DNA from: Streptomyces sp. NRRL WC-3605 | GTDB lineage: Bacteria > Actinomycetota > Actinomycetes > Streptomycetales > Streptomycetaceae | Assembly: GCF_001509795.1 (NCBI RefSeq) | Contig: NZ_LLZN01000070.1 | Coordinates: forward strand, 1-59,277 | Length of the DNA: 59,277 bases | Direction: 5' to 3' | Shown here: positions 1 through 59,277 of the stretch, one piece after another | Numbering within the stretch: the stretch's first letter is position 1 | Layout: each line of letters begins with the position of its first letter | Notes under the pieces: model-generated | The model's input: the letters and a program-made list of their open reading frames with translations, nothing else | What the model was told of the DNA's origin: nothing | The model's database searches: none | Made by a program: the position numbers and the translations under genes

Positions 1-63
1 CCCCCCCCCCCCACCCCCAGGCCCCCCTCGAACATCCGCGCGTCAAGAGATAGCCTCGCGCCC

Positions 64-948
64 ATGGCAAACGGGCAGTGGTACCCACCGGAGTGGCCGG
101 ACCGCATCCGCGCGCTCGCGGACGGAAGCCTCACCCCAGTGGCCCCCAGACGCGCCGCCACGGTGATGCTGCTCAAGGACCCGGACACGACACGGCAGCC
201 CCCCACCGGCCCGCTCGTCCACATGCTCCGCCGCCGCACCTCGATGGCCTTCGCCGGCGGCGCCTACGCCTACCCCGGCGGCGGCGTCGACCCCCGCGAC
301 GAGCACGAGATCCGCTGGGCTGGCCCCACGCGCGCGTGGTGGTCGTCCCGCCTGCGCGTCGAGGAGGCCACGGCCCAGGCGATCGTCTGCGCTGCCGTCC
401 GTGAGACGTACGAGGAGGCGGGCGTCCTCCTCGCCGGCCCCACCGAGGACACCGTCGTAGGCGACACCACGGGCGACGACTGGGAGGCGGACCGCGCCGC
501 CCTGGTCGCCCGCGACCTGTCGTTCGCCGAGTTCCTGGACCGCCGCGGCCTGGTCCTGCGATCCGACCTCCTCGGCGCCTGGACCCGCTGGATCACCCCG
601 GAGTTCGAGCCCCGCCGCTACGACACGTGGTTCTTCGTGGCCGCCCTCCCGGAGGGCCAGCGCACGCGCAACGCCTCCACGGAGGCCGACCGCACCGTCT
701 GGATCCGCCCCGCCGAGGCCGCCGCCGCGTACGACAGGGGCGAACTCCTGATGATGCCGCCCACCATCGCGACCCTCCGCCAGCTCATCCCGTATGGCAC
801 CGCCGCCGAGGCCCTGGCCGCCGCCCCCGACCGCGACCTCACCGCCGTCCTCGCGCAGGCGAGCCTCGTGAACGGCGAGATCGTGCTCGCCTGGCCCGGC
901 CACGACGAGTTCACCAAGCACATCCCGACCGGCGGAACCCCCGCATGA
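64..948 (+). CDS. NUDIX hydrolase (NUDT19-like)
   Basis: A 294-residue protein expected to hydrolyse a nucleoside-diphosphate-linked substrate in the cytoplasm. The NUDIX helix is visible at about residues 113-120 (R-E-T-Y-E-E-A-G). The glycine-rich start of the motif (Y-P-G-G-G-V-D) lies about 35 residues earlier, so the NUDIX box carries an insertion, as in the NUDT19/CoA-diphosphatase-like subgroup. The ATG at 64 is the first in-frame start. It is followed about 100 bp downstream by an MBL-fold hydrolase on the same strand, an arrangement I recall in other Streptomyces. The substrate cannot be read from sequence. Confidence 0.9.
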   Translation: MANGQWYPPEWPDRIRALADGSLTPVAPRRAATVMLLKDPDTTRQPPTGPLVHMLRRRTSMAFAGGAYAYPGGGVDPRDEHEIRWAGPTRAWWSSRLRVEEATAQAIVCAAVRETYEEAGVLLAGPTEDTVVGDTTGDDWEADRAALVARDLSFAEFLDRRGLVLRSDLLGAWTRWITPEFEPRRYDTWFFVAALPEGQRTRNASTEADRTVWIRPAEAAAAYDRGELLMMPPTIATLRQLIPYGTAAEALAAAPDRDLTAVLAQASLVNGEIVLAWPGHDEFTKHIPTGGTPA

Positions 949-1045
949 CCACCCCGGCCCCAGCCCCAGCCCTCACCACCACCACCGCCACCGCCACCGC
1001 CCAGCCGCTCGCGCCCACGCCTCGAGCCCCGGAAGGCCCCCTCGT

Positions 1046-1894
1046 ATGACGGACGCCGCATCCCTCCCCGGCCAGCCGCGAGCCGCGGTCGTCTCCGGCC
1101 CGGCCACCGCCCGCGCCGTCAACGTCCTGGCACCCAACGCGTCGCCGATGACCCTGGACGGCACCAACACCTGGATCGTCTCGGAGCCGGACTCCGACCT
1201 CGCCGTCGTCATCGACCCGGGCCCGCAGGACGAGGGTCACCTGCGCAACGTCGTCGCCACGGCCGAGCGGTCCGGCAAGCGCGTCGCCCTGACCCTGCTC
1301 ACGCACGGGCACCCGGACCACGCCGAGGGCGCCCTGCGGTTCGCCGAACTGACCGGCACACGCGTGCGTGCGCTCGACCCGGCGCTGCGGCTCGGGGACG
1401 AGGGGCTCGGCGCCGGAGACGTGGTCACGGTCGGCGGCCTGGAGCTGCGGGTGGTCCCGACGCCGGGCCACACCGCCGACTCCCTGTGCTTCCATCTGCC
1501 GGCCGACCGGGCCGTCCTCACGGGCGACACGATCCTGGGCCGGGGGACGACCGTCGTGGCACACCCCGACGGCCGCCTCGGCGACTACCTCGACTCCCTG
1601 CGCCGCCTGCGGTCCCTCACGGTCGACGACGGGGTGCACACCGTGCTGCCGGGCCACGGCCCGGTCCTGGAGGACGCCCAGGGCGCGGTCGAGTTCTACC
1701 TGGCCCACCGCGCCCACCGGCTGGCGCAGGTCGAGACGGCGGTGGAGGACGGACACCGCTCCCCGGCCGACGTGGTGGCCCATGTCTACGCAGACGTGGA
1801 CCGCTCACTGTGGCCGGCGGCGGAGCTCTCGGTCCGGGCGCAGCTGGACTACCTGGAAGAACACGGCATCATCGAACCGCGCACGACGCTCTGA
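1046..1894 (+). CDS. MBL-fold metallo-hydrolase
   Basis: A 282-residue metallo-beta-lactamase-fold hydrolase. The metal-binding signature H-x-H-x-D-H is at residues 87-92 (T-H-G-H-P-D-H). Later metal ligands are visible in T-P-G-H-T (about residue 145), L-T-G-D-T (about 163) and L-P-G-H-G (about 205). The C-terminal 70 residues look like the winged-helix extension of LACTB2-type proteins, whose known members act as endoribonucleases or thioester hydrolases. Probably co-transcribed with the NUDIX gene. The exact substrate is unknown. Confidence 0.9.
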   Translation: MTDAASLPGQPRAAVVSGPATARAVNVLAPNASPMTLDGTNTWIVSEPDSDLAVVIDPGPQDEGHLRNVVATAERSGKRVALTLLTHGHPDHAEGALRFAELTGTRVRALDPALRLGDEGLGAGDVVTVGGLELRVVPTPGHTADSLCFHLPADRAVLTGDTILGRGTTVVAHPDGRLGDYLDSLRRLRSLTVDDGVHTVLPGHGPVLEDAQGAVEFYLAHRAHRLAQVETAVEDGHRSPADVVAHVYADVDRSLWPAAELSVRAQLDYLEEHGIIEPRTTL

Positions 1895-2002
1895 ACCCAC
1901 CCGGCCGAACCACGAATCCACCGGAACCACCCCCGGCCGAACCGCCCTCCGCGCGAGCCGTCCCTCCACGCGAGCCGTCCCTCCGCCCGAACCGTCGGAG
2001 AC

Positions 2003-2470
2003 CTACGCCCCGCTCAGCTCCACCTGCACCTCGACCTCCACCGGCGCGTCCAGCGGCAGCACCGCCACACCCACCGCACTGCGCGCGTGCACGCCCTTGT
2101 CGCCCAGGACCTCGGCGAACAGCTCGCTCGCGCCGTTGATGACGCCAGGCTGCCCGGTGAAGTCAGACGCGGAGGCCACGAAGCCCACGACCTTCACGAC
2201 ACGCGCGACACGGTCCAGGTCGCCCGCGACCGACTTCACGGCGGCCAGGGCGTTCAGGGCACAGACGCGCGCGAGGTCCTTGGCCTCCTCGGCGGTGACC
2301 TCGGCGCCCACTTTGCCGGTCACCGGAAGCTTTCCGTCCACCATCGGCAGCTGACCGGCGGTGTAGACGTACACGCCCGACTGCACGGCAGGCTGGTACG
2401 CGGCCAGCGGAGGCACGACCTCCGGCAGCGTCAGCCCCAGCTCGGCCAGCTTCTCCTCGACGGCGCTCAC
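2003..2470 (-). CDS. RidA family protein (155 aa)
   Basis: RidA/YjgF/UK114-type protein. Family members deaminate reactive enamine/imine intermediates. The sequence S-G-V-Y-V-Y-T-A-G-Q-L-P near residue 33 and the C-terminal half P-L-D-A-P-V-E-V-E-V-Q-V-E are typical of the fold. The open frame runs further upstream, but the GTG at 2470 is preferred. It gives the family length and its GTGA overlaps the stop codon of the DUF4177 gene, implying translational coupling. Convergent with the MBL hydrolase gene. Confidence 0.88.
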   Translation of the reverse strand: MSAVEEKLAELGLTLPEVVPPLAAYQPAVQSGVYVYTAGQLPMVDGKLPVTGKVGAEVTAEEAKDLARVCALNALAAVKSVAGDLDRVARVVKVVGFVASASDFTGQPGVINGASELFAEVLGDKGVHARSAVGVAVLPLDAPVEVEVQVELSGA

Positions 2471-2628
2471 GCCTGCTTCTCCCGCTTCAGGTAGGCGACG
2501 AGCTGCTCGGGGTTGTTCGGCCCGGGCACGACCTGGACGAGCTCCCAGCCGTCCTCGCCCCAGGTGTCCAGAATCTGCTTCGTGGCGTGGACGAGCAGCG
2601 GCACGGTTGCGTATTCCCACTTGGTCAT
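2467..2628 (-). CDS. DUF4177 family small protein (53 aa)
   Basis: A 53-residue protein beginning M-T-K-W-E-Y-A-T-V-P and containing G-E-D-G-W-E-L-V-Q-V, the pattern of DUF4177 proteins (start with W-E-Y, middle G-W-E-L). It ends inside the start codon of the downstream RidA gene (4-bp GTGA overlap), so the two are an operon. Divergent from the first ArsA-like ATPase with about 105 bp between them. Function unknown. Confidence 0.8.
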   Translation of the reverse strand: MTKWEYATVPLLVHATKQILDTWGEDGWELVQVVPGPNNPEQLVAYLKREKQA

Positions 2629-2733
2629 GTGGCCGACTTTATCCGCTGCCCCGGGCGACTCCGACGGCCGACCGCGTCACGTTGTCCACAGGCTGTCGCG
2701 TAGTCGGCGCACCGACTGGTTAGGCTCGAAGAC

Positions 2734-3714
2734 GTGAGCAGGCTCCAGGTCGTCAGCGGTAAGGGCGGGACCGGAAAGACCACGGTCGCCGCCGCACTCG
2801 CGCTCGCCCTCGCGACGGAGGGGAAGCGCGCGCTCCTCGTCGAGGTCGAGGGCAGGCAGGGCATCGCACAGCTCTTCGAGACACAGGCGCTGCCCTACGA
2901 GGAGCGGAAGATCGCCGTCGCGCCCGGGGGCGGGGAGGTGTACGCCCTCGCCATCGACCCCGAACTGGCCCTTCTGGACTACCTCCAGATGTTCTACAAG
3001 ATGGGCGGCGCCGGCCGGGCCTTGAAGAAGCTCGGCGCCATCGACTTCGCCACCACCATCGCCCCGGGCCTGCGGGACGTCCTCCTGACCGGCAAGGCCT
3101 GCGAGGCCGTCCGCCGCAAGGACAAGGCGGGCCGCTTCGTCTACGACTACGTGGTCATGGACGCGCCGCCCACCGGGCGCATCACCCGCTTCCTGAATGT
3201 CAACGACGAGGTGGCGGGCCTCGCCCGCATAGGGCCGATACACAATCAGGCGCAGGCGGTGATGCGGGTGCTGAAGTCGCCGGAGACGGCGGTGCACCTG
3301 GTGACGCTGCTGGAGGAGATGCCCGTCCAGGAGACCGCGGACGGCATCGCCGAGCTGCGGGCGGCACGCCTGCCGGTGGGCCGGGTCATCGTGAACATGA
3401 TGCGACCCGAGGTGTTGGACGCGGCCGATCTGGAACTCGTCCGCGGTGTCCCGCGCGCCGCCGTGGCCAAGTCGCTGTCGGCGGCGGGGCTGGGCGGGGC
3501 ACGCCGGGGCGGGCTGGCCGAGCGTCTGGTCGATCCGCTGCTGGGGCAGGCCGAGGAGTACGCCGAGCGGCATGCCCTGGAGCGCGAGCAGCGCGCGGTC
3601 CTGGCCGACCTTGGCCTGCCGGTGCACGAACTGCCCCTGCTGGCCGAGGGCATGGATCTGGCGGGCCTGTACGCCCTCGCGCGCGAGCTGCGGGAACAGG
3701 ACCTGTCATGGTGA
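2734..3714 (+). CDS. ArsA-family ATPase, first of a pair
   Basis: A 326-residue P-loop ATPase of the ArsA/GET3/MinD superfamily starting at GTG 2734. The deviant Walker A (G-K-G-G-T-G-K-T-T) is at residues 8-16, and D-A-P-P-T-G-R (about residue 145) is the switch/Walker B region typical of the family. No arsenical pump partner is nearby. The pair with the next gene lies next to wblA, as I recall for SCO3577/SCO3578. Role likely regulatory or in membrane-protein handling. Unproven. Confidence 0.88.
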   Translation: MSRLQVVSGKGGTGKTTVAAALALALATEGKRALLVEVEGRQGIAQLFETQALPYEERKIAVAPGGGEVYALAIDPELALLDYLQMFYKMGGAGRALKKLGAIDFATTIAPGLRDVLLTGKACEAVRRKDKAGRFVYDYVVMDAPPTGRITRFLNVNDEVAGLARIGPIHNQAQAVMRVLKSPETAVHLVTLLEEMPVQETADGIAELRAARLPVGRVIVNMMRPEVLDAADLELVRGVPRAAVAKSLSAAGLGGARRGGLAERLVDPLLGQAEEYAERHALEREQRAVLADLGLPVHELPLLAEGMDLAGLYALARELREQDLSW

Positions 3715-3772
3715 CCCACCACGCATCGGAAGCTGGACCACGGGCGTCGGCCCCGGAAGCAGAGGGGAACTC

Positions 3773-5284
3773 ATGAGCGGCCCGAAGCAAAAGCCGGAGC
3801 AGAAGCCGGAGCCGCATCAGAACCCGGAGCCGAAGCAGACGGACAAAATGAACCCGGAGCCGCAGCAGAGGCCGAAGCCGAAGCAGACGCACAAAACGAA
3901 CCCGGAGGGCCAGGGCCAGGACCCCCTCCGCCGCCCCCACCACCTCTCAGCGTCCCGCGTGCTCGACCTCGACCCCCTGCTCGACGACCCGGCGACCCGG
4001 ATCGTGGTGTGCTGCGGCTCGGGCGGCGTCGGAAAGACAACAACGGCGGCGGCCCTGGGCCTGCGCGCCGCGGAGCGAGGCCGGAAGGTGGTCGTACTGA
4101 CCATCGACCCGGCCCGCCGGCTCGCCCAGTCCATGGGCATCGACTCGCTGGACAACACCCCGCGCCGGGTGAAGGGCGTCGAGGGCGACGGCGAGCTGCA
4201 CGCGATGATGCTCGACATGAAGCGCACCTTCGACGAGATCGTCGAGGCGCACGCGGACCCGGAGCGCGCGGCCGCCATCCTGGGCAACCCCTTCTACCAG
4301 TCGCTCTCGGCGGGCTTCGCGGGCACGCAGGAGTACATGGCGATGGAGAAGCTGGGCCAGCTGCGGTCCAAGGACGAGTGGGACCTCATCGTCGTGGACA
4401 CCCCGCCGTCCCGCTCGGCGCTGGACTTCCTGGACGCTCCCAAGCGGCTCGGCTCGTTCTTGGACGGCAAGCTGATCCGCGTCCTCCTCGCCCCGGCGAA
4501 GGTCGGCGGGCGCGCCGGCATGAAGTTCCTGAACGTCGGCATGTCGATGATGACCGGCGCCCTCGGCAAGCTCCTCGGCGGACCGCTGCTGAAGGACGTG
4601 CAGACGTTCGTGGCCGCGATGGACTCGATGTTCGGCGGCTTCCGCACGCGCGCGGACGCCACGTACAAGCTGCTCCAGGCGCCCGGTACGGCGTTCCTGG
4701 TGGTGGCGGCGCCGGAGCGGGACGCGCTGCGGGAGGCCGCGTACTTCGTGGAGCGGCTGGCCGCCGAGGACATGCCGCTCGCCGGGCTGGTGCTCAACCG
4801 GGTCCACGGCAGCGGCGCCGACCGTCTGTCGGCCGAGCGGGCGCTCGCCGCCGCGGAAAATCTTGAAGAGCCCCGCATTGTGGATCAGGAGGCCGGGAAA
4901 GCTGCTCTTCGTAACTCCCCCGACACGTACGACAGTTCAGACACGGCCGCTCCCGAGGCACCAGCTCCCGACGCAGGCTCCCCCGCCGCCACGGACATGG
5001 AGCGCATCGCGGCCCCTGACGAGCCCGAGACCGGCGCTCCGCATGTGGAGCGGACCGTCGACCAACTCACGGCAGGCCTGCTGAGGCTGCACGCCGAACG
5101 TATGCAACTGCTCTCCCGCGAGCAGCGCACACGCGATCGTTTCGCCGCGCTGCACCCCGAGGTGGCGGTGGCCGAAGTGGCCGCGCTCCCCGGTGACGTG
5201 CACGACCTGGCCGGGCTGCGGGACATCGGGAACCGGCTCGCGGCCAACCGGCCGGAGCTTCCGGACCCCGAACCACCCGCCTGA
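3773..5284 (+). CDS. ArsA-family ATPase, second of a pair, with Lys/Pro/Gln-rich N-terminus
   Basis: A 503-residue ArsA-like ATPase. The open frame extends upstream into the preceding gene, but the ATG at 3773 gives the sensible start. Residues 1-50 are a low-complexity tail of K-Q-K-P-E-type repeats, followed by Walker A G-S-G-G-V-G-K-T-T at about residue 82 and D-T-P-P-S-R-S at about 208. The C-terminal 130 residues are acidic and alanine-rich. The coding region starts 58 bp after the first ATPase, so the two are probably one operon and may form a heterodimer (inference). Confidence 0.87.
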   Translation: MSGPKQKPEQKPEPHQNPEPKQTDKMNPEPQQRPKPKQTHKTNPEGQGQDPLRRPHHLSASRVLDLDPLLDDPATRIVVCCGSGGVGKTTTAAALGLRAAERGRKVVVLTIDPARRLAQSMGIDSLDNTPRRVKGVEGDGELHAMMLDMKRTFDEIVEAHADPERAAAILGNPFYQSLSAGFAGTQEYMAMEKLGQLRSKDEWDLIVVDTPPSRSALDFLDAPKRLGSFLDGKLIRVLLAPAKVGGRAGMKFLNVGMSMMTGALGKLLGGPLLKDVQTFVAAMDSMFGGFRTRADATYKLLQAPGTAFLVVAAPERDALREAAYFVERLAAEDMPLAGLVLNRVHGSGADRLSAERALAAAENLEEPRIVDQEAGKAALRNSPDTYDSSDTAAPEAPAPDAGSPAATDMERIAAPDEPETGAPHVERTVDQLTAGLLRLHAERMQLLSREQRTRDRFAALHPEVAVAEVAALPGDVHDLAGLRDIGNRLAANRPELPDPEPPA

Positions 5285-5409
5285 GAACGCCTGACAGGAG
5301 CTGCCCACCGAGCTGCCCACCCAGGAACCACTCGCAGGAACACCCGCCCAGGCGCCCGAGGCCTGACGGCCGCCCCTTGCGGGCGCGCCTGGGCACCGTA
5401 CGGCCCGCT

Positions 5410-5434
5410 GGGCCCCGTCCCTGTATCGGGGCCC
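5410..5434. terminator. Hairpin between convergent ATPase and wblA genes
   Basis: An 8-bp perfect inverted repeat (GGGCCCCG / CGGGGCCC, 9-nt loop) lies between two convergent genes. It could terminate both transcripts. There is no U tract, which is common in Streptomyces. Confidence 0.5.
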
Positions 5435-5468
5435 GGTGACCGGCCGCGTCCCAGCCGACGGCCGCCTC

Positions 5469-5807
5469 TCAGCCGACGGCCGCGTAGTCCTCGTACACCT
5501 CGTCGTCGTCGAGGGGCAGCAGTCCAGCTCCCCGCTCGTACTCCGTGCGCGCCGTCTCCAGAAGCCGGCGCCACGAGGTGACGGTGGGCCGCCGGCGCAG
5601 CAGTGCGCGACGCTCCCGCTCCGTCATGCCTCCCCACACGCCGAACTCGACGCGGTTGTCGAGCGCGTCCGCCAGGCACTCCGTGCGCACCGGGCATCCG
5701 GTGCACACCGCCTTGGCCCTGTTCTGCGCTGCTCCCTGAACGAACAGTTCATCCGGATCGGTAGTGCGGCAGGCCGCCTGCGCACTCCAGTCGACTACCC
5801 AGCCCAT
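5469..5807 (-). CDS. wblA: WhiB-family regulator WblA (112 aa)
   Basis: An iron-sulfur-binding transcription factor of the WhiB family. Four cysteines are arranged as C (A-A-C-R-T-T), then C-T-G-C and a final C (R-T-E-C). They are followed by the G-V-W-G-G turn and the basic stretch R-E-R-R-A-L-L-R-R-R. The ATG at 5807 gives 112 residues. WblA is known to control the switch to sporulation and to repress antibiotic production in Streptomyces. Sequence and neighbours (ArsA pair on one side, penicillin-binding protein on the other) match the S. coelicolor wblA locus as I recall it. The stop region carries a short direct repeat (CAGCCGACGGCCGC twice). Confidence 0.95.
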   Translation of the reverse strand: MGWVVDWSAQAACRTTDPDELFVQGAAQNRAKAVCTGCPVRTECLADALDNRVEFGVWGGMTERERRALLRRRPTVTSWRRLLETARTEYERGAGLLPLDDDEVYEDYAAVG

Positions 5808-6286
5808 ACCGGCGCCGTCCTCTCCCGAATCGAGGCTCCCCCACGGCGGCAGCGGCATATTCACCGCCGCCAGTTGAGGACGTTACGGAAGGTGGGCACA
5901 GCGCAACACCCCCAGCGGGCCCAATCTTGAATGGTCCGAACGGACTATGGGTAAGCGGCAGATCACCCGGGGGAGTGAGCTGGCGACATGCGCGACCTTC
6001 CCGGCAAACCGGGACAGTTACCTTGCGCCACAACGGACGCCGCATGACACACGAGGCGGATTCGGACACGCCCCCACCAGAAAAGTGGGAAACTCCGGAA
6101 CGATTCGGGGTCGCCGGACGTATTGATACGTGGCCGCACCGCTGTGACAGTTGAGAGCAGCTTAGGCCAAGGCCTGTGCGCCTGTCCGGCGAATCGGAAG
6201 GCACCGTGGCCCGCGTCACCCCGCCATGCCATGACCTGGCACGGTCGGCCCTCGGTTCGCTCATGTCTACGGTTTAGGCTTCCCCC
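5808..6286. promoter_or_regulatory. Long divergent intergenic region wblA / penicillin-binding protein
   Basis: About 480 bp with no credible gene. It must hold the promoters and control sites of wblA (leftward) and the penicillin-binding protein gene (rightward). GC content drops relative to the flanking genes. I could not assign a specific operator. The length fits a heavily regulated developmental gene. Confidence 0.5.
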
Positions 6287-8578
6287 ATGCCAAAGAAGCG
6301 CTCGGGCGGTGGTCTGTCGCCAACGCAGCAGGCCGCGAAGTTCCTCGGTGTCAGTGTGCTCGCCGGAGCCGTGCTGGCGGGCATCGCGTTGCCCGCCGTC
6401 GGCGCGCTGGGGCTCGCGGCGAAGGGGTCGGTCGAAAGCTTCGACGAACTCCCGGCCAACCTGAAGACGCCGCCGCTGAGCCAGCGGACCACGATCCTCG
6501 ACGCCGACGGCGGCATGATCGCCTCGGTCTACTCGCGCGACCGTACGGTGCTGGAGCTCAAGGACATCTCGCCGTACATGCAGAAGGCGATCGTCGCGAT
6601 CGAGGACGCCCGCTTCTACCAGCACGGCGCGGTCGACCTCAAGGGCATCCTGCGCGCCCTCAACAAGAACGCGCAGAGCGGCGGCGTCTCCGAGGGCGCC
6701 TCGACGCTCACCCAGCAGTACGTGAAGAACGTCTTCGTGGAGGAGGCCGGCGACGACCCGACCAAGGTCGCGCAGGCCACCCAGCAGACCCTCGGCCGCA
6801 AGATCAAGGAGCTGAAGTACGCGATCCAGGTCGAGGAGGAGCTCGGCAAGAAGAAGATCCTCGAGAACTACCTGAACATCACGTTCTTCGGCCAGCAGGC
6901 GTACGGCGTCGAGGCCGCCGCCCAGCGCTACTTCTCCAAGTCCGCCAAGGACCTCGAACTCCAGGACGCGGCGCTGCTCGCCGGCATCGTGCAGTCGCCC
7001 AGCCGGTACGACCCGATCAACGACGAGGCCGAGGCCACCAAGCGCCGCAACGTCGTCCTGCAGCGCATGGCCGACCTCGGTGACGTCTCCCAGGAGCAGG
7101 CCGACGCGGCCAAGAAGGCCCCGCTGGGCCTGAAGGTGCGCCGGCCGGAGAACGGCTGCATCACCGCCGTCAAGGGCGCCAGTTTCTTCTGCGAGTACGT
7201 CAAGCACGTCTTCCTCAACGACCCGGTCTTCGGCAAGAACCGCGAAGCGCGCGCCAAGATCTGGAACCGCGGCGGTCTGACGATCAAGACGACCATGGAC
7301 CCGAAGTCCCAGAAGTCGGTCCAGTCCTCGCTCAAGCAGCACGTCTACAAGTCGGACAAGGTCGCCGCGGCGGCCACGCTGGTCGAGCCCGGCACCGGCA
7401 AGATCCTCGGCATGGGCCAGTCGAAGCCGTACGGCTCCGGCAAGAACCAGACCGAGCTGAACTACTCGGTGGACGCGGCGTACGGCGGTTCCAACTTCGG
7501 CTTCCCGACCGGTTCGACGTTCAAGCCGTTCGTGGCCGCGGCCGCCCTGGAGGAGGGCCGCCCGCCGACGCAGGAGTACTCCTCGCCGTACCAGATGCAG
7601 TACCCGAGCCCGGTCCAGACGTGCGACGACAAGCCGTGGACCAACCTGCGCGGCGAGAAGCTGGAGAACGAGAGCGAGTCGGAGCACGGCCCGTACCGCC
7701 TGCGCAAGGCGATGGAGCTGTCGGTCAACACCTACTTCGTGCAGATGATCGCCGACATCGGGCTGTGCCCGGTGGTCGACATGACCGATCACCTCCAGGT
7801 CCGCCAGGGCAACGGCGACAAGCTCCCCGAGCGGCCCGCCATCGCGCTCGGCTCCGTCGGGCTCTCCCCGCTGACCATGGCGAGCGCGTACGCGGCCTTC
7901 GCCTCCCGCGGCATGTACTGCACGCCGGTCGCCATCGAGGCCATCACGCAGAAGGTCGGCGACCAGCAGAAGTCGCTTGAGGTGCCCAAGTCGACGTGCT
8001 CGCGGGCGATGTCCGAGAAGACCGCCGACACGGTCAACAGCCTGCTGCAGGGCGTGGTCGACTCCGGTACCGGCAAGGAGGCCGGTCTCACGTCCCGGCA
8101 GAGCGCCGGCAAGACCGGTACGACGGACGAGCGCCGCAACGCCTGGTTCGTGGGCTACACCCCGAACCTCTCGGGCGCGGTCTGGGTCGGCAGCGCCACC
8201 CAGAAGGTCAAGATGCGCGACATCTACATCGGCGGCCAGTACCACGACCTGGTCTACGGCGGCCGGGTCCCGGGCCCGATCTGGCGCGACGCGATGTCGG
8301 GCGCGCTGGAGGGCAAGCCGGCCGAGCAGTTCCACACCGTGCACATCCCGGACGAGGACGAGGACCGGGAACACGGCCGCGGGGACGACGACGATGACGA
8401 CGACCACGGGCGCGGCCACGACAACGGCAACGGTGACAACTTCATCGGCGGCCTGGTCGGCGGAGCCAACGACGGCGGCAACAGCAACGGCGGCCCCGAG
8501 CCGGACCCGACGATCTCCATCCCGGAGGGCTTCTGGCGCGGCCAGTCGAACGGGAACGGGACCGGAGGCCGCGGCTGA
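6287..8578 (+). CDS. Class A bifunctional penicillin-binding protein (763 aa)
   Basis: Builds and cross-links peptidoglycan outside the membrane. A single membrane anchor lies at about residues 15-45. The glycosyltransferase-51 domain shows catalytic E106 in E-D-A-R-F-Y and the Q-Q-Y motif in S-T-L-T-Q-Q-Y-V-K-N. The transpeptidase domain has all three motifs: S-T-F-K with nucleophile S410, S-V-N at 479-481 and K-T-G at 609-611. The last about 75 residues are Asp/Gly/Asn-rich and disordered. Start M-P-K-K-R. Divergent from wblA; corresponds in position to SCO3580 as I recall. Confidence 0.95.
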   Translation: MPKKRSGGGLSPTQQAAKFLGVSVLAGAVLAGIALPAVGALGLAAKGSVESFDELPANLKTPPLSQRTTILDADGGMIASVYSRDRTVLELKDISPYMQKAIVAIEDARFYQHGAVDLKGILRALNKNAQSGGVSEGASTLTQQYVKNVFVEEAGDDPTKVAQATQQTLGRKIKELKYAIQVEEELGKKKILENYLNITFFGQQAYGVEAAAQRYFSKSAKDLELQDAALLAGIVQSPSRYDPINDEAEATKRRNVVLQRMADLGDVSQEQADAAKKAPLGLKVRRPENGCITAVKGASFFCEYVKHVFLNDPVFGKNREARAKIWNRGGLTIKTTMDPKSQKSVQSSLKQHVYKSDKVAAAATLVEPGTGKILGMGQSKPYGSGKNQTELNYSVDAAYGGSNFGFPTGSTFKPFVAAAALEEGRPPTQEYSSPYQMQYPSPVQTCDDKPWTNLRGEKLENESESEHGPYRLRKAMELSVNTYFVQMIADIGLCPVVDMTDHLQVRQGNGDKLPERPAIALGSVGLSPLTMASAYAAFASRGMYCTPVAIEAITQKVGDQQKSLEVPKSTCSRAMSEKTADTVNSLLQGVVDSGTGKEAGLTSRQSAGKTGTTDERRNAWFVGYTPNLSGAVWVGSATQKVKMRDIYIGGQYHDLVYGGRVPGPIWRDAMSGALEGKPAEQFHTVHIPDEDEDREHGRGDDDDDDDHGRGHDNGNGDNFIGGLVGGANDGGNSNGGPEPDPTISIPEGFWRGQSNGNGTGGRG

Positions 8579-8600
8579 CACCCGGCGCGAGTGACGCACG

Positions 8601-8630
8601 AAGGGGCCCGGCACATGTGCCGGGCCCCTT
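8601..8630 (+). terminator. Perfect 30-bp palindrome after the penicillin-binding protein gene
   Basis: A perfect 15+15 bp palindrome (centre GGCACATGTGCC) lies 22 bp after the stop codon and between convergent genes, so it is a likely bidirectional terminator. Confidence 0.75.
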
Positions 8631-8702
8631 CGTCGTACCTGGTGTGCGGCGGCGCTCCCCCGCACCCCTTACCCGGACCCGCTATCCGGTGATGCGCACC
8701 CT

Positions 8703-9167
8703 TTATCCAGCGAGGAGCTTCTTCACCGCGGCGGCGACCCGGCCGCCCTCCGCCTGCCCCGCCACCTTCGGGTTCACGATCTTCATGACGGCACCCATGG
8801 CCCGCGGGCCCTCGGCACCGGCGGCCTTGGCCTCCTCGACGGCCTGCGCCACGATCTGGTTCAGCTCGTCGTCGCTCAGCTGCTTCGGCAGGTAGGTGGC
8901 GAGGACCTCGCCCTCCGCCTTCTCCCGCTCGGCCTGCTCGGCACGCCCACCCTGCGCGAACGCCTCGGCGGCCTCACGGCGCTTCTTCGCCTCGCGGGTG
9001 ATCACCTTCTGCACCTCGTCGTCGGAGAGCTCGCGCTTCGTCTTGCCCGCGACCTCCTCCTTGGTGATCGCGGCGAGCGTCAGCCGGAGCGTCGAGGAGC
9101 GGAGCTCGTCGCGCTCCTTGATCGCGGCGTTGAGGTCTTCCTGCAGCTTCGACTTGAGCGTGGTCAT
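8703..9167 (-). CDS. GatB/YqeY domain-containing protein (154 aa)
   Basis: A small, highly charged helical protein whose sequence matches the GatB/YqeY family: start M-T-T-L-K-S-K-L-Q-E-D-L, middle S-D-D-E-V-Q-K-V-I, then Y-L-P-K-Q-L-S-D-D-E-L and G-A-V-M-K. Family members resemble the tRNA-binding tail of GatB and are thought to bind tRNA, but no reaction is assigned. The ATG at 9167 was chosen because upstream in-frame sequence is non-conserved. Divergent from the metallophosphoesterase. Confidence 0.9.
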   Translation of the reverse strand: MTTLKSKLQEDLNAAIKERDELRSSTLRLTLAAITKEEVAGKTKRELSDDEVQKVITREAKKRREAAEAFAQGGRAEQAEREKAEGEVLATYLPKQLSDDELNQIVAQAVEEAKAAGAEGPRAMGAVMKIVNPKVAGQAEGGRVAAAVKKLLAG

Positions 9168-9308
9168 GTGTCCGATTGTCGCAGGTGCGGGGACCGGAAC
9201 GCCCCTTGATTTCAAGGGAGCTGCGCCAGAAGGCCGTACCGGGGGCGGGTGCGGCCGGTCAGGGACCGCAGGGCGCGGGACACTTCCGCCGTCTGACACG
9301 ATGGTCGT

Positions 9309-10235
9309 ATGCGCGCGCGATACGGAGTACCCCTTGGCATCACGGCGGTCGGCGCCGCCGGTCTGCTCTACTCGGCCGGTTTCGAGGCCCGTTCCTTCCG
9401 TCTCCGACGGGTGACGGTCCCCGTCCTCCCGACCGGCATGCGCCCCCTGCGCGTGCTCCAGGTCTCCGACATCCACATGGTCGGCGGGCAGCGCAAGAAG
9501 CAGCGCTGGCTGCGCTCCCTGGCCGGGCTGCGCCCCGACTTCGTGATCAACACGGGCGACAACCTGTCCGACCCGGAGGGCGTGCCGGAGGTACTGGACG
9601 CGCTGGGCCCGCTGATGGAGTTCCCGGGCGCGTACGTGTTCGGCTCCAACGACTACTACGGTCCGAAGCTGCGCAACCCCGCCCGCTATCTGCTGGAGAA
9701 GGCGCAGGGCCGCCACGGCCTGAACGGCAACGCGCCCGCGGTCGGCGCGATCCACAACCCGTGGGAGGACCTGCGCGAGGGCTTCGACGCGGCGGGCTGG
9801 CTGAACCTGACGAACACCCGCGGGACGCTCAAGGTCGAGGGCGTGTCCGTGGAGCTGACGGGGCTCGACGACCCCCACATCAAGCGCGACCGCTACGAGC
9901 GGGTGGCCGGCGGCCCGTCCGGCGCGGCGGACTTCGCGATGGGCGTCGTGCACGCTCCGTACCTGCGCGTGCTGGACTCCTACACGGCCGACGGCTACCC
10001 GCTGATCCTGGCGGGCCACACGCACGGCGGCCAGCTGCGCGTCCCCCTGTACGGCGCCCTGGTCACCAACTGCGACCTGGACACGGACCGGGCGAGGGGC
10101 CTGTCCACGCACACGGCGGACGGCCACCGGTCCTACCTCCACGTCTCGGCGGGCTGCGGCACGAACCGCTACACCCCGTTCCGCTTCGCGTGCCCGCCGG
10201 AGGCGACGTTGCTGACGCTGGTGGGGCGGGAGTAG
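9309..10235 (+). CDS. Calcineurin-like metallophosphoesterase (308 aa)
   Basis: A metallophosphoesterase with an N-terminal hydrophobic segment (residues 5-25). The metal-binding motifs are in order: S-D-I-H (D54, H56), N-T-G-D-N (about 80), G-S-N-D (about 115) and A-G-H-T-H-G-G-Q (about 240). This set is typical of membrane-associated YkuE-like enzymes. Same position as SCO3582 as I recall. Substrate unknown. Confidence 0.9.
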   Translation: MRARYGVPLGITAVGAAGLLYSAGFEARSFRLRRVTVPVLPTGMRPLRVLQVSDIHMVGGQRKKQRWLRSLAGLRPDFVINTGDNLSDPEGVPEVLDALGPLMEFPGAYVFGSNDYYGPKLRNPARYLLEKAQGRHGLNGNAPAVGAIHNPWEDLREGFDAAGWLNLTNTRGTLKVEGVSVELTGLDDPHIKRDRYERVAGGPSGAADFAMGVVHAPYLRVLDSYTADGYPLILAGHTHGGQLRVPLYGALVTNCDLDTDRARGLSTHTADGHRSYLHVSAGCGTNRYTPFRFACPPEATLLTLVGRE

Positions 10236-10331
10236 GGGGCGGGCTGGGGCGTCCCGCTGTGGGTGGGATGGGGTAACCCACCCGGCCCACCCATATCGCC
10301 CATTTCACCCACGCTCCCTAGCGTGAGGTGC

Positions 10332-11153
10332 ATGAGCGCCCCGATACCCCCGATACCCAGGGACATCCCGGATCTGCCCGCGATACCGGGCGTGCCCATA
10401 CTGATGCCGTCGCACGTCCCCGCCACGGCGGTGGCGACTCCGGCGCCCCGCCGCCTGGCGGCAGCGTTCCGCCTGGCCACGGCCGTACTCGCGGCGGTAG
10501 CGGTGATCATCGAGCTGGCTCTCGGCAGCCCCGCGCGCCTCCTGAGTCACTTCGCGATCCAGAGCAACATCCTCCTGGTCCTGGTCTTCGCCGCGTCGGC
10601 CCGCCTCGCCTGGACGGCCCGCCGCCCCCTCCCCTCGTCCCTGACCGGCGCGACCCTGCTCTACGCGCTGATCACGGGCCTGGTCTACCACCTGCTCCTG
10701 GCGAACAGCGCGAGCCCCTTCACCCCCCTGCCCGGCGTCCTCACGGGCGAGACGACCGACCCGACCGGCTGGCACGCGGTGACGACCCAGATCCTGCACA
10801 CGGTGACCCCTTTGGCGGCCCTGCTGGACTGGCTCCTCCTGACACCCCCACGCGACCTGCACCTGCGCCAGGCCGCCCCCTGGCTCCTCTACCCGGTGGC
10901 CTACCTGGGCTTCGTCCTGGCCCGAGGCGAGTTCCTGGTCCCCGCCGAGCCGGCCCGCTACCTGTACCCGTTCCTCGACGTCTCCGGTCACGGCCTCAAG
11001 ACCGTCCTGGGCAACGCTCTGCTCCTGGGCCTGGCCATGTACGCCCTGGCCCTCCTCCTGGTGGCCCTGGACCACGTCCGCCCGAACCCGCTGCGCGGCC
11101 GCGTCCACCACCGCTCACAAACCGGATTTCGTCTCCAGCCACCGGTGGGCTAA
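10332..11153 (+). CDS. Pr6Pr family membrane protein (273 aa)
   Basis: An integral membrane protein with about six predicted transmembrane segments. H-F-A-I-Q-S-N-I-L and the later Y-P-V-A-Y-L (about 205) and Y-P-F-L-D-V are characteristic of the Pr6Pr family (FAR-17a/AIG1-like). The ATG at 10332 is preferred over an in-frame start 69 bp upstream because it gives a proline-rich cytoplasmic tail followed by the first membrane helix. It ends 33 bp before the tRNA-Pro gene. Function unknown. Confidence 0.8.
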
Positions 11154-11186
11154 AGTAAACGACGTCGCCGCGGCAAGCAGCGACAT

Positions 11187-11260
11187 CGGGGTGTAGCGCA
11201 GCTTGGCAGCGCGCTTCGTTCGGGACGAAGAGGTCGTGGGTTCAAATCCCGCCACCCCGA
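11187..11260 (+). tRNA. tRNA-Pro (anticodon CGG)
   Basis: A 74-nt cloverleaf: acceptor CGGGGTG pairs with CACCCCG, the anticodon stem CTTCG/CGAAG encloses loop TTCGGGA giving anticodon CGG, and the T arm contains GTTCAAATC. No CCA is encoded. The gene's 3' part from 11217 is the attachment core for the adjacent integrated elements, so its 3' end was rebuilt by the incoming element. Confidence 0.95.
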
Positions 11261-11262
11261 CA
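11217..11262. repeat. attL: attachment core inside tRNA-Pro
   Basis: A 46-bp direct repeat covering the anticodon arm to the 3' end of tRNA-Pro. It is identical to 22970-23015. The version 11219-11274 is also identical over 56 bp to 51419-51474. It marks the left end of a tandem array of tRNA-integrated elements. Confidence 0.93.
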
Positions 11263-11268
11263 CAGGTC

Positions 11269-11305
11269 AGAGGCCACCTACCAACTTTGGTAGGTGGCCT
11301 CTTTC
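11269..11305 (+). terminator. Element-borne hairpin just after attL
   Basis: A 15-bp perfect stem (11269-11283 with 11288-11302, loop ACTT) followed by TTC lies 9 nt after the tRNA. It probably terminates tRNA-Pro transcription and may also end the convergent int transcript. Confidence 0.75.
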
Positions 11306-11312
11306 GTGGTCG

Positions 11313-11333
11313 GGGGGCCAAACAGGGGGCCAA
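11313..11333. repeat. Candidate integrase arm-type site, left copy
   Basis: A 21-bp sequence made of two tandem GGGGGCCAA-type units. It is identical to 22847-22867 at the other end of the element. It lies about 50 bp inside attL, so both copies would flank the core in the circular form, as arm-binding sites do in tyrosine-recombinase systems. Confidence 0.5.
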
Positions 11334-11343
11334 CGGATTCCGA

Positions 11344-12525
11344 TCAAGCCTCGCGCTCGGTCGTCTCCCGTGGCCGCGCAAAGATCACGTCCATAGCCTC
11401 TGCACCGGATGTGATGACCGGACGGAGCTGCTTCCGGTAGACGGCCTCTGTCGTCGCCTGGCTGGTGTGCCCGACGAGCTGGGCGATTCGCTCCAGCGGG
11501 ATGCCATGGTCGGAGAGCAGTGAGACGAAGCTGTGCCGGAGCTCCCGCGGCGTCCACTCTGGAGCGAGCCCCGCCTTCTTCACGATGGCCTTGAAGTCAC
11601 GGCGGACGTTGGCCGCGTCAAGTGGCTCACCACTCCGGGTCGTGAAGACGCGGCCGGTCGGGCTCCAGTCCATCCCTCTCGATACCCGCTCCTGCTTCTG
11701 CCATCGCTTGTGCTCTTCAAGGACTTCGACCACCTGCCTCGGGAGGGCGATGGTGCGACGGCTCTTCCTGGTCTTTGTCTCTCCGTGTTTACGCACCGAG
11801 CGCCATACAGCGACGTGAGGCGGGACACCCTCTGTGGTCTCCAGGAAGACGTGGTCCCACGTGAGAGGACGCGCCTCTTCCGTACGTACGCCGCTGAGGA
11901 GTGAGAGCACAAGGTAGGCGTACAGCCGTGACGGACGGGCGGCAGTAAGCACGGCTTTGGCCTGCTCCAGGTTGAGGGCCTTGCTCGGGCGTCCGGGGCG
12001 CCCCTCCGGCGCGGTGACGAGCAGGGCAACGTTCCGCGCGGCCTTATCCCTGCGCTGAGCGTGCTCGATGGAACGGCGCAGGATGGCGAGGAGGTCGCGC
12101 AGGCTGCGCGTTGCCAGGAATTCGGCCCTGCCCTCCAACCAGTCGTCGACATCATCCGCACTGAGGTCCTTCAGCTTGGCTTTGCCGATGAACGGGAGAA
12201 GGTGCTTGTTCGCCATCGCACGGTTCTTGCCGATGGTGCCCTTCTCGTCGCGTCCCTTGAGCCCGCGCTCCAGCCAGTCGCTCACCGCATCGGCCACGGT
12301 GTAATTGGCCGGCGTCTTGACGCCGGACTGGACTTCCTTTTTCAGGTCCCGGATCTTCTGGCGAACCTCGGTCTTGGTCTTGCCGTACACCTTCGGCCGA
12401 CGGCGTTTTCCGTTCGGGGCGTACCCCATGGACACGGCGCCCACGTAGCGATTCTTCGCCGCGTCCCAATAGATCGTGTCCTCACCGTGGCCAGCCCTAC
12501 GGGCAGGCTTCGGGGTCTCGGTCAT
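11344..12525 (-). CDS. int: Tyrosine-recombinase integrase
   Basis: A 393-residue site-specific recombinase that integrates and excises the element at tRNA-Pro. It has an arm-binding/AP2-like N-terminus (1-60), a SAM-like core-binding domain (about 70-170) and a catalytic domain with R214 (S-G-V-R-T-E-E), R330 in R-E-L-R-H-S, H353 (V-G-H-T-S) and nucleophile Y363 (A-V-Y-R-K-Q). The first position of the HxxR box is Arg327 rather than His. It ends 81 bp from attL, the usual place. Excisionase lies immediately upstream. Confidence 0.95.
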   Translation of the reverse strand: MTETPKPARRAGHGEDTIYWDAAKNRYVGAVSMGYAPNGKRRRPKVYGKTKTEVRQKIRDLKKEVQSGVKTPANYTVADAVSDWLERGLKGRDEKGTIGKNRAMANKHLLPFIGKAKLKDLSADDVDDWLEGRAEFLATRSLRDLLAILRRSIEHAQRRDKAARNVALLVTAPEGRPGRPSKALNLEQAKAVLTAARPSRLYAYLVLSLLSGVRTEEARPLTWDHVFLETTEGVPPHVAVWRSVRKHGETKTRKSRRTIALPRQVVEVLEEHKRWQKQERVSRGMDWSPTGRVFTTRSGEPLDAANVRRDFKAIVKKAGLAPEWTPRELRHSFVSLLSDHGIPLERIAQLVGHTSQATTEAVYRKQLRPVITSGAEAMDVIFARPRETTEREA

Positions 12526-12544
12526 GTGGTGTTCTCCAAACGAG

Positions 12545-12570
12545 CGGGCCGCGCCAGATGGCGCGGCCCG
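12545..12570 (-). terminator. Hairpin between xis and int
   Basis: An 11-bp perfect GC stem (12545-12555 with 12560-12570, loop AGAT) in the 67-bp gap between xis and int. It may attenuate read-through from xis into int or only be a partial terminator. Confidence 0.5.
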
Positions 12571-12592
12571 GGGTGCGAACGGACAGGGAAAG

Positions 12593-12805
12593 TCAGGCGG
12601 CGGCTTGTGCCTCGCTCTTGAGCAGTTCGACGTACTGTGCGATGTACTCAGGCGGGATAAGCCGCCGACGGCCGATGCGAACCGTCTGGAGACGCCCGAG
12701 GCGGATCTCCTCGTAGACCAGCGAGCGACCGATACCCAAGGCCGTCGCTGCTTCTTCCGGTCGGTACAGAACCCGCTCAGCGGGAGAGGTAAGCGTGATG
12801 CTCAT
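12593..12805 (-). CDS. xis: Excisionase, MerR-type helix-turn-helix (70 aa)
   Basis: A small DNA-binding protein. Residues 13-60 form a MerR-like winged helix (Y-R-P-E-E-A-A-T-A-L-G-I-G-R-S-L-V-Y, then G-R-L-Q-T-V-R-I-G-R-R-R-L-I-P), the standard AICE/phage excisionase fold. It directs the integrase to excise. Located directly upstream of int on the same strand, separated by 67 bp containing a hairpin. Confidence 0.88.
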   Translation of the reverse strand: MSITLTSPAERVLYRPEEAATALGIGRSLVYEEIRLGRLQTVRIGRRRLIPPEYIAQYVELLKSEAQAAA

Positions 12806-12842
12806 CCGGGGTGCTCCTCGGCTGGTCTCTTGGGCCCTTCTG

Positions 12843-13032
12843 GGAAGTCCGCTACATCCGCTACGCCGCTACATCGCAGGTCAGCGGGGGTGTTTTTGTA
12901 GCGGAGGGGTGGCGTGTAGCGGCTACGCGTGCGCTGCGTCGTTGCGGGCGTAGCCGCTACACGCTTCGGTGCCGCTACAGATTTAGGGCTTCTGAGCTGG
13001 GCTGTAGCGGTGTAGCGGATGTAGCGGAGTCC
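12843..13032. repeat. Iteron-like cluster with central inverted repeat (candidate replication origin)
   Basis: Ten copies of the heptamer GTAGCGG (or its complement CCGCTAC) occur at 12849, 12858, 12866, 12898, 12916, 12954, 12972, 13004, 13012 and 13021. A perfect 16-bp inverted repeat (12913-12928 with 12948-12963, 19-nt spacer) sits in the middle. It overlaps the end of the DUF3631 gene and fills the gap before xis. Clustered iterons beside replication genes suggest an origin. Confidence 0.6.
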
Positions 13033-14138
13033 TGGGGAGGGGGTGGGCAGTAGCGGGCCCACGCGTCCGCCAGGTCCTCGGCGTGGAAGCCTTTGAGGAC
13101 TCCGCCGGCGGTGCGGATGTTGCGGGATCGGACGGGGGTGTTGTCGGCGGTCATGTACTCCCCGAGCATCCGGGCAAGGCGCCGGTTGTCGAGGGGCTTG
13201 CCGTCGAGGTCGGCCCACGGGGCGTCGTCGAGGGCGTTGAGCCGGTCGAGGATGGCGATGGTGGGCAGCTTGTCCACGCCGATGAGGACGTGGTCGCGCA
13301 GGTCGGTCAGGAGCCGGATGCCGAGGCTGTGTTTGTCGGTGGTCTGCGCGGCCTTGACGAGCGTCACGCATGCTTCGCGGGCCCGTTCGGGCCACTGTCC
13401 GCCGACGGCGTCCGCGATGGCCAGCAATGGCTCCCATACGTCCGCAGGTCGGTCGGTGACGCCGTCGGGCATCTCGGGCCAGGCTCCGAGCACGAACCCG
13501 CGTGCGTGCGCGGCCCATTCGGCGAGCCGGTCACGGAGCTTGTGGCCTTCGGCTTCGTGGATGCGGGCGCGGAAGGGTTCCACGCGTTCGTTGCGTGCTC
13601 GCCGGCGCATGCGGATGACGATGGAGCGGGTCAGGATCGTGTCGGGCAGGGAGCCGAGTCCGGCGACGGCGACCGCGCAGTACGAGGGGAAGGCTTGCAC
13701 GGTCTGGTTGCCGCCGTCGCCGATGCACCGGTAGGTGACGCCGGTGCGGCGGTGTCCGGCGTTGAGGAAGCCGCGCAGGTCCTCGTTGTCCCCGGCCTTG
13801 GGGCCGAAGATGGTGTCGATCTCGTCGAACAGGATGGTGGGCCGTCCGTCGGCTCCGGACACGGCGCGGAAGAGGGCGGCGGCGGACGCGTTGACCGCGA
13901 CCATCGGGTGCGGCACGAGGGTTTCCACGATCTCCAGTGCCCGTGACTTGCCCGACCCCGGTTCGGGGGACAGGAAGGCCAGGCGTGGGGTGGAGTCGAA
14001 GCAGTCGAGCAGGTGGGCGTGAGCGTCCCAGAGGGCGACGGCGACGTATGCGGCGTCGGTGGGGAAGACGTTGAAGCGGCGGTGGAAGGCTTCCACCTCG
14101 TCGAGCAGCGCGGCGCCGTCGATGGACTTCGGGGTCAT
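12975..14138 (-). CDS. DUF3631 domain P-loop ATPase (387 aa)
   Basis: An ATPase with Walker A P-E-P-G-S-G-K-S-R at about residues 56-64 and Walker B T-I-L-F-D-E-I-D at about 100. The DUF3631 domain fills the C-terminal half. Such proteins accompany primase-polymerases in actinobacterial mobile elements and phages and probably act as helicase-like replication ATPases. The start codon overlaps the stop of the preceding gene by 4 bp (ATGA). The last 15 codons run into the iteron cluster, giving a repetitive S-A-T-S-A-T tail. Confidence 0.88.
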   Translation of the reverse strand: MTPKSIDGAALLDEVEAFHRRFNVFPTDAAYVAVALWDAHAHLLDCFDSTPRLAFLSPEPGSGKSRALEIVETLVPHPMVAVNASAAALFRAVSGADGRPTILFDEIDTIFGPKAGDNEDLRGFLNAGHRRTGVTYRCIGDGGNQTVQAFPSYCAVAVAGLGSLPDTILTRSIVIRMRRRARNERVEPFRARIHEAEGHKLRDRLAEWAAHARGFVLGAWPEMPDGVTDRPADVWEPLLAIADAVGGQWPERAREACVTLVKAAQTTDKHSLGIRLLTDLRDHVLIGVDKLPTIAILDRLNALDDAPWADLDGKPLDNRRLARMLGEYMTADNTPVRSRNIRTAGGVLKGFHAEDLADAWARYCPPPPQDSATSATPLQPSSEALNL

Positions 14139-14566
14139 GCGGCGGTCCTCCTTTCCTGGGTGGTCGTGGGAGCTCCCGTGCAGCCGGACGTGTGCCCCTC
14201 GTACTCGGAGATCAGCGCGGCCACGGGGCGGGGCCCGGTGGCGGTGCCGGTCTGCCCGCAGGTGCAGGCGTAGGCGGCGGTGGGGGTGTCGCCGTGCCGT
14301 TTGGACCAGCGGGCGCCGTCGTAGTGGTGGCGGTAGACCGGTGGGGCGTAGATGCGGATGCCGGGCCGCTCGGGCGTCGGGTCTTCCGCGTCGTGGCGTG
14401 CCTCGTTGCTTCGGAACCGCTCAGAACGAAGAGCAGTGACGACGCCCTGACGGGCGGCGCCTTTCGGCTCGCCCACGGCCGCCGTGTCCACAGCCTGTGC
14501 AGCGGCGTGCGGGCCGGTGGGGGTGTTAGTGGGGCAATCCAGGGCGGGGGGAGTCGGGGCCGTCAT
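14135..14566 (-). CDS. Hypothetical replication-module protein (143 aa)
   Basis: I do not recognise a named family. The gene is coupled by 4-bp overlaps to both the upstream primase-polymerase and the downstream DUF3631 ATPase, so it is surely expressed with them. The C-terminal part has Y-A-P-P-V-Y-R-H-H-Y-D-G-A-R-W, then C-T-C-G and E-G-H-T-S-G-C, which could bind zinc. The N-terminal third is low-complexity. A role as a small replication accessory factor is inferred from position only. Confidence 0.75.
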   Translation of the reverse strand: MTAPTPPALDCPTNTPTGPHAAAQAVDTAAVGEPKGAARQGVVTALRSERFRSNEARHDAEDPTPERPGIRIYAPPVYRHHYDGARWSKRHGDTPTAAYACTCGQTGTATGPRPVAALISEYEGHTSGCTGAPTTTQERRTAA

Positions 14567-15498
14567 GCCACCTCCCGTGGGGTGGCGTGGGCGATGACCC
14601 AGTCCAGTGCGCTGCGGATGGTGGTGCGGCACTCGGCCGGCGGCAGGCCCGTAGCCTCCCCCGCCCCCTGGATTGCCTCCTCCACCACGTGCCGGGGGAT
14701 GTCGCCCCACGCCACGAACCGTGCCACCTTGCAGGCGCTGCGGTGAAGGGTGACGTTGCGGCCGTGCGGCCCACCCTCGGACGCGGAGGCGATGACGGCG
14801 CACTCGCGCTCCAGCGCCACGCGTGCCGCGCGGGTGCCGTCGTGGGCTCGTACGGGCAATTGAACGGGCCTGTCCGGCTCGGTGAGCAAGGCAGTAAGCC
14901 AGGCGGGCAGTTCGGCTACGGGCGCGTCGTGGGCGACCTCGTACGTGCCGTCGGGTGTGGTGCTGCCGGGGGCGACGACGTAGCCGCCCCACGCGCGGGT
15001 GTCGATGTGCGGTCCGAGCCGGTTCGCACTGTTCTTCAGCCGGATGCCGGACGGGGCGGTGAAGTACAGGTGCTCCCCACCGCGCGCGGTCCGCACCCGG
15101 TAGGTCCCCGGGACAGTCTGTCCGGTGCGCTCGCAGAGCGCCGCAAAGGAAGTTGCGCCGTCAGGCGCTCCTTTCGGCTCTTCGAGCTTGCACACGTCCA
15201 GGTCGATGACGAGCAGTCCGGCCGGGCCGGTGGCGATCCCAACGTTGTACGGGCGGGACGCCCATGCTGCATGGATGAGCGCGGGGTCGGTGGTTGCGCG
15301 CTGCTCGGGCTTACGGTGCCCGCCCGTGCAGCGGCCGGTGCGGGGGCAGGCGCGTTCGGGGTGCCCGGCGGGGCGTTTGCTGCCGGGGTGGAGCGGGATG
15401 ACGGGCCAGCCGCGTTCGGCCGCCGCGAGGGCGGAGGCGAGCAGGTCCGGCGCTAACGGCCGGTGGCCGTCTCGCCGGATGTCGGTCGGTTGGGTCAT
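14563..15498 (-). CDS. Bifunctional DNA primase/polymerase (311 aa)
   Basis: An archaeo-eukaryotic-type prim-pol. The N-terminal domain has G-W-P-V-I-P-L-H-P-G-S-K-R-P and a cysteine/histidine-containing loop (C-P-R-T-G-R-C-T-G-G-H). The catalytic acidic motif is V-I-D-L-D at about residues 97-101. R-T-A-R-G-G-E-H-L-Y-F and G-G-Y-V-V-A-P-G-S complete the active site. It is expected to prime and copy the element's DNA and defines this AICE as the prim-pol (RepPP) type rather than RepSA. Confidence 0.92.
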   Translation of the reverse strand: MTQPTDIRRDGHRPLAPDLLASALAAAERGWPVIPLHPGSKRPAGHPERACPRTGRCTGGHRKPEQRATTDPALIHAAWASRPYNVGIATGPAGLLVIDLDVCKLEEPKGAPDGATSFAALCERTGQTVPGTYRVRTARGGEHLYFTAPSGIRLKNSANRLGPHIDTRAWGGYVVAPGSTTPDGTYEVAHDAPVAELPAWLTALLTEPDRPVQLPVRAHDGTRAARVALERECAVIASASEGGPHGRNVTLHRSACKVARFVAWGDIPRHVVEEAIQGAGEATGLPPAECRTTIRSALDWVIAHATPREVA

Positions 15499-15538
15499 GC
15501 TGGGAGACCTCCACAGGTCTGTTGACGGTCTGGTGGAA

Positions 15539-15579
15539 GGCGGCGGCCCCGGTTCATTGGCGTGAGGGGGGCCGCCGCC
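15539..15579 (-). terminator. Hairpin between tra and the replication genes
   Basis: A 12-bp perfect GC stem (15539-15550 with 15568-15579) in the 99-bp gap after the tra stop codon. It probably separates transfer from replication transcription. Confidence 0.6.
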
Positions 15580-15597
15580 GTCGTGTGTCGGGCAGGG

Positions 15598-17385
15598 TCA
15601 AGCGGCGGCGGAGTCGTCGCCGCGCGTGGCGGTCAGACGGCCATCCACGGTGCGGACGACCGTGCCGCCGATGGTGAGGGCTTTGACGGCCTTGGACACG
15701 GCGCTCTTGGATAGGCCCGTGATCGTGACAAGGTCCTTCTGCCGGACCGGTTCGTCGGCGGTCTCGATGGCCTTGAGGACGCGGGCAGCGGCGCCGTCCA
15801 CGGCCGGTGCCGCCTCGGATGAGGTGTCCTTGACGAGCGTGAGAGTGGGGGCGCCCGCGGCTTCCACCGTGGGCGCGATGGAGCGGGACCACGGCGTGCG
15901 GTCGGGCAGTGCGATGACCACGCTCTTGTCCATGTAGCGGACCTTGACGGGGTCGGGCTTGCGCTTGCCGTCCCGCACCAGCGCGACACCGGGCACGGGG
16001 AGTTCGTCGGCGTTCCAGCCCTTGGCCTGTGCGTCCTCCCCGAGGACGACGCGGGCTTCGGCCGGCGTGCGCACGGCGAGGCAGATGGAGACGCCGATCT
16101 GTGGGGCGATCTGCTTGGGGATGCCGTCGCCGATGGTGGGCTTCTGGGTCATCCACCACAGGTCGATGCACGCCGCGCGGCCCATGCGTGCGAGGGATTC
16201 CAGGCCCGGCAGGGCGGAGCGGTTGACGGTGCGGGTCTTGCCGTCGGCGGTCTCGGTCTCGTAGGGGACCTTGTCGGCGGCGGTCATGACTTCCGCGCCC
16301 TCGTCGACGACGACCGTGATGCGGGGCCGGTCAGGGGTGGGGGTCCAGGTGTCCTGGCCCTTGGGCAGGACGGAGAGCCGTTCCAGCATCTCCGTCTCCA
16401 GCTCGTCCACCACGTCCACGACTTCGCGCGGGGTGGAGGCGACGCGGGCCCGGTGGTCCCACAGCCGTCCTTCCACCCGCTTGAGGTCGATGATGACGAG
16501 CGCGTTCGTCGGACCTTCGGACGCGTCGTACAGCAGGGGCCGGGACGCGACCGACTTACCGGCGCCGGAGCGCCCGGCGATGAGCAGCCGTTCCCCGAGC
16601 GGCACGGTGACCTGCTCGCCGGTGACGGTGTCGATGCCGAGGGAGCGCCGTTCGGGCGTCCAGGTCAGGTCGTCGCCGTCGGCCGCGCTGCGGGTGCGCA
16701 AGGTGATTTCAGCCCAGCCGCCTTGCTTGCCTGCCTTGATCTGCATGCGCAGGCTCGTGCGGGCGCCGAGCAGGTTGCGGATGTGGTCCTCGGCGGCGCG
16801 GAGCTTGGTCGCGGTCCACGTGCCGTCGAGCCGGACGGCGCACACGATCCCGGCCTCGGTCAGCTTCGGCCGGCCGGTCAGCGTGCCTGCGAGGCCGCGC
16901 TGTTCGGCGTGGTCCTTCCAGTGCTGCGGCTGAAGACGCTTGAGCAACGCGGTCTCTTCGGCGGTGGGCTTGAGTCCGCTGGTGTCGCGCTCGCGCACGG
17001 CGATCCACACCGACAGTGCGGTGACCGCTGCGACGACGGCCACGGCCGACCACACCCATGCGCGGGTGGAGACCTGCGGCAGCCACACGTATCCGGCGGC
17101 ACCGAGCGCGGTGGCGGTCTTGGTGGCGAACAGCCACATGGGGTCGGGCACGCGCCGCTTGGCGGTGCGCAACTCCCGTTCGGCGCGGTGGCGCAGGGGC
17201 GTGACGCCTTCGGGGTCGATGGCGCGTGCGGTGGCCAGAGCGCGGCGGGCGTCGCGCACGAGCGGCTTGCGTTCGGCGCGCAGGGCGCGGCGGCGTTCGG
17301 CTTCCTTGCGCCAGTGGTCGGCGGTCCAGCGGGCGGCGGTGGCGGCGTACTGGTGGTGGGTGCGCCAGACTTGTCCGTGACTCAC
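15598..17385 (-). CDS. FtsK/SpoIIIE-type conjugal DNA translocase (TraSA-like, 595 aa)
   Basis: Drives transfer of double-stranded element DNA between mycelia. Two membrane segments lie at about residues 85-130. Walker A G-R-S-G-A-G-K-S is at 271-278 (K277), and Walker B R-I-T-V-V-V-D-E is at about 375-382. The C-terminal 60 residues form a winged helix like FtsK gamma, probably binding clt-type repeats. The GTG at 17385 (V-S-H-G-Q-V-W) was chosen because the upstream extension covers a strong hairpin. Single-protein conjugation by such Tra proteins is established for Streptomyces plasmids and pSAM2. Confidence 0.93.
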   Translation of the reverse strand: MSHGQVWRTHHQYAATAARWTADHWRKEAERRRALRAERKPLVRDARRALATARAIDPEGVTPLRHRAERELRTAKRRVPDPMWLFATKTATALGAAGYVWLPQVSTRAWVWSAVAVVAAVTALSVWIAVRERDTSGLKPTAEETALLKRLQPQHWKDHAEQRGLAGTLTGRPKLTEAGIVCAVRLDGTWTATKLRAAEDHIRNLLGARTSLRMQIKAGKQGGWAEITLRTRSAADGDDLTWTPERRSLGIDTVTGEQVTVPLGERLLIAGRSGAGKSVASRPLLYDASEGPTNALVIIDLKRVEGRLWDHRARVASTPREVVDVVDELETEMLERLSVLPKGQDTWTPTPDRPRITVVVDEGAEVMTAADKVPYETETADGKTRTVNRSALPGLESLARMGRAACIDLWWMTQKPTIGDGIPKQIAPQIGVSICLAVRTPAEARVVLGEDAQAKGWNADELPVPGVALVRDGKRKPDPVKVRYMDKSVVIALPDRTPWSRSIAPTVEAAGAPTLTLVKDTSSEAAPAVDGAAARVLKAIETADEPVRQKDLVTITGLSKSAVSKAVKALTIGGTVVRTVDGRLTATRGDDSAAA

Positions 17386-17415
17386 GTGTCCTCTTCTCAG
17401 GGTTCGGTGGGTTGG

Positions 17416-17446
17416 TGGTGACGGGCCCTGCGACGGCCCGTCACCA
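17416..17446 (-). promoter_or_regulatory. Strong hairpin in the tra leader
   Basis: A perfect 12-bp inverted repeat (17416-17427 with 17435-17446, 7-nt loop) lies 31 bp upstream of the tra start. It could be a terminator of the upstream spd genes, an attenuator or an operator. Confidence 0.5.
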
Positions 17447-17648
17447 CACGCGTGTGTTACGCGGAGTGAGCAGGTTTCCGGTTTCCTGGTTTCCGAGAGG
17501 GTCCCTACGCGTGCGCGCGCGAGGACGGAAACTTCCGTCACCCTGCGTCGCTACGGGGCCTCAGGCGGCCGAACAGGCTTCCGGGGGTCAAACCCCACCA
17601 GGAAGGGGCCTCAGACGCCCTGCGGGGCGCCTACGGCCTCGGGGCGGT

Positions 17649-18014
17649 TCAGCGGGCCTTCCGGCCGCGCCTGCCGGTTCTCTTGGTGCTGTCGCCGACG
17701 GCGCGGACCACGGTGACGACGGCCCAGCCGAGCACGAGCGCGATGAACGCGAGCATCGCGAGGTTCGCGGCGATGGCGGTCAGCGCACCGACGAGCAGCG
17801 GGCCGAAGTAGACGCCGGCCGCTACCGCCCCGGCACCGACACCGGAGCCGAGCGCGACGCGCTGCACCGTGCGGTCCGGCAGCGCCTGATGGATGTGCAC
17901 CACCTGCGGCCCAGACGGCTGCTGCGCGGACAGGTGAGTGGGGTCGGCGTAGACGTGGTGGCCGTCGGGGAGCTGAACGACGGTCATCGGGCGGTGTGCG
18001 GGGAGCTGTTCCAT
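17649..18014 (-). CDS. SpdB-like membrane protein (121 aa)
   Basis: A small protein with two closely spaced transmembrane helices in its second half (V-A-L-G-S-G-V-G-A-G-A-V-A-A-G-V, then L-A-M-L-A-F-I-A-L-V-L-G-W) and a basic C-terminus. Spd proteins mediate spreading of conjugative elements through the recipient mycelium. ATG at 18014. It overlaps the preceding zinc-ribbon gene by 31 bp, indicating one operon. Family assignment rests on topology and context. Confidence 0.72.
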   Translation of the reverse strand: MEQLPAHRPMTVVQLPDGHHVYADPTHLSAQQPSGPQVVHIHQALPDRTVQRVALGSGVGAGAVAAGVYFGPLLVGALTAIAANLAMLAFIALVLGWAVVTVVRAVGDSTKRTGRRGRKAR

Positions 18015-18358
18015 GACGCACCCTCCGGGGCGTTGTCGGGAAAAGCGCAGGCAGGACACATGCCGAGCGACGGCGGGATGACGTATCCGGCGTCGCGGCG
18101 GCACTTGGGGCAGGTGCGGCGGGCGGCGTTGGCCCTGGCAAGGGCCGCCCACCGGGCGGCGGTCATCGGGCGTACGGGCTTAGCTCGGTCGATGCGGTAC
18201 AGGTAGGCGACCAGCGGACCCCGCCTACGGCGCGGCCGTTCAAGCTGAGCGGCCACGTCCTGGCCGCCGGGGCGTAGTCCGAGGGCGCGGAGTTGGCGGC
18301 GGGTGGCGTAGCCGTCCGGGGCGAGCCGCCACCGGTAGACCGGCAGCGCGCCCATCAC
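17984..18358 (-). CDS. RRQRL-motif-type zinc-binding protein (124 aa)
   Basis: Begins with G-Y-A-T-R-R-Q-L-R-A-L-G-L-R-P-G-G-Q-D, the signature after which this AICE-associated family is named. Two CxxC knuckles follow (C-P-K-C and C-P-A-C), a likely zinc ribbon. The start overlaps the stop of the DUF2637 gene by 4 bp. It is part of the spread/transfer operon. Molecular function unknown. Confidence 0.78.
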   Translation of the reverse strand: MMGALPVYRWRLAPDGYATRRQLRALGLRPGGQDVAAQLERPRRRRGPLVAYLYRIDRAKPVRPMTAARWAALARANAARRTCPKCRRDAGYVIPPSLGMCPACAFPDNAPEGASWNSSPHTAR

Positions 18359-19245
18359 ACGGCCTGAAGGCCACGCTCGGCACGCAGGGTGTCGCGCAGG
18401 CTCCGGGCGTTCGCCGGGGAGGTACGCACCTCACGGCGGATGCCCTCGGCCGTCAGCCGGGCGTCCGGCCAATCGGCGGTCGCCTTCCGCGCCTCGTCCA
18501 GCAGCTCATCCGGGCTGCGCTTCGGCCGCGGGGTGCGGGCGACCTCGGGCACACGGCCCGTCGCCCGGCGCGGCCGGGTCGACTCGGCCGCCGCCGTGCC
18601 CCGCTCGATCGGCGCCGGGACCGTCTGCTCGATCGCCGGGACGGGCTTGGCCGGGATGGTCGATTTGATGAACCCGACCGCCACCGCCCGGGGAAGTGCC
18701 GTCACGTTCGACGTGATCGGCTGCGGGGTCGATACCGCGAGGTCAGAAGTAGACCGATTCCTCTCGGTTCCGGTCGATTCCTCCACATTCGCGGTCGGGG
18801 GTGCGATCGGGGTCGGGCGATGGTGCAGCACCTTCGCCACGAGATCCGAGCCGAAGTAGATCGACCCGACCGGCAGCGACGTGGCGAGCAGTACGAGCGC
18901 CCAGTTCGCCGGGTCCCAGTCCGCCAGTCGGCCCCAGTCGACCGTGCGGCCGTGCAGCTCCGGGACCAGGCCGTGCACGTAGTTCAGCACGAGCGAGGCG
19001 ATCGTGTAGGCGGCCAGCACCCGCAGCGCGAACACCCGATCCCGCCCCGCGAGCACGAGCGTTGCGATCAGGGCCAGGGCCATGAGGCCGTCGACCACGA
19101 ACGGGTACAGCGTCGCGGCCGTGTCGTCCGCGCCGATGGCGCCCGCGATGTCCCGCAGTGCGTTCCAGGACACCCGGAACGCCATCGCCACGACGACGAC
19201 CAGCGCGAACACGAGGGCCGCACGGCCCTTACGGTGCAGACTCAT
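18355..19245 (-). CDS. DUF2637 domain membrane protein (SpdA-like, 296 aa)
   Basis: Four predicted transmembrane helices in residues 8-140, with F-V-V-D-G-L-M-A-L-A and the later conserved tryptophans typical of DUF2637. The following 150 residues are soluble, proline-rich and end in a small DNA-binding-like helical domain (L-T-A-E-G-I-R-R-E-V). Such proteins are the usual Spd partners of Tra in AICEs. Start ATG 19245 overlaps the DUF6284 stop (ATGA). Confidence 0.85.
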   Translation of the reverse strand: MSLHRKGRAALVFALVVVVAMAFRVSWNALRDIAGAIGADDTAATLYPFVVDGLMALALIATLVLAGRDRVFALRVLAAYTIASLVLNYVHGLVPELHGRTVDWGRLADWDPANWALVLLATSLPVGSIYFGSDLVAKVLHHRPTPIAPPTANVEESTGTERNRSTSDLAVSTPQPITSNVTALPRAVAVGFIKSTIPAKPVPAIEQTVPAPIERGTAAAESTRPRRATGRVPEVARTPRPKRSPDELLDEARKATADWPDARLTAEGIRREVRTSPANARSLRDTLRAERGLQAV

Positions 19246-19505
19246 GCGGCACCGCCCGTCTCGCCGGTGAGGCCGTTGACGTGGTCGCGGTGCGCGGCGA
19301 GCACGCGCCGGCGGGCCCGACGGATACGCCGCTCGTCCAGCTCGCACGGCGTGCGGTCGATGACAACGATCTGCGCGTCCAGCAGCTCCATTTCCGCGCG
19401 GATGACGGGCATCTCGTGGTCGATGGCGTCCAGCTCCGCGTCCGTGGGCTCCATCCACGGCTCGAACGCGGTAACAGCGTCCTGAACAGTCACGATGTGA
19501 TTCAT
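19242..19505 (-). CDS. DUF6284-like small protein (87 aa)
   Basis: First gene of the leftward transfer operon. The sequence M-N-H-I-V-T-V-Q-D-A-V-T-A with E-P-T-D-A-E-L-D-A-I and R-R-I-R-R-A-R-R-R-V-L matches what I recall as DUF6284, common in Streptomyces AICEs next to DUF2637 genes. It is predicted to be all-helical and soluble. Function unknown. Confidence 0.72.
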   Translation of the reverse strand: MNHIVTVQDAVTAFEPWMEPTDAELDAIDHEMPVIRAEMELLDAQIVVIDRTPCELDERRIRRARRRVLAAHRDHVNGLTGETGGAA

Positions 19506-19544
19506 GGGTCGTGTTCTCCCTAGTAGGCGGCAACGGCCCGAACA

Positions 19545-19574
19545 GCACCCCCGGAGTTGCCTCTCCGGGGGTGC
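19545..19574. promoter_or_regulatory. Perfect hairpin upstream of the spd operon
   Basis: A 12-bp perfect stem (19545-19556 with 19563-19574, 6-nt loop) 40 bp upstream of the DUF6284 start. It may be a leader structure or a terminator for a transcript from the 270-bp stretch to its right, which has no recognisable gene. Confidence 0.45.
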
Positions 19575-19846
19575 GCGCCGTTGAGGGTGATCAGCCGCGC
19601 CAGATGCGCGGTACGGCCACTGAGCAGCGGTCGAAGTGCGCCGGACCGGACTCAACCGGCCGGGCTGCCGTACGGGGCACGCCGGTCTTCTCCGCCTTGT
19701 TTTCGACCCCTTCGGGCAGGCGGACCACGGGTTACCGGCTGTTCCCTGTGTGAAGTTCTCAAGCAGCACCCAGCAAGGGGCCCACGGCGAACCACGAGCT
19801 ATCCCGAACCGGCAAGGCGATGAAGGCAGCCCAAAGAAGGAGCCTT

Positions 19847-19924
19847 CCACCGCTGTCCTAGGACTACGGCGACCTGAAATGAGAATGCACCGCTGTCCTA
19901 GGACTGTCAACAGTCCTAGGACTG
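19847..19924. promoter_or_regulatory. Three-copy palindromic operator for the GntR repressor
   Basis: The palindrome GTCCTAGGAC occurs at 19855-19864, 19895-19904 and 19913-19922. The first two share the longer left context ACCGCT, and the last two form a larger dyad. The cluster ends 34 bp before the korSA-like gene and lies in the divergent promoter region. It is most likely the repressor's autoregulatory operator. Confidence 0.75.
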
Positions 19925-19958
19925 TGTGCTTCACTTGAGTCGTCGAAAGGAGTTCCGC

Positions 19959-20762
19959 GTGGCATCGAAAGCGCCAAAGTGGCGGGAACTGGCCGACCGG
20001 TTCGCCGAGCAGATCAGGCACGGCGACTTGGCCCCCGGCAAGCAGCTTCCGCAGATCCGGGACCTCGTGGACGCGGGCGAGGGGTCCAAGGAGACCGTCC
20101 ATCGCGCCTACAAAGCCCTGGAAGCCGAAGGGCTGGTCACGATGACCCGCGGCCACGGCACAGTGGTGCGCCCCAAGTCACCGCTCAAGCGGTTGGGCAT
20201 CGCCCGGTACGACAAGGCCAAGTGGCGCGACGGTGACGAAGTCGCGTTCATTGCTGACCGGGTGGCGTCCGGCCGCGCGTACCGCCGGAACGAGCAGACC
20301 CAGACAGTCAGCCGAGTGAAGGCGCCGGCGGCCGTGGCAGCGGCCCACGGCTTGCCCGAGGGGGCCGATGTGTACGCGCGGGCGCGCCTAGTGAAGGAAG
20401 GCTCGCAGCCAACCCACACCCTGACCAGCTACTACCGGCCCGAACACGTCGAAGGAACGCGCATCGTCGACCCGGCCCCGGGCCCGGCCGGTCGCGGTGG
20501 TGGGTTTCGTGTCCTGTATGAGGCCGGGTACGAAATCGACCACATGACGGAGGAGCTGTTCGCGCGCGTACCGACGACGGAAGAGACCCAGCTTCTCCAA
20601 CTAACGCCGGGTGAATGGGTGGTGGAATTGCATCGCACCACCTACACAGCGGATGGGACCGTGGTTGAGTTCGCCATCGGGGTGCACGCGGCGACGCGGT
20701 TTGCGTGGTCGTACGACTTTAAGGTTCCGGACTCGGCCAAGACGGAGGGTGAGAGCAAGTGA
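19959..20762 (+). CDS. GntR-family repressor with UTRA domain (KorSA-like, 267 aa)
   Basis: N-terminal winged helix (about residues 8-75: A-D-R-F-A-E-Q-I-R-H-G-D-L-A-P-G-K-Q-L-P, then E-G-L-V-T-M-T-R-G-H-G-T-V-V) and a C-terminal UTRA-like effector domain. The GTG at 19959 has an AAAGGAG ribosome site 6 bp upstream, favoured over the in-frame GTG at 19926. In pSAM2, KorSA silences transfer and replication genes. The position at the divergent promoter and the palindromes upstream suit the same role. Confidence 0.88.
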   Translation: MASKAPKWRELADRFAEQIRHGDLAPGKQLPQIRDLVDAGEGSKETVHRAYKALEAEGLVTMTRGHGTVVRPKSPLKRLGIARYDKAKWRDGDEVAFIADRVASGRAYRRNEQTQTVSRVKAPAAVAAAHGLPEGADVYARARLVKEGSQPTHTLTSYYRPEHVEGTRIVDPAPGPAGRGGGFRVLYEAGYEIDHMTEELFARVPTTEETQLLQLTPGEWVVELHRTTYTADGTVVEFAIGVHAATRFAWSYDFKVPDSAKTEGESK

Positions 20763-21424
20763 TCCCGGCTCAGGCGTGGGCGGACGCACAGCGGCTCTGG
20801 GACTTCCAGCAGATGGGGCACGAGCCGCGCCCGTGCTCAGTCGCCATCGGTCTCGGCAGCCACGACCTGGGGGTGGCCGATACTGCGGCGGACCTTTACC
20901 ACCAGGGCATGGCGCCGCTCATTGTCTTCACCGGGGCGACCAGCCGCACGACGCGTGAGCGGATGCCACGCGGCGAAGCCGAGCACTACCGCGACCGTGC
21001 GATGGAGGTGGGAGTTCCCGAGCACGTCATCCTCGTTGAGCCGAATGCGAGGAACACGGGCGAGAACATCCGCTTCTCCCGCGCGCTCCTCAAAGAGCGG
21101 CACGTGCCCGTCACGTCCGCCCTCCTGGTCAGCAAGCCCTACGAGGAACGGCGCGCGTACGCGACAGCCTGCAAGATGTGGCCCGGCGTCGAATGGGTGT
21201 GTGCATCCACCCCTATGACGCTCCCTGACTACGTCGACTCGATCGGGGACGCACGTCTCGTCGTCGACATGCTGGTCGGGGCTCAGCAGCGGCTCATGGT
21301 CTACCCCCGGCAGGGGTTCATGATCGAGCAGGAGATTCCCGCCGACATCAAGGCCGCGTACGACCGTCTTCGCGACCACGGATTCACGAGCCGCCTCGTG
21401 TCTGAGGAAGCGAGCCATGGATAA
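20759..21424 (+). CDS. YdcF/DUF218 family protein (221 aa)
   Basis: GTG start overlaps the repressor's stop by 4 bp, so translation is coupled. V-A-I-G-L-G-S-H, then E-P-N-A-R-N-T-G-E-N-I and L-V-S-K-P-Y-E-E-R-R are the DUF218 (SanA/YdcF/ElyC) signatures. No signal peptide is visible, unlike envelope members. Why a YdcF protein travels with the repressor in AICEs is not known; a nucleotide- or cofactor-sensing role is speculation. Confidence 0.85.
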   Translation: MIPAQAWADAQRLWDFQQMGHEPRPCSVAIGLGSHDLGVADTAADLYHQGMAPLIVFTGATSRTTRERMPRGEAEHYRDRAMEVGVPEHVILVEPNARNTGENIRFSRALLKERHVPVTSALLVSKPYEERRAYATACKMWPGVEWVCASTPMTLPDYVDSIGDARLVVDMLVGAQQRLMVYPRQGFMIEQEIPADIKAAYDRLRDHGFTSRLVSEEASHG

Positions 21425-21559
21425 CATCTGCGTTCAGCACGGCCTGTTGTGCGCTTAGGGCACAGCGATCCGGCCATTCCATCCGGTGGGTGCTTGATTG
21501 GCTAACGGCAGAGGTAGCTACCCGAGGTCATGACGGCATCGATCAACGGGTGGGTGGCT

Positions 21560-21733
21560 ATGCCTGGCGTGAACGAGAACATGGCCGATCGGCGGTCGGA
21601 GAAGGCGACCGACTTCGGCGAAGAGAACGCAATCGGGTGGGGCCTGGCGGCGGTTACGAGCGCTCTCCTGGAGGTTGCAGCGGCCATCCGCGAGGCTGGC
21701 AGCGATGTCGCCAGCGCGCTACGGGAGCGCTGA
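21560..21733 (+). CDS. Hypothetical small protein (57 aa)
   Basis: Short open frame starting ATG 21560. The sequence is acidic then alanine-rich and helical (A-A-V-T-S-A-L-L-E-V-A-A-A-I-R-E-A). No family recognised. It lies alone between the YdcF gene and the DUF3800 gene. Its reality is uncertain. Confidence 0.4.
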   Translation: MPGVNENMADRRSEKATDFGEENAIGWGLAAVTSALLEVAAAIREAGSDVASALRER

Positions 21734-21909
21734 GAGCCCGACTCGGCTGGCCCGAGTCTTGTAGCGGACAGTGGCATACACCTTGTGAGTGACTGCACCT
21801 GCGTACAGGTTTCCTCATGGCGAACCCTGCCGTACGGTGGTCGTAAGGGCTGACCCGGAGCTCATGCTCCGGCTAGGCACTTTCCGCCCCCCAGGATTCC
21901 TGGGGGGCC

Positions 21910-22674
21910 TCAACTTTTCCGGACGACGACGCCTGGCGCAGGGCCGCCAGCCACGCGATTGGTCTCGCGGCGCATCGCATCCCCCAGCTCATGCCACATT
22001 TCGGCGGGGCATACACGCGCAACCCCCGCGCTCGGGGGGATGAGGGATCGGAACCCCGCGTATGCCACGAGGTCTGCGAATTGAATGAGATACGAGTGGT
22101 CGGAGCGTCTGGGGACTGGGTCGTCAACCAGCATCCGAGCAGGGACCTTGAGTGAGCCCGTGCCGTAGTAACTCCCCGCGGTCATGTACCGACGGGCTCG
22201 CCGGACCAACCGCCGGACGTGATCATTTTCTCCCTCGTCATGGAAGATCATCACCGGTTCCCCGGTGGCGGAGCTGGCGCGCTCAAGTCGTTGGAGCAGC
22301 GTGATCCAGGCGAGTTCGAAGCACTCGGAGTCTCGTAGATCGTTCTCGCGTTTGTCGATCACAATGGCGAATGCCTTGGCCTGCATCTGGCTGAGTACGC
22401 GCATGTGCGCTCGATAGATGATGTAGCGAGCGCTGGGTCCTAGACCGAGATCGCGGATGGAACCGCTATTGCGCAAGAGGAAGTTGGCCTTCAGTTCTGA
22501 GCGCATGAGGATGCCGAAGCGGTCTTTGATGCGTCGTCGGAACGCTACAGCCTCGTCAAACGATGCAGCCCAGTTGTGCGAGCTAAGCAGCACGCAGCCG
22601 AGTGTGTAGGTCACGGTGCCGCCCTTGGCGACCGCGCCCGTGTTGCCCGACTCGTCAATGTAGGCCAGTAGCAC
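21910..22674 (-). CDS. DUF3800 domain protein (254 aa)
   Basis: Starts (GTG 22674) with L-A-Y-I-D-E-S-G-N-T-G, the defining DUF3800 motif. Further acidic residues are in A-I-V-I-D-K-R-E and I-F-H-D-E-G, and a final Q-F-A-D-L-V-A-Y. The pattern of Asp/Glu residues resembles RNase H-fold nucleases and fits a metal-dependent activity. DUF3800 genes are common on mobile elements, often as defence-like cargo. It is the last gene before the internal att repeat and has somewhat lower GC than the transfer genes. Confidence 0.85.
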   Translation of the reverse strand: MLLAYIDESGNTGAVAKGGTVTYTLGCVLLSSHNWAASFDEAVAFRRRIKDRFGILMRSELKANFLLRNSGSIRDLGLGPSARYIIYRAHMRVLSQMQAKAFAIVIDKRENDLRDSECFELAWITLLQRLERASSATGEPVMIFHDEGENDHVRRLVRRARRYMTAGSYYGTGSLKVPARMLVDDPVPRRSDHSYLIQFADLVAYAGFRSLIPPSAGVARVCPAEMWHELGDAMRRETNRVAGGPAPGVVVRKS

Positions 22675-22846
22675 ATCAACATCATGCAGCAGCGCAACGC
22701 GGCTGCTCTACGGGTTTCGCACGGTTGATCCTCTTCAGGTGACAGAGGAGTGCTTTGGCGTCATGCAGGCCTCGGAACCAGAGGGCGGGGCACGGAACGG
22801 TAACGGTGCCCGCCGGTGCCGACCGCAGCGAAGCGCGCATCAATGC

Positions 22847-22867
22847 GGGGGCCAAACAGGGGGCCAA
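22847..22867. repeat. Candidate integrase arm-type site, right copy
   Basis: Identical 21-bp copy of 11313-11333, made of two tandem GGGGGCCAA-type units, about 100 bp before the internal att core. Both ends of the same element carry it, which supports a recombination role. Confidence 0.5.
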
Positions 22868-22969
22868 ACGCTGCAACCACAGCAAGACCGTCCAGGACGG
22901 TGATGGACAGCACCGGAGCCGAACCGGCAGTTCAGTCCCTACGGAGCAAGGTCAAGAGGGGCGCGATCG

Positions 22970-23015
22970 CGTTCGGGACGAAGAGGTCGTGGGTTCAAAT
23001 CCCGCCACCCCGACA
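22970..23015. repeat. Internal att core (junction of the two tandem elements)
   Basis: 46-bp exact copy of the tRNA-Pro 3' part found at 11217-11262, but without the 5' half of the tRNA, so not a functional tRNA gene. It marks where one element ends and the next begins. Confidence 0.92.
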
Positions 23016-23025
23016 GCCGAAACAG

Positions 23026-23065
23026 CAGGTGAGGCACCTAGGAACGTTCCTAGGTGCCTCACCTG
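23026..23065. terminator. Perfect 40-bp palindrome after the internal att site
   Basis: 20+20 bp perfect palindrome with no spacer, followed by TTTT. It occupies the same place relative to the att core as the hairpin after attL, so it would have been the tRNA terminator supplied by this element before the second element arrived. Confidence 0.75.
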
Positions 23066-23757
23066 TTTTCGTGTGCTCTGCTTCCGGTAGACCTCCTCAG
23101 TTACGGCGGTGCCCGAGTGCGGCGTGAGATCACTTCGGTCGGGCAGGGGGTGACCGGCTTCGGTCGCGCGTTCGCGGGCCAAGGCTTCGTTGTGGTCGGC
23201 GCGTGCCTGGCGGAGGGCGCCAAGGGTGACGGAGTAGGCGCGGGACTTGGTGGAGAAGTGGCCGCGGAAGCCGAGCATGTGGGCCCACTTGCGCAGGCGG
23301 AGGTCTTCCAGCTCGGGAAGCGCCCCGAGGCGCCAGCAGGTGAGGATCATGCGCCGGGCGTCGTCGGTGACGTCGGAGCCGATCAGGTCCGTGATCGGGT
23401 TGCGGATGGGGCGGTCGAGGGTGCCCGCGGTCTCGGCGCCCTTGGTGGCGTACTTGGCGATGTAGGCGGCCACGGCGCGGCTGGACAGTTCCGAGCTGCC
23501 TGCGAAGTCGGCCGAGCGGATGGGGCGGATGTCGAGCTGGTCGCCGAAGCGGAAGGTGTACGCGTGTCCGTCGAGGACCGGACCGGGCACCTCGGCTTCC
23601 TTGGCCGCCCAGCGGATCGCATCAGTGAGGAGTTCGGTCGTGGCCCAGGCCGGCGGGGCGTCCTCGGCGCCGTCCGGGCCGTCGAGGCGGATGACGGCGC
23701 GGAAGTGGACGGCACCTCGTCGCTGGTACTCGGCGACCTTGGCGCAGGAGACCTTGA
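23066..23757 (-). pseudogene. RepSA-type replication initiator fragment fused to integrase C-terminus
   Basis: A continuous reading frame starts at L-K-V-S-C-A-K-V-A-E-Y-Q-R-R-G-A-V-H-F near 23757 (mid-RepSA) and runs through I-A-K-Y-A-T-K-G and R-K-W-A-H-M-L-G-F-R-G-H. At about 23140 it switches to H-S-G-T-A-V-T-E-E-V-Y-R-K-Q, the integrase segment with the catalytic tyrosine. The RepSA N-terminus, all of xis and the rest of int are missing. This is the scar of a collapsed int-xis-rep region. Confidence 0.8.
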
Positions 23758-23938
23758 GGCAGTGCCTCAGCGCCGTGCAGCACCCGTCAGACCAGCCTCC
23801 GCACGCAGAACCCGAAGACGTGCCCCAAGCACCCGCATCCGCTCGCGCCGTTCACTCCCCATACGCAGGGTTCTACACCACGAGCCGATAGCGACCGGGT
23901 GCAAGAGCAGCATCAACAGCCGCCAGGATGAGCGTGAT

Positions 23939-24244
23939 TCAAAGTCTCTCTACTAGTTCAAGGCCCGCGCACGGCGCGGGCGCGCGCCGCCTCTGCGGCG
24001 CGCTGCGTGCATGCGGACAGAGGTAGGAAAACCCTCCATGGCTGGGGCGGTCGGCTCCACCGACCTTCTCACTTATGCCGTTCGATGCACTTTCTATCAG
24101 CCCTAGAGATAGCAGCTTCCGAAGGATCGCGGAGGCACCTTCCGTTAGCCCTGGATCCTTCTTGGAAACTTGATCAACAGACATTCCATAGCTCTGCCCA
24201 TGAATCGGCTGCTCAATCTCTCCGTCCGCGAGATGACCGCACAC
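23939..24244 (-). CDS. Hypothetical protein (uncertain)
   Basis: Open frame of 101 residues with a segment L-T-E-G-A-S-A-I-L-R-K-L-L-S-L-G-L-I-E-S that resembles a winged-helix recognition region. The C-terminal third is arginine-rich and probably non-coding in origin. It overlaps a rightward open frame, so at most one is real. Confidence 0.3.
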   Translation of the reverse strand: MCGHLADGEIEQPIHGQSYGMSVDQVSKKDPGLTEGASAILRKLLSLGLIESASNGISEKVGGADRPSHGGFSYLCPHARSAPQRRRAPAPCAGLELVERL

Positions 24245-24502
24245 CTAAGAGGTGTTCACGGAATTCACGGCGGAAGTCTTTGGTCCGACCCTCACCAGGC
24301 CTGGCTGGATTCAACCAAGACGGCTATCAAGTCCGTAAATAGCCACTTCGGAATCAACTGCTACTTCTTGGGCTATTCATGCGACATGCAATCGGATGCC
24401 GGAGGGCTGACTCTCGACGGAGACCGGCTCGAGATGCCTAGCTACAGGCCCGAGTCCTTGGAGGATGTAGACATCCACGTCTGCCAGGACCGCAACCAGT
24501 GA
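24200..24502 (+). CDS. Hypothetical protein (100 aa, low-GC)
   Basis: Begins M-N-R-L-L-N-L-S-V-R-E-M-T-A-H-L-R and ends D-V-D-I-H-V-C-Q-D-R-N-Q. GC is clearly lower than the surroundings, suggesting a different origin. No recognised family and no clear ribosome site. A hairpin follows at 24527-24566. Confidence 0.35.
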   Translation: MNRLLNLSVREMTAHLRGVHGIHGGSLWSDPHQAWLDSTKTAIKSVNSHFGINCYFLGYSCDMQSDAGGLTLDGDRLEMPSYRPESLEDVDIHVCQDRNQ

Positions 24503-24526
24503 CGTGGAAGCCGTGCCACATGTCCA

Positions 24527-24566
24527 AGCGCCCTCCCGGGCCGTCCTCGGGCCGTCGAAGGGCGCT
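24527..24566. terminator. Candidate terminator hairpin
   Basis: 8-bp stem AGCGCCCT/AGGGCGCT enclosing GC-rich sequence, 25 bp after the preceding open frame. Confidence 0.4.
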
Positions 24567-24691
24567 CAATGGTGACCGACGTCGACAACTGCCGACAGCG
24601 CATCAGCAGGTCAGGACGTTGATCGGTTAGGCGGCCGCAGGTCACGGCCGCCCGTGATCAGTGTGGCTGTGCTGAGGTGCCGCCTAAAGGG

Positions 24692-24892
24692 TCACCAGGA
24701 GTGAGATCGTGTTCGATCACGGCCGAGAAGTCTCCGTATTAGCAAGAAAGTGCCCGCGCCGATCAGGGCCACCCCCGTAAGGATCAAGGCCATCCCGATG
24801 GCGATCAGAAACGTGCCAATAAGGACCAGAAGCGCCCCGATCAGGACCAAGAGCGTCCCGATGATAAGGAGAAAGATCGCGAGGACGGTCAC
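24692..24892 (-). CDS. Small repetitive membrane protein (66 aa)
   Basis: Almost wholly hydrophobic with an internal repeat of the form I-G-T/A-L-L-V-L-I-G, giving two membrane helices followed by a short basic tail (R-R-L-L-G-R-D-R-T-R). GTG start at 24892 with GGAG upstream. No named family. It is the first of several tiny membrane proteins in this island. Confidence 0.65.
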   Translation of the reverse strand: MTVLAIFLLIIGTLLVLIGALLVLIGTFLIAIGMALILTGVALIGAGTFLLIRRLLGRDRTRSHSW

Positions 24893-25012
24893 GGTTGTCT
24901 CCTGTCCTCCCTCCCGCTCTGACTCCTTCCCATTCCCGGCGCAAACACTCTGCCTTTTGCGCCTGGCTGTTGTGCTGTCAGGCCCGGGCTGGTCCGGGCT
25001 TTCGGGAGTCGG

Positions 25013-25183
25013 TCAGCGGGCCGGGCGGCGGGTGGAGCGCCAGATGGAGCGGGCCGCCAGGTAGAGCAGATCGACGATCAGAAGCAGTACGCCGATGGAC
25101 ATCAGGTAGAGCATGCCGTCGACGGCCGCGCCGATGGCGACCAGAGCGATTCCGGCGATGAGCAGGATCAGGAAGGGGACCAT
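25013..25183 (-). CDS. Small two-helix membrane protein (56 aa)
   Basis: ATG 25183; two transmembrane helices with the linker A-A-V-D-G-M-L-Y-L and a basic tail S-T-R-R-P-A-R. It is a paralogue of the 56-residue protein at 51089-51259 (same length, same A-x-D-G-x-x-Y-L linker). Function unknown; both sit near the outer ends of the island. Confidence 0.65.
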   Translation of the reverse strand: MVPFLILLIAGIALVAIGAAVDGMLYLMSIGVLLLIVDLLYLAARSIWRSTRRPAR

Positions 25184-25542
25184 GACGGGGTGCCTCGTGG
25201 GAAGGAACCGTGCGGAATCTATGTGTTCTCTCGGCTACGGCAGGACACGCTGTGCCTGTGCTCGATGTCGCGTCGGCCGAGGAGGGGTACGTGGCGGCTC
25301 CGGCGCACAAGGTCGCCACCAGAGTGGAGGCGGCGTCCGCCGACCGCGTGCCCCACCGACCCCAAAGTTCTCAGGACGATGCCGACGACAACCGGCCGGT
25401 TTCTTCGAGCGCGCCGTCAGGAAAGCGAGTGCGCCAGGCAGCATGCTGTTCGTTTGATCCTCCGCGTGCCCGGACGCTCGGATTCCAGGACTCCTGGGCG
25501 CCTCGCAGCCGGTACCCCCACGGGGCTTCGGCCTTAGGGATC

Positions 25543-26145
25543 TCAGGCGGTGCGTTTGGCGCGGTGGCGGGCTTCCCGGAGCCGGACCTTCGAGGGGAGG
25601 CGGTCCAGGCCGGCCGAGTCCCGTGCGTGTGCGAGTGTTTCGCGGCTCAGCCGCCCAATAACCCGCGCCGGGTCGGCGTGAGGCTCCAGCAGCAGCCGCA
25701 CGCGGGCGGTCGGAGCGGTACGTCGGCCCGTCAGGCGGACATGAGCCCGCGAGACCCCGTTCAGGGCTTGTGCCTCTTCCTCGATGACGTTCTCCAGTGT
25801 GCGGCCGTCGAGTCGGGCCGGCGCGCCGTCTCCGCTGTCGACGAGGACACGGTCCAGGCGGTGTCTGCGTTGCGCGAGGAGCCACCACAGCAGCAGGGCC
25901 AGCAGCACGGCCAGCACCGCGATCACGGTCGGCCACCACCAGTCCTCTTGCCGCCACCGGGTGCGTCCCCAGGCGCCCAGCACCACGTCGTCCGGCCCGC
26001 GGAAGGGCCACCAGCCCGGCACGTCGAAATTCCAGTGGCGCTGCAGATCCAGTGCGCCCAGCAGCACGCCGCCGCCCAGGGCGAACAGTCCGAGGCCGAG
26101 AAGCCCGAGCAGCACCCGGTTCACCGTCTTGAGCATCAGGATCAC
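25543..26145 (-). CDS. amaP: AmaP-like alkaline-shock membrane anchor (200 aa)
   Basis: N-terminal helix (residues 7-30), a Trp-rich extracytoplasmic loop, a second helix (about 75-92) and a cytoplasmic C-terminal domain (R-T-L-E-N-V-I-E-E-E-A onward), the layout of AmaP, which anchors Asp23 at the membrane in Staphylococcus. Last gene of a leftward operon that also holds two Asp23 proteins, which strengthens the call. Likely a cell-envelope stress scaffold. Confidence 0.82.
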   Translation of the reverse strand: MILMLKTVNRVLLGLLGLGLFALGGGVLLGALDLQRHWNFDVPGWWPFRGPDDVVLGAWGRTRWRQEDWWWPTVIAVLAVLLALLLWWLLAQRRHRLDRVLVDSGDGAPARLDGRTLENVIEEEAQALNGVSRAHVRLTGRRTAPTARVRLLLEPHADPARVIGRLSRETLAHARDSAGLDRLPSKVRLREARHRAKRTA

Positions 26146-26146
26146 C

Positions 26147-26839
26147 TCAGCCCTTCTTGGGGCGCCGGACGCGCACGGCCAGGGCGGGCTGCCGGGCCAG
26201 GCCCAGGGACGCCACGGCTTCGCCCAGCTCGGCGTCCAGATCCGCGCGGACCTCCTCGAGACCGCGGAAATGCGCCTGGGCCCGGGCCTTCACCTTCCGG
26301 CGGCCGACGGCGACCTGTGCCGACTGGACGCCGGGCACCTGCATGGCCCGATCGCGCAGAACCAGGGCGGCGGCGCGGCGGTCGAGCCCGGCTCGGACGT
26401 CCTCCGTCCCGGGGATGCCGGTGGGCCGCCGCATGGGCAGCAGCCGGCGCAGTCCCGGCGTCACCGCCAGCAGGAAGATCCACAGGCCGAGGGCCATTGC
26501 CACCGCGGCCCCGACGATCATCCAGACGTCGTCCAGGGGCCGTGTGGCCAGTTCCTCGGCGAGCCGCCGCCGCCATTCCATCGCGGTGCGGCCCGCCCGC
26601 ACCGCGATCACGTCGTACAGGAGAAGTCCGACGGCCGCGGCGGACAGCAGGGCTGCCAGGGCCGCGGGAATCCGCCGCGACGACCAGAAACGGCGCGCCG
26701 CCCGGCCTGATCCGTCGATCGCCTTCGTCGCGCCCTCGGCCGCCCCAGGAGTGCCGTCGGCGGGCGGAGCCGCCGTCTGTCCCGGGCCGGAGGAGAGGTC
26801 GCTGCCGCCGGCCGGCTGCCGCGAGGCGTTCGCGCTCAT
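26147..26839 (-). CDS. DUF6286-type membrane protein (230 aa)
   Basis: Two membrane helices (about residues 58-77 and 107-127) followed by a C-terminal soluble domain that resembles the AmaP C-domain (R-D-R-A-M-Q-V-P-G-V-Q-S-A-Q-V). DUF6286 proteins are found beside Asp23 genes in Streptomyces. Start ATG 26839 overlaps the Asp23 stop by 4 bp. It probably acts with AmaP as a membrane partner of Asp23. Confidence 0.8.
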   Translation of the reverse strand: MSANASRQPAGGSDLSSGPGQTAAPPADGTPGAAEGATKAIDGSGRAARRFWSSRRIPAALAALLSAAAVGLLLYDVIAVRAGRTAMEWRRRLAEELATRPLDDVWMIVGAAVAMALGLWIFLLAVTPGLRRLLPMRRPTGIPGTEDVRAGLDRRAAALVLRDRAMQVPGVQSAQVAVGRRKVKARAQAHFRGLEEVRADLDAELGEAVASLGLARQPALAVRVRRPKKG

Positions 26840-27282
26840 CTCACCCTCTCCCGGTCCGTATGCCGCGTGTGAGCCGAGTGCAGCCGCTCGACCGATACCG
26901 CGAGGTCGGACACCTCCATGCCGGCCCATGCCCTGACCCGTTCGGTGACCTCCCGGCGCACCGCGGCGCACTGCTCGCCGATGTCGGACGGGTAGCCGAG
27001 CTCGACGGTGATGTGCAGCCGTGCCTCGCCGAGCACCGCCCGCAGTCCGGCGGCGGACTCGGCGTCCCGTGCCGCGCCGGTCCGTTCCGGCGCCTGCCGT
27101 ACGGAAGTGCTCACGTGCGGCGCCCGGCGGCCGGGGGGTACGTGGCCGGACGAGTCGGCGAACCGGCTCAGCGTCTCGCGCGCCACCCGGGCAGCGATCT
27201 TCGCGACGACCCGGTCGGTCACGGCGGTCGCTCCGCGCTCCCCGCGGGGGACACCTGGGCGCTCATCGGCTTCGCCGCTCAC
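26836..27282 (-). CDS. Asp23/Gls24 family envelope stress protein (148 aa)
   Basis: Asp23-like: T-D-R-V-V-A-K-I-A-A-R-V-A-R near residue 22, a divergent linker, then L-H-I-T-V-E-L-G-Y and A-V-R-R-E-V-T-E-R-V as in the Asp23 core. The linker (residues 45-80) is longer than usual. Coupled at both ends by ATGA overlaps. Confidence 0.82.
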   Translation of the reverse strand: MSGEADERPGVPRGERGATAVTDRVVAKIAARVARETLSRFADSSGHVPPGRRAPHVSTSVRQAPERTGAARDAESAAGLRAVLGEARLHITVELGYPSDIGEQCAAVRREVTERVRAWAGMEVSDLAVSVERLHSAHTRHTDRERVR

Positions 27283-27506
27283 CGCCGCCAGTCTCCCCGA
27301 GCCTGTCGCCGGTCGTCACGGATCCGATCCTGCCGGTCCCGGCGACGGACGAAGTCGCCCGGTTCGAGATCCCCCTCCATGAACCGCCCGATGACGAGAC
27401 CGACGAGGCCCAGCACCAGCACCACCAGGAAAGCCCAGAAGTCACCGAAATACGCGGCGAACCCCAGCGCCATTCCGGCCATCAAGCCCACCACGGCCCT
27501 GCTCAT
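27279..27506 (-). CDS. Small integral membrane protein of the Asp23 operon (75 aa)
   Basis: One or two hydrophobic helices (M-S-R-A-V-V-G-L-M-A-G-M-A-L-G then F-W-A-F-L-V-V-L-V-L-G-L-V-G) and a charged Arg/Asp tail, like the DUF2273 proteins that accompany Asp23. ATG 27506 is chosen; ATG 27521 is an alternative. Overlaps the next gene's start (ATGA). Confidence 0.75.
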   Translation of the reverse strand: MSRAVVGLMAGMALGFAAYFGDFWAFLVVLVLGLVGLVIGRFMEGDLEPGDFVRRRDRQDRIRDDRRQARGDWRR

Positions 27507-27542
27507 TACGCGCTCCTTCACTCAAGCGGGCTGCCGCCCCGG

Positions 27543-27977
27543 CTACTGGATCCGCTGCCGCTCCTCCCCTTGGTCCTCTTCGTCGTCCGGCAGTTTCACG
27601 TCGCTGACCGTGATGTTGACTTCCACGACATCCCGACCCGCCATCCGCTCCACGGCGGAGATCACGTTCTCCCGCACCGCGGCGGCCACGTCCGTGATCG
27701 AGACGCCGTAGTCGACGACGAGCTCCAGATCGATGGCCGCCTGCAGCTCTCCGACCTCGACGCTCACCCCGCGCGTGGCGGACTTGCCGCTGCCGGCGCC
27801 GGGCATCCGCTCCCGCATGGATCCCATCGAGCGGGCGAATCCGCTGCCCAGGGCATAGACGCCGCGGACATCCTGTGCCGCCATTCCGGCGATCTTCTCC
27901 ACCACCACATCGGCGATGGTCGTCCGGCCGCGAGAACCGGGCGCAGCGCCGAGCCTGACGCCGGTGTTCTCAGTCAT
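27543..27977 (-). CDS. Asp23/Gls24 family envelope stress protein (144 aa)
   Basis: First gene of the operon. Classic Asp23 pattern: T-T-I-A-D-V-V-V-E-K-I-A-G-M-A-A, D-V-R-G-V-Y-A-L-G, V-E-V-G-E-L-Q-A-A-I-D-L, then A-V-E-R-M-A-G-R-D-V-V-E-V-N-I. ATG 27977 with GGAGGAA upstream. Divergent from the P10-family gene, with about 180 bp holding both promoters. Confidence 0.88.
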   Translation of the reverse strand: MTENTGVRLGAAPGSRGRTTIADVVVEKIAGMAAQDVRGVYALGSGFARSMGSMRERMPGAGSGKSATRGVSVEVGELQAAIDLELVVDYGVSITDVAAAVRENVISAVERMAGRDVVEVNITVSDVKLPDDEEDQGEERQRIQ

Positions 27978-28155
27978 CGGGATATTCCTCCCTCGCGAGG
28001 CCACAGAGCACTCATCACTCGGATTATAGTCTTTTTAGTGCCTTTTGCCCGAATATAGAGCGTGAGGCAGGGTGGCCCCCGAGCTTGCGCAGGACACCCC
28101 CGGGCAGAGCGCCGCGAAGAGAACCGCGGCCGTGGAGAAGAAGGGAGAGAGGCCG

Positions 28156-28962
28156 GTGACCAAAGCGTGGACGCAGGCAGTACGAAGCCAGCTTGGCCTG
28201 GGCCGGCTGCTCCCGCTCGGCGGGCCCCACGACGGGACGTGGATCACCGAGCAAGCGGCCGTCCAGGCCCTCGGGCGCACTGCCGCCGAGGTCCCCGGTG
28301 TCCGACTGGAGTCCCTGCGCATCGGGTCGACGCCGCTCCAACCCGTGTCCGAGCCGGCCGTCCGTCCGCCGGCCAGCGCGCTACCGCCTGGCCCGCTCAC
28401 CATCGATGCCGCCTTCGCCGCATCCCTCGTGCGGCCGCTGCCGGAGACCGCCGACGAATTGAGGAGCGCGCTGCTGGGCGCGGCCGCTGAACGGCTCGGG
28501 CTGGCCACGGTGACGGCTGACATGCGCGTAACGGATCTCCTTGAGGTTCCGGAGGCGGGCATGACGTCTCCGACCGCGGCGACGGCCATGAGGCCCACGC
28601 CGGAAGCCGCGGCCGCGCAGGGCTCGCCCCCGGTGACCGGAACAGGGTCCATGCGGGGACTCGTCGGGGAGCTGGCGGACATCGCAGCGGGTGTGCCGGG
28701 CGTCGCCCACCTCACCGCCGTGCTGGGCAGCCGCCCGGTCAGGGTGGAGGACCATGATGATCCACCCGGCCGACACATCGAGGTTCACCTCGCGGTCGCC
28801 CCCGGACACCATCCATTGCAAGTCGCCCGCGCCGTCCGGGTGGCGGTGGCCTATGCAGCCACCACAGACGCCCCGGGCCCGGTCACCGTCGCCGCCCTCA
28901 TCACGGAAACCGCGGCCTGGCGACGGACCTCGCCGGTCACCGTGATGAGTGCCCCTCAGTGA
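28156..28962 (+). CDS. P10-family-like hypothetical protein linked to Asp23 (268 aa)
   Basis: GTG 28156 (V-T-K-A-W-T-Q-A-V-R) preceded by GGGAGAGAGG. L-G-L-G-R-L-L-P-L-G-G-P and repeated short segments with P-G-V (A-A-E-V-P-G-V, A-G-V-P-G-V) match Streptomyces proteins I recall under the name nucleopolyhedrovirus P10 family, usually next to Asp23 genes. Residues about 210-260 look like a divergent Asp23 domain. Soluble; function unknown. Confidence 0.7.
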   Translation: MTKAWTQAVRSQLGLGRLLPLGGPHDGTWITEQAAVQALGRTAAEVPGVRLESLRIGSTPLQPVSEPAVRPPASALPPGPLTIDAAFAASLVRPLPETADELRSALLGAAAERLGLATVTADMRVTDLLEVPEAGMTSPTAATAMRPTPEAAAAQGSPPVTGTGSMRGLVGELADIAAGVPGVAHLTAVLGSRPVRVEDHDDPPGRHIEVHLAVAPGHHPLQVARAVRVAVAYAATTDAPGPVTVAALITETAAWRRTSPVTVMSAPQ

Positions 28963-29252
28963 TCAGCCGGTCCCCTTCATCGGCCGTCCCCGATTCTTCC
29001 CTTGACGTGCGCGTGCGCGGACCGCTCCGCCAGCCCTGTCCTGCCGCGGTGTGAGACCTGCCTGGCAGGGAACCCGCATGCCGACGAAGGGTGTGCGCTG
29101 CCGCCGACAGACGAAGCAGACGTCGTCCTAGCTCCGCGGTCGCGCGATGTGTATCCGCAACGGCGGAAGCGCACCCCTGCCTGTGGCCCGGTCTCAGCAA
29201 CTCCCGAGGCGGCGCCTGACCATCTGCCTCCTTCGGAGAGAGTTTCAGCAAC

Positions 29253-30296
29253 ATGACCACAAACACCACGGTCCGCCCCCCGCCCTCGGAGACGTCCGGC
29301 AGTGACTTTGCCCGGTTGTCGAGAAAGATCGCTGATGCCGGCCTGCTGGGGCGCCGTCCCGGCTATTACGCAGTGCGGATCACAGTGGTGGCCGCGCTCT
29401 ATGTCGCTGGGTGGGCCGCCGTCGCGCTCATAGGTGACAGTTGGTGGACGCTGACCGTCGCCGGCTTCCTGGCCGTCGTCTTCGGCCAGGTCGCCCTGCT
29501 CGCCCATGACGCGGCCCACCGCCAGGTGTTCCGCCGACGCCGGGCCAGCGAGGTGTCCGGACGGATCGCCGGTGCCGGTATCGGGATGGGCTACGGGTGG
29601 TGGCAGGACAAACACACCCGCCACCACGCCAACCCCAACCATGCGGAACTCGACCCTGACCTCGCCCCCGACCTGCTGGTCTGGTCCCAGGAACAGGCCC
29701 GGGCCGCCAAGGGGCTCCCCCGCCTGATCGGCCGCTGGCAGGCGTTCCTGTTCTTTCCGCTCCTCACGCTGGAGGGCTTCAACCTGCACGTGTCGAGCAT
29801 GAAGGCGCTGGCCAATCGCTCACTGAAGCACCGAGGGCTAGACGGGGCGCTGCTGTTCGGGCACTTCGTCGTCTATCTGAGCGTCCTGTTCTGGCTGCTG
29901 CCGCCCGGCATGGCGATCGCCTTCCTCGCCGTCCACCAGTGCCTGTTCGGCGTCTACCTCGGCTCCCTCTTCGCGCCCAACCACAAGGGCATGCCGATCC
30001 TGACCGGCGAAGACCGCCCGGACTTCCTGCGCCGCCAAGTGCTCACCTCGCGCAACGTCAGCGGCGGCCGACTCACCGACATCGCATTGGGCGGACTGAA
30101 CCACCAGATCGAGCACCACCTGTTCCCCAGCATGCCCAGCCCCAACCTGCGCAAGGCCCGGACCATCGTCCGGCGCTACTGCGAGGAGCTGGGCGTGGAC
30201 TACGTGGAGACCGGGCTGATCACCTCCTACCGGCTGGCCCTCACCAGTCTCCATCAGGCCGGAGCACCGCTCAGGCACGCCCACGTCGCCGCCTAG
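29253..30296 (+). CDS. Membrane fatty acid desaturase (347 aa)
   Basis: Introduces double bonds into membrane acyl chains. Three histidine boxes bind the di-iron centre: H-D-A-A-H at 85-89, H-T-R-H-H at about 122-126 and H-Q-I-E-H-H at about 287-292. Four hydrophobic helices are visible. The arrangement (HDxxH and QxxHH) is that of front-end/DesA-type enzymes. It stands alone, about 290 bp after the P10-family gene. With the second desaturase at 39.3-40.3 kb it suggests cargo for membrane-fluidity adaptation. Confidence 0.9.
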   Translation: MTTNTTVRPPPSETSGSDFARLSRKIADAGLLGRRPGYYAVRITVVAALYVAGWAAVALIGDSWWTLTVAGFLAVVFGQVALLAHDAAHRQVFRRRRASEVSGRIAGAGIGMGYGWWQDKHTRHHANPNHAELDPDLAPDLLVWSQEQARAAKGLPRLIGRWQAFLFFPLLTLEGFNLHVSSMKALANRSLKHRGLDGALLFGHFVVYLSVLFWLLPPGMAIAFLAVHQCLFGVYLGSLFAPNHKGMPILTGEDRPDFLRRQVLTSRNVSGGRLTDIALGGLNHQIEHHLFPSMPSPNLRKARTIVRRYCEELGVDYVETGLITSYRLALTSLHQAGAPLRHAHVAA

Positions 30297-30560
30297 AGAG
30301 GCGCTAGGTTGCCGTCGACTCGTCGTGAGGACGACGGCGCCATGGCTCTGTGCGAGCTCACGGCCGTGCGCCAACCGGTACATAGCAGCGTCGACAGCGA
30401 GCGAGCGATCCCACGCCACAGGTGAGCTACAGCCCAGCTCCGAGGCAGCCGAGTACGACCAGGCCGAGCGGCTGCCCTGATCTCTGCGGTACAGCAGCGA
30501 GTACAGCAACCACGACGACCGTAGCTGGCCGCCAGCACCCTTCAATGGTCAGCTGAACAG
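30297..30560. other. Intergenic stretch without recognisable gene
   Basis: No open frame with convincing content. It joins the desaturase to IS-associated debris that continues to 31125. Confidence 0.5.
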
Positions 30561-30881
30561 CTATCGCGACCTCAACGACCTCTGGGTGCACCGTAACGCG
30601 CGCGCTCTTCCCAGCGCCCTCACGGCGAGACGAGGACAGGGAGATCCTGGCAGCGTCCGGCATGGAGACGCTGGAGATCGTAACTCGGCCGCAGCAACTG
30701 CCAGGGCCTCGACCAGTTCCTCCCGCGCGATCACCCGCCGGTCGCGTTCGATCTCCGCAGCCTCTAACGCCTCGGCCAGCCGCGCGGCTTCCTCCCGCAA
30801 GCCCTCTACCCGCATCCGGGCAGCCGCCTCTCACTCGTCCAGCATTCCCCGCACGGACACCACCGCGCTCCCCTCGACCAT
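30561..30881 (-). pseudogene. Coiled-coil hypothetical protein with premature stop
   Basis: Reading from ATG 30881 gives M-V-E-G-S-A-V-V-S-V-R-G-M-L-D-E, then TGA at 30831-30833, then E-A-A-A-R-M-R-V-E-G-L-R-E-E-A-A-R-L-A-E in the same frame. This matches a helical protein common in Streptomyces where the stop position is usually Trp. The C-terminal part is also degenerate. Probably inactive. Confidence 0.6.
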
Positions 30882-31123
30882 GAAGCGGACACAAGACATC
30901 GCAATGCCTCCCTCAGCCCGATCGGAACCATGCCTGACCAGCAGGAATCAAGGATCACGTTCCCTTGAGGTACGGCATCTCAGGACTGCTCTCCGCTGGC
31001 GCACGGGGCATGGAGGCGGTGGCTTCGTATGTTGCGGCATGTCAGGCCGCGGACGACTGCTGGTTGACCTGCTGAGCGAAGGCCGTCGGCAATCGGATCA
31101 CCCGGTCATGCTGCCTGCGCAGC

Positions 31124-31146
31124 TAGGACTTGTCCGGCCGATCATG
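31124..31146. repeat. Left terminal inverted repeat of IS
   Basis: Exact reverse complement of 32578-32600 over 23 bp, including the flanking TA that is probably the target duplication. Confidence 0.9.
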
Positions 31147-31179
31147 TGACTACTCCGTGCCCGAGTCGTTGCAGTGGGC

Positions 31180-32110
31180 ATGGGGCGGGGCGATCTGAGT
31201 GATGCCGAGTGGGCACGGCTGCGTCCGTTCCTGCCGGTGAGCATCGGGCGTTGTGGCCGGTGGCGGGATCACCGGCAGGTGATCGACGGGATTCTGCACC
31301 GCGTGCGGACCGGGGTGCAGTGGCGTGACCTGCCCGAACGGTTCGGGCCGTGGAAGACCGTCTACGAACGCCACCGCCTGTGGTCGGCCGACGGAACCTG
31401 GGAACGTCTGCTCCAGCAGGTCCAGGCCGCGGCCGACGCCGCCGGCGAGATCGACTGGGACATCTCGGTGGACTCCACCATCGTCCGCGGTCATCAGCAC
31501 GCAGCCGGCGCCTGCACCGACCCGCCTCCGGCCCGGGATCAAAGGGGGCCGCAGGGATGGAACACCAGGACGAGACGCCGTGGCAAAGTCTCGTCGCCCG
31601 CCTGGTGGAGGTGGTGCTGGAGGTGAGGGCCTGGGTCGCTCGCGGGGCGGGTTCACCAGCAAGCTCCACCTGAGCGCGGACGGCCGCTACCGCCCACTGT
31701 CCCTGATCGTCACTCCAGGTCAGCGGGCAGACTGCACCCAGTTCAAGCCGGTCCTTGAAAAGATCCGAGCGCCCAGACCTGGCCTGGGACGGCCACGCAA
31801 GATGCCGGACAGCCTCGCGGCCGACAAGGCTTACAGCAACGGCCCCATCCGCGAGTACCTGCGACGGCGGGGAATCCGACACACCATCCCGGAGAAATCC
31901 GACAGCCAGGCGGCCCGCCTACGCAAAGGCGCACGCGGTGGCCGACCGCCCGGCTTCGATGAGGACCGCCACAAGAAGCGCAACGCCGTCGAACGGGCCA
32001 TCAACCGCCCGAAGCAGTTCCGGGCGGTCGCCACGCGCTACGACAAACGGGGCTACATCTTCCTCGGCACCGCCACCGCGGCGGTCGTCGCCATCTGGCT
32101 CCGAACCTGA
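31180..32110 (+). pseudogene. IS5-family transposase, two frame disruptions
   Basis: N-terminal part (M-G-R-G-D-L-S-D-A-E-W to about 31540) reads in one frame with D-S-T-I-V-R-G-H-Q-H-A-A. A middle segment (K-G-A-A-G-M-E-H-Q-D-E-T) is in a second frame. From about 31610 to the end (G-R-S-R-G-G-F-T-S-K-L-H-L-S-A-D-G-R, then A-D-K-A-Y-S, R-N-A-V-E-R) it is in a third. Programmed frameshifting normally needs only one change, so loss of function is more likely. Confidence 0.75.
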
Positions 32111-32114
32111 ACTC

Positions 32115-32549
32115 CTACGCGACCCAGCAGTAGACGCCGTGATCCTGGCGCCGGGCGGTGCTGACGAGACCAGCCAGCTCACCCACAATCGCCTGGGCGA
32201 TCTCCGTGTCGATGGCCTCGCCATCCTCCGCGCGCAGCTGAGCCCATGAGGCGGCGATGTCCCGCAACCTGGAGAGCCCGGCATCCGCGAGAGCAGTGGA
32301 CAGGCGAGGCGAGATCGCGAAGACGACGCACCCGTCGTTGTCCTGGCCGGCGACGATGCGAGGCTCACCGGCATCGACGAGTTCCTCGAAGCTGCCGCCG
32401 GCCAGAAGGCATTCCCACTCGATCACTGCCTCCTCGGGATCGAAGTTGCCGAAGGAGAGCGATTCGAATGCCCGTCCCGGCCCGGTTTGGAGTGTCAGAG
32501 CCGCTGACGTGTCATCCGGTGCCACGAAGAACTTCACGATGATGCTCAC
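32115..32549 (-). CDS. IS passenger gene, hypothetical protein (144 aa)
   Basis: GTG 32549 (V-S-I-I-V-K-F-F-V-A-P-D-D). Acidic, soluble protein with F-G-N-F-D-P-E-E-A-V-I-E-W-E and a C-terminal Y-C-W-V-A. I recall similar stand-alone proteins in Streptomyces chromosomes but no function. It lies wholly within the IS inverted repeats, 4 bp from the transposase stop on the opposite strand, and is intact. Confidence 0.7.
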   Translation of the reverse strand: MSIIVKFFVAPDDTSAALTLQTGPGRAFESLSFGNFDPEEAVIEWECLLAGGSFEELVDAGEPRIVAGQDNDGCVVFAISPRLSTALADAGLSRLRDIAASWAQLRAEDGEAIDTEIAQAIVGELAGLVSTARRQDHGVYCWVA

Positions 32550-32577
32550 CCGGGCATCATGCCCGACTGCCCACAAC

Positions 32578-32600
32578 CATGATCGGCCGGACAAGTCCTA
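32578..32600. repeat. Right terminal inverted repeat of IS
   Basis: Exact reverse complement of 31124-31146. Confidence 0.9.
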
Positions 32601-32646
32601 ACCGAGCAACGCATCACGACACGGCAAACCTTGCCTTACACGGGCA

Positions 32647-33048
32647 TTAGGCGGGAGGTGTCCGGCCTGGTCGGTGGCTTGCGGGGAGGGCACAGGCCGA
32701 GGTCCCGCCTGGCAGACGGTCACGGTGGTTCGCGACGGTCCTGTAGGCACCATGAGCGACCCAACGCATGGGCGGCAGGGTGAGTAGCGCACCCAAAACA
32801 GCCCACCCCCTACCTGCCCTCAGCAACAGCTTGGCGACCGCCTGAGCGCCGCCGTAGACAGCCCCTGTGGGCGTGATCCACAACAACTCGTACTCGGCCC
32901 GCCGCTGAGTGGAACCGAGAGAAGCCAGGTCCGCGAACTGCCAAGGAGTGATGGAGCAGTCGAGCCGCAGCATGCGCTCGAGCAATGTCACTGACGTTGT
33001 ACAGAAACGGCAGTCACCGTCATAAACCAGCACAGGTAGGGTCTGCAT
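32647..33048 (-). CDS. DCC family thiol-disulfide oxidoreductase (133 aa)
   Basis: Starts M-Q-T-L-P-V-L-V-Y-D-G-D-C-R-F-C, the defining DxDCxxC motif of the DCC (DUF393) family, predicted to be thioredoxin-like. F-A-D-L, the later A-V-A-K-L-L-L and the hydrophobic L-G-A-L-L-T-L-P-P are also typical. DCC proteins are often linked to HTTM membrane proteins; one follows 1.2 kb away with IS debris between. Confidence 0.85.
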   Translation of the reverse strand: MQTLPVLVYDGDCRFCTTSVTLLERMLRLDCSITPWQFADLASLGSTQRRAEYELLWITPTGAVYGGAQAVAKLLLRAGRGWAVLGALLTLPPMRWVAHGAYRTVANHRDRLPGGTSACALPASHRPGRTPPA

Positions 33049-33313
33049 AGAGCAATCCTGCCTCACCGAGGCATTCTGCCGAAGCAGGCTTACCAGTACC
33101 GCTCCGACGGGTCATTTTACGAATCTCCGCGGCTTCGGGGGTCCGACCGCAACAGGTCACCGCACGGCGAGCCGAATTGCCCAGCCCCGGCACTGACCAC
33201 ATACTCCGAGAGTCGGCACTTTCGCAGTCGGCGAGAGGGAGGGGTCGTGCGACCCGACGACCCCTCCCTTCCCTTCAATCGTTCTCCAAACTAGGCGTCG
33301 AGCCGTGCAGGCC

Positions 33314-33955
33314 TAAGGGCTCGCAGAGAAGTAACTTGTGGGCTCAGCGGATTGACTCCCAGGTCAGTGCTCCGCGCACCGCAAGTTGTTCCTCTGCGGG
33401 CCCTAACGACCTCGTGCACGGTAGGCGGTGAGACGTCGAGAGCTTCGGTAGGGCTCGGTGTTTACCTCTGCCCTGCCGGAGCCAGGTCTGCAGTCTGCTG
33501 ATGGGACAGCTGTCCTGTGACGGCTTGAACGATGTCGCTGATCTGCTCGCGGCAGCCGAGGTGGCATGCGAGAGCCTGCCAGTTCTTCAGGTGAGCGATG
33601 CCGTGCTCGGCCCGGATGCGCCGCGAGGAATGCGCCTTGCGCTGCCGCTCGTACATTTCCTCGTACCAGTCGGGCGCGTTCTTCTTGCAGCTCGTGCCAC
33701 AACGGGCCCGCCTCGGCCACGAGTTCAGCGATCACTCCGGCCGGCAGCCCCCGTGATCCTCCGGTCGTTGGTGATCACTGCACGAGACACATTCCCCACC
33801 ACACGACCGTGATCAACGAACGCGAGCTCTGCGCCTCACCGCCTATCATGCACAAGCTCGTTAGGGCTCGCAGAAGAACATCATGCGGGTGCGCGGAGCG
33901 CTGACCTGGGAAGTCAAGCCGCTGAGCCCACAAGTTACTTCGCTGCGAGCCCTTA
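33314..33955. mobile_element. 642-bp MITE-like element with 121-bp inverted repeats
   Basis: 33314-33434 and 33835-33955 are imperfect inverted copies (roughly 85% alike by eye), both beginning TAAGGGCTCGCAG. Between them lies an internally deleted transposase gene. Each repeat itself has inverted ends (GGGCTCGCAG / CTGCGGGCCC), so the structure may be nested. Confidence 0.65.
33462..33743 (-). pseudogene. Internally deleted IS5-type transposase
   Basis: Start region V-I-A-E-L-V-A-E-A-G-P-L-W-H-E is joined directly and out of frame, near 33690, to K-K-N-A-P-D-W-Y-E-E-M-Y-E-R-Q-R-K-A-H-S and H-G-I-A-H-L-K-N-W, the C-terminal region of the same transposase family. About 200 residues are missing. 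Confidence 0.7.
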
Positions 33956-33983
33956 TCGTCCGCCTTCAAAGATCATCCGGTTG

Positions 33984-34121
33984 GTGGATCACGACGTTGT
34001 GGAACGTCGTCATGAACTCACCGACCAAGACCGGGAGTTACTCGTTCCAAGCCAATGCGGACGCGGTCGGCGACATCGACTGGCTGGTCCAGATCGACGC
34101 CACCATCGTCCGCACTGACAC
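33984..34121 (+). pseudogene. Second internally deleted IS5-family transposase remnant
   Basis: V-D-H-D-V-V-E-R-R-H-E-L-T-D-Q (transposase N-terminus) runs for about 27 codons. It then shifts frame into N-A-D-A-V-G-D-I-D-W-L-V-Q-I-D-A-T-I-V-R, which in intact enzymes lies about 60 residues further on. Only this fragment remains. Confidence 0.65.
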
Positions 34122-34275
34122 CTTGATCCCCGGGCTGGAAGTGCATCAAATCGCTTGGGAGATCCCCGAGAAGCCCCTACGAGTGAAACTACGGGGCCGG
34201 GCCCTCTCCGAGGGTGCGGACCAAGCCGGAACAAAAGAACCCTGTTGCTCATGGCGGGCCAAGAGGGTTACAGGA

Positions 34276-35424
34276 TCAGCCTGGGGAGTGAGTGTCGCCG
34301 ACTGGTACGGGTTGCAGTGGCAGCGCGGCAGATGCCGTCCCGGGATGGGCTTCCGCTCCGGTCACGCCTGCTCGTCGGACGGTACGCCGCAATTGCCGTT
34401 CCACGGCCCGGTAGAAGCGGTCCGGGAGGAATACGGCGTCGGCGACGATCATTGCGCCGGAGAACAGCGGCAGTCCCATGAGCACCGCGATATTCACGTG
34501 CATACCCAGCAAAAGGATGAGGACAGGGTATTTAAGTCTACTGAAGAGGACGAAGGGAAAGGCGACCTGCACGAGCACCGTCATATAGCCGACGACAGTG
34601 AGCAGTACGTGGTTGCCGTCGATCATCTGGGACAACTCAGGCCAGGGACGGAACAGGTCGATGTTCAGGATGTAGTGGAGGGCAGTGCCGTCGGCCCACT
34701 TGTAACCCTGCACCTTGTACAGGCCCGCACATCCGTAGAGGAAGCAGACCTGGGCTGCGATGACGAACATCCCGCAGTTGTGCAGCACGGTGGTCAAGAT
34801 GGAGCGCGCATCGCCAAGTTGGTGCCGGAGACCGGTCCCGCGGGGATCTGCCACCTTGCCGGTCGCAGCCCTGCACCGGGCCCTGCGCGCGTCGAGGGAC
34901 CAGCGACGCCCACACGCGGTGAAGACCAGATAGACGGCCATGAGGACCATGAGGTTGTCCCCGCCGTCCGCCATGTAGATCGCCCTGCCGTGGAACGACA
35001 CCACCACGACCGCGAACAGCACGGATACCGCACGCGTGCGCCAACCCAGCACGAACAGCGCACACGTGATGAGAGCAACGGCGTAACAGACCTCGAAGTA
35101 CGCCTGACTGTCGGACAGGAGAAGGACGCTGGCCCATCCGCTCTGGTCGTACATAAGTCGGGCCAGCTCGGGTGTCCACGGCGAACCGGGGCCCCACATC
35201 TCCTCGCGGTGTGGAAACTCCCGGAGCAGGAAGACGAGGTAAAGCAGACCGTACCCGATGCGTAGCATCGCCGCCGCGTACAAGGAGACCGTCCGCTCAG
35301 TCAGGAGCACGAGGAAAGCGTGGATCCGATCCAACCCGCGCTGAAGCAGGTGCACGGCCGCCTGCTTCGTGGTCACTCGGGGCGCTGTTGCCCCCATGGT
35401 CGGTGCCTTCTCACTCTGATTCAC
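34276..35424 (-). CDS. HTTM domain membrane protein (382 aa)
   Basis: A polytopic membrane protein with about seven helices and the HTTM (vitamin K-dependent gamma-carboxylase-related) pattern: R-I-G-Y-G-L-L-Y-L, L-G-W-R-T-R, H-G-R-A-I-Y-M-A-D-G-G-D-N-L and H-N-C-G-M-F-V-I-A-A-Q-V-C. Function of bacterial HTTM proteins is unknown. The start nearly abuts the stop of the DUF5819 gene (35411), so the pair is co-transcribed. Confidence 0.88.
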   Translation of the reverse strand: MNQSEKAPTMGATAPRVTTKQAAVHLLQRGLDRIHAFLVLLTERTVSLYAAAMLRIGYGLLYLVFLLREFPHREEMWGPGSPWTPELARLMYDQSGWASVLLLSDSQAYFEVCYAVALITCALFVLGWRTRAVSVLFAVVVVSFHGRAIYMADGGDNLMVLMAVYLVFTACGRRWSLDARRARCRAATGKVADPRGTGLRHQLGDARSILTTVLHNCGMFVIAAQVCFLYGCAGLYKVQGYKWADGTALHYILNIDLFRPWPELSQMIDGNHVLLTVVGYMTVLVQVAFPFVLFSRLKYPVLILLLGMHVNIAVLMGLPLFSGAMIVADAVFLPDRFYRAVERQLRRTVRRAGVTGAEAHPGTASAALPLQPVPVGDTHSPG

Positions 35425-36148
35425 GGGAATCCACCTTCCACCAGGGCAGGTACCGGATCACGGCCGGCGCAGGTGCCGCGGCGGCAGCACGGGAGCCATC
35501 CGCCGAGCGCGGAGCGGCGATGGGCAGCGTGGTCACCCGTAGCTGGATGAAGTCGAAGGTGCCGCCCCGCTGAGCTGTGACACGGTCCACTGCGATGTTC
35601 TGGAGATACTTCTGAATCAGGCGAGCCCGATCCGAGTATGGCTGGTCGTCGCTGCCGTGCGTTTTGAGGTAGGAATTCCACGCCTGGCGCAGCATGTTCT
35701 GTGCCGTATGGCTGGGAAAGACGTGGTGCTTAACGGCGGAATCGTCCATGGAGCTCAGATCGATCCAGCCGCTCACTCGCCTGGAACCGTTCGGCGCTGT
35801 GTACCCCACCTTCGCCGAGATCTGCCGGTTGACGGATTGCGGTTCCGGGGCGAAGAGCCGCCAGTTCTGCGAAAACAAGGGCCGGACCCACGCGTTAATC
35901 TGCTGGTTGTATGCCTTGGAGATGGCGTTCGAGGGCGCCACGTACAGAAACACCAGGACAAGATGGACCAGGGTCACTGCTAGGCACAAGGCAACCGCGA
36001 CTCCCGTTCCAGCGGTCAGTAGGCGGTATGGCCCTGGATTTTCACGAGTGCCACGCAGTCCACCGTTCTCCGCTGCAGACTCAGCGCCAACCTGCTGCGA
36101 ATCCCTCGTATTTGTCGACTCAACACCGATCAGCACGACCCCACCCAC
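35411..36148 (-). CDS. DUF5819 family membrane protein (245 aa)
   Basis: One N-terminal membrane helix (about residues 45-70), then an extracytoplasmic domain with W-R-L-F-A-P-E-P-Q-S and W-I-D-L-S-S-M-D, typical of DUF5819. I recall DUF5819 and HTTM genes paired in many Streptomyces. The 14-bp overlap with the HTTM gene supports an operon. The true start may be a later Met or Val (for example near residue 8). Confidence 0.82.
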   Translation of the reverse strand: MGGVVLIGVESTNTRDSQQVGAESAAENGGLRGTRENPGPYRLLTAGTGVAVALCLAVTLVHLVLVFLYVAPSNAISKAYNQQINAWVRPLFSQNWRLFAPEPQSVNRQISAKVGYTAPNGSRRVSGWIDLSSMDDSAVKHHVFPSHTAQNMLRQAWNSYLKTHGSDDQPYSDRARLIQKYLQNIAVDRVTAQRGGTFDFIQLRVTTLPIAAPRSADGSRAAAAAPAPAVIRYLPWWKVDSRESE

Positions 36149-36329
36149 CCGGTCCTTCCCATTGCGACTGCTTGCACCTGCTACTACTGATTCCGCGGGT
36201 GGCGCACGACGGCATCGACGACGATCCGCTGCGCGCCACCCCTTACTCGCGGGTGAAGATGAGCAAGTTGCGTACGCTCCGGCAAGGAGATCCAGCGCAA
36301 CTCGTCACTCCCGCCGAACTACGGGGAAC

Positions 36330-37646
36330 TCACTTAGTGGTGTGTGTGTGCATCTTGTGCCACGGGGGTTTGGACCCGTAGTGGTGGGGCTTCCCGGGCT
36401 TCCCCGGCTTCCCGGGCTTCCCCGGCTTCCCGGGGTGGTGGTCACCAGGACCACCTGTGTCGTGGCCCGTCGTCGCGGCAGCGTCGTCACCCGTGGTCAC
36501 AGCGGCGGCGTCGTCACCCGTCGTCGTCACAGCGGCGGCGTCGTCACCCGTCGTCACGGCGGCGGCGTCGTCACCCGTGGTCACAGCTGCGGCGTCGTCA
36601 CCCGTGGTCACAGCTGCGGCGTCGTCACCCGTCGTCACAGCTGCGGCGTCGTCACCCGTCGTCACAGCTGCGGCGTCGTCACCCGTCGTCACAGCTGCGG
36701 CGTCGTCACCCGTCGTCGTCACAGCGGCAGCGTCGTCACCCGTGGTCACAGCGGCAGCGTCGTCACCCGTGGTCACAGCGGCAGCGTCGTCACCCGTCGT
36801 CACAGCGGCAGCGTCGTCACCCGTCGTCACAGCGGCAGCGTCGTCACCCGTGGTCACAGCGGCAGCGTCGTCACCCGTGGTCGTGGTCGTGTCGCCCTCA
36901 CACAGCGGTCGGGTGATCACGTTGCTGTCCAGCGTCACGGCGCCGTTGCGGGCCAACGCACGGCCCTCGATGTTCGTCCCCGTAGTGACGCTGATAGAGG
37001 TCAAGGCCATGATGGTGCCCACGAAGTCGGAGTTGGTTCCGAGGGTGGCCGAGCTTCCGATCTGCCAGAACACATTGCACGGCGAGGCGCCATTGATGAG
37101 GGAAACCTGGCTGGCGGATGCCGTCGTCAACGTCGAACCGACCTGGAACACCCAGACGGCGTCGGGGTCGCCCTCAGCATCCAGGGTGAGCGTGCCAGTA
37201 ATAGCGGCACTGACAGGGGCGTTGTATACGCCTGGAGTCAGCGTCCGACCACCGAGTTCCACCGGAGGGTCGTCGGGGAACGTTACATCCGGCGCTTGGC
37301 CGGCCGCATCGTTGTACGCAGTGGTCAGGTCACTCTGCGCTTGAGCAGCCACAGCATCCGTGACATGCGTAGCCCCGTTGACAATTCCGGGAGGGAATCC
37401 GGTGACGGCCGACCCCGGACTCACTCCGAGATCTCCGTTGATCACCGTAGGGCCGGTGTTGGTGACCGCGGAGCCACCCAGTACAGCAAAGCTTTCCGCC
37501 GTTCCCAGTTCCACTGCCGTTGCAACGGCAGCTGCCCGTGTAGGTGTGACGGCCACAACGGCCAACGCAACCAGCAGGGTTAGTACCCCCGCGATCCAGG
37601 CCGTCATTGTGCTCCGATGCGACGCATCGGAAATACTCAGTCTCAT
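36330..37646 (-). CDS. Secreted DUF3494 ice-binding-like protein with 15-copy repeat tail
   Basis: Signal peptide ([15 protein letters not shown] and T-R-A-A-A) followed by the DUF3494 beta-solenoid (about residues 40-240: [35 protein letters not shown]). Known members bind ice or act as adhesins. The tail has 15 copies of G-D-D-A-A-A-V-T-T, then G-K-P repeats and a His/Lys end, with no sortase motif. ATG 37646 or 37607 are plausible starts. Confidence 0.82.
36479..36892. repeat. 27-bp minisatellite (15 units)
   Basis: Fifteen units of 27 bp (two are 30 bp) with the core GCGTCGTCACCCGT. They encode the nine-residue repeat of the ice-binding-like protein. Unit length is a multiple of three, so copy-number change keeps the frame; all six frames stay open here. 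Confidence 0.92.
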
Positions 37647-38084
37647 CGAGGGGTCAACTCCCGTGGGGTGGTGACATCCGGCGTTCCTCGTCAACGGAAT
37701 CGCCTCTTCTGTGGGCGGATCTTACGCAGGCATCCACCGGAAGCGATGATTCATCGGGTGATGTTGCCGGAGTTACTCGATGCGAGTTAAGGAGGGTATC
37801 AAATATTGGGCTGAATGGGCGTCTTTGCAGCGAGCCATTCCAGATTCGATTTCGCCTCCCGGCCCTTAGGTAGATGGCACTTGCCCTCACAGGAGGCAGC
37901 AGTCTTCCTCATCCGGGAGGTACTTTCCATTAACCTGAAACAGATGGCAGCACAATTCCCCCGGATGGCGGCTCGCCCACGCATCCGAACACTCGGCTCC
38001 GCATTCCGGAACACGAATAGAGGTCTCCCGTTTCCGGTGGGGCAGATGGGTGCGTCGGCTGGTATCCCAGCGGATGATCCCGAG
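37647..38084. other. Intergenic stretch, lower GC, no gene recognised
   Basis: About 440 bp upstream of the ice-binding-like gene. It should contain that gene's promoter. Otherwise it holds only short degenerate frames running into a transposase fragment. Confidence 0.4.
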
Positions 38085-38371
38085 TGGATCGAACCCTTCT
38101 CCTGGCTGACCGAGCTACAGTTCGCCGGGCTGGTGGCGTCGGCACGTCGGCGACTTCCAGCGGCCACTCCTGGCGACGGCTCCTGGCCGACCGTGTGTTG
38201 TCGGTAGCGACGTACTGGCGAACCGATATCACGTTGCGACGGGTGGCACCGCTGGCGGGATCTCGAAGTCCGCCGGTCGACCGCATCCTCGATCATCTGG
38301 CACCGCTGGTGGCCATCTCGCCGGCCCTCCGGAGACGCAAGGGCACCATCTACATTGTCGCCGGCGTATGA
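38085..38371 (+). pseudogene. Transposase N-terminal fragment
   Basis: F-S-W-L-T-E-L-Q-F-A-G-L-V in one frame is followed, after a shift, by L-A-D-R-V-L-S-V-A-T-Y-W-R-T-D-I-T-L-R-R-V-A-P-L and I-Y-I-V-A-G-V-stop. This is the N-terminal helix-turn-helix region of an IS5-like transposase; the catalytic domain is absent. Confidence 0.65.
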
Positions 38372-38589
38372 ATTCGCTGAGCCGGTCTTCTAACGGGCTC
38401 GCCCACCTCCAGGGCACCGCCTTTTTGCTAGCTGAAGCGGCTCAGAGGCTGTCGCATCTACAGGACACTGCAAGCACCCTCGCCGATGCCACCCAGGACC
38501 TGGTGGGGCTTGCTGACAATGCGTCGACGCTCCATCAAGCCGCAGTCAGAGCCGCGCGAGCCGCAGACAGTATGAGAAACGGCTACTAG
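38368..38589 (+). CDS. Hypothetical helical protein (73 aa)
   Basis: Alanine/leucine-rich sequence with a repeated pattern (L-Q-G-T-A-x-L-L-A-E-A, L-Q-D-T-A-S-T-L-A-D-A, L-A-D-N-A-S-T-L-H-Q-A) of about 18 residues, probably a coiled coil. No family recognised; it may be a chance frame between IS fragments. Confidence 0.35.
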   Translation: MNSLSRSSNGLAHLQGTAFLLAEAAQRLSHLQDTASTLADATQDLVGLADNASTLHQAAVRAARAADSMRNGY

Positions 38590-38786
38590 TACTCCAGCAG
38601 CACTTTGACGTTTTCCCTGTTCAAGGGCGGTCTGGGCGAGTGTAGAAGGGCCGATGGCCAGCCTGTGATCTCTTTCCCGGGCCGCCCCTCGATCGTGTGC
38701 AGCCGCCGCTGATTGTGACAGCGGCGGGCGACGGCTTGGCGTCGTCTGCGCCAGTGTGACCATCTCAGTGCGCGTGCGCTGAGGAC
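38586..38786 (-). pseudogene. Transposase C-terminal fragment (IS701-like)
   Basis: L-R-W-S-H-W-R-R-R-R-Q-A-V-A-R-R-C-H and the C-terminus E-N-V-K-V-L-L-E-Y resemble the end of IS701-type transposases. Only about 65 codons are left. Confidence 0.4.
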
Positions 38787-38836
38787 GGGCTGGTGAACGG
38801 CGAGGTGTGAGTGGCCAGTTGCCATGGCAGGCCGGA

Positions 38837-39235
38837 TCAGGCGTGACCATGTGCCGCGGCCGCCATGAGCGGCTCTGCGGCCTCTTCGGTCGTATCCGGA
38901 GGGACGACCAGCAGGTCCCAGCGCCCGCGGCCAGGGGCGAGCAGGACGATGGTGTGCGGGGCGGATGCCGTCATGGTCCTGCGCAGTCGTACGACCTGGT
39001 TGAAGACGAGCATCCGGCCGGGCACCGCGGGCCACGCCGCTCCGTTGACGGTGACGCTGGTGATGTGGCCCCATGCGCGCGGCAATCCGGCGAGCAGCCG
39101 GGGGAGTTCGGCGAGCAGGTCGTACGAACGGGGCCACCACGCTCCGTCGATGGGCTGGGGCATACCGCCGTGGGGAGCCAGGCGCAGACGGAGAAGGGGA
39201 CGAGAGGGAGGAGGGGGCTGCAGCGCGGTGGTCAT
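38837..39235 (-). CDS. DUF5994 family protein (132 aa)
   Basis: Contains G-A-W-W-P-R-S-Y-D-L-L-A-E-L-P, the hallmark of DUF5994, followed by G-H-I-T-S-V-T-V-N and G-R-W-D-L-L-V-V-P-P-D-T. Soluble. A longer paralogue lies at 41283-41879 on the other strand. Function unknown; family members are frequent in Streptomyces stress clusters. Confidence 0.8.
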   Translation of the reverse strand: MTTALQPPPPSRPLLRLRLAPHGGMPQPIDGAWWPRSYDLLAELPRLLAGLPRAWGHITSVTVNGAAWPAVPGRMLVFNQVVRLRRTMTASAPHTIVLLAPGRGRWDLLVVPPDTTEEAAEPLMAAAAHGHA

Positions 39236-39283
39236 GAAAGCTCCTGTCGACTGCCGTGCGGCGGAGGAGATGAGTGACCGGTG

Positions 39284-40285
39284 TCAGGCGCGGCGGGCCG
39301 CCACGCGGTCCGGAGTGGGCCAACGCACGTCGTACACCCAGCCGAGGCGTTCCAGGAGGCGGATGACGGCGGCGGAGGGGTCGAGCTGGCCACGGTCGAC
39401 GCCGTGGCGGGCACTGGTGGGGTCGGCGTGGTGGAGGTTGTGCCAGCTCTCGCCGAACGACAGCAGGGCCAGCGGCCACAGGTTGGTGGCCCGGTCGTGG
39501 CGCCGGGTGCGGAACGGGCGCTCACCGATCATGTGACAGAGGGAGTTCACGCTCCAGGTGACGTGGTGAAGCAGCGCGATGCGCACAAGTCCCGCCCACA
39601 GCAGGGCCGTCACGCCGTACAGCCACGTACCGCCGATGGCCCAGCCCACCGCGAACGGCAGGGCGAGGGTGAGGACGCACAGCGCCGGGAAGGCGCGGGC
39701 GACGGCACGGATGTCGCGGTCGGCCAGCAGGTCGGGGGCGTACCGGTCGGCGGGCGTGCGGTCGTTGCGGAACAGCCAGCCGACATGTGCGTGCAGCAGT
39801 CCGCGCAACTGGCCGCGCAGGTGCGTTCCGTAGCGGTACGGGGAGTGCGGGTCACCCGGCCGGTCGGTGAAGGCGTGATGGCGGCGGTGGGTGGCGACCC
39901 AGCCGATGACGTCACCCTGGAAACTCATCGAGCCGGCGACCGCGAGCGCGATCCGCACGGGACGGACGGCCCGGTAGCCGCCGTGGGTGAGGCCACGGTG
40001 GAAGCCGACCGTGACGCCGAGACCCGTGATCGTGTAGAGGACTAGGGCGAGCACGATGTCGGCGGGATGGATGAGACTGCCCCACAGCAGCCAGCCGGCG
40101 AGACCGATCGCCACGAACGGCAGGAGGACGATCACCGCCGTCACCGTGACGTACAGACGCTCACCGCCGTCGCGCGCGGGCGCCGGTCCGTCCGGTGGAA
40201 AAGGGGACGTCCCGTCGTAGCCCTGGGGCGGCGGGGCGGGGTCCGACGGTGTGACCGTCCTGGACGTGGTCGGACTGCGCGACAT
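39284..40285 (-). CDS. Acyl-CoA desaturase (delta-9 type, 333 aa)
   Basis: Stearoyl-CoA-desaturase-like membrane enzyme. Histidine boxes: H-R-G-L-T-H (about 104), H-R-R-H-H (about 141) and H-N-L-H-H (about 284). Four membrane helices. ATG 40285 has GAGGAG 9 bp upstream. It belongs to a different desaturase class from the enzyme at 29.3 kb, so the two are not a recent duplication. Confidence 0.9.
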   Translation of the reverse strand: MSRSPTTSRTVTPSDPAPPPQGYDGTSPFPPDGPAPARDGGERLYVTVTAVIVLLPFVAIGLAGWLLWGSLIHPADIVLALVLYTITGLGVTVGFHRGLTHGGYRAVRPVRIALAVAGSMSFQGDVIGWVATHRRHHAFTDRPGDPHSPYRYGTHLRGQLRGLLHAHVGWLFRNDRTPADRYAPDLLADRDIRAVARAFPALCVLTLALPFAVGWAIGGTWLYGVTALLWAGLVRIALLHHVTWSVNSLCHMIGERPFRTRRHDRATNLWPLALLSFGESWHNLHHADPTSARHGVDRGQLDPSAAVIRLLERLGWVYDVRWPTPDRVAARRA

Positions 40286-40599
40286 ACGTGGCTCCTCGGC
40301 CTGGATGCGGATGGCGCGGCCGGGGTCAAGGGCTGCCCATGAGATGGGAGTCGCGAGAACGGGGCCGGTTCGGACAGCGGCATACGAAGAGCCCTCGCTT
40401 CCTCCACGGTACTCCCGCACGCTCCGGGACGAGGCGGGCCGGACCGCGTGGCCGCCGCGTTGACACCGACCGTTGCCGGACGTTCACTGGCGGCACGGTG
40501 CAGGGCCATGCCACTCCGGAACACACGGCGAAGCATTCCGCCTTCCCGCCTCGCCCAGCCCCCGCGAGAACCATCCACCGGACAACAGCGAGGCCGGCC

Positions 40600-40790
40600 A
40601 TGACCGTTTCACGGACCATCAGGAACCAGGCGCAGACGATGAAGGGCAGGATCACGGAAGAGCTCGGCCGGGTCACCCGCAACAGGCGACTGCGACCCCG
40701 GGGCAGGGCCGACCGGGCTTCCGGGAGCCTGAACAGGCCGTCGAGAAGACCAAGGACGCCTGCAGGCGCAACGGAAGCGCCCCCCGATGA
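40600..40790 (+). pseudogene. CsbD-family stress protein, frameshifted
   Basis: M-T-V-S-R-T-I-R-N-Q-A-Q-T-M-K-G-R-I-T-E-E-L-G-R... followed by A-S-G-S-L in one frame and Q-A-V-E-K-T-K-D-A-C-R-R-N-G-S-A-P-R-stop in the next. A single missing base near 40730 (CTGAACAGG for CTGAAACAGG) explains the break. CsbD proteins are small general-stress proteins. The stop overlaps the next gene's ATG. Confidence 0.75.
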
Positions 40791-41239
40791 TGTACGACCA
40801 GACACGCGTCCAGCAGCCCGCGGGCCAGACCCGGCGCCCCGCCGAACGCCGCAGCCCGGACCCGGAGCCGCTGCTCCCGTCGGACGAACAGGACAAGATC
40901 GCCCAGCACCTCCGGCACGCCCTCAACATCTTCGCCGAAACCCCGCTCGAGGCGCCGGAAGTGGCCGAGAGCGCCTATGACGAAGCCACCGCCCAGCTCG
41001 TGAACGCCCTCGCGGAACGACGGCGTGTCCTGCGCGCCGGCTGGCAGGACCGGGATCCCGGGACGCAGTCCGAGGAACTCCGGCTCGCGCTGAGGCGGTA
41101 CCGGGAGGTCACCCAGCGGCTGCTCCACATCCAGGCGGCCACTGCTCCCCCGCTGCGGCGTTGCGCGGAGTACCGTGGACAGTACCGAGGGCATTTCGCA
41201 CACCGGCTTCCACGTCGGGTCGTTCTCGGCGAAAGATGA
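40787..41239 (+). CDS. Hypothetical protein (150 aa)
   Basis: M-M-Y-D-Q-T-R-V-Q-Q-P-A-G-Q-T-R-R-P, then a helical core H-L-R-H-A-L-N-I-F-A-E-T-P and A-E-S-A-Y-D-E-A-T-A-Q-L-V. I recall similar proteins next to CsbD genes in Streptomyces, which fits the overlap here. Function unknown. The last about 25 residues look unconserved. Confidence 0.65.
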   Translation: MMYDQTRVQQPAGQTRRPAERRSPDPEPLLPSDEQDKIAQHLRHALNIFAETPLEAPEVAESAYDEATAQLVNALAERRRVLRAGWQDRDPGTQSEELRLALRRYREVTQRLLHIQAATAPPLRRCAEYRGQYRGHFAHRLPRRVVLGER

Positions 41240-41282
41240 AACCCGGGCCGCCGCAGAGGCGGCCCGGAGACGGGTCCGCATC

Positions 41283-41879
41283 ATGTCGGCGACCTTGCAC
41301 GCAACCCTGCCGCACCCGGAGCCCGTCGCAGCCCCGGCCGCGCGTCTCGCATTGAAGACCGACGGCACCTCCCGCGGACTCCTGGACGGGGCCTGGTGGC
41401 CCCGATCCCGGGATCTGCTGAGCGAACTTCCGTCGCTCACCGACGTGTTGGACCCCTTGTGGGGCCGCATCACCCGCATCGCCGTCAACCCGAAGCACTG
41501 GCCGGTCATCCCCCGCAAGGTTCCCGTGGACGGCCACATCGTCAAGGTCGGCTGGTTCACCCCGGAGATCGACCCGCACAAGCTGCTGCTGCTCTCCTAC
41601 GGCACCGGCCGCTGGGACCTGCTCATCATCCCGCCCGAAACCGGGGCGGAGTCGGCGGCCCGGCTGATGGCTGCCGCGTCCGACTACGACGGCCCGCCAT
41701 TGACCGCGAGCGCTCTCATCGCCGCGGACGAGGCCCGGCACGGCGTCTTGGCGGCCGACCATTCACTGGGTCCGGACGAGGCATGGGAGTACGAGGGCGG
41801 CGCCTCCGCGGTGTCCGCAACCGTTCCCCGACAGACCAGTCCGCCCGACCGGGCAAGCCGACTGATCATCGGTATGTGA
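41283..41879 (+). CDS. DUF5994 family protein (198 aa)
   Basis: ATG 41283. G-A-W-W-P-R-S-R-D-L-L-S-E-L-P and G-R-W-D-L-L-I-I-P-P-E-T are DUF5994 motifs; the C-terminal extension (residues 140-198) is absent from the paralogue at 38837. Both copies are intact. Confidence 0.8.
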   Translation: MSATLHATLPHPEPVAAPAARLALKTDGTSRGLLDGAWWPRSRDLLSELPSLTDVLDPLWGRITRIAVNPKHWPVIPRKVPVDGHIVKVGWFTPEIDPHKLLLLSYGTGRWDLLIIPPETGAESAARLMAAASDYDGPPLTASALIAADEARHGVLAADHSLGPDEAWEYEGGASAVSATVPRQTSPPDRASRLIIGM

Positions 41880-41889
41880 GGTGGCCGCC

Positions 41890-42138
41890 ATGAACACCTT
41901 CCTGACGGCCGCCGCATACGTGATCCACCGGCTCAACATCCAGCACACCGACAGAATCGCCGTGCACCGGTACAGCTCCCCCCTGCCCGGCCGCCGCGGC
42001 CGGGGCATGCCGCAGCCCCCGGTGGCACCGGACCGGTCCGAGTCGCCCACCCCCGGCGAACGGCGGGACCACCGCGACGGGGGCCGCGGGCGCTTCCCAC
42101 CGCGCCGCCGCCGCAGCCGTACCACTCACCACAAGTGA
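41890..42138 (+). CDS. Hypothetical basic protein (82 aa)
   Basis: M-N-T-F-L-T-A-A-A-Y-V-I-H-R-L-N-I-Q-H-T-D-R followed by a Pro/Arg-rich disordered tail. ATG 41890, 10 bp after the DUF5994 stop, suggests an operon. The first 30 residues look protein-like; the rest is low complexity. Confidence 0.45.
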   Translation: MNTFLTAAAYVIHRLNIQHTDRIAVHRYSSPLPGRRGRGMPQPPVAPDRSESPTPGERRDHRDGGRGRFPPRRRRSRTTHHK

Positions 42139-42279
42139 CCAGCCGGTTCCCCCACCGGCCGCGGGCACAGACCGTCGACTCGGCTCGTACCAACGCGTGC
42201 GCGAGCGCGTGCACTCGGGCCATGGACCGCGCGAGGAGCGGCCGGGCCCCATGAACCGAGGCATCTCAACCGAGGCGTC

Positions 42280-42590
42280 ATGACTCTTCCGCAGCTGAAC
42301 ATCTACCGGCACGACCGGGCCAGGCGGGCACTGCTCATCCTGGCCGGTTCGATCGACCCGGCCACCGCGCCCCAGGTGCGCGCCGCTCTGGAGCGGTGCC
42401 TGCATGAGGCATCACCACCATCGACGTGGATCTGACCACCGTCGGCCGCTGCGACAGCAGCGGCCTGCGTGTCTTCCTCGACGCATCGCGGCTCGCCGCC
42501 GGGGCCCACGCGTCCCTGCGGCTGCACTACCCGTCCCCGCAGACCGCACGGCTCCTCGCGGAGACCGGCTCCGATCTTCTGCTCCTGTGA
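42280..42590 (+). pseudogene. STAS-domain (anti-sigma factor antagonist-like) gene, frameshifted
   Basis: M-T-L-P-Q-L-N-I-Y-R-H-D-R... with L-I-L-A-G-S-I-D-P-A-T-A-P reads to about 42408. The phosphorylatable-serine segment (T-I-D-V-D-L-T-T-V-G-R-C-D-S-S-G-L-R-V-F) is in the next frame. One missing G in CATGAGG(G)CATC accounts for it. Such proteins release SigB-type sigma factors. Confidence 0.75.
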
Positions 42591-42824
42591 CGGCTCCGGG
42601 ACAGATGTCGTGCACAGCGGTGCGGAGAGCCATCTTCTCTGATCATGCGTGACATGCCGTTCTTCGGCGTAATGGGCTGTCCTGGGTGACTGGCCGCGTC
42701 ACTCTGTGCGGGTTGATCGCGGTCGTGTCAGGAGCCCGTGTGTCGGTGCGGGCGCTGGACTCGCGGCACGAGGTGAGCATGGACACGGCGGCCGAAGCTT
42801 CGACGACGCCGATGGGGTGCGGTT

Positions 42825-43178
42825 GTGGCGGAAGGTGAGCGCCGACCTGACGAGGGCATGCTGGACCGGTCGGAAGGGTTCGGTGAGCGCCTGCTGGGGG
42901 TGCTGCTGGACCGGGCACACGAGATGCCGCCGCAGCTGATCGCCCCGCTGATCGCGGAAGAGGTGGCCAGGGTCGGTGGCCGCGACGTCTCGATCCTGCT
43001 GCAGGACTACGCCCAGCTGGTGTTGGTGCCGCTGTCAGGTCGGCGGCTGCTGGTCGGCGAGCCCGAGCCGATCGATGACTCTCCCGCCGGGAGAGCCTTT
43101 CTGCACGCGGCCACTGTCGAGATGCCGCAGTCCGACGGCGTCCGGATGTACCTGCCGTTGCTGGACGGCAGGGCGTGA
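42825..43178 (+). CDS. GAF-like N-terminal half of a split phosphatase (117 aa)
   Basis: V-L-L-D-R-A-H-E-M-P-P-Q-L-I-A-P-L-I-A-E-E-V and V-S-I-L-L-Q-D-Y-A-Q-L-V-L-V-P-L correspond to the sensor half of Streptomyces PP2C phosphatases that are normally one protein with the following gene. The frame closes at 43178, overlapping the next start by 4 bp (GTGA). It may be coupled and still assemble with the catalytic part. Confidence 0.65.
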   Translation: MAEGERRPDEGMLDRSEGFGERLLGVLLDRAHEMPPQLIAPLIAEEVARVGGRDVSILLQDYAQLVLVPLSGRRLLVGEPEPIDDSPAGRAFLHAATVEMPQSDGVRMYLPLLDGRA

Positions 43179-44056
43179 TGGCCCTCACCCTGGACACCGT
43201 CGATGACGACGACCGGCGGCTGCTGCGCAGGCTCGCCGGTCTGGTCGCCGACATGCTGGTCACCAAGCACAGCTACACCGATCAGTTCTTTCGCGCCCGG
43301 CGCCGTGAACCGATGAGCGTGGCCGCGGAGATCCAGTGGTCCCTGCTGCCGCCGCTGGCGATGTCCGTCCCGCAGGTCGCGGTGGCCGGAATCCTGGAGC
43401 CCGCCTACGACGTCGCGGGCGACAGCTTCGACTACGCCCTCAACGAGGACATCCTGCACGTGGCCATGGTCGATGCGATGGGCCACGGCCTGGATGCCGC
43501 CACAATGGCGACCGTCGCCGTCGGGGCCTACCGGCACGCCCGACGTGCCGACATCGGACTGTCCGAGATCTACGCGTTCATGGACCGGGCCATCGCCGAG
43601 CAGTTCGGGCCCGACCACTTCGTCACCGCCCAGATGATGCGTCTGAACATCGCGACGGGCCACCTGCAGTGGGTCAACGCGGGCCATCCCGCACCACTGC
43701 TGATCCGCGACCACCGGGTCGTCAGGCAACTGGCAGGCCCGACCACCCTGCCCGTCGGCTTCGGCGGTGAAGAGCCCCGGATCGGCGGGCAGATGCTCCA
43801 ACGCGGCGACCGAGTGCTGTGCTTCACCGACGGCCTGATCGAGGAGCACGAAGCCGGCGAAGAACAATTCGGCGAAGAACAACTCATCCACTGGGTCAAC
43901 CGCATCGAACACACAGCGAAGGGAGTACGAGCAGTGGTGCGCTCACTCTCCCACGCCCTGAAGCAGCAACGGGGCGGCCGCACCACCGACGACGCGACCC
44001 TCTTCATGATCGAATGGCGAGGGGGCGCCGCCGACCACCTCTTGCTTCTGGAGTGA
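43175..44056 (+). CDS. SpoIIE-type PP2C serine phosphatase (293 aa)
   Basis: Catalytic part with A-A-E-I-Q-W-S-L-L-P-P, D-V-A-G-D-S-F-D-Y (metal-binding Asp), M-V-D-A-M-G-H-G-L-D-A-A, N-A-G-H-P-A-P-L-L and T-D-D-A-T-L-F. Dephosphorylates STAS-type antagonists in partner-switching cascades. The STAS and SigB-like genes in this island would be natural partners, but both are broken. Confidence 0.85.
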   Translation: MMALTLDTVDDDDRRLLRRLAGLVADMLVTKHSYTDQFFRARRREPMSVAAEIQWSLLPPLAMSVPQVAVAGILEPAYDVAGDSFDYALNEDILHVAMVDAMGHGLDAATMATVAVGAYRHARRADIGLSEIYAFMDRAIAEQFGPDHFVTAQMMRLNIATGHLQWVNAGHPAPLLIRDHRVVRQLAGPTTLPVGFGGEEPRIGGQMLQRGDRVLCFTDGLIEEHEAGEEQFGEEQLIHWVNRIEHTAKGVRAVVRSLSHALKQQRGGRTTDDATLFMIEWRGGAADHLLLLE

Positions 44057-44470
44057 GCCGACAACCGCACCACCGAAGACGGGCCGACGCAACAGGGACC
44101 CACTTGCTGCCCAACCCCGGTACGCACTCGCCCCTGGCTGTCGCCGGTGCGCCCCCGACCTCAGCCGGCACCGTCCATATCCTGGGATTGGGCGGCTTCG
44201 GACCCTCCGTCACACGACCTGACGACTACTGTGTCGTACAGACGTCCCAGACCCCGGCGGCACGCTGTTACTGAGCACAGATGGCTGCGGGGTGCGGACT
44301 CTTCGTCTGTCACCCGGCGCATCCCTGGAGGGAACTGGGTGGGTCCTCTGTCCTGCTGCGCAGGCTGTCGGACCGACCGTTGCTCTGCCTCCGCCGAAAC
44401 ACGCCCCTGCCGGAGCGGCGCCCAGGGGGCCGGAACTCCGGCCCCGGGTGCCCGTCGGCGAATGGTCTTC
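44057..44470. other. Intergenic stretch without recognisable gene
   Basis: About 410 bp of GC-rich sequence between the phosphatase and a degenerate STAS remnant. No convincing frame seen. Confidence 0.4.
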
Positions 44471-44484
44471 CGAACCGAGGCGTC

Positions 44485-44690
44485 ATGCCCCTCTCACAGC
44501 CCACCGCCCACTGCACCACCGTGGCTTTCTGCGACTGCAGCGGGCGGATCCTCGACCTCGCCGGCCGCGGGTTCCAGCTCCTCGGCCCTCCGTTCGGCCA
44601 CCTGCCGCCTCCCCTCGGCGACACCCCGGCCGCGCCCCTTCCGGCCCCGCCGCACTGGTCTGTCCCACTTGCGCCTGTTCTTCCAGGAGG
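44485..44690 (+). pseudogene. Degenerate STAS-domain remnant
   Basis: The ATG context AACCGAGGCGTCATG is identical to that of the STAS gene at 42280. Reading on gives T-V-A-F-C-D-C-S-G-R-I-L-D-L, then G-R-G-F-Q-L-L-G-P-P, the core and end of a STAS domain with the beginning and middle missing. Confidence 0.45.
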
Positions 44691-44696
44691 TGTGCG

Positions 44697-45368
44697 ATGA
44701 AGGCCGAACCAGAGCGGGGACACACACGGAAGCCAGGGGATGGCGAGCCCTCAGCCATGGCTCCGGTGCGGTTGCGTCGGCTGAGCCGTTGGCTGGTGGA
44801 GGACCTGCGTGAGGATCTGGCGGGGCTGTATGTGGAGTCCCGCGCAACGCCGCCGGGTGATCCGTACCGCCGTCCCAGCCGCCAGAACTTCCTGAACCGC
44901 CTCATCACGGACATACGCCGGCCTGAATTCGCCATGGTGATCGCCGAGACGGACGGCCTGATGGGATGCGCCTTCGGATTCCCGGTACGCCGCGACGGCT
45001 CATGGTGGCTCGGCTTCGAAGGAATACTGCCGCGCAGCGTCGGGCAACTCACCGTGACCGGCAGCGTCTTCGCGTTCGCCGACATCCTGATCCGGCCGCA
45101 CCCGCAGAGCCGGGAACTCGCCCATCGCGTGCAGGAGCGGCTGCTGACCGACCATCAGGCATCGCTCGGCGCCACTCTGGTGGACCGGGCCGATCGCCCG
45201 ACCCTCGCTGTGCTCCGCTCTTGGGGGTGGCTGGACATCGGAGAGCTGCGCAGGCCACTGGGCGCCGCCACGTTCCGCGCGCTGGTGTTTCCCCTCGGGG
45301 AACGCACCACGGCGAGGCTGGAGGGCCTTGTCGCGATGCCGGGAGACGGTGGCCCGGGTGGGGCCTGA
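44697..45368 (+). CDS. GNAT-like N-acetyltransferase (223 aa)
   Basis: ATG 44697 with AGGAGG 8 bp upstream. The fold shows F-A-M-V-I-A-E-T-D-G-L-M-G-C-A-F-G-F-P (beta 2-4), F-A-D-I-L-I-R-P-H-P-Q-S-R-E-L-A-H-R-V-Q-E (acetyl-CoA loop) and A-T-L-V-D-R-A-D. Substrate unknown. The end overlaps the start of the GAF-ANTAR gene. Confidence 0.75.
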   Translation: MKAEPERGHTRKPGDGEPSAMAPVRLRRLSRWLVEDLREDLAGLYVESRATPPGDPYRRPSRQNFLNRLITDIRRPEFAMVIAETDGLMGCAFGFPVRRDGSWWLGFEGILPRSVGQLTVTGSVFAFADILIRPHPQSRELAHRVQERLLTDHQASLGATLVDRADRPTLAVLRSWGWLDIGELRRPLGAATFRALVFPLGERTTARLEGLVAMPGDGGPGGA

Positions 45369-46119
45369 CAGGCGGTCGGCCCGCATTCGGATGCTGGTGG
45401 CCGAGCAGGCGGTCCGACGAGGTGCCCGGGTGAGTGTGGTGGACGTGTGCACCGCGGCCGTAGCCGCGCTGCCGGTCAGCGGGGCCGGGCTGTCGGCGAT
45501 GTCCCGAATCGCGGCGAGCCATCCGTTGTACAGCACCGACGACATCAGCGGGCAACTGGAAGAGCTCCAGCTCACGCTGGGTGAGGGGCCCTGCGTGGAC
45601 GCCTTTGTACGCGGCTCGGCCGTCCTCACACCCGATCTGCTCACCACCGAACTTCAGGATCACTGGGCCGTGTTCGCGGATGCGGCCCTGGAGGCCGGAG
45701 CCCGCGCGGTGTTCTCGCTGCCCCTGCAGAAGGGGGCGATCAGCCCGGGAGTTCTGGACCTGTACGCCAACATTCCGACCGTACTGGGCACGGAGGAACT
45801 GGCCGACGCACTGGCGTTCGCCGATCTCGCGACACTGCTCCTGCTCGATACCAGGATCGACGATGCGGGCGCGCGGGCCGTCGGGCCGATGCCGGACCGC
45901 AGCTTCGGGGACCTGGGCGCGTACCGGGCGGAGATCGACCAGGCCAGCCGGATGCTCACGGTTCAGCTCGGAGTCGGCATCGAAGAAGCCTTCGTCCGGC
46001 TCCGCGCCCACGCCTATGCGCAGGGGCGCCGGCTCGCCGACGTGGCCGCCGACGTGGTGGCCCGACGGCTTCGTTTCACCCCGGACGCGGAGCCGGATCA
46101 GGCCGCGGAGGAACCCTGA
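45349..46119 (+). CDS. GAF and ANTAR domain protein (256 aa)
   Basis: GAF sensor (about residues 30-165, including L-G-E-G-P-C-V-D-A-F) and C-terminal ANTAR RNA-binding helices (V-Q-L-G-V-G-I-E-E-A-F-V-R-L-R-A-H-A-Y-A-Q-G-R-R-L-A-D-V-A). ANTAR proteins act as RNA-binding antiterminators. The GTG at 45349 overlaps the preceding gene by about 20 bp; ATG 45391 is an alternative. Confidence 0.82.
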   Translation: MARVGPDRRSARIRMLVAEQAVRRGARVSVVDVCTAAVAALPVSGAGLSAMSRIAASHPLYSTDDISGQLEELQLTLGEGPCVDAFVRGSAVLTPDLLTTELQDHWAVFADAALEAGARAVFSLPLQKGAISPGVLDLYANIPTVLGTEELADALAFADLATLLLLDTRIDDAGARAVGPMPDRSFGDLGAYRAEIDQASRMLTVQLGVGIEEAFVRLRAHAYAQGRRLADVAADVVARRLRFTPDAEPDQAAEEP

Positions 46120-46189
46120 CGCGTTGGTCACGGCCAAGGAATGTGCCCTACTTCCCGTCCCCTCGGGCAGGGACTAGTCTCAATCGAGG

Positions 46190-46915
46190 GTGCCCACGAT
46201 GGATCAACAGCTTCTGGCCAAGACCTTCGTCGAGCTGGCCGACAATCTGGTCGCCGACTTCGACCTCATCGATTTTCTGCGCCTGCTGACCGACCGCTGC
46301 GTCGGCATGCTCGACGTGAGCGCCGCCGGGGTACTGCTCGCCGACCGGGACGGCAAACTCCGCGTCATGGCCGCCTCCGACGAACAAGTGCGCCTGCTGG
46401 AGCTCTTCCAGCTGCAGAACGACGAGGGCCCCTGCCTCGAGTGCTTCCGCACCGGCGCACCAGTGATCGTCTCCGACCTCGGCACGGTGACCGCCCGCTG
46501 GCCGCGCTTCGCGGTGGCGGCCCAGCGCAGCGGGTTCGGGGCGGTCCAGACCCTGCCGATGCGTTTGCGGGACGAGGTCGTCGGCGCCCTGAACCTCTTC
46601 CGCACGACCCCCGGACCCTTCGACCCGGCCGCCGCACCCGTCGCGCAGGCCCTGGCCGACGTCGCCACCATCAGCCTGCTGCAACAACGCACCGCTCAGC
46701 GCAGCACGGTGCTCAACGAACAACTGCAGACGGCGCTGAACAGCCGGGTACTGATCGAACAGGCCAAAGGGAAACTCGCCGAACGCCAGGGCATCGACAT
46801 GGAGCAGGCGTTCACCGCACTGCGCGGTTACGCCCGCTCCCACAACCGGCGCCTGGCCGATGTGTCCCGCGCCCTCATCGACGGCTCGGAACCCCTCACC
46901 GGTCTGGGGTCCTGA
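46190..46915 (+). CDS. GAF and ANTAR domain protein (241 aa)
   Basis: GAF domain (about 20-165, N-D-E-G-P-C-L-E-C-F, with P-M-R-L-R-D-E-V-V-G-A-L-N-L-F) and ANTAR domain (S-R-V-L-I-E-Q-A-K-G-K-L-A-E-R-Q-G-I-D-M-E-Q-A-F). GTG 46190 or ATG 46199. The family pattern is stronger here than in the upstream GAF-ANTAR gene. Possible targets are stress transcripts of the island. Confidence 0.87.
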   Translation: MPTMDQQLLAKTFVELADNLVADFDLIDFLRLLTDRCVGMLDVSAAGVLLADRDGKLRVMAASDEQVRLLELFQLQNDEGPCLECFRTGAPVIVSDLGTVTARWPRFAVAAQRSGFGAVQTLPMRLRDEVVGALNLFRTTPGPFDPAAAPVAQALADVATISLLQQRTAQRSTVLNEQLQTALNSRVLIEQAKGKLAERQGIDMEQAFTALRGYARSHNRRLADVSRALIDGSEPLTGLGS

Positions 46916-46967
46916 CCCACGCCCTTGCCGGGGCCCGCTCCGGCGCTGCCCGTGCCCCCGAGCATCG

Positions 46968-47727
46968 TCACCCTGCCCTCCTGCGATCGTGGGCCTCGGC
47001 CATCATCTGGTCGCGCAGGCGCGCACAGGTGCGGATGATCAGCCGGGAGACGTGCATCTGCGAGAGACCGAGCTGCAGGGCGATGCGGTCCTGCGTCATC
47101 TCGCATAAGAAGCGCATGTAGAGGATCTGCCGTTCGCGTTCTGGCAGGGCACTCAGCAGCGGGCGGAGGGCTTCACGGTTGACGATCACGTCGAAGCCGG
47201 GCTCGGTGCCACCGACCGTGTCGGTCAGTGGGTGGCTGTGCTCGGAGCGACCGGGTAAGGCGTCCAGGGACAGGGAGGTGAAGCTCCGCATCGCCTCTTG
47301 GCCCAGCCGCACCTCCGTCTCGGTGAGGCCGGTGTGCACGGCGATGTCGTGGACGGAGGGTTCGCGGCCGTAGAGCGAAGCGCACTCACGGCCGGCGGAG
47401 CGGACCTGGGTACTCAACTCCTGTACCCGTCGCGGTACGTGCACACCTCAGAGGTGGTCACGGAAGTGCGGTTTCACTTCGCCCAGGATCGTCGGTACGG
47501 CAAAGCTCGGGAAGGCGTTGCCAAGGCTCGGGTCGAAACGGGTCACCGCCTTGATCAGACGTCGGGCGACCTGCTCGAGGAGCCCAGGCGCACACCACTT
47601 CCTGCCTCAGGGCGGTCCTCTCCGGGCCGTCCGGCGGGGCGGCGATACGGCGGAACGCGGCATCGGTGTCCGGGGCGTCGTCATAGGGGTGTGCGCCTCG
47701 TGGCCTCTGGGTACGTGCATACGGCAT
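46968..47727 (-). pseudogene. SigB/SigF-type sigma factor, multiply broken
   Basis: From ATG 47727 the start M-P-Y-A-R-T-Q-R-P-R-G-A-H-P-Y is intact to V-V-C-A-W. A deletion and frame change follow, then L-I-K-A-V-T-R-F-D-P-S-L-G-N-A-F and H-F-R-D-H-L, then TGA at 47448-47450 where Trp is expected. From V-H-V-P-R-R-V-Q-E-L onward regions 3 and 4 are intact (E-R-Q-I-L-Y-M-R-F, Q-L-G-L-S-Q-M-H-V-S-R). Region 2, which melts the promoter, is damaged. Confidence 0.8.
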
Positions 47728-47915
47728 GGGCACGGGTCTCCTCATCGGTGGCGTCGCTCACCGTGGGAGCCGTCGGACCGCAGCGCACTGGGGAGCAGCC
47801 ACAACTGCTCCCACGGGCGGGCTGCACAGCACAGGCGTCCGACGGCCGTCCTGGACGAAGGCACCGGAGAGTTGAGTTCGCCGCTCCCGATGCCGTCCGC
47901 CGGCCCCGTGCGCCG

Positions 47916-48152
47916 TCAACTCGGGTCCGCTTCGTGGAGGCGCCTCAGTGCTCGGCGCAGCTCCCGCTGTATCGGTTCCGGGAGTGCCTCGTCCGTCGTC
48001 GTGGCGACCAGGGCGGCGGCCACGTCCCGGAGCTTGGTGTTGCAGCGCTGCGACACGTCCACCAGCACGTCCCAGGCCCTGTCGCTGGAACCCGCCGAAG
48101 GCACAGCCGTGAACAGCCGGTGTTCCTCACGGGGCGGGGTCACCTGGTGCAT
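47916..48152 (-). CDS. Small ANTAR-like protein (78 aa)
   Basis: A-W-D-V-L-V-D-V-S-Q-R-C-N-T-K-L-R-D-V-A-A-A-L-V-A matches the second and third ANTAR helices; the first is replaced by an unrelated N-terminus. It may be a stand-alone RNA-binding fragment or a truncated gene. Confidence 0.6.
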   Translation of the reverse strand: MHQVTPPREEHRLFTAVPSAGSSDRAWDVLVDVSQRCNTKLRDVAAALVATTTDEALPEPIQRELRRALRRLHEADPS

Positions 48153-48191
48153 GGCCGTACCTCACAGGGCAGTCATCCCGTCCACAAGTCG

Positions 48192-48548
48192 TCAGCGGCG
48201 CGCCAGTTGCCGTTCGCCGGCCGCACCAGGCTTGTAGGGCAGTCCGTAGTGCTTGAAGACCGCTTCCTCCTGCTCGGCAGGCAGCACGTCGTCGGTGCCG
48301 ATCGAAGGGGCCTGCTTCACCAGCGTTCTGACATAGCCGACCCTGAGATAGCCCGGCCCGACGATCGCGTCGTCGAGAGGGACGAAGACCAGACGGTGCC
48401 GGGTGGGCAGCCCGGTCCGTACCGTGGCCATGGCCGGCTCATCGGTGGTGGTGTCCACGTAGACCGCCTCCAGGACACCGATCTTGTGCGACTCGGTGTC
48501 GACGACATCGCGGTTGCGCCATTCTCGGACGTCGGCTGCGTGAATCAT
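48192..48548 (-). CDS. PRC-barrel domain protein (118 aa)
   Basis: M-I-H-A-A-D-V-R-E-W-R-N-R-D-V-V-D, K-I-G-V-L-E-A-V-Y-V-D and F-V-P-L-D-D-A-I-V-G-P-G-Y form a PRC barrel with a conserved C-terminus E-R-Q-L-A-R-R. Intact copy of the gene that is frameshifted at 50695. Function unknown; common in actinobacterial stress clusters. Confidence 0.82.
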   Translation of the reverse strand: MIHAADVREWRNRDVVDTESHKIGVLEAVYVDTTTDEPAMATVRTGLPTRHRLVFVPLDDAIVGPGYLRVGYVRTLVKQAPSIGTDDVLPAEQEEAVFKHYGLPYKPGAAGERQLARR

Positions 48549-48596
48549 GACCTCTCCCTACTCGGACGACCCGCCTCGCCGCGTACGCTGCATCCG

Positions 48597-48847
48597 CTAG
48601 GGGAGCGGCTTGCCCTCCCAGGCGGCGACCAGGTCCGCGGCCACCTCCGGAAGTTCGGCGTCGCACTGCCCAGCATGCCGCGGGCCAGGTCGATGACCGC
48701 ACGGCCGGCCGGCGCCTGCCGCAGCTGGCCGCTCTCTGCGCGCAGTGCGGCGACATCCCGTCCCACAGGTGCGTTCCCCCACGTGGCCTCGGCCCGCAGA
48801 TCCCACCACTCCTCTTGGATCCCACGTGTGCGCTGCACGGCATACAC
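48597..48847 (-). pseudogene. ANTAR-domain gene with internal deletion
   Basis: L-R-A-E-S-G-Q-L-R-Q-A-P-A-G-R-A-V-I-D-L-A-R-G-M-L is the first ANTAR helix. The end V-A-A-D-L-V-A-A-W-E-G-K-P-L-P-stop is in another frame directly after it. The middle helix is missing. Confidence 0.6.
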
Positions 48848-48922
48848 CTCTCAACGATCAGAACGCGTCCGGCCGGGCTGATGCCATCCCCGGAACCTCA
48901 GGCTCCCGGGCCACTCCACGGA

Positions 48923-49201
48923 TCACTTGCGGTTTTCGCGGTCCCGACGGTCCTCGCGCCGCCAGCGCGCCCGGTGCTGACGGCTGTAGCGGCGGTCCCA
49001 GCGGTCCTGACGATCCCGGTGCACCTGGTAGTCCCGATAGTTTCCGAGATCGGAACCGTCGCCACGGATCCAGCCTCCCCCGCGTTCGCGGCCGTTCCGG
49101 GTGGCGCCGAAGACCAACACGGCCGCAGCCACCCACCAGATGGGGCTGATGAAGCCGAGGCCGAACAAGACCACGATGAGGATGAGGAGCAGCACGAACA
49201 C
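48923..49201 (-). CDS. Small hydrophobic protein with charged tail (92 aa)
   Basis: Two membrane helices (M-F-V-L-L-L-I-L-I-V-V-L-F-G-L-G-F and W-W-V-A-A-A-V-L-V-F-G) followed by a tail of about 50 residues rich in Arg, Asp and Tyr. This layout recurs in Streptomyces proteins annotated only as hydrophobic protein. Function unknown. Confidence 0.65.
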   Translation of the reverse strand: MFVLLLILIVVLFGLGFISPIWWVAAAVLVFGATRNGRERGGGWIRGDGSDLGNYRDYQVHRDRQDRWDRRYSRQHRARWRREDRRDRENRK

Positions 49202-49701
49202 GGTGGGCCTCCCCGGGAGCGGGACACAGCATCGATACCGGGGACTGGGGCCTCAACCCACAGCGTAGTCCTGCCGAACGGTTGCGGATACCGTGCGACG
49301 TCAGCGCGTCCTGTGCGGCATGGATGACCGCTTGACACCTGTCGGGGAACTGCGGCGAGGGCTAGCATGCGTCATGCCGCCCCTGCCCCCGGCAGCGTCG
49401 CACCGCCAACGCCGTCCCCAGAGGGCCACCCTGCACATCGGCGCCGCAACCCGCCACGTCACGAGCGAGGCCGTTCCCGTACGCGCCCCTCGTCACGCGA
49501 TCCCGGTCGCACCCCGATGTGCCCCGGGCGGGCACCGATCTGCTGCCCGCCGTATCGCACGCGTCCCACACCAGGCGGTACACATGTACGCGCTGATCCT
49601 TCCCGCTTCAACTCCCTTCGTCCTGCTCGCCGGCTCCGAGCGGCAACCCCACGACGACGAACTCGCGGCCCGGGCGAGCTGACCGGTTGCAGGGCCGCAT
49701 C
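49202..49701. other. Intergenic stretch without convincing gene
   Basis: About 500 bp. Open frames exist on both strands but their translations are Pro/Arg-rich and unlike proteins. It may include remnants of lost genes. Confidence 0.4.
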
Positions 49702-50529
49702 TCAACTGCGCCGGTTCAGTACGTGGGCCAAGCGTGGGAGTTCCTCGTGCAGCAGTCGGCCTACCAGGGCACCGCCGAAGACGACGACACCCACGCCGAC
49801 CAGCCAGGACTGGATGACCAGGACGGTTCCGACCGGGCCGTAGCTGACAGCGTTGGATGCAATCAACGGCGAGAAGACGAGCCTGGAGAAAACCCTCAGG
49901 CCGAGCAGCCCGATCACGGTGGCCACGGCGCCGGGCAACAGGGCACGCCAGCGGACCCTCCCGCCGAGCAGCACGCGCTGGGACCACCACAGGAACAGCA
50001 CGGCGCTCAGCGAGGCCACGGCCCCGCCTGCCAGGGGTTCGCGGCGCAGCGTGGTGGTGGCGGAGACGAAAAGGTATCCGGTGAGGACACCCAGCCACAC
50101 CACATGCCGCCATCTGGCCCACCAGCCGGCCGGCGGCAGGTCCCAGACCTTCTCGTAGCCGGTCTGCACCGCCGCCCCGAAGGCCAGGCCGAACACGGCA
50201 AGGGCGGCGATACCGAACACGGTCGTCGTCCGCAGGGCCTGACCGGGCCGGATGAACAGCTGCTCGACCTGGCGTCTGGAGGCCCTCGACACACCAAGCC
50301 CCTCCCCCAGCCACTGCGCGAACCCCCGCCCGTGCTCGGGATCGGCGGAGGAGACGATGATCAGGAGTGGCACCAGCGTGAGCAGCCCCAGCGCGGCAAA
50401 GCCCAGCGAACGTGACCACAGCTCAATGTCCCTGCTCCGCCGCCATCCTCGTCCGACGGGCGAACGGCTGATCACGCGGCGCAGCCGCCCGAACCAAGAC
50501 AAACGGTCCGCGGCACCAGAAGGCTTCAT
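49702..50529 (-). CDS. YihY/BrkB-like membrane protein (275 aa)
   Basis: Six predicted helices. L-W-S-R-S-L-G-F-A-A-L-G-L-L-T-L-V-P-L, T-G-Y-E-K-V-W-D-L-P and S-Y-G-P-V-G-T-V-L-V match the YihY/BrkB family (function unsettled). ATG 50529 is chosen over the ATG 6 bp upstream. Intact; sits between the two PRC-barrel copies. Confidence 0.82.
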   Translation of the reverse strand: MKPSGAADRLSWFGRLRRVISRSPVGRGWRRSRDIELWSRSLGFAALGLLTLVPLLIIVSSADPEHGRGFAQWLGEGLGVSRASRRQVEQLFIRPGQALRTTTVFGIAALAVFGLAFGAAVQTGYEKVWDLPPAGWWARWRHVVWLGVLTGYLFVSATTTLRREPLAGGAVASLSAVLFLWWSQRVLLGGRVRWRALLPGAVATVIGLLGLRVFSRLVFSPLIASNAVSYGPVGTVLVIQSWLVGVGVVVFGGALVGRLLHEELPRLAHVLNRRS

Positions 50530-50694
50530 CGGCATGCCTGTCGACTACCACGGTCGATACCGTCAGCGCGCGAGGGCGCGACGCAGACGTTCACGGATAA
50601 CCTGGAAGAACAGAGGCCCACCGGGCTCAGCGGGCGGCGACTTCCGCAAGGGGCAGCTCGCACCGGCCATGATCAACGGCCCAGGAGGCAGGCC

Positions 50695-51050
50695 ATGATC
50701 CATGCAGCCGACATCCGCGAGTGGCGCAACCGCAGCGTCGTCGACCCCAAGGGCCACAAGATCGGCGTACTCGAAGCGGTCTACGTCGACACCACCAACG
50801 ACGAACCGGCCATGGCCACGGTCCGCCCCGGGCTCCCCACCCGCCACCACCTGGCTTTCGTACCCCTGGACGAGGCGATCTCGGGCCCGGCTACGTCAAG
50901 GTCTCCTACACCAAGACGCTGGTGAAGAAGTCGCCCTCGGTCGGCATGGACGACATCCTGCCCGCCGAGTCGGAGGAAGCGATCTTCCAGCACTACGACA
51001 TGCCCTACCAGACGGGCACAGGCGGCGAGCGGCAACTCGCGCGCCGCTGA
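50695..51050 (+). pseudogene. PRC-barrel domain gene, frameshifted
   Basis: M-I-H-A-A-D-I-R-E-W-R-N-R to P-L-D-E-A-I in one frame, then G-P-G-Y-V-K-V-S-Y-T-K-T-L to E-R-Q-L-A-R-R in the next. One C is missing near 50887 (GGGCCCGG for GGGCCCCGG). Otherwise very similar to the intact copy at 48192. Confidence 0.8.
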
Positions 51051-51088
51051 TCACCCGCGCTCAGCCACCCGAAGGAGGCGTACGCGTC

Positions 51089-51259
51089 ATGGCCCTCTTC
51101 CTCTTTCTCGTTCTGGTCGCCGTCGTGCTGGGAATCATCGGAGTGGCAGCAGATGGGTTGGGCTACTTGTTGATCATCGGCATCGTGGTCCTTGTGGCCG
51201 CGCTGGGCCTCATCGCCGTCCGCTGGTCCCAGCGCACGGGTCACCGCCCCCTCCGATAA
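51089..51259 (+). CDS. Small two-helix membrane protein (56 aa)
   Basis: ATG 51089 with GAAGGAGG upstream. Two helices linked by V-A-A-D-G-L-G-Y-L, tail R-W-S-Q-R-T-G-H-R. Paralogue of 25013-25183. Last gene before the right att site. Confidence 0.68.
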   Translation: MALFLFLVLVAVVLGIIGVAADGLGYLLIIGIVVLVAALGLIAVRWSQRTGHRPLR

Positions 51260-51418
51260 CGAACGACACGTTGTACTCCCTCGAAGCCCAGTCATTGGGA
51301 GCCGACGGGAGCCGTCCCGCTCCCCGGGCCCTTCCGACACCACCCGAGCCCTACCGATCCCAATGCCCTGACCTGCGGAAATGCCAAACAGGCAGGTGCC
51401 GATCCCGCCCGAACCTCA

Positions 51419-51462
51419 TTCGGGACGAAGAGGTCGTGGGTTCAAATCCCGCCACCCCGACA
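51419..51462. repeat. attR: right attachment core
   Basis: 44-bp copy of the tRNA-Pro 3' part. Identity with attL continues to 51474, giving 56 bp. It ends the tandem array; chromosomal sequence follows. Confidence 0.92.
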
Positions 51463-51467
51463 CAGGT

Positions 51468-51503
51468 CAGAGGCTCATTCGCGTGATCGCGGGTGGGCCT
51501 CTG
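51468..51503 (+). terminator. Candidate original tRNA-Pro terminator
   Basis: CAGAGGC/GCCTCTG inverted repeat around a 22-nt loop with an inner CGCG pair. It lies at the same distance from the att core as the hairpins brought by the two elements. Confidence 0.45.
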
Positions 51504-51550
51504 GGCGTTTGTGCGTCTGGTCCGGCTGCGGCCGAATGGAGAGGGTGCGG

Positions 51551-52202
51551 TCAGCCGTCCAGGCGGACCGGCATCAGGATCGACGAGGCGCCCTCGTCGT
51601 CGGGCCGGCGGATCGCGATCGGTGCCGTGGGGGCCCCGAACTCCAGGGACAGTCGGTCCGGGGCTCCGGCGGTCAGTGCGTTCAGCAGGAACTCACAGTT
51701 GACCGCGATGCGGTTCGGGTCGTCGTCGCTGTCCGTGCAGAGGGTCACCGTGCCGTCGTTCTCCAGTCTGAGCACGCCGAGGTCGGGCGCTCCCGCCTCG
51801 CCGGCGTGGACGGGACCGGTCTCCAGGGCCTTGCGGAAGGCCGCCACCTCGACGAGGGCACGGCGCTCGCCGGGCGTCGGCAGGAGGCGACGGTAGTCGG
51901 GGAAGTCGTGGTCGAGGTACTGACCGGCTGCCTGTCTGTCCCCGGCCTCCAGAGTCACGCGGTCGTCGTCCACGCTGAGCCGCACGGGTCCCTGGCCGTC
52001 CGACAGCGCCCGCATCGCGTCGACGAGCGGGGAGGGTACGACGACCTGCACACGGCTCCCGTCGTGGCCGACAACGCGGGCCCGCGCGACAGCCATGCGG
52101 TATCGGTCGGTGGCCACGACGTGAAGACCGGCGCGGTCGTAGAACCGCAGGGGCACTCACGCCCAAGCCGCTCTCACGGGCCATCTCGCCGATGCTGCGC
52201 AT
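51551..52202 (-). pseudogene. MerR-family regulator with sliding-clamp-like domain, damaged
   Basis: ATG 52202 gives M-R-S-I-G-E-M-A-R-E-S-G-L-G-V-S, the MerR start. An extra C near 52160 shifts the frame, after which L-R-F-Y-D-R-A-G is joined straight to L-H-V-V-A-T-D-R-Y-R-M-A-V and a DNA polymerase III beta-like domain that is intact to the end. The MerR wing and dimerisation helix are missing. The 51551-52156 frame may still be translated. Confidence 0.65.
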
Positions 52203-52371
52203 GTCGTTCTCCACACCCGGCACTCTGGGCCCTCTACAAGGTCGAGGGTCAATCTCGGCTCGGAGCGAATCTCGCGGCCGAGCGGTCAGCCCGAAATCCG
52301 GCGCGACGCCGGTCAGGGGAACGTTCAAGATCAGGCACCCGTACCAGTCGCTTCGGGACGAGTGGGGTTCA

Positions 52372-52779
52372 TTACTTGAGGTCGAGCGTCCGTACCGGCT
52401 GGCCGGTGACGCGGGCGATCGTTTCGAAGTCTCGGTCGTGGTGCAGGAGCGTGAGGCCCGCTTCTTCCGCTGCCGCCGCGACCAAAAGGTCCACGGCTCC
52501 GGCGCTGCGGTGTTCTCCCTTGGCCGTCAGCTCGCGCTGGACAACGCGGGCACGCCGGTAGATGCCGTCGGGCATGGGGCACCAGGCGAACTGGTTCAGT
52601 CGTTCCTGCAGGACCTCACGGTCTTTCGCGGAACGTGCGGAGTAGAGCAGTTCCAGCTCCGTGACGTCGCACAGGGCGACCAGTCCGGCAGCCATCTGCT
52701 GCTCCCATTCCTCCGTCGCCTGCCGCAGCAGGACGCGGGCCAGGGCCGACGTGTCGATCAGGTAGTCGGCAACGCTCAC
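52372..52779 (-). CDS. vapC: PIN-domain toxin VapC (135 aa)
   Basis: PIN-fold ribonuclease: Y-L-I-D-T-S-A-L (first Asp), conserved E in V-T-E-L-E-L, and A-V-D-L-L-V-A-A-A-A then H-H-D-R-D-F for the remaining acidic residues. GTG 52779 overlaps the antitoxin stop by 4 bp. VapC toxins cleave RNA and are neutralised by VapB. Confidence 0.9.
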   Translation of the reverse strand: MSVADYLIDTSALARVLLRQATEEWEQQMAAGLVALCDVTELELLYSARSAKDREVLQERLNQFAWCPMPDGIYRRARVVQRELTAKGEHRSAGAVDLLVAAAAEEAGLTLLHHDRDFETIARVTGQPVRTLDLK

Positions 52780-53003
52780 CGCGCCGGACCGCCCCGGTAG
52801 TTGCGCTTGTCCAGGAGGAGTTCGACGTCGAGGGCGCCCTCGTCCACCAGATCCTGCAGCTCATGAAGGGCGCGCAGGCGGCGATTGCGGGCCACGATCT
52901 CGCGTAGCGCGGTGTTGATGGTGTCCCGCTTGGTCGAAGTGCCGAGTTCCTTCGCGGCGGCCTCCAAAGCGTCGTCGTCGAGGTCGATGACGGTTCTGCT
53001 CAT
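52776..53003 (-). CDS. vapB: VapB-family antitoxin (75 aa)
   Basis: M-S-R-T-V-I-D-L-D-D-D-A-L-E-A-A-A-K-E-L-G-T-S-T-K is the ribbon-helix-helix DNA-binding part. The C-terminal D-L-V-D-E-G-A-L-D-V-E-L-L-L-D-K contacts the toxin. ATG 53003 is at the family position; the open frame continues upstream without meaning. Autoregulation through the dyad upstream is likely. Confidence 0.88.
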   Translation of the reverse strand: MSRTVIDLDDDALEAAAKELGTSTKRDTINTALREIVARNRRLRALHELQDLVDEGALDVELLLDKRNYRGGPAR

Positions 53004-53017
53004 GGACGCACCTCCGT

Positions 53018-53046
53018 ATACATGAATGCATGTATCAATATACATG
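53018..53046 (-). promoter_or_regulatory. VapBC operator candidate
   Basis: Perfect dyad ATACATG-AATG-CATGTAT (53018-53035) plus a third half-site ATACATG at 53040-53046, starting 15 bp upstream of the vapB ATG. The sequence is AT-rich in a GC-rich setting. Confidence 0.65.
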
Positions 53047-53189
53047 ATCAACTGTATCCGCAGGGGCGCAGCGGTGCTCAGGCATTGTCCCGGGGTGGCT
53101 TCGGCGCGGAGCATCGCCCGCACCCTGATCACGCGGACCCGGCCGGTTTCAACCCGTGTCACCCGCGCCCCGGCCCGCCCGGCATATTC

Positions 53190-53207
53190 TTCTACGCGCT
53201 TGTAGAA
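53190..53207 (+). promoter_or_regulatory. BlaI-type dyad upstream of spo0M
   Basis: TTCTACGCGCTTGTAGAA, an imperfect dyad of the form CTACR-N4-TGTAG, 38 bp before the spo0M start. Near-identical sites occur at 54262 and 57841. Confidence 0.6.
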
Positions 53208-53245
53208 GCACAACGCAGGTACGACGTGAAGGAGTGGACGCCACG

Positions 53246-54232
53246 ATGGTGTTCAAGCGACTGCTCGGCTCGCTCGGGGTCGGGGGCCCCACGGTGGACA
53301 CGGTGCTCGAGCCGCGCCCGGCCCTCCCCGGCGGCACGCTCGACGGTCACGTCCGGCTCAGGGGCGGCACCGCCGACTTCGACATCGAGCACATCACCCT
53401 GGAGCTGGTCGCCCGTGTCGAGGCCGAGCACGCGGACGGGGAGAGCGAGGGCGTCGTCACCTTCGAGCGGTTCACCGTGGGCGGGGGGTTCCGGCTGGCC
53501 GCCGGTGAGGAGCGCTCCGTGCCGTTCGGTGTGGTGCTGCCCTGGGAGACGCCGGTCACCGAGCTGTACGGCCAGCCCCTCGGCGTCGTCCTGGGCGTGC
53601 GCACCGAACTGTCGGTCGCCGGGGCGCGGGACAAGGGGGATCTGGACGCACTGACCGTCGGCCCGCTGCCCGTGCAGGAGGCCGTCCTGGAGGCCTTCGG
53701 GCAGCTCGGCTTCGGTTTCCGGTCGGCCGATCTGGAGTACGGGCACATCGGCGGCACCGGGCAGCAACTGCCCTTCTACCAGGAGATCGAGCTCACCCCG
53801 CCCCCTCAGTACGCGCACCTGATGAACGAGATCGAGGTGACGTTCCTCGCCGGGCCGGCCGGTGTGGAGGTGGTCCTGGAGGCCGACAAGCGCGGGGGGC
53901 TGTTCTCGGACGGCCACGACGCCCTCACCCACGTCACCGTCGGGCACCACGACGTCCGGGACTGGAACGCGGAAGTCGAGGGGTGGGTGCGGCAGTTGAC
54001 CGAGCATCGGGCCTCGTACGCGCACGGCCACGGCCACGGGCAGGGGCAGGGGCACGGACACGGGCACGACGCGCACCACGGGCATCACTCCGGCCCCGGA
54101 GTCGGGACCGCCGTCGCCGCCGGGGCTGCCGGGCTCGCGGTCGGGGTGGCCGGCGGCCTGGTCGCCGCCGAAGTCGTCGACGAGGTCGGGGACTTCTTCG
54201 AGGGTGACGACGAGGAGGAGGGCGAGGACTAG
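53246..54232 (+). CDS. Spo0M-like sporulation-control protein (328 aa)
   Basis: Arrestin-like protein. ATG 53246 with GAAGGAG upstream. N-terminal two beta-domains (M-V-F-K-R-L-L-G-S-L-G-V-G, G-G-T-L-D-G-H-V-R-L, G-Q-Q-L-P-F-Y-Q-E-I-E) match Spo0M. After residue about 250 comes a His/Gly-rich segment with more than ten histidines, an Ala/Gly/Val helix and an acidic tail, an extension that could bind metal or membranes. Confidence 0.87.
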   Translation: MVFKRLLGSLGVGGPTVDTVLEPRPALPGGTLDGHVRLRGGTADFDIEHITLELVARVEAEHADGESEGVVTFERFTVGGGFRLAAGEERSVPFGVVLPWETPVTELYGQPLGVVLGVRTELSVAGARDKGDLDALTVGPLPVQEAVLEAFGQLGFGFRSADLEYGHIGGTGQQLPFYQEIELTPPPQYAHLMNEIEVTFLAGPAGVEVVLEADKRGGLFSDGHDALTHVTVGHHDVRDWNAEVEGWVRQLTEHRASYAHGHGHGQGQGHGHGHDAHHGHHSGPGVGTAVAAGAAGLAVGVAGGLVAAEVVDEVGDFFEGDDEEEGED

Positions 54233-54261
54233 CGGGCCGTGCCCGGCAGCCACCTGGTAAC

Positions 54262-54279
54262 TTCTACATCACTGTAGAA
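54262..54279 (+). promoter_or_regulatory. BlaI-type dyad upstream of terB
   Basis: TTCTACATCACTGTAGAA, perfect dyad CTACA-N4-TGTAG, 33 bp before the terB start. Confidence 0.62.
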
Positions 54280-54312
54280 ATAGCTGTGGGAACGAGCGAC
54301 TGAGGAGTCCGC

Positions 54313-54768
54313 ATGGCCCTGTGGGACCGCATCAAGGAGTCCGCATCGACGATGCAGACCCAGCTGGTGGCGAAGAAGAACGACCTCAAGAGCGGCGCCT
54401 TCCGCGACGCGAGCATGGCCATGTGCGCGCTCGTCGCCGCGGCCGACGGCACCGTCGACCCGTCCGAGCGGCAGCGGGTCGCCCAGCTCATCGCCGGCAA
54501 CGAGGTGCTGCAGAACTTCCCCGCCGACGATCTGCGCCGCCGCTTCGAGGAGAACCTGAACCGCCTCACCACCGACTTCGACTTCGGCAAGGTGAGCGTG
54601 ATGCAGGAGATCGCCAAGGCGAAGAAGAAGCCCGCCGAGGCGCGTGCCGTCATCCAGATCGGCATCGTCATCGGCGGCGCCGACGGCGACTTCGACAAGG
54701 ACGAGCAGGGCGTGGTCCGGGAGGCGTGCTACACCCTCGGCCTGCCGCCGCACGAGTTCGACCTCTGA
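54313..54768 (+). CDS. TerB family protein (151 aa)
   Basis: Helical tellurite-resistance-type protein. M-A-L-W-D-R-I-K-E-S start; two acidic metal-binding-type repeats A-A-D-G-T-V-D-P-S-E-R and G-A-D-G-D-F-D-K-D-E-Q-G are characteristic. Thought to act in membrane or metal stress. It is followed by a strong terminator shared with the convergent LCP gene. Confidence 0.9.
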   Translation: MALWDRIKESASTMQTQLVAKKNDLKSGAFRDASMAMCALVAAADGTVDPSERQRVAQLIAGNEVLQNFPADDLRRRFEENLNRLTTDFDFGKVSVMQEIAKAKKKPAEARAVIQIGIVIGGADGDFDKDEQGVVREACYTLGLPPHEFDL

Positions 54769-54804
54769 CCGGAAGACCGGCCGGACCGGAGAGAAGCGGA
54801 AGAG

Positions 54805-54842
54805 GCGCCGGGCGACCCCGCACAGCACGGGGCGCCCGGCGC
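54805..54842. terminator. Bidirectional terminator between terB and the LCP gene
   Basis: 10-bp perfect outer stem (GCGCCGGGCG/CGCCCGGCGC) extended by CCCC/GGGG inside, between convergent genes. Confidence 0.75.
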
Positions 54843-54859
54843 ACCCGTACCACCCGCCG

Positions 54860-56251
54860 TCAGCGGATCCGGTCCACGTCCAGGTCGTCGCCCACGACCA
54901 GCGTGATCACGCCCGCGGCAGCGCCCGCGTCCGCCGCGCGCGGCGCCGGAGCGCCGGGGGCGTGCGCGGCCAGTGCCCTCGCCTGCTGCTCCTGGCCCGA
55001 CGGGTAGGTGATCTCCGTGGTGGCGGACGGCTCGGGCGCGTTGCCCGTGCCGGTGACCGTCAGGCCGGCCTCGCGCAGCTTGCCGGCGACGGTGTTCGCC
55101 AGGCCCGGGGTCGAGGTGCCGTTGAGGACCTGGACCTTCACCGAGGAGGCGTACAGCGGAACCTTCGTCTGTGCCTTCAGACGGTCGCCGTCGACCTCCT
55201 TGTCCTTGGCCAGGCGGCTGAACAGATCGGTGGCGTGCGGGTACTGCCAGACGACGTTGGCCTTGTCGGTGGGGACGTCGGCCTCGCGCGGGTAGTTGGG
55301 GACCGTGACGAAGGTGAGCCGGTCGCTCGGGATGCCCTTGAGCTCGGACGCGAGCGAGTACAGGGGCTTGATTCCGGCCAGATCGGGGTCGGTGGTCAGG
55401 GACTTGGTGGCGGACTTCAGGAAGCCGTAGAGGGAGGTGGGGCTCGTGAGCCGGTCCTGCGCCTTCTCGACGAGGGCGTTCATGAACTCCTGCTGGCGTC
55501 CGATGCGCCCGATGTCGGAGCCGTTGCCGACGCCGTAGCGGACGCGGACGTAGCCGAGGGCCTTCTCGCCGGCGACGGTCTGGCAGCCGGCCTTCATGTC
55601 CAGGCGGGCCTTCTCGGAGTGGATGGCCTCCTCGGGGCAGACCTCGATGCCGTCGAGGGCGTCCACCATGCCCTTGAAGCCCTGGAAGTCGACGGACATG
55701 AAGTGGTCGATGCGCAGTCCCGTCCGTGCCTCGACGGTCTTGATGGAGCAGGCGGCGGCCCCGGAGACCTCGCCGCTCGAACCGCCCAGGGCGAACGCCT
55801 CGTTGATCTTGGCGTGGTGAGGGCTGGACTTGTTGCCGCCGCCCCGGTCGCACGCCGGTATCTCCACCCAGGAGTCACGGGGGAACGACACGACCGTGGC
55901 CCACTTCCGGCTGGCCGGCACATGGAGCACCATCAGCGTGTCGGACTGCATGGTGGTCAGGTCCTTGCCGTACTTGGCGTTCGCGCCGTCGCGGCTGTCG
56001 GAGCCGACGACGAGGATGTTCTTGGAGCCCGGGCTGAGGTTCTCCGGGCGGTCGCCGCCGATCTTGTCGTCCACGTCGGCCGAGCTGATGTTGCCGTCGA
56101 GGTCCTGGTAGACCCAGGCGCCGACGCCGGCGACCCCGAGCACGACCGCCGAGGTGACGCCGACGGTCCAGGCCACTATCCGGCCCCTCCGCGTCAGCCG
56201 GGTCCTGCGCGCACCGGACGACGCCATGCGCCGCCTCCCCGTTCCGCTCAC
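54860..56251 (-). CDS. LytR-CpsA-Psr family protein with LytR_C domain (463 aa)
   Basis: Transfers undecaprenyl-linked glycopolymers to the cell wall. One membrane helix (about residues 25-50), LCP domain with V-G-S-D-S-R-D-G, D-T-L-M-V-L-H-V, S-F-P-R-D-S-W-V and G-R-I-G-R-Q-Q-E-F, and a C-terminal LytR_C domain (V-Q-V-L-N-G-T-S-T-P-G-L-A). GTG 56251 is preceded by GGGAGGG; ATG 56227 is an alternative. Confidence 0.9.
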   Translation of the reverse strand: MSGTGRRRMASSGARRTRLTRRGRIVAWTVGVTSAVVLGVAGVGAWVYQDLDGNISSADVDDKIGGDRPENLSPGSKNILVVGSDSRDGANAKYGKDLTTMQSDTLMVLHVPASRKWATVVSFPRDSWVEIPACDRGGGNKSSPHHAKINEAFALGGSSGEVSGAAACSIKTVEARTGLRIDHFMSVDFQGFKGMVDALDGIEVCPEEAIHSEKARLDMKAGCQTVAGEKALGYVRVRYGVGNGSDIGRIGRQQEFMNALVEKAQDRLTSPTSLYGFLKSATKSLTTDPDLAGIKPLYSLASELKGIPSDRLTFVTVPNYPREADVPTDKANVVWQYPHATDLFSRLAKDKEVDGDRLKAQTKVPLYASSVKVQVLNGTSTPGLANTVAGKLREAGLTVTGTGNAPEPSATTEITYPSGQEQQARALAAHAPGAPAPRAADAGAAAGVITLVVGDDLDVDRIR

Positions 56252-56405
56252 GCTTCCCTCCCCCGTGGGTCCGTCGAACCCTACATGGATACGGACATAC
56301 GACGACCGGACCGGCCGTGGGTCCCCCCTGTCACAGACGTCGGTCCGCGTCGCTTCCGTTGCCCGAAGGATCAAAAGCGCACAACTGCCCTGCCGGCCCG
56401 GGCAG

Positions 56406-57338
56406 TCAGAGCGGGGTCGCCGCGTGCAGGATCAGCACCATGGTCACCGCGGCGTTCGCGGAGGACATCGCGGAGACGGCCGTCCCGGCGGCCGCGCACC
56501 ACGCGGCGAGGCCCACGGCGGTGAACAGCGACGGCCAGCGGCGTACGGCGGGTTCCGGGCCGAGCAGGGCGGCGACCCGGCGGGGCACCGGCCCGGGAGC
56601 CGCGAAGCCGGCCAGGGTGGGCGCCGGGATGCCCCGGGACACCAGGGCGGCCTTGCCGATCGCGAGCGCCACGGTCCGGCGGCTGCCGACGTGCCGGGCG
56701 GCCTCCTCGTCCGCCCAGCGCTCGGCGGTGTACGCCACCGCGGTGCGCAGGGGGCGCAGGAACGGGTTGGCGCGGGCGGCCAGCTGGACGGTGAGCAGGA
56801 ACCGGTGGTGCCCGGCGGTCAGATGGGCCCGCTCGTGGGCGAACAGCGCCCGGCGTTCGGCGGGCCGCAGCCGCTCCAGCAGGCCCGTGGTCACCACCAC
56901 GCGGTCCCGCCGGCCGCCGGGCAGGGCGTAGGCGTACGGCGTCTCGTCGGGGAGGACGGCCACGCCGGTCGCCGGCAGCCCGGCCAGGGCGCGATGGGCC
57001 CGGCGGCGTACGCGGGTGTGCCGCCAGAGCGTCCGGGCGCAGGCCGCGAGCACCGCGCACAGCGCCGGGATCGCGGCCTTGCCGACGACCTCGTCGTAGG
57101 GGACGGCGGCCCGCACCTCGGGGTCGGACCAGCCGTCGGGCAGCGGGTTGCCGGGGAGCTGGGCGGTGCCCACGACCATCACCAGGGCCAGGCAGAGCGT
57201 GCTGCACGCGGCCATCACGGCGGCGACGGCGGTGAGCAGCCGGGTCGCGGTGCGGGGGTGCAGGTGCTGCTCGGCGAGCCGGGCGATCGGCCAGGCCGTG
57301 AGCGGCAGGACGAGCGGCAGAAAGGCGAAGACCCCCAT
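56406..57338 (-). CDS. M56 family metallopeptidase (BlaR-like, 310 aa)
   Basis: Integral membrane zinc protease. HExxH is in A-L-F-A-H-E-R-A-H-L (about residues 166-175), followed by A-E-R-W-A-D-E-E-A-A. About four membrane helices. Unlike BlaR1 it has no extracellular penicillin-binding sensor domain. It lies 6 bp after the BlaI gene's stop, so the two are one operon and the protease probably controls BlaI. Confidence 0.88.
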   Translation of the reverse strand: MGVFAFLPLVLPLTAWPIARLAEQHLHPRTATRLLTAVAAVMAACSTLCLALVMVVGTAQLPGNPLPDGWSDPEVRAAVPYDEVVGKAAIPALCAVLAACARTLWRHTRVRRRAHRALAGLPATGVAVLPDETPYAYALPGGRRDRVVVTTGLLERLRPAERRALFAHERAHLTAGHHRFLLTVQLAARANPFLRPLRTAVAYTAERWADEEAARHVGSRRTVALAIGKAALVSRGIPAPTLAGFAAPGPVPRRVAALLGPEPAVRRWPSLFTAVGLAAWCAAAGTAVSAMSSANAAVTMVLILHAATPL

Positions 57339-57344
57339 GAGGCG

Positions 57345-57752
57345 TCAGTCTTCCCCTTCGCTGTGCGTCCGACCCGTGTGTCCGGCGCGGCCCAGCAGGT
57401 CCCGCAGCAGCCGCTCGTCGTCGGGGCCGAGACCGGTGACGAAGCTCGCGAGGACCGCCCCCCGGTCGCTCTCGGCGTCGAGGACCCGGCGCATCCGGTG
57501 CGCGGCGAGACCGGCCTGGTCGGAGGCCGGGGTCCAGGCGAAGGAGCGGCCCGAGCGCTCCCGGGTGACGGCGCCCTTGGCCAGCAGCCGGGTCAGGATG
57601 GTGATGACGGTCGTGTAGGCGAGGTCGCCGCCGAGGCGTTCCTGCACCCAGCCGGCCGTCGCCGGCCCGTCCGCCTCGCCCAGCGCCGAAAGGACCAGCG
57701 CCTCCAGTTCGCCCTGCCCCCGGCGCCGGGAGCCTTGTCGTCGTTCCGTCAT
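57345..57752 (-). CDS. BlaI/MecI/CopY family repressor (135 aa)
   Basis: N-terminal winged helix (L-E-A-L-V-L-S-A-L-G-E-A-D-G-P-A-T-A-G-W-V-Q-E-R-L with T-T-V-I-T-I-L-T-R-L) and C-terminal dimerisation helices. ATG 57752 has GAGGGAAGCAGG upstream; the frame also opens at 57785. Family members bind dyads with TACA/TGTA half-sites. Such a dyad lies about 90 bp upstream, and two more precede spo0M and terB. Confidence 0.9.
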   Translation of the reverse strand: MTERRQGSRRRGQGELEALVLSALGEADGPATAGWVQERLGGDLAYTTVITILTRLLAKGAVTRERSGRSFAWTPASDQAGLAAHRMRRVLDAESDRGAVLASFVTGLGPDDERLLRDLLGRAGHTGRTHSEGED

Positions 57753-57840
57753 GCCCTGCTTCCCTCCCGACGGCCCGCGCGTCACGTCGGCCCTCTACAA
57801 CGGTCCGTCGTAAGGAAAGCAGAGACGGTCTCCCCCCGCT

Positions 57841-57858
57841 ATCTACACTGCTGTAGAT
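57841..57858. promoter_or_regulatory. BlaI-type dyad between blaI and tatA
   Basis: ATCTACACTGCTGTAGAT, a perfect CTACA-N4-TGTAG dyad in the divergent region between the repressor gene and the TatA-like gene; probably the autoregulatory operator. Confidence 0.7.
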
Positions 57859-57918
57859 TTCAGCCGGTACGGCCCGCCGTCACGGCCGGGCCGCCGGTCA
57901 CCAGGAGGAGCGGACCTC

Positions 57919-58131
57919 ATGTTCGGACTGAGCGAGATCGCGATCATCCTCATCGTCGTCATAGCCGTCCTCTGCGCGAAGAAGCTCCCCGAACTGGTCC
58001 GTTCGGCGGGCAAGTCGGCGCGCATCCTGAAGGCCGAGGCCAAGGCGATGAAGGACGGGGACGAGCAGCCGGCGCCGCGGGTGATCCAGGGCGAGGCGGT
58101 CACGCCGCGCACGGACGAGCCGAGGGCGTGA
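57919..58131 (+). CDS. TatA/TatE-like twin-arginine translocase subunit (70 aa)
   Basis: M-F-G-L-S-E-I-A-I-I-L-I-V-V-I-A-V-L-C-A-K-K-L-P-E-L-V-R-S-A-G-K: N-terminal membrane helix and amphipathic helix with L-P-E-L, the TatA pattern, then a polar tail. The cysteine before K-K-L-P replaces the usual F-G. No TatC is nearby, so this is an additional TatA paralogue. Confidence 0.85.
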   Translation: MFGLSEIAIILIVVIAVLCAKKLPELVRSAGKSARILKAEAKAMKDGDEQPAPRVIQGEAVTPRTDEPRA

Positions 58132-58134
58132 GGA

Positions 58135-58157
58135 GGCCCCGGCACGCGGCCGGGGCC
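58135..58157 (+). terminator. Terminator after the TatA-like gene
   Basis: 9-bp stem GGCCCCGGC/GCCGGGGCC with a 5-nt loop, 3 bp after the stop codon. Confidence 0.7.
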
Positions 58158-58167
58158 CGGGACCGGA

Positions 58168-58590
58168 TCAGAAGCCGCGCATGTCGTCGCGCCGGGTGAC
58201 GCACAGGGCCCAGATCACGAATCCGGAGATCGCGATGGTCACCACGGACCACACCGGGTAGTACGGCAGCGACAGGAAGTTGGCGATGATGATCAGCGCG
58301 GCGATGGCCACGCCACCGATCCGCGCCCACATCGGCGCCTGGAACAGACCGATGCCGATGATCACGGCGACCGCTCCGAGGATGAGGTGCACCCAGCCCC
58401 AGCCGGTGAGGTCGAACTCGAACACGTAGTTGCGGGTGGCGAGGAAGACGTCGTCCTCGGCGATCCCCATGATCCCGCGGAAGATCGCGATGAGACCGGC
58501 GATCGTGAGCATGACCGCGGCGAAGGCCGTCAGGCCGGCGGCCCACGCGTACTTGGTGGTCTGGTCCTGACGCGAGTGTGAGGTGGCCAT
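58168..58590 (-). CDS. DUF7144-type membrane protein (140 aa)
   Basis: Four membrane helices; the pattern W-A-A-G-L-T-A-F-A-A-V-M-L-T-I-A-G then G-W-G-W-V-H-L-I-L-G-A and L-P-Y-Y-P-V-W-S-V matches small actinobacterial proteins I recall under DUF7144. ATG 58590. Function unknown. Confidence 0.78.
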   Translation of the reverse strand: MATSHSRQDQTTKYAWAAGLTAFAAVMLTIAGLIAIFRGIMGIAEDDVFLATRNYVFEFDLTGWGWVHLILGAVAVIIGIGLFQAPMWARIGGVAIAALIIIANFLSLPYYPVWSVVTIAISGFVIWALCVTRRDDMRGF

Positions 58591-58656
58591 CGTGTGCCTC
58601 GATTCCTTGTTTCCCCGGGGTCCTTCTGGGGTCCCCGTGGTGCTCGTCCCGGGCGG

Positions 58657-59127
58657 TCAGACCCGGGAGCCCGAGGAGGGCGGGGTGGAGGTGCCGGCCG
58701 ACGGACCGGCGCCGCTGAGGACGAGTTCCTTGGCCCGGCGGAACTCGTCGTCGTCGATGTCACCGCGGTTGCGCATGTCGGAGAGCTTGGCCAGCTCGTC
58801 CGCCTTGCTGCGGCCGCCGGACTCACCGGCCCGCTCGCGCACGTAGTCGTCGAACGCCCGCTGCTGGGCCTGGGCGTGGGCGACCTCGCGGCCCCCCATC
58901 TCCTTGCCGCGGGCGATGAGGTAGACGAAGACACCGAGGAACGGCAGCACGATCACGAAGATCAGCCAGCCGGTCTTGCCCCAGCCGCTCAGCGAGTCGT
59001 CCCGGAAGATGTCGCCGATGATCCGGAACAGCAGGACGAACCACATGATCCACAGGAAGAACCACAGGAGCGTCCAGAACATGCTGAGCAGCGGGAAGTC
59101 GTAGGCGAGGTAGGTGGAACCGGTCAT
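58657..59127 (-). CDS. PLDc_N and SHOCT domain membrane protein (156 aa)
   Basis: Two membrane helices with W-G-K-T-G-W-L-I-F-V-I-V-L-P-F-L-G-V-F-V-Y-L (PLDc_N type), then a C-terminal SHOCT motif (A-D-E-L-A-K-L-S-D-M-R-N-R-G-D-I-D-D-D-E-F-R-R-A-K). SHOCT tails are short oligomerisation or targeting modules. ATG 59127. Confidence 0.87.
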   Translation of the reverse strand: MTGSTYLAYDFPLLSMFWTLLWFFLWIMWFVLLFRIIGDIFRDDSLSGWGKTGWLIFVIVLPFLGVFVYLIARGKEMGGREVAHAQAQQRAFDDYVRERAGESGGRSKADELAKLSDMRNRGDIDDDEFRRAKELVLSGAGPSAGTSTPPSSGSRV

Positions 59128-59222
59128 CGCTCTCCTCCGTCGCTGCGGGCGGGCCCGTCCAGCGGTCCCGCTGCCACCAGGTTGCGCATGTTCACGTCGA
59201 ACGGCCTCACCCTGGGCGGGTG

Positions 59223-59277
59223 AAGTCCCCCGGCCCCGGACCGCCCGCCGCCCCCGGACCGCCCGCCGCCCCCGGAC
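59223..59277. repeat. GC-rich tandem repeat at window end
   Basis: The unit CCCCCGGACCGCCCGCCG repeats about three times to the edge of the window. Its extent beyond is not visible. Confidence 0.6.

Follow-up and report, generated by a model that had tools for sequence, protein, structure and literature searches.

How many integrated elements does a locus hold in which the 3' end of one tRNA-Pro(CGG) gene occurs three times, which of the copies belong together, and could the whole interval move as one unit? We addressed these questions in a stretch of 59,277 bases, hereafter the window, which is an entire contig (C70) whose right side is cut by the assembly.

Three copies of one att core

The tRNA gene and its partial copies were located as follows.

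11187..11261, +, tRNA-Pro(CGG), target gene (attB) and sole tRNA in the window (ARAGORN)
11217..11262, +, att core copy 1, left junction of element 1 (repeat comparison)
22970..23015, +, att core copy 2 (repeat comparison)
51417..51462, +, att core copy 3 (repeat comparison)

Each copy spans the tRNA from its anticodon loop to its 3' end. Copies 1 and 2 were identical at 46/46 positions and copy 3 agreed at 45/46, with a single-base difference; the 44 bp at 51419-51462 were identical in all three. Scanning both strands of the window with up to 14 mismatches in 46 returned these three places and no fourth core. In a whole-genome search the three window cores ranked top, and the fourth match (87% over 75 bases) lay on another contig. 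Exact repeats of 44 bp go far beyond what chance would produce. The original prediction, made from the letters of this DNA, had reported the three 3'-end copies and a 56-bp match between the outer ones, longer than the 44-46 bp shared with the internal core. Both observations were confirmed: 11219-11274 equals 51419-51474 at 56/56 positions, and only 5 of the next 20 bases are alike.

An apparently intact AICE beside the tRNA gene

The interval from copy 1 to copy 2 (element 1) contained the following features.

11263..11343, +, A-type left arm: hairpin directly behind the tRNA, then arm repeats
11344..12525, -, IntA, intact tyrosine integrase, 393 aa (PF00589, E 2.7e-22)
12593..12805, -, Xis-like excisionase, 70 aa (TIGR01764, 37.6 bits, cut-off 28.8)
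12975..14138, -, RepAM-type (DUF3631) replication protein (PF12307, E 9e-63)
14563..15498, -, Prim-Pol protein (PF09250, E 4.7e-48)
15598..17541, -, FtsK/TraB-like transfer protein with a C-terminal winged-helix match (PF01580, E 1.3e-5; MarR_2, E 1.7e-7)
18355..19548, -, DUF2637 protein (PF10935), which we take to be Spd-like
19926..20762, +, GntR/UTRA regulator, KorSA-like by family (PF00392, PF07702)
21910..22674, -, DUF3800 protein, cargo of element 1 (PF12686)
22846..22969, +, A-type right end: two GGGGCCAAAC arm repeats (22848, 22860) and the end ..GATCGCG

An AICE is expected to combine an integrase and excisionase, a replication module (RepSA, RepAM and/or Prim-Pol), an FtsK/SpoIIIE-type transfer protein and direct repeats at the tRNA 3' end. 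Element 1 contained the first pair (PF00589; TIGR01764 above its cut-off), the second as the DUF3631 and Prim-Pol proteins, the third with a weak PF01580 match (25.2 bits against a cut-off of 24; the NCBIfam search was without match), and the fourth at 46/46. These genes support the predicted AICE beside the tRNA, which appears to be intact. In the passages of PMC3218068, the DUF3631 protein is RepAM. Copies of IntA in nine other genomes were 85-95% identical over almost the full length and lay 87-1562 bp from the same core; two of the nine had one in-frame stop each.

The structure behind the tRNA is termed a hairpin because a terminator scan, which requires at least five T in eight, did not list it. 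The left arm repeats start at 11312 with GGGGGGCCAAAC and a degenerate second unit. GGGGCCAAAC was found three times in the window (11314; 22848, 22860) against 0.25 expected, flanks the A elements of relatives too, and is a putative arm-type binding site of IntA. The A-type right end, into or through the core, was matched at 17 sites across 16 of the 392 genomes. Since GGGGCCAAAC lies in the window only around element 1, this 11.75-kb A-type AICE (11217-23015) appears to be the best candidate for excision, and IntA together with Xis would excise it far better than anything larger.

Sequences behind the core track the integrase family

The 60 nt behind the core followed the integrase family in related Streptomyces: the nearest labelled arm was right in 33/33 leave-one-out cases, a figure for labelled arms only, some of which are closely related. 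Of 83 arms, 32 lacked both an integrase label and an arm site. The A and B integrases were 50% identical, and the integrase of L106 was of another type (27% to IntB). IntD had no significant similarity to IntA and contained a LacI-type helix-turn-helix; its predicted structure was not usable (mean pLDDT 35), and LacI-type domains in integrases were not covered among the titles and abstract openings of the best literature matches. Judged by this arm code, copy 1 carries a left arm of A type next to an intact integrase gene, and copy 2, whose nearest arms are IntB arms, carries a B-type arm that has lost its integrase.

At least two cores were found in 84/199 genomes and at least three in 16, this genome included; G009 carries an IntA element, a core and an IntB element in tandem. 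Among the titles and abstract openings of the best literature matches, tRNA-proline arrays in Streptomyces were not covered. We infer the native flank of tRNA-Pro from relatives. In L034, which comes from a one-core genome and has no nearby integrase, GTGAAGTACCAGG follows the tRNA. Of 16 other multi-core loci, nine have a CCAGGTCAGG- or CCAGCTCAGG-type flank after the last core fetched and four an A-like arm. This assignment is weakened by some one-core genomes with different arms: L040 has an A-type arm, L044 and L048 a B-type or B-like one, and L043 one of another kind. D repeats stand in the GTGAAGTACCAGG-type flank of L030, so some of these flanks may be D arms.

The segment between copies 2 and 3 is a chimera

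The 28 kb between copies 2 and 3 form a chimera of a B-type scrap and a stress-gene island with a D-type right end.

23016..23076, +, B-type left arm, cut off at ~23076 before the arm site (97% to L117 over 107 bp)
23078..23164, -, probable IntB gene scrap, 29 codons (66% identity over 29 aa, 39.3 bits)
23137..23770, -, RepSA replication gene scrap, C-terminal part (PF20199, E 3.5e-46)
25004..30299, no strand, stress cargo block 1: DUF6286, Asp23, fatty-acid desaturase (91% to G098)
30300..39711, no strand, insert: transposase scrap, HTTM, DUF5819, ice-binding protein with 27-bp repeats, desaturase part
39712..51269, no strand, stress cargo block 2: DUF5994, SpoIIE, two GAF-ANTAR proteins, sigma factor part, PRC, BrkB
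51296..51416, +, D-type right end: TGGGAGCC, second unit eroded, and the end ..CCGAACCTCA

For the core plus B arm alone, similarity ended at or before 23076 in 41/42 matches. The 39.3-bit score of the integrase scrap was equalled by one chance-looking match elsewhere; the assignment is backed by its location and by an 89% match over 44 bp to the L082 IntB gene. The RepSA scrap covers positions 266-406 of 438 in the PF20199 profile and is 85% to L106. We take the B integrase type to be the pSAM2 family; pSAM2 uses tRNA-Pro. Read as pSAM2-type, this part retains a RepSA scrap and a B-type arm, with the equation of B and pSAM2 as our assumption. On the link between pSAM2 and tRNA-Pro, our literature search returned nothing usable, nor did the passages of PMC12924846 and PMC4068962.

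The stress-gene island was found again elsewhere in Streptomyces. Block 2 recurs as 81-95% pieces in G009, G103, G098 and G089, and G098 is without 30300-40575. In G089 the same cargo terminates at CCGAACCTCA and an eroded core (39/44), and in G009 and G103 no D end followed the cargo end within the stretch compared. The D end plus core alone was present at 49 places in 46/392 genomes. We rejected the cargo as part of the tRNA-Arg AICE of G009, since the end repeat of that element precedes it.

The interval 22970-51462 has att cores on both sides (44/44) and no integrase of its own, as a CIME (cis-mobilisable element) would; searches with tblastn for IntA, IntB and IntD genes found none in it beyond the probable 29-codon scrap, and other integrases were sought by Pfam on scanned ORFs. 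A CIME would also have arms competent for the integrase of its neighbour, and GGGGCCAAAC, the putative arm site, does not occur in the window anywhere to the right of copy 2. Elsewhere in the genome, IntB and IntD gave weak or partial matches only, besides IntA itself. The decayed, cargo-bearing material that had been predicted behind the intact AICE is hence borne out by gene scraps and stress genes.

Copy 3 and the right side of the array

Three features were found to the right of copy 3.

51463..51503, +, A-like left arm remnant: eroded hairpin, without A arm repeat and without integrase
51551..52156, -, DnaN-like gene fragment (PF02767, PF02768)
52372..53213, -, VapBC toxin-antitoxin pair (85-87% DNA identity in L041 and L045)

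Copy 3 is preceded by the D-type right end and followed by the A-like left arm, to which the arm of L106 was nearest, then four IntA arms; no A-type arm repeat was found at copy 3. Because of these flanks, the 56-bp outer match is better explained as two similar left arms, and copy 3 would not have arisen as attR of a 40-kb unit. The outer copies had been predicted to be attL and attR of one element; they probably are not, and after comparing the flanks of relatives this was no longer the best reading. The 40-kb stretch does not look like a single movable unit.

G141 and G195 also have the VapBC pair within their tRNA-Pro arrays, and the genes at 56.4-58.1 kb recur in G141, ~5.5 kb past the outermost fetched core. 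A right border of the array was not found within the window. The block conserved downstream of the tRNA in relatives is on contig C53 of this genome. The final 99 bp of that contig match window 58450-58548 exactly in reverse orientation; no join of C70 and C53 was achieved.

A layered accretion array and its alternatives

The region is probably an accretion array of at least four layers at a single tRNA-Pro(CGG) attachment site, with at least two elements of one specificity, repeated cores and one target. Next to the tRNA, layer 1 would be the apparently complete 11.75-kb A-type AICE; layer 2 would be what remains of a B-type AICE, namely its left arm, a RepSA scrap and a probable scrap of the integrase gene; layer 3 would be the stress-gene island terminating in a D-type right end; and layer 4 would be the A-like left-arm remnant after copy 3. 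Because the island ends in a D-type right end, layers 2 and 3 appear to be fused into one 28-kb segment with mismatched ends. The copies, arm types, arm-repeat positions, gene content and mismatched ends were seen directly. The same 44-bp core would be used by different tyrosine integrases, each element supplying its own arm sequences, usually with a hairpin right behind the tRNA. Repeated cores and arm types hence support the tandem accretion of the original prediction, and the arm types indicate at least four layers instead of its two elements. From the decay gradient, its rule that the last arrival stands next to the tRNA is plausible for element 1, but insertion of a second element at either core yields an identical order, so arrival cannot be read from topology and we rejected an order drawn from the map alone. 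Points against the layered explanation are the other arms of some one-core genomes, the A-like arms behind 4/16 last cores, the different integrase type of L106, whose arm is nearest to that of copy 3, and the cargo ends of G009 and G103 that no D end follows within the stretch compared.

It is unlikely that copies 1 and 3 bound a 40-kb composite as its attL and attR and that active IntA could excise and move this composite whole (cis-mobilisation). The 44-bp cores are identical within a 56-bp identity, and IntA and Xis are intact; cis-mobilisation of AICE-DAICE tandems has been proposed in the part of PMC9513070 consulted, and passages of PMC4057263 report excision of PAISt between all three att pairs by one integrase, so the outer pair may recombine even where repeats are missing. 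However, the presumed A-type arm repeats are missing at copy 3, which has a D-type end on its left and an A-like left arm on its right, and the 56-bp identity is otherwise explained. We also doubt that copy 3 is the true outer attR followed by an A-like sequence that is the standing tRNA flank of this lineage. A-like arms stand beside the tRNA without nearby IntA in L040, L102 and L106, and, with the 4/16 multi-core loci, imply that such flanks persist without an A element; yet the one-core flank of L034 and the commonest last-core flank (9/16) are of another type, and IntA or a fragment lies within 2.2 kb of 15 arms, window included.

That the internal copies are assembly joins of separate islands is highly improbable. 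The assembly is a draft of 136 contigs, and the 99-bp overlap of C53 with the window suggests that repeats may break contigs here, but the repeats in question (44-56 bp) are shorter than that overlap, the junction of A end, core and B arm also occurs in G009 and G316, and the junction of D side, core and A-like arm recurs at seven places (four with most of the D end, three with its inner part). Duplication of the tRNA gene as the source of the outer copies is barely credible: they are indeed partial tRNA genes, but their span from anticodon loop to tRNA 3' end is that of integrase cores, and family-specific arms flank them.

Relation to known systems

In the ICESt1/CIME accretion of Streptococcus thermophilus, an ICE reportedly lies beside a partner that has lost its own integrase and shares its att core, which resembles the arrangement here; ICESt1 conjugates by a type IV system, whereas the transfer protein of element 1 is FtsK-like. 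That accretion is cited in both PMC3218068 and PMC4057263. The window adds a well-resolved case to the AICE accretions already known. In the part of PMC9513070 consulted, a single tRNA-Arg site of a Streptomyces population houses between one and three AICEs, complete or defective and from different families, plus a remnant, with integrases of 39-88% identity. Stacking of different-family elements in one tRNA site is common to both; here the site is tRNA-Pro(CGG), the junctions are arm-typed and the ends of the middle segment are mismatched. Passages of PMC3218068 describe the tandem AICEs Sav3708/Sav3728 and Fean5518/Fean5534 in one tRNA gene, one case with different integrase subfamilies, and three att repeats in Fean6303, all features like those of the window; an arm-repeat analysis and a stress cargo island were not met in those passages. 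PAISt of Streptomyces turgidiscabies, according to passages of PMC4057263, likewise has three att sites around one island, with one integrase and modular excision, and vector integration only at the copy beside the target gene. Its target is bacA with an 8-bp palindrome, unlike the tRNA here, and its three excisions were detected by PCR.

We tentatively suggest that tRNA-Pro(CGG) may be a shared docking port of Streptomyces, on whose 44-bp core at least three, probably four (L106), tyrosine integrase families converged, each with its own arm repeats and hairpin. Because the cores would be interchangeable, elements of different families could stack there and be recut into chimeras, such as B left/D right in the window and B left/A right in L045 and L116. 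Copies in an array can be paired at the sequence level, the 60 nt behind each core labelling the integrase family, and the arm repeats predict recombination of copy 1 with copy 2 and, at best poorly, with copy 3. The stress-gene island shows how cargo can come to lie trapped between cores, from where a later element might take it along.

Core copies and the intact element

As originally predicted, the 3' part of tRNA-Pro(CGG) occurred three times; the copies stand in direct orientation, at 11217-11262 (copy 1), 22970-23015 (copy 2) and 51417-51462 (copy 3). Copies 1 and 2 were identical at 46/46 positions, and 44 bp were exact in all three. The sole tRNA gene that ARAGORN found in the window was tRNA-Pro(CGG) at 11187-11261. 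The window is one complete contig of a draft genome of 136 contigs. A 99-bp stretch of it (58450-58548) reappears without a mismatch, in inverted orientation, at the end of contig C53 of the same genome, which carries the block found after tRNA-Pro in relatives; what recurs is either a repeat of the assembly graph or an inverted repeat of small size.

Proteins encoded by element 1 (11.75 kb, copies 1 to 2)
Integrase, intact, 393 aa
Excisionase-family protein, 70 aa
DUF3631 protein (RepAM in the relevant section of PMC3218068)
Prim-Pol protein
FtsK-like protein with a C-terminal winged-helix match (weak FtsK match, 25.2 bits against a cut-off of 24)
DUF2637 protein
GntR/UTRA regulator
DUF218 protein
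DUF3800 protein

The AICE search described in PMC3218068, in its accessible text, uses the modules integrase, Rep/Prim-Pol and FtsK-like Tra. Element 1 carries all three, the Tra by its weak match, in agreement with the prediction of an intact AICE.

Arms and right ends of the cores

We compared the sequences right of the cores (arms) and left of them (right ends) in the window and in 72 loci from relatives, some without a core; these loci, a non-random set, had been picked because the tRNA flank was similar, because an integrase matched or because they were named records for the upstream gene. After four duplicate core places were dropped, 83 distinct arms remained, including the window's three. 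An arm was labelled when an integrase with 60% identity or more stood no further than 2.2 kb away, which gave 15 A (including copy 1), 15 B and 4 D; a further 17 had an arm site only (11 D, 3 A, 3 B) and 32 had neither. For 33/33 labelled arms outside the window, some of them from close relatives, the integrase type was shared with the closest of the other labelled arms. The copy 1 arm was most similar to IntA arms, the copy 2 arm to IntB arms (locus L117 at the top), and the copy 3 arm to locus L106, followed by four IntA arms. The L106 integrase is of another type (491 aa, 27% identical to IntB), so that the copy 3 arm may, by similarity, derive from either the A or the L106 kind. At L106:10971-13890 an A-like left arm adjoins this integrase and a long RepSA frame (468 codons). 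Of the matches found for the window's RepSA scrap, the closest (85%) lies in this frame.

At A-type right ends, exact GGGGCCAAAC units (one or two) lay about 100-125 bp ahead of the core, and the last bases were ATCGCG. At D-type ends, TGGGAGCC units lay 113 and 124 bp ahead of it, and the last bases were CCGAACCTCA or a closely similar sequence. B-type ends had GTTGC or ATTGC as their last bases. Copy 2 was preceded by an A end, matching the expectation for element 1, and copy 3 by a D end with an intact unit at 51296, the other of its two units being eroded. In a scan of the whole window, GGGGCCAAAC occurred three times (11314, 22848 and 22860) versus 0.25 expected from 20 Markov shuffles, and none lay near copy 3.

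Mismatched ends of the second segment

Among 21 core-to-core segments of the fetched loci and the window, an arm site was recognisable on both sides in 10. The ends agreed in 8/10 (L030, L032, L046, L069, L070, L082, L083 and element 1) and disagreed in 2/10 (L045 and L116, both B on the left and A on the right). The other 11 were untypable on at least one side, among them the window's second segment (copy 2 to copy 3), because its B-type arm has lost the arm site. This segment has a left arm of type B, judged by similarity, and a D-type right end. Similarity ended at or before 23076 in 41 of 42 matches to the core plus B arm alone, and the deletion end was therefore placed at 23076. Beyond it lie a 29-codon scrap and then a RepSA scrap. 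The 29-codon scrap scored 39.3 bits, equalled by one chance-looking match of the same query elsewhere, and is probably IntB, given its position and the 89% DNA identity over 44 bp with an IntB gene. The decay and cargo predicted for this interval are present, but a B left arm and a D right end fit a chimera better than a single element.

The original prediction also took copies 1 and 3 as attL and attR sharing 56 bp. The identity is real (11219-11274 = 51419-51474; the next 20 bases match at 5/20), but we favour reading copy 3, too, as a left junction, with the 56 bp reflecting two similar left arms. In L034, from a one-core genome with no integrase nearby, GTGAAGTACCAGGTCAGGGGCC directly follows the tRNA. 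Behind the last fetched core of 16 other multi-core loci, nine had an L034-like flank (..CCAGGTCAGG.. or ..CCAGCTCAGG..), four an A-like arm, two a B-like arm and one neither. These flanks suggest that copy 3 does not face the native flank; this is likely rather than proven, since single-core genomes also carry other arms (A-type L040; B-type or B-like L044 and L048; other L043) and the outer-core flank of L030 carries D repeats, so that part of the L034-like flanks may be D arms.

Recurrence across genomes

With the window's genome counted, a core within 3 mismatches was found in 196/199 sampled genomes, at least two cores in 84/199 and at least three in 16/199, counts that include a few extra copies on other contigs or far off, possibly outside the array. 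IntA relatives (E ≤1e-80) occurred in 33/199 genomes, again including the window's; nine others had a nearly full-length IntA copy at 85-95%, two of them with one in-frame stop. Genome G009 has the tandem IntA element, core, IntB element. In a second sample of 392 genomes (junction matches at E ≤1e-25), the A-end/core/B-arm junction recurred in G009 and G316. The D end plus core alone was matched at 49 places, spread over 46 genomes; for the core plus A-like arm alone there were 23 such places, spread over 22 genomes. A D side leading through the core into an A-like arm occurred at seven places in seven genomes, four spanning most of the D end and three its inner part.

In 8/8 IntD proteins scanned, a LacI-type helix-turn-helix (PF00356, E about 1e-13 to 2e-15) lies between the central domain and the C-terminal catalytic part; among the open-literature papers listed, no title or abstract opening mentioned one inside a tyrosine integrase.

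IntD genes
L039:2406-3953, - strand
L029:17212-18831, + strand
Also in L031, L036, L038, L094, L100 and L104

Excision, order of arrival and the hairpin

For excision, lambda-type tyrosine integrases employ arm sites carried by the att sites as well as accessory proteins (PMC4111918, sections consulted), and attL and attR of pSAM2 are acted on by Int plus Xis (PMC9033027, likewise). With cores and arm types arranged as they are in the window, IntA and Xis would excise between copies 1 and 2; recombination of copies 2 and 3 would lack an integrase of its own, and that of copies 1 and 3 would involve a copy 3 without A-type repeats. In PAISt one integrase recombines all three att pairs (PMC4057263, relevant part), so recombination between copies 1 and 3, and with it excision, is possible. 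In the same part of that source, vectors integrated solely at the copy adjoining the target gene, and in the window no element but the one nearest the tRNA is intact; both fit the predicted arrival of element 1 as the last, but neither proves it.

A stem of at least 10 bp within 80 nt of the core was present in 74/83 distinct arms versus 0/83 shuffled arms and 2/87 random places, so an incoming element usually brings a new hairpin behind the tRNA. Copy 3, its stem eroded, is among the nine arms without one. The hairpin behind the tRNA may end both the tRNA and the int transcripts; it was not among the calls of the terminator scan.

That Streptomyces AICEs of differing integrases accrete has already been published, as has the proposal that a defective neighbour could be mobilised in cis (PMC9513070 and PMC3218068, in the portions accessible); the window's array is a new, well-resolved example of accretion at tRNA-Pro. 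In the open AICE literature, as far as its texts were accessible, we found neither the arm code, nor several integrase families on one tRNA-Pro core across the genus, nor chimeric core-to-core segments.

Stress cargo

Two cargo blocks (25.0-30.3 kb and about 39.7-51.27 kb) recurred as largely collinear pieces of 81-95% identity in four genomes (G009, G103, G098 and G089), the first block in G098 alone. The interval 30.3-40.6 kb, which holds a transposase scrap, HTTM, DUF5819 and an ice-binding protein, was absent from G098. In G009, G103 and G089 one contig carries both the cargo and tRNA-Pro, separated by 0.5 to 2.8 Mb; in G098 each is on a contig of its own. In G089, CCGAACCTCA and an eroded core (39/44) come after the cargo; in G009 and G103 they do not, within the stretch compared. 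The simplest reading of these sequences is that the cargo was formerly part of a D-type island.

Other features of the cargo and its right flank
36330-37694, - strand, ice-binding-domain protein, then about 15 copies of the nine-residue repeat TTGDDAAAV (27 bp) and a GKPGKP tail
48192-48553 and 50690-51050, inverted repeat of about 360 bp, 80% identical, parts of which are also found in other genomes
52372-53213, - strand, VapBC pair right of copy 3

The VapBC pair also occurs inside tRNA-Pro arrays of G195 and G141 (L041 and L045); in L045 two cores, spaced by 1.14 kb, flank it in the manner of a small cassette.
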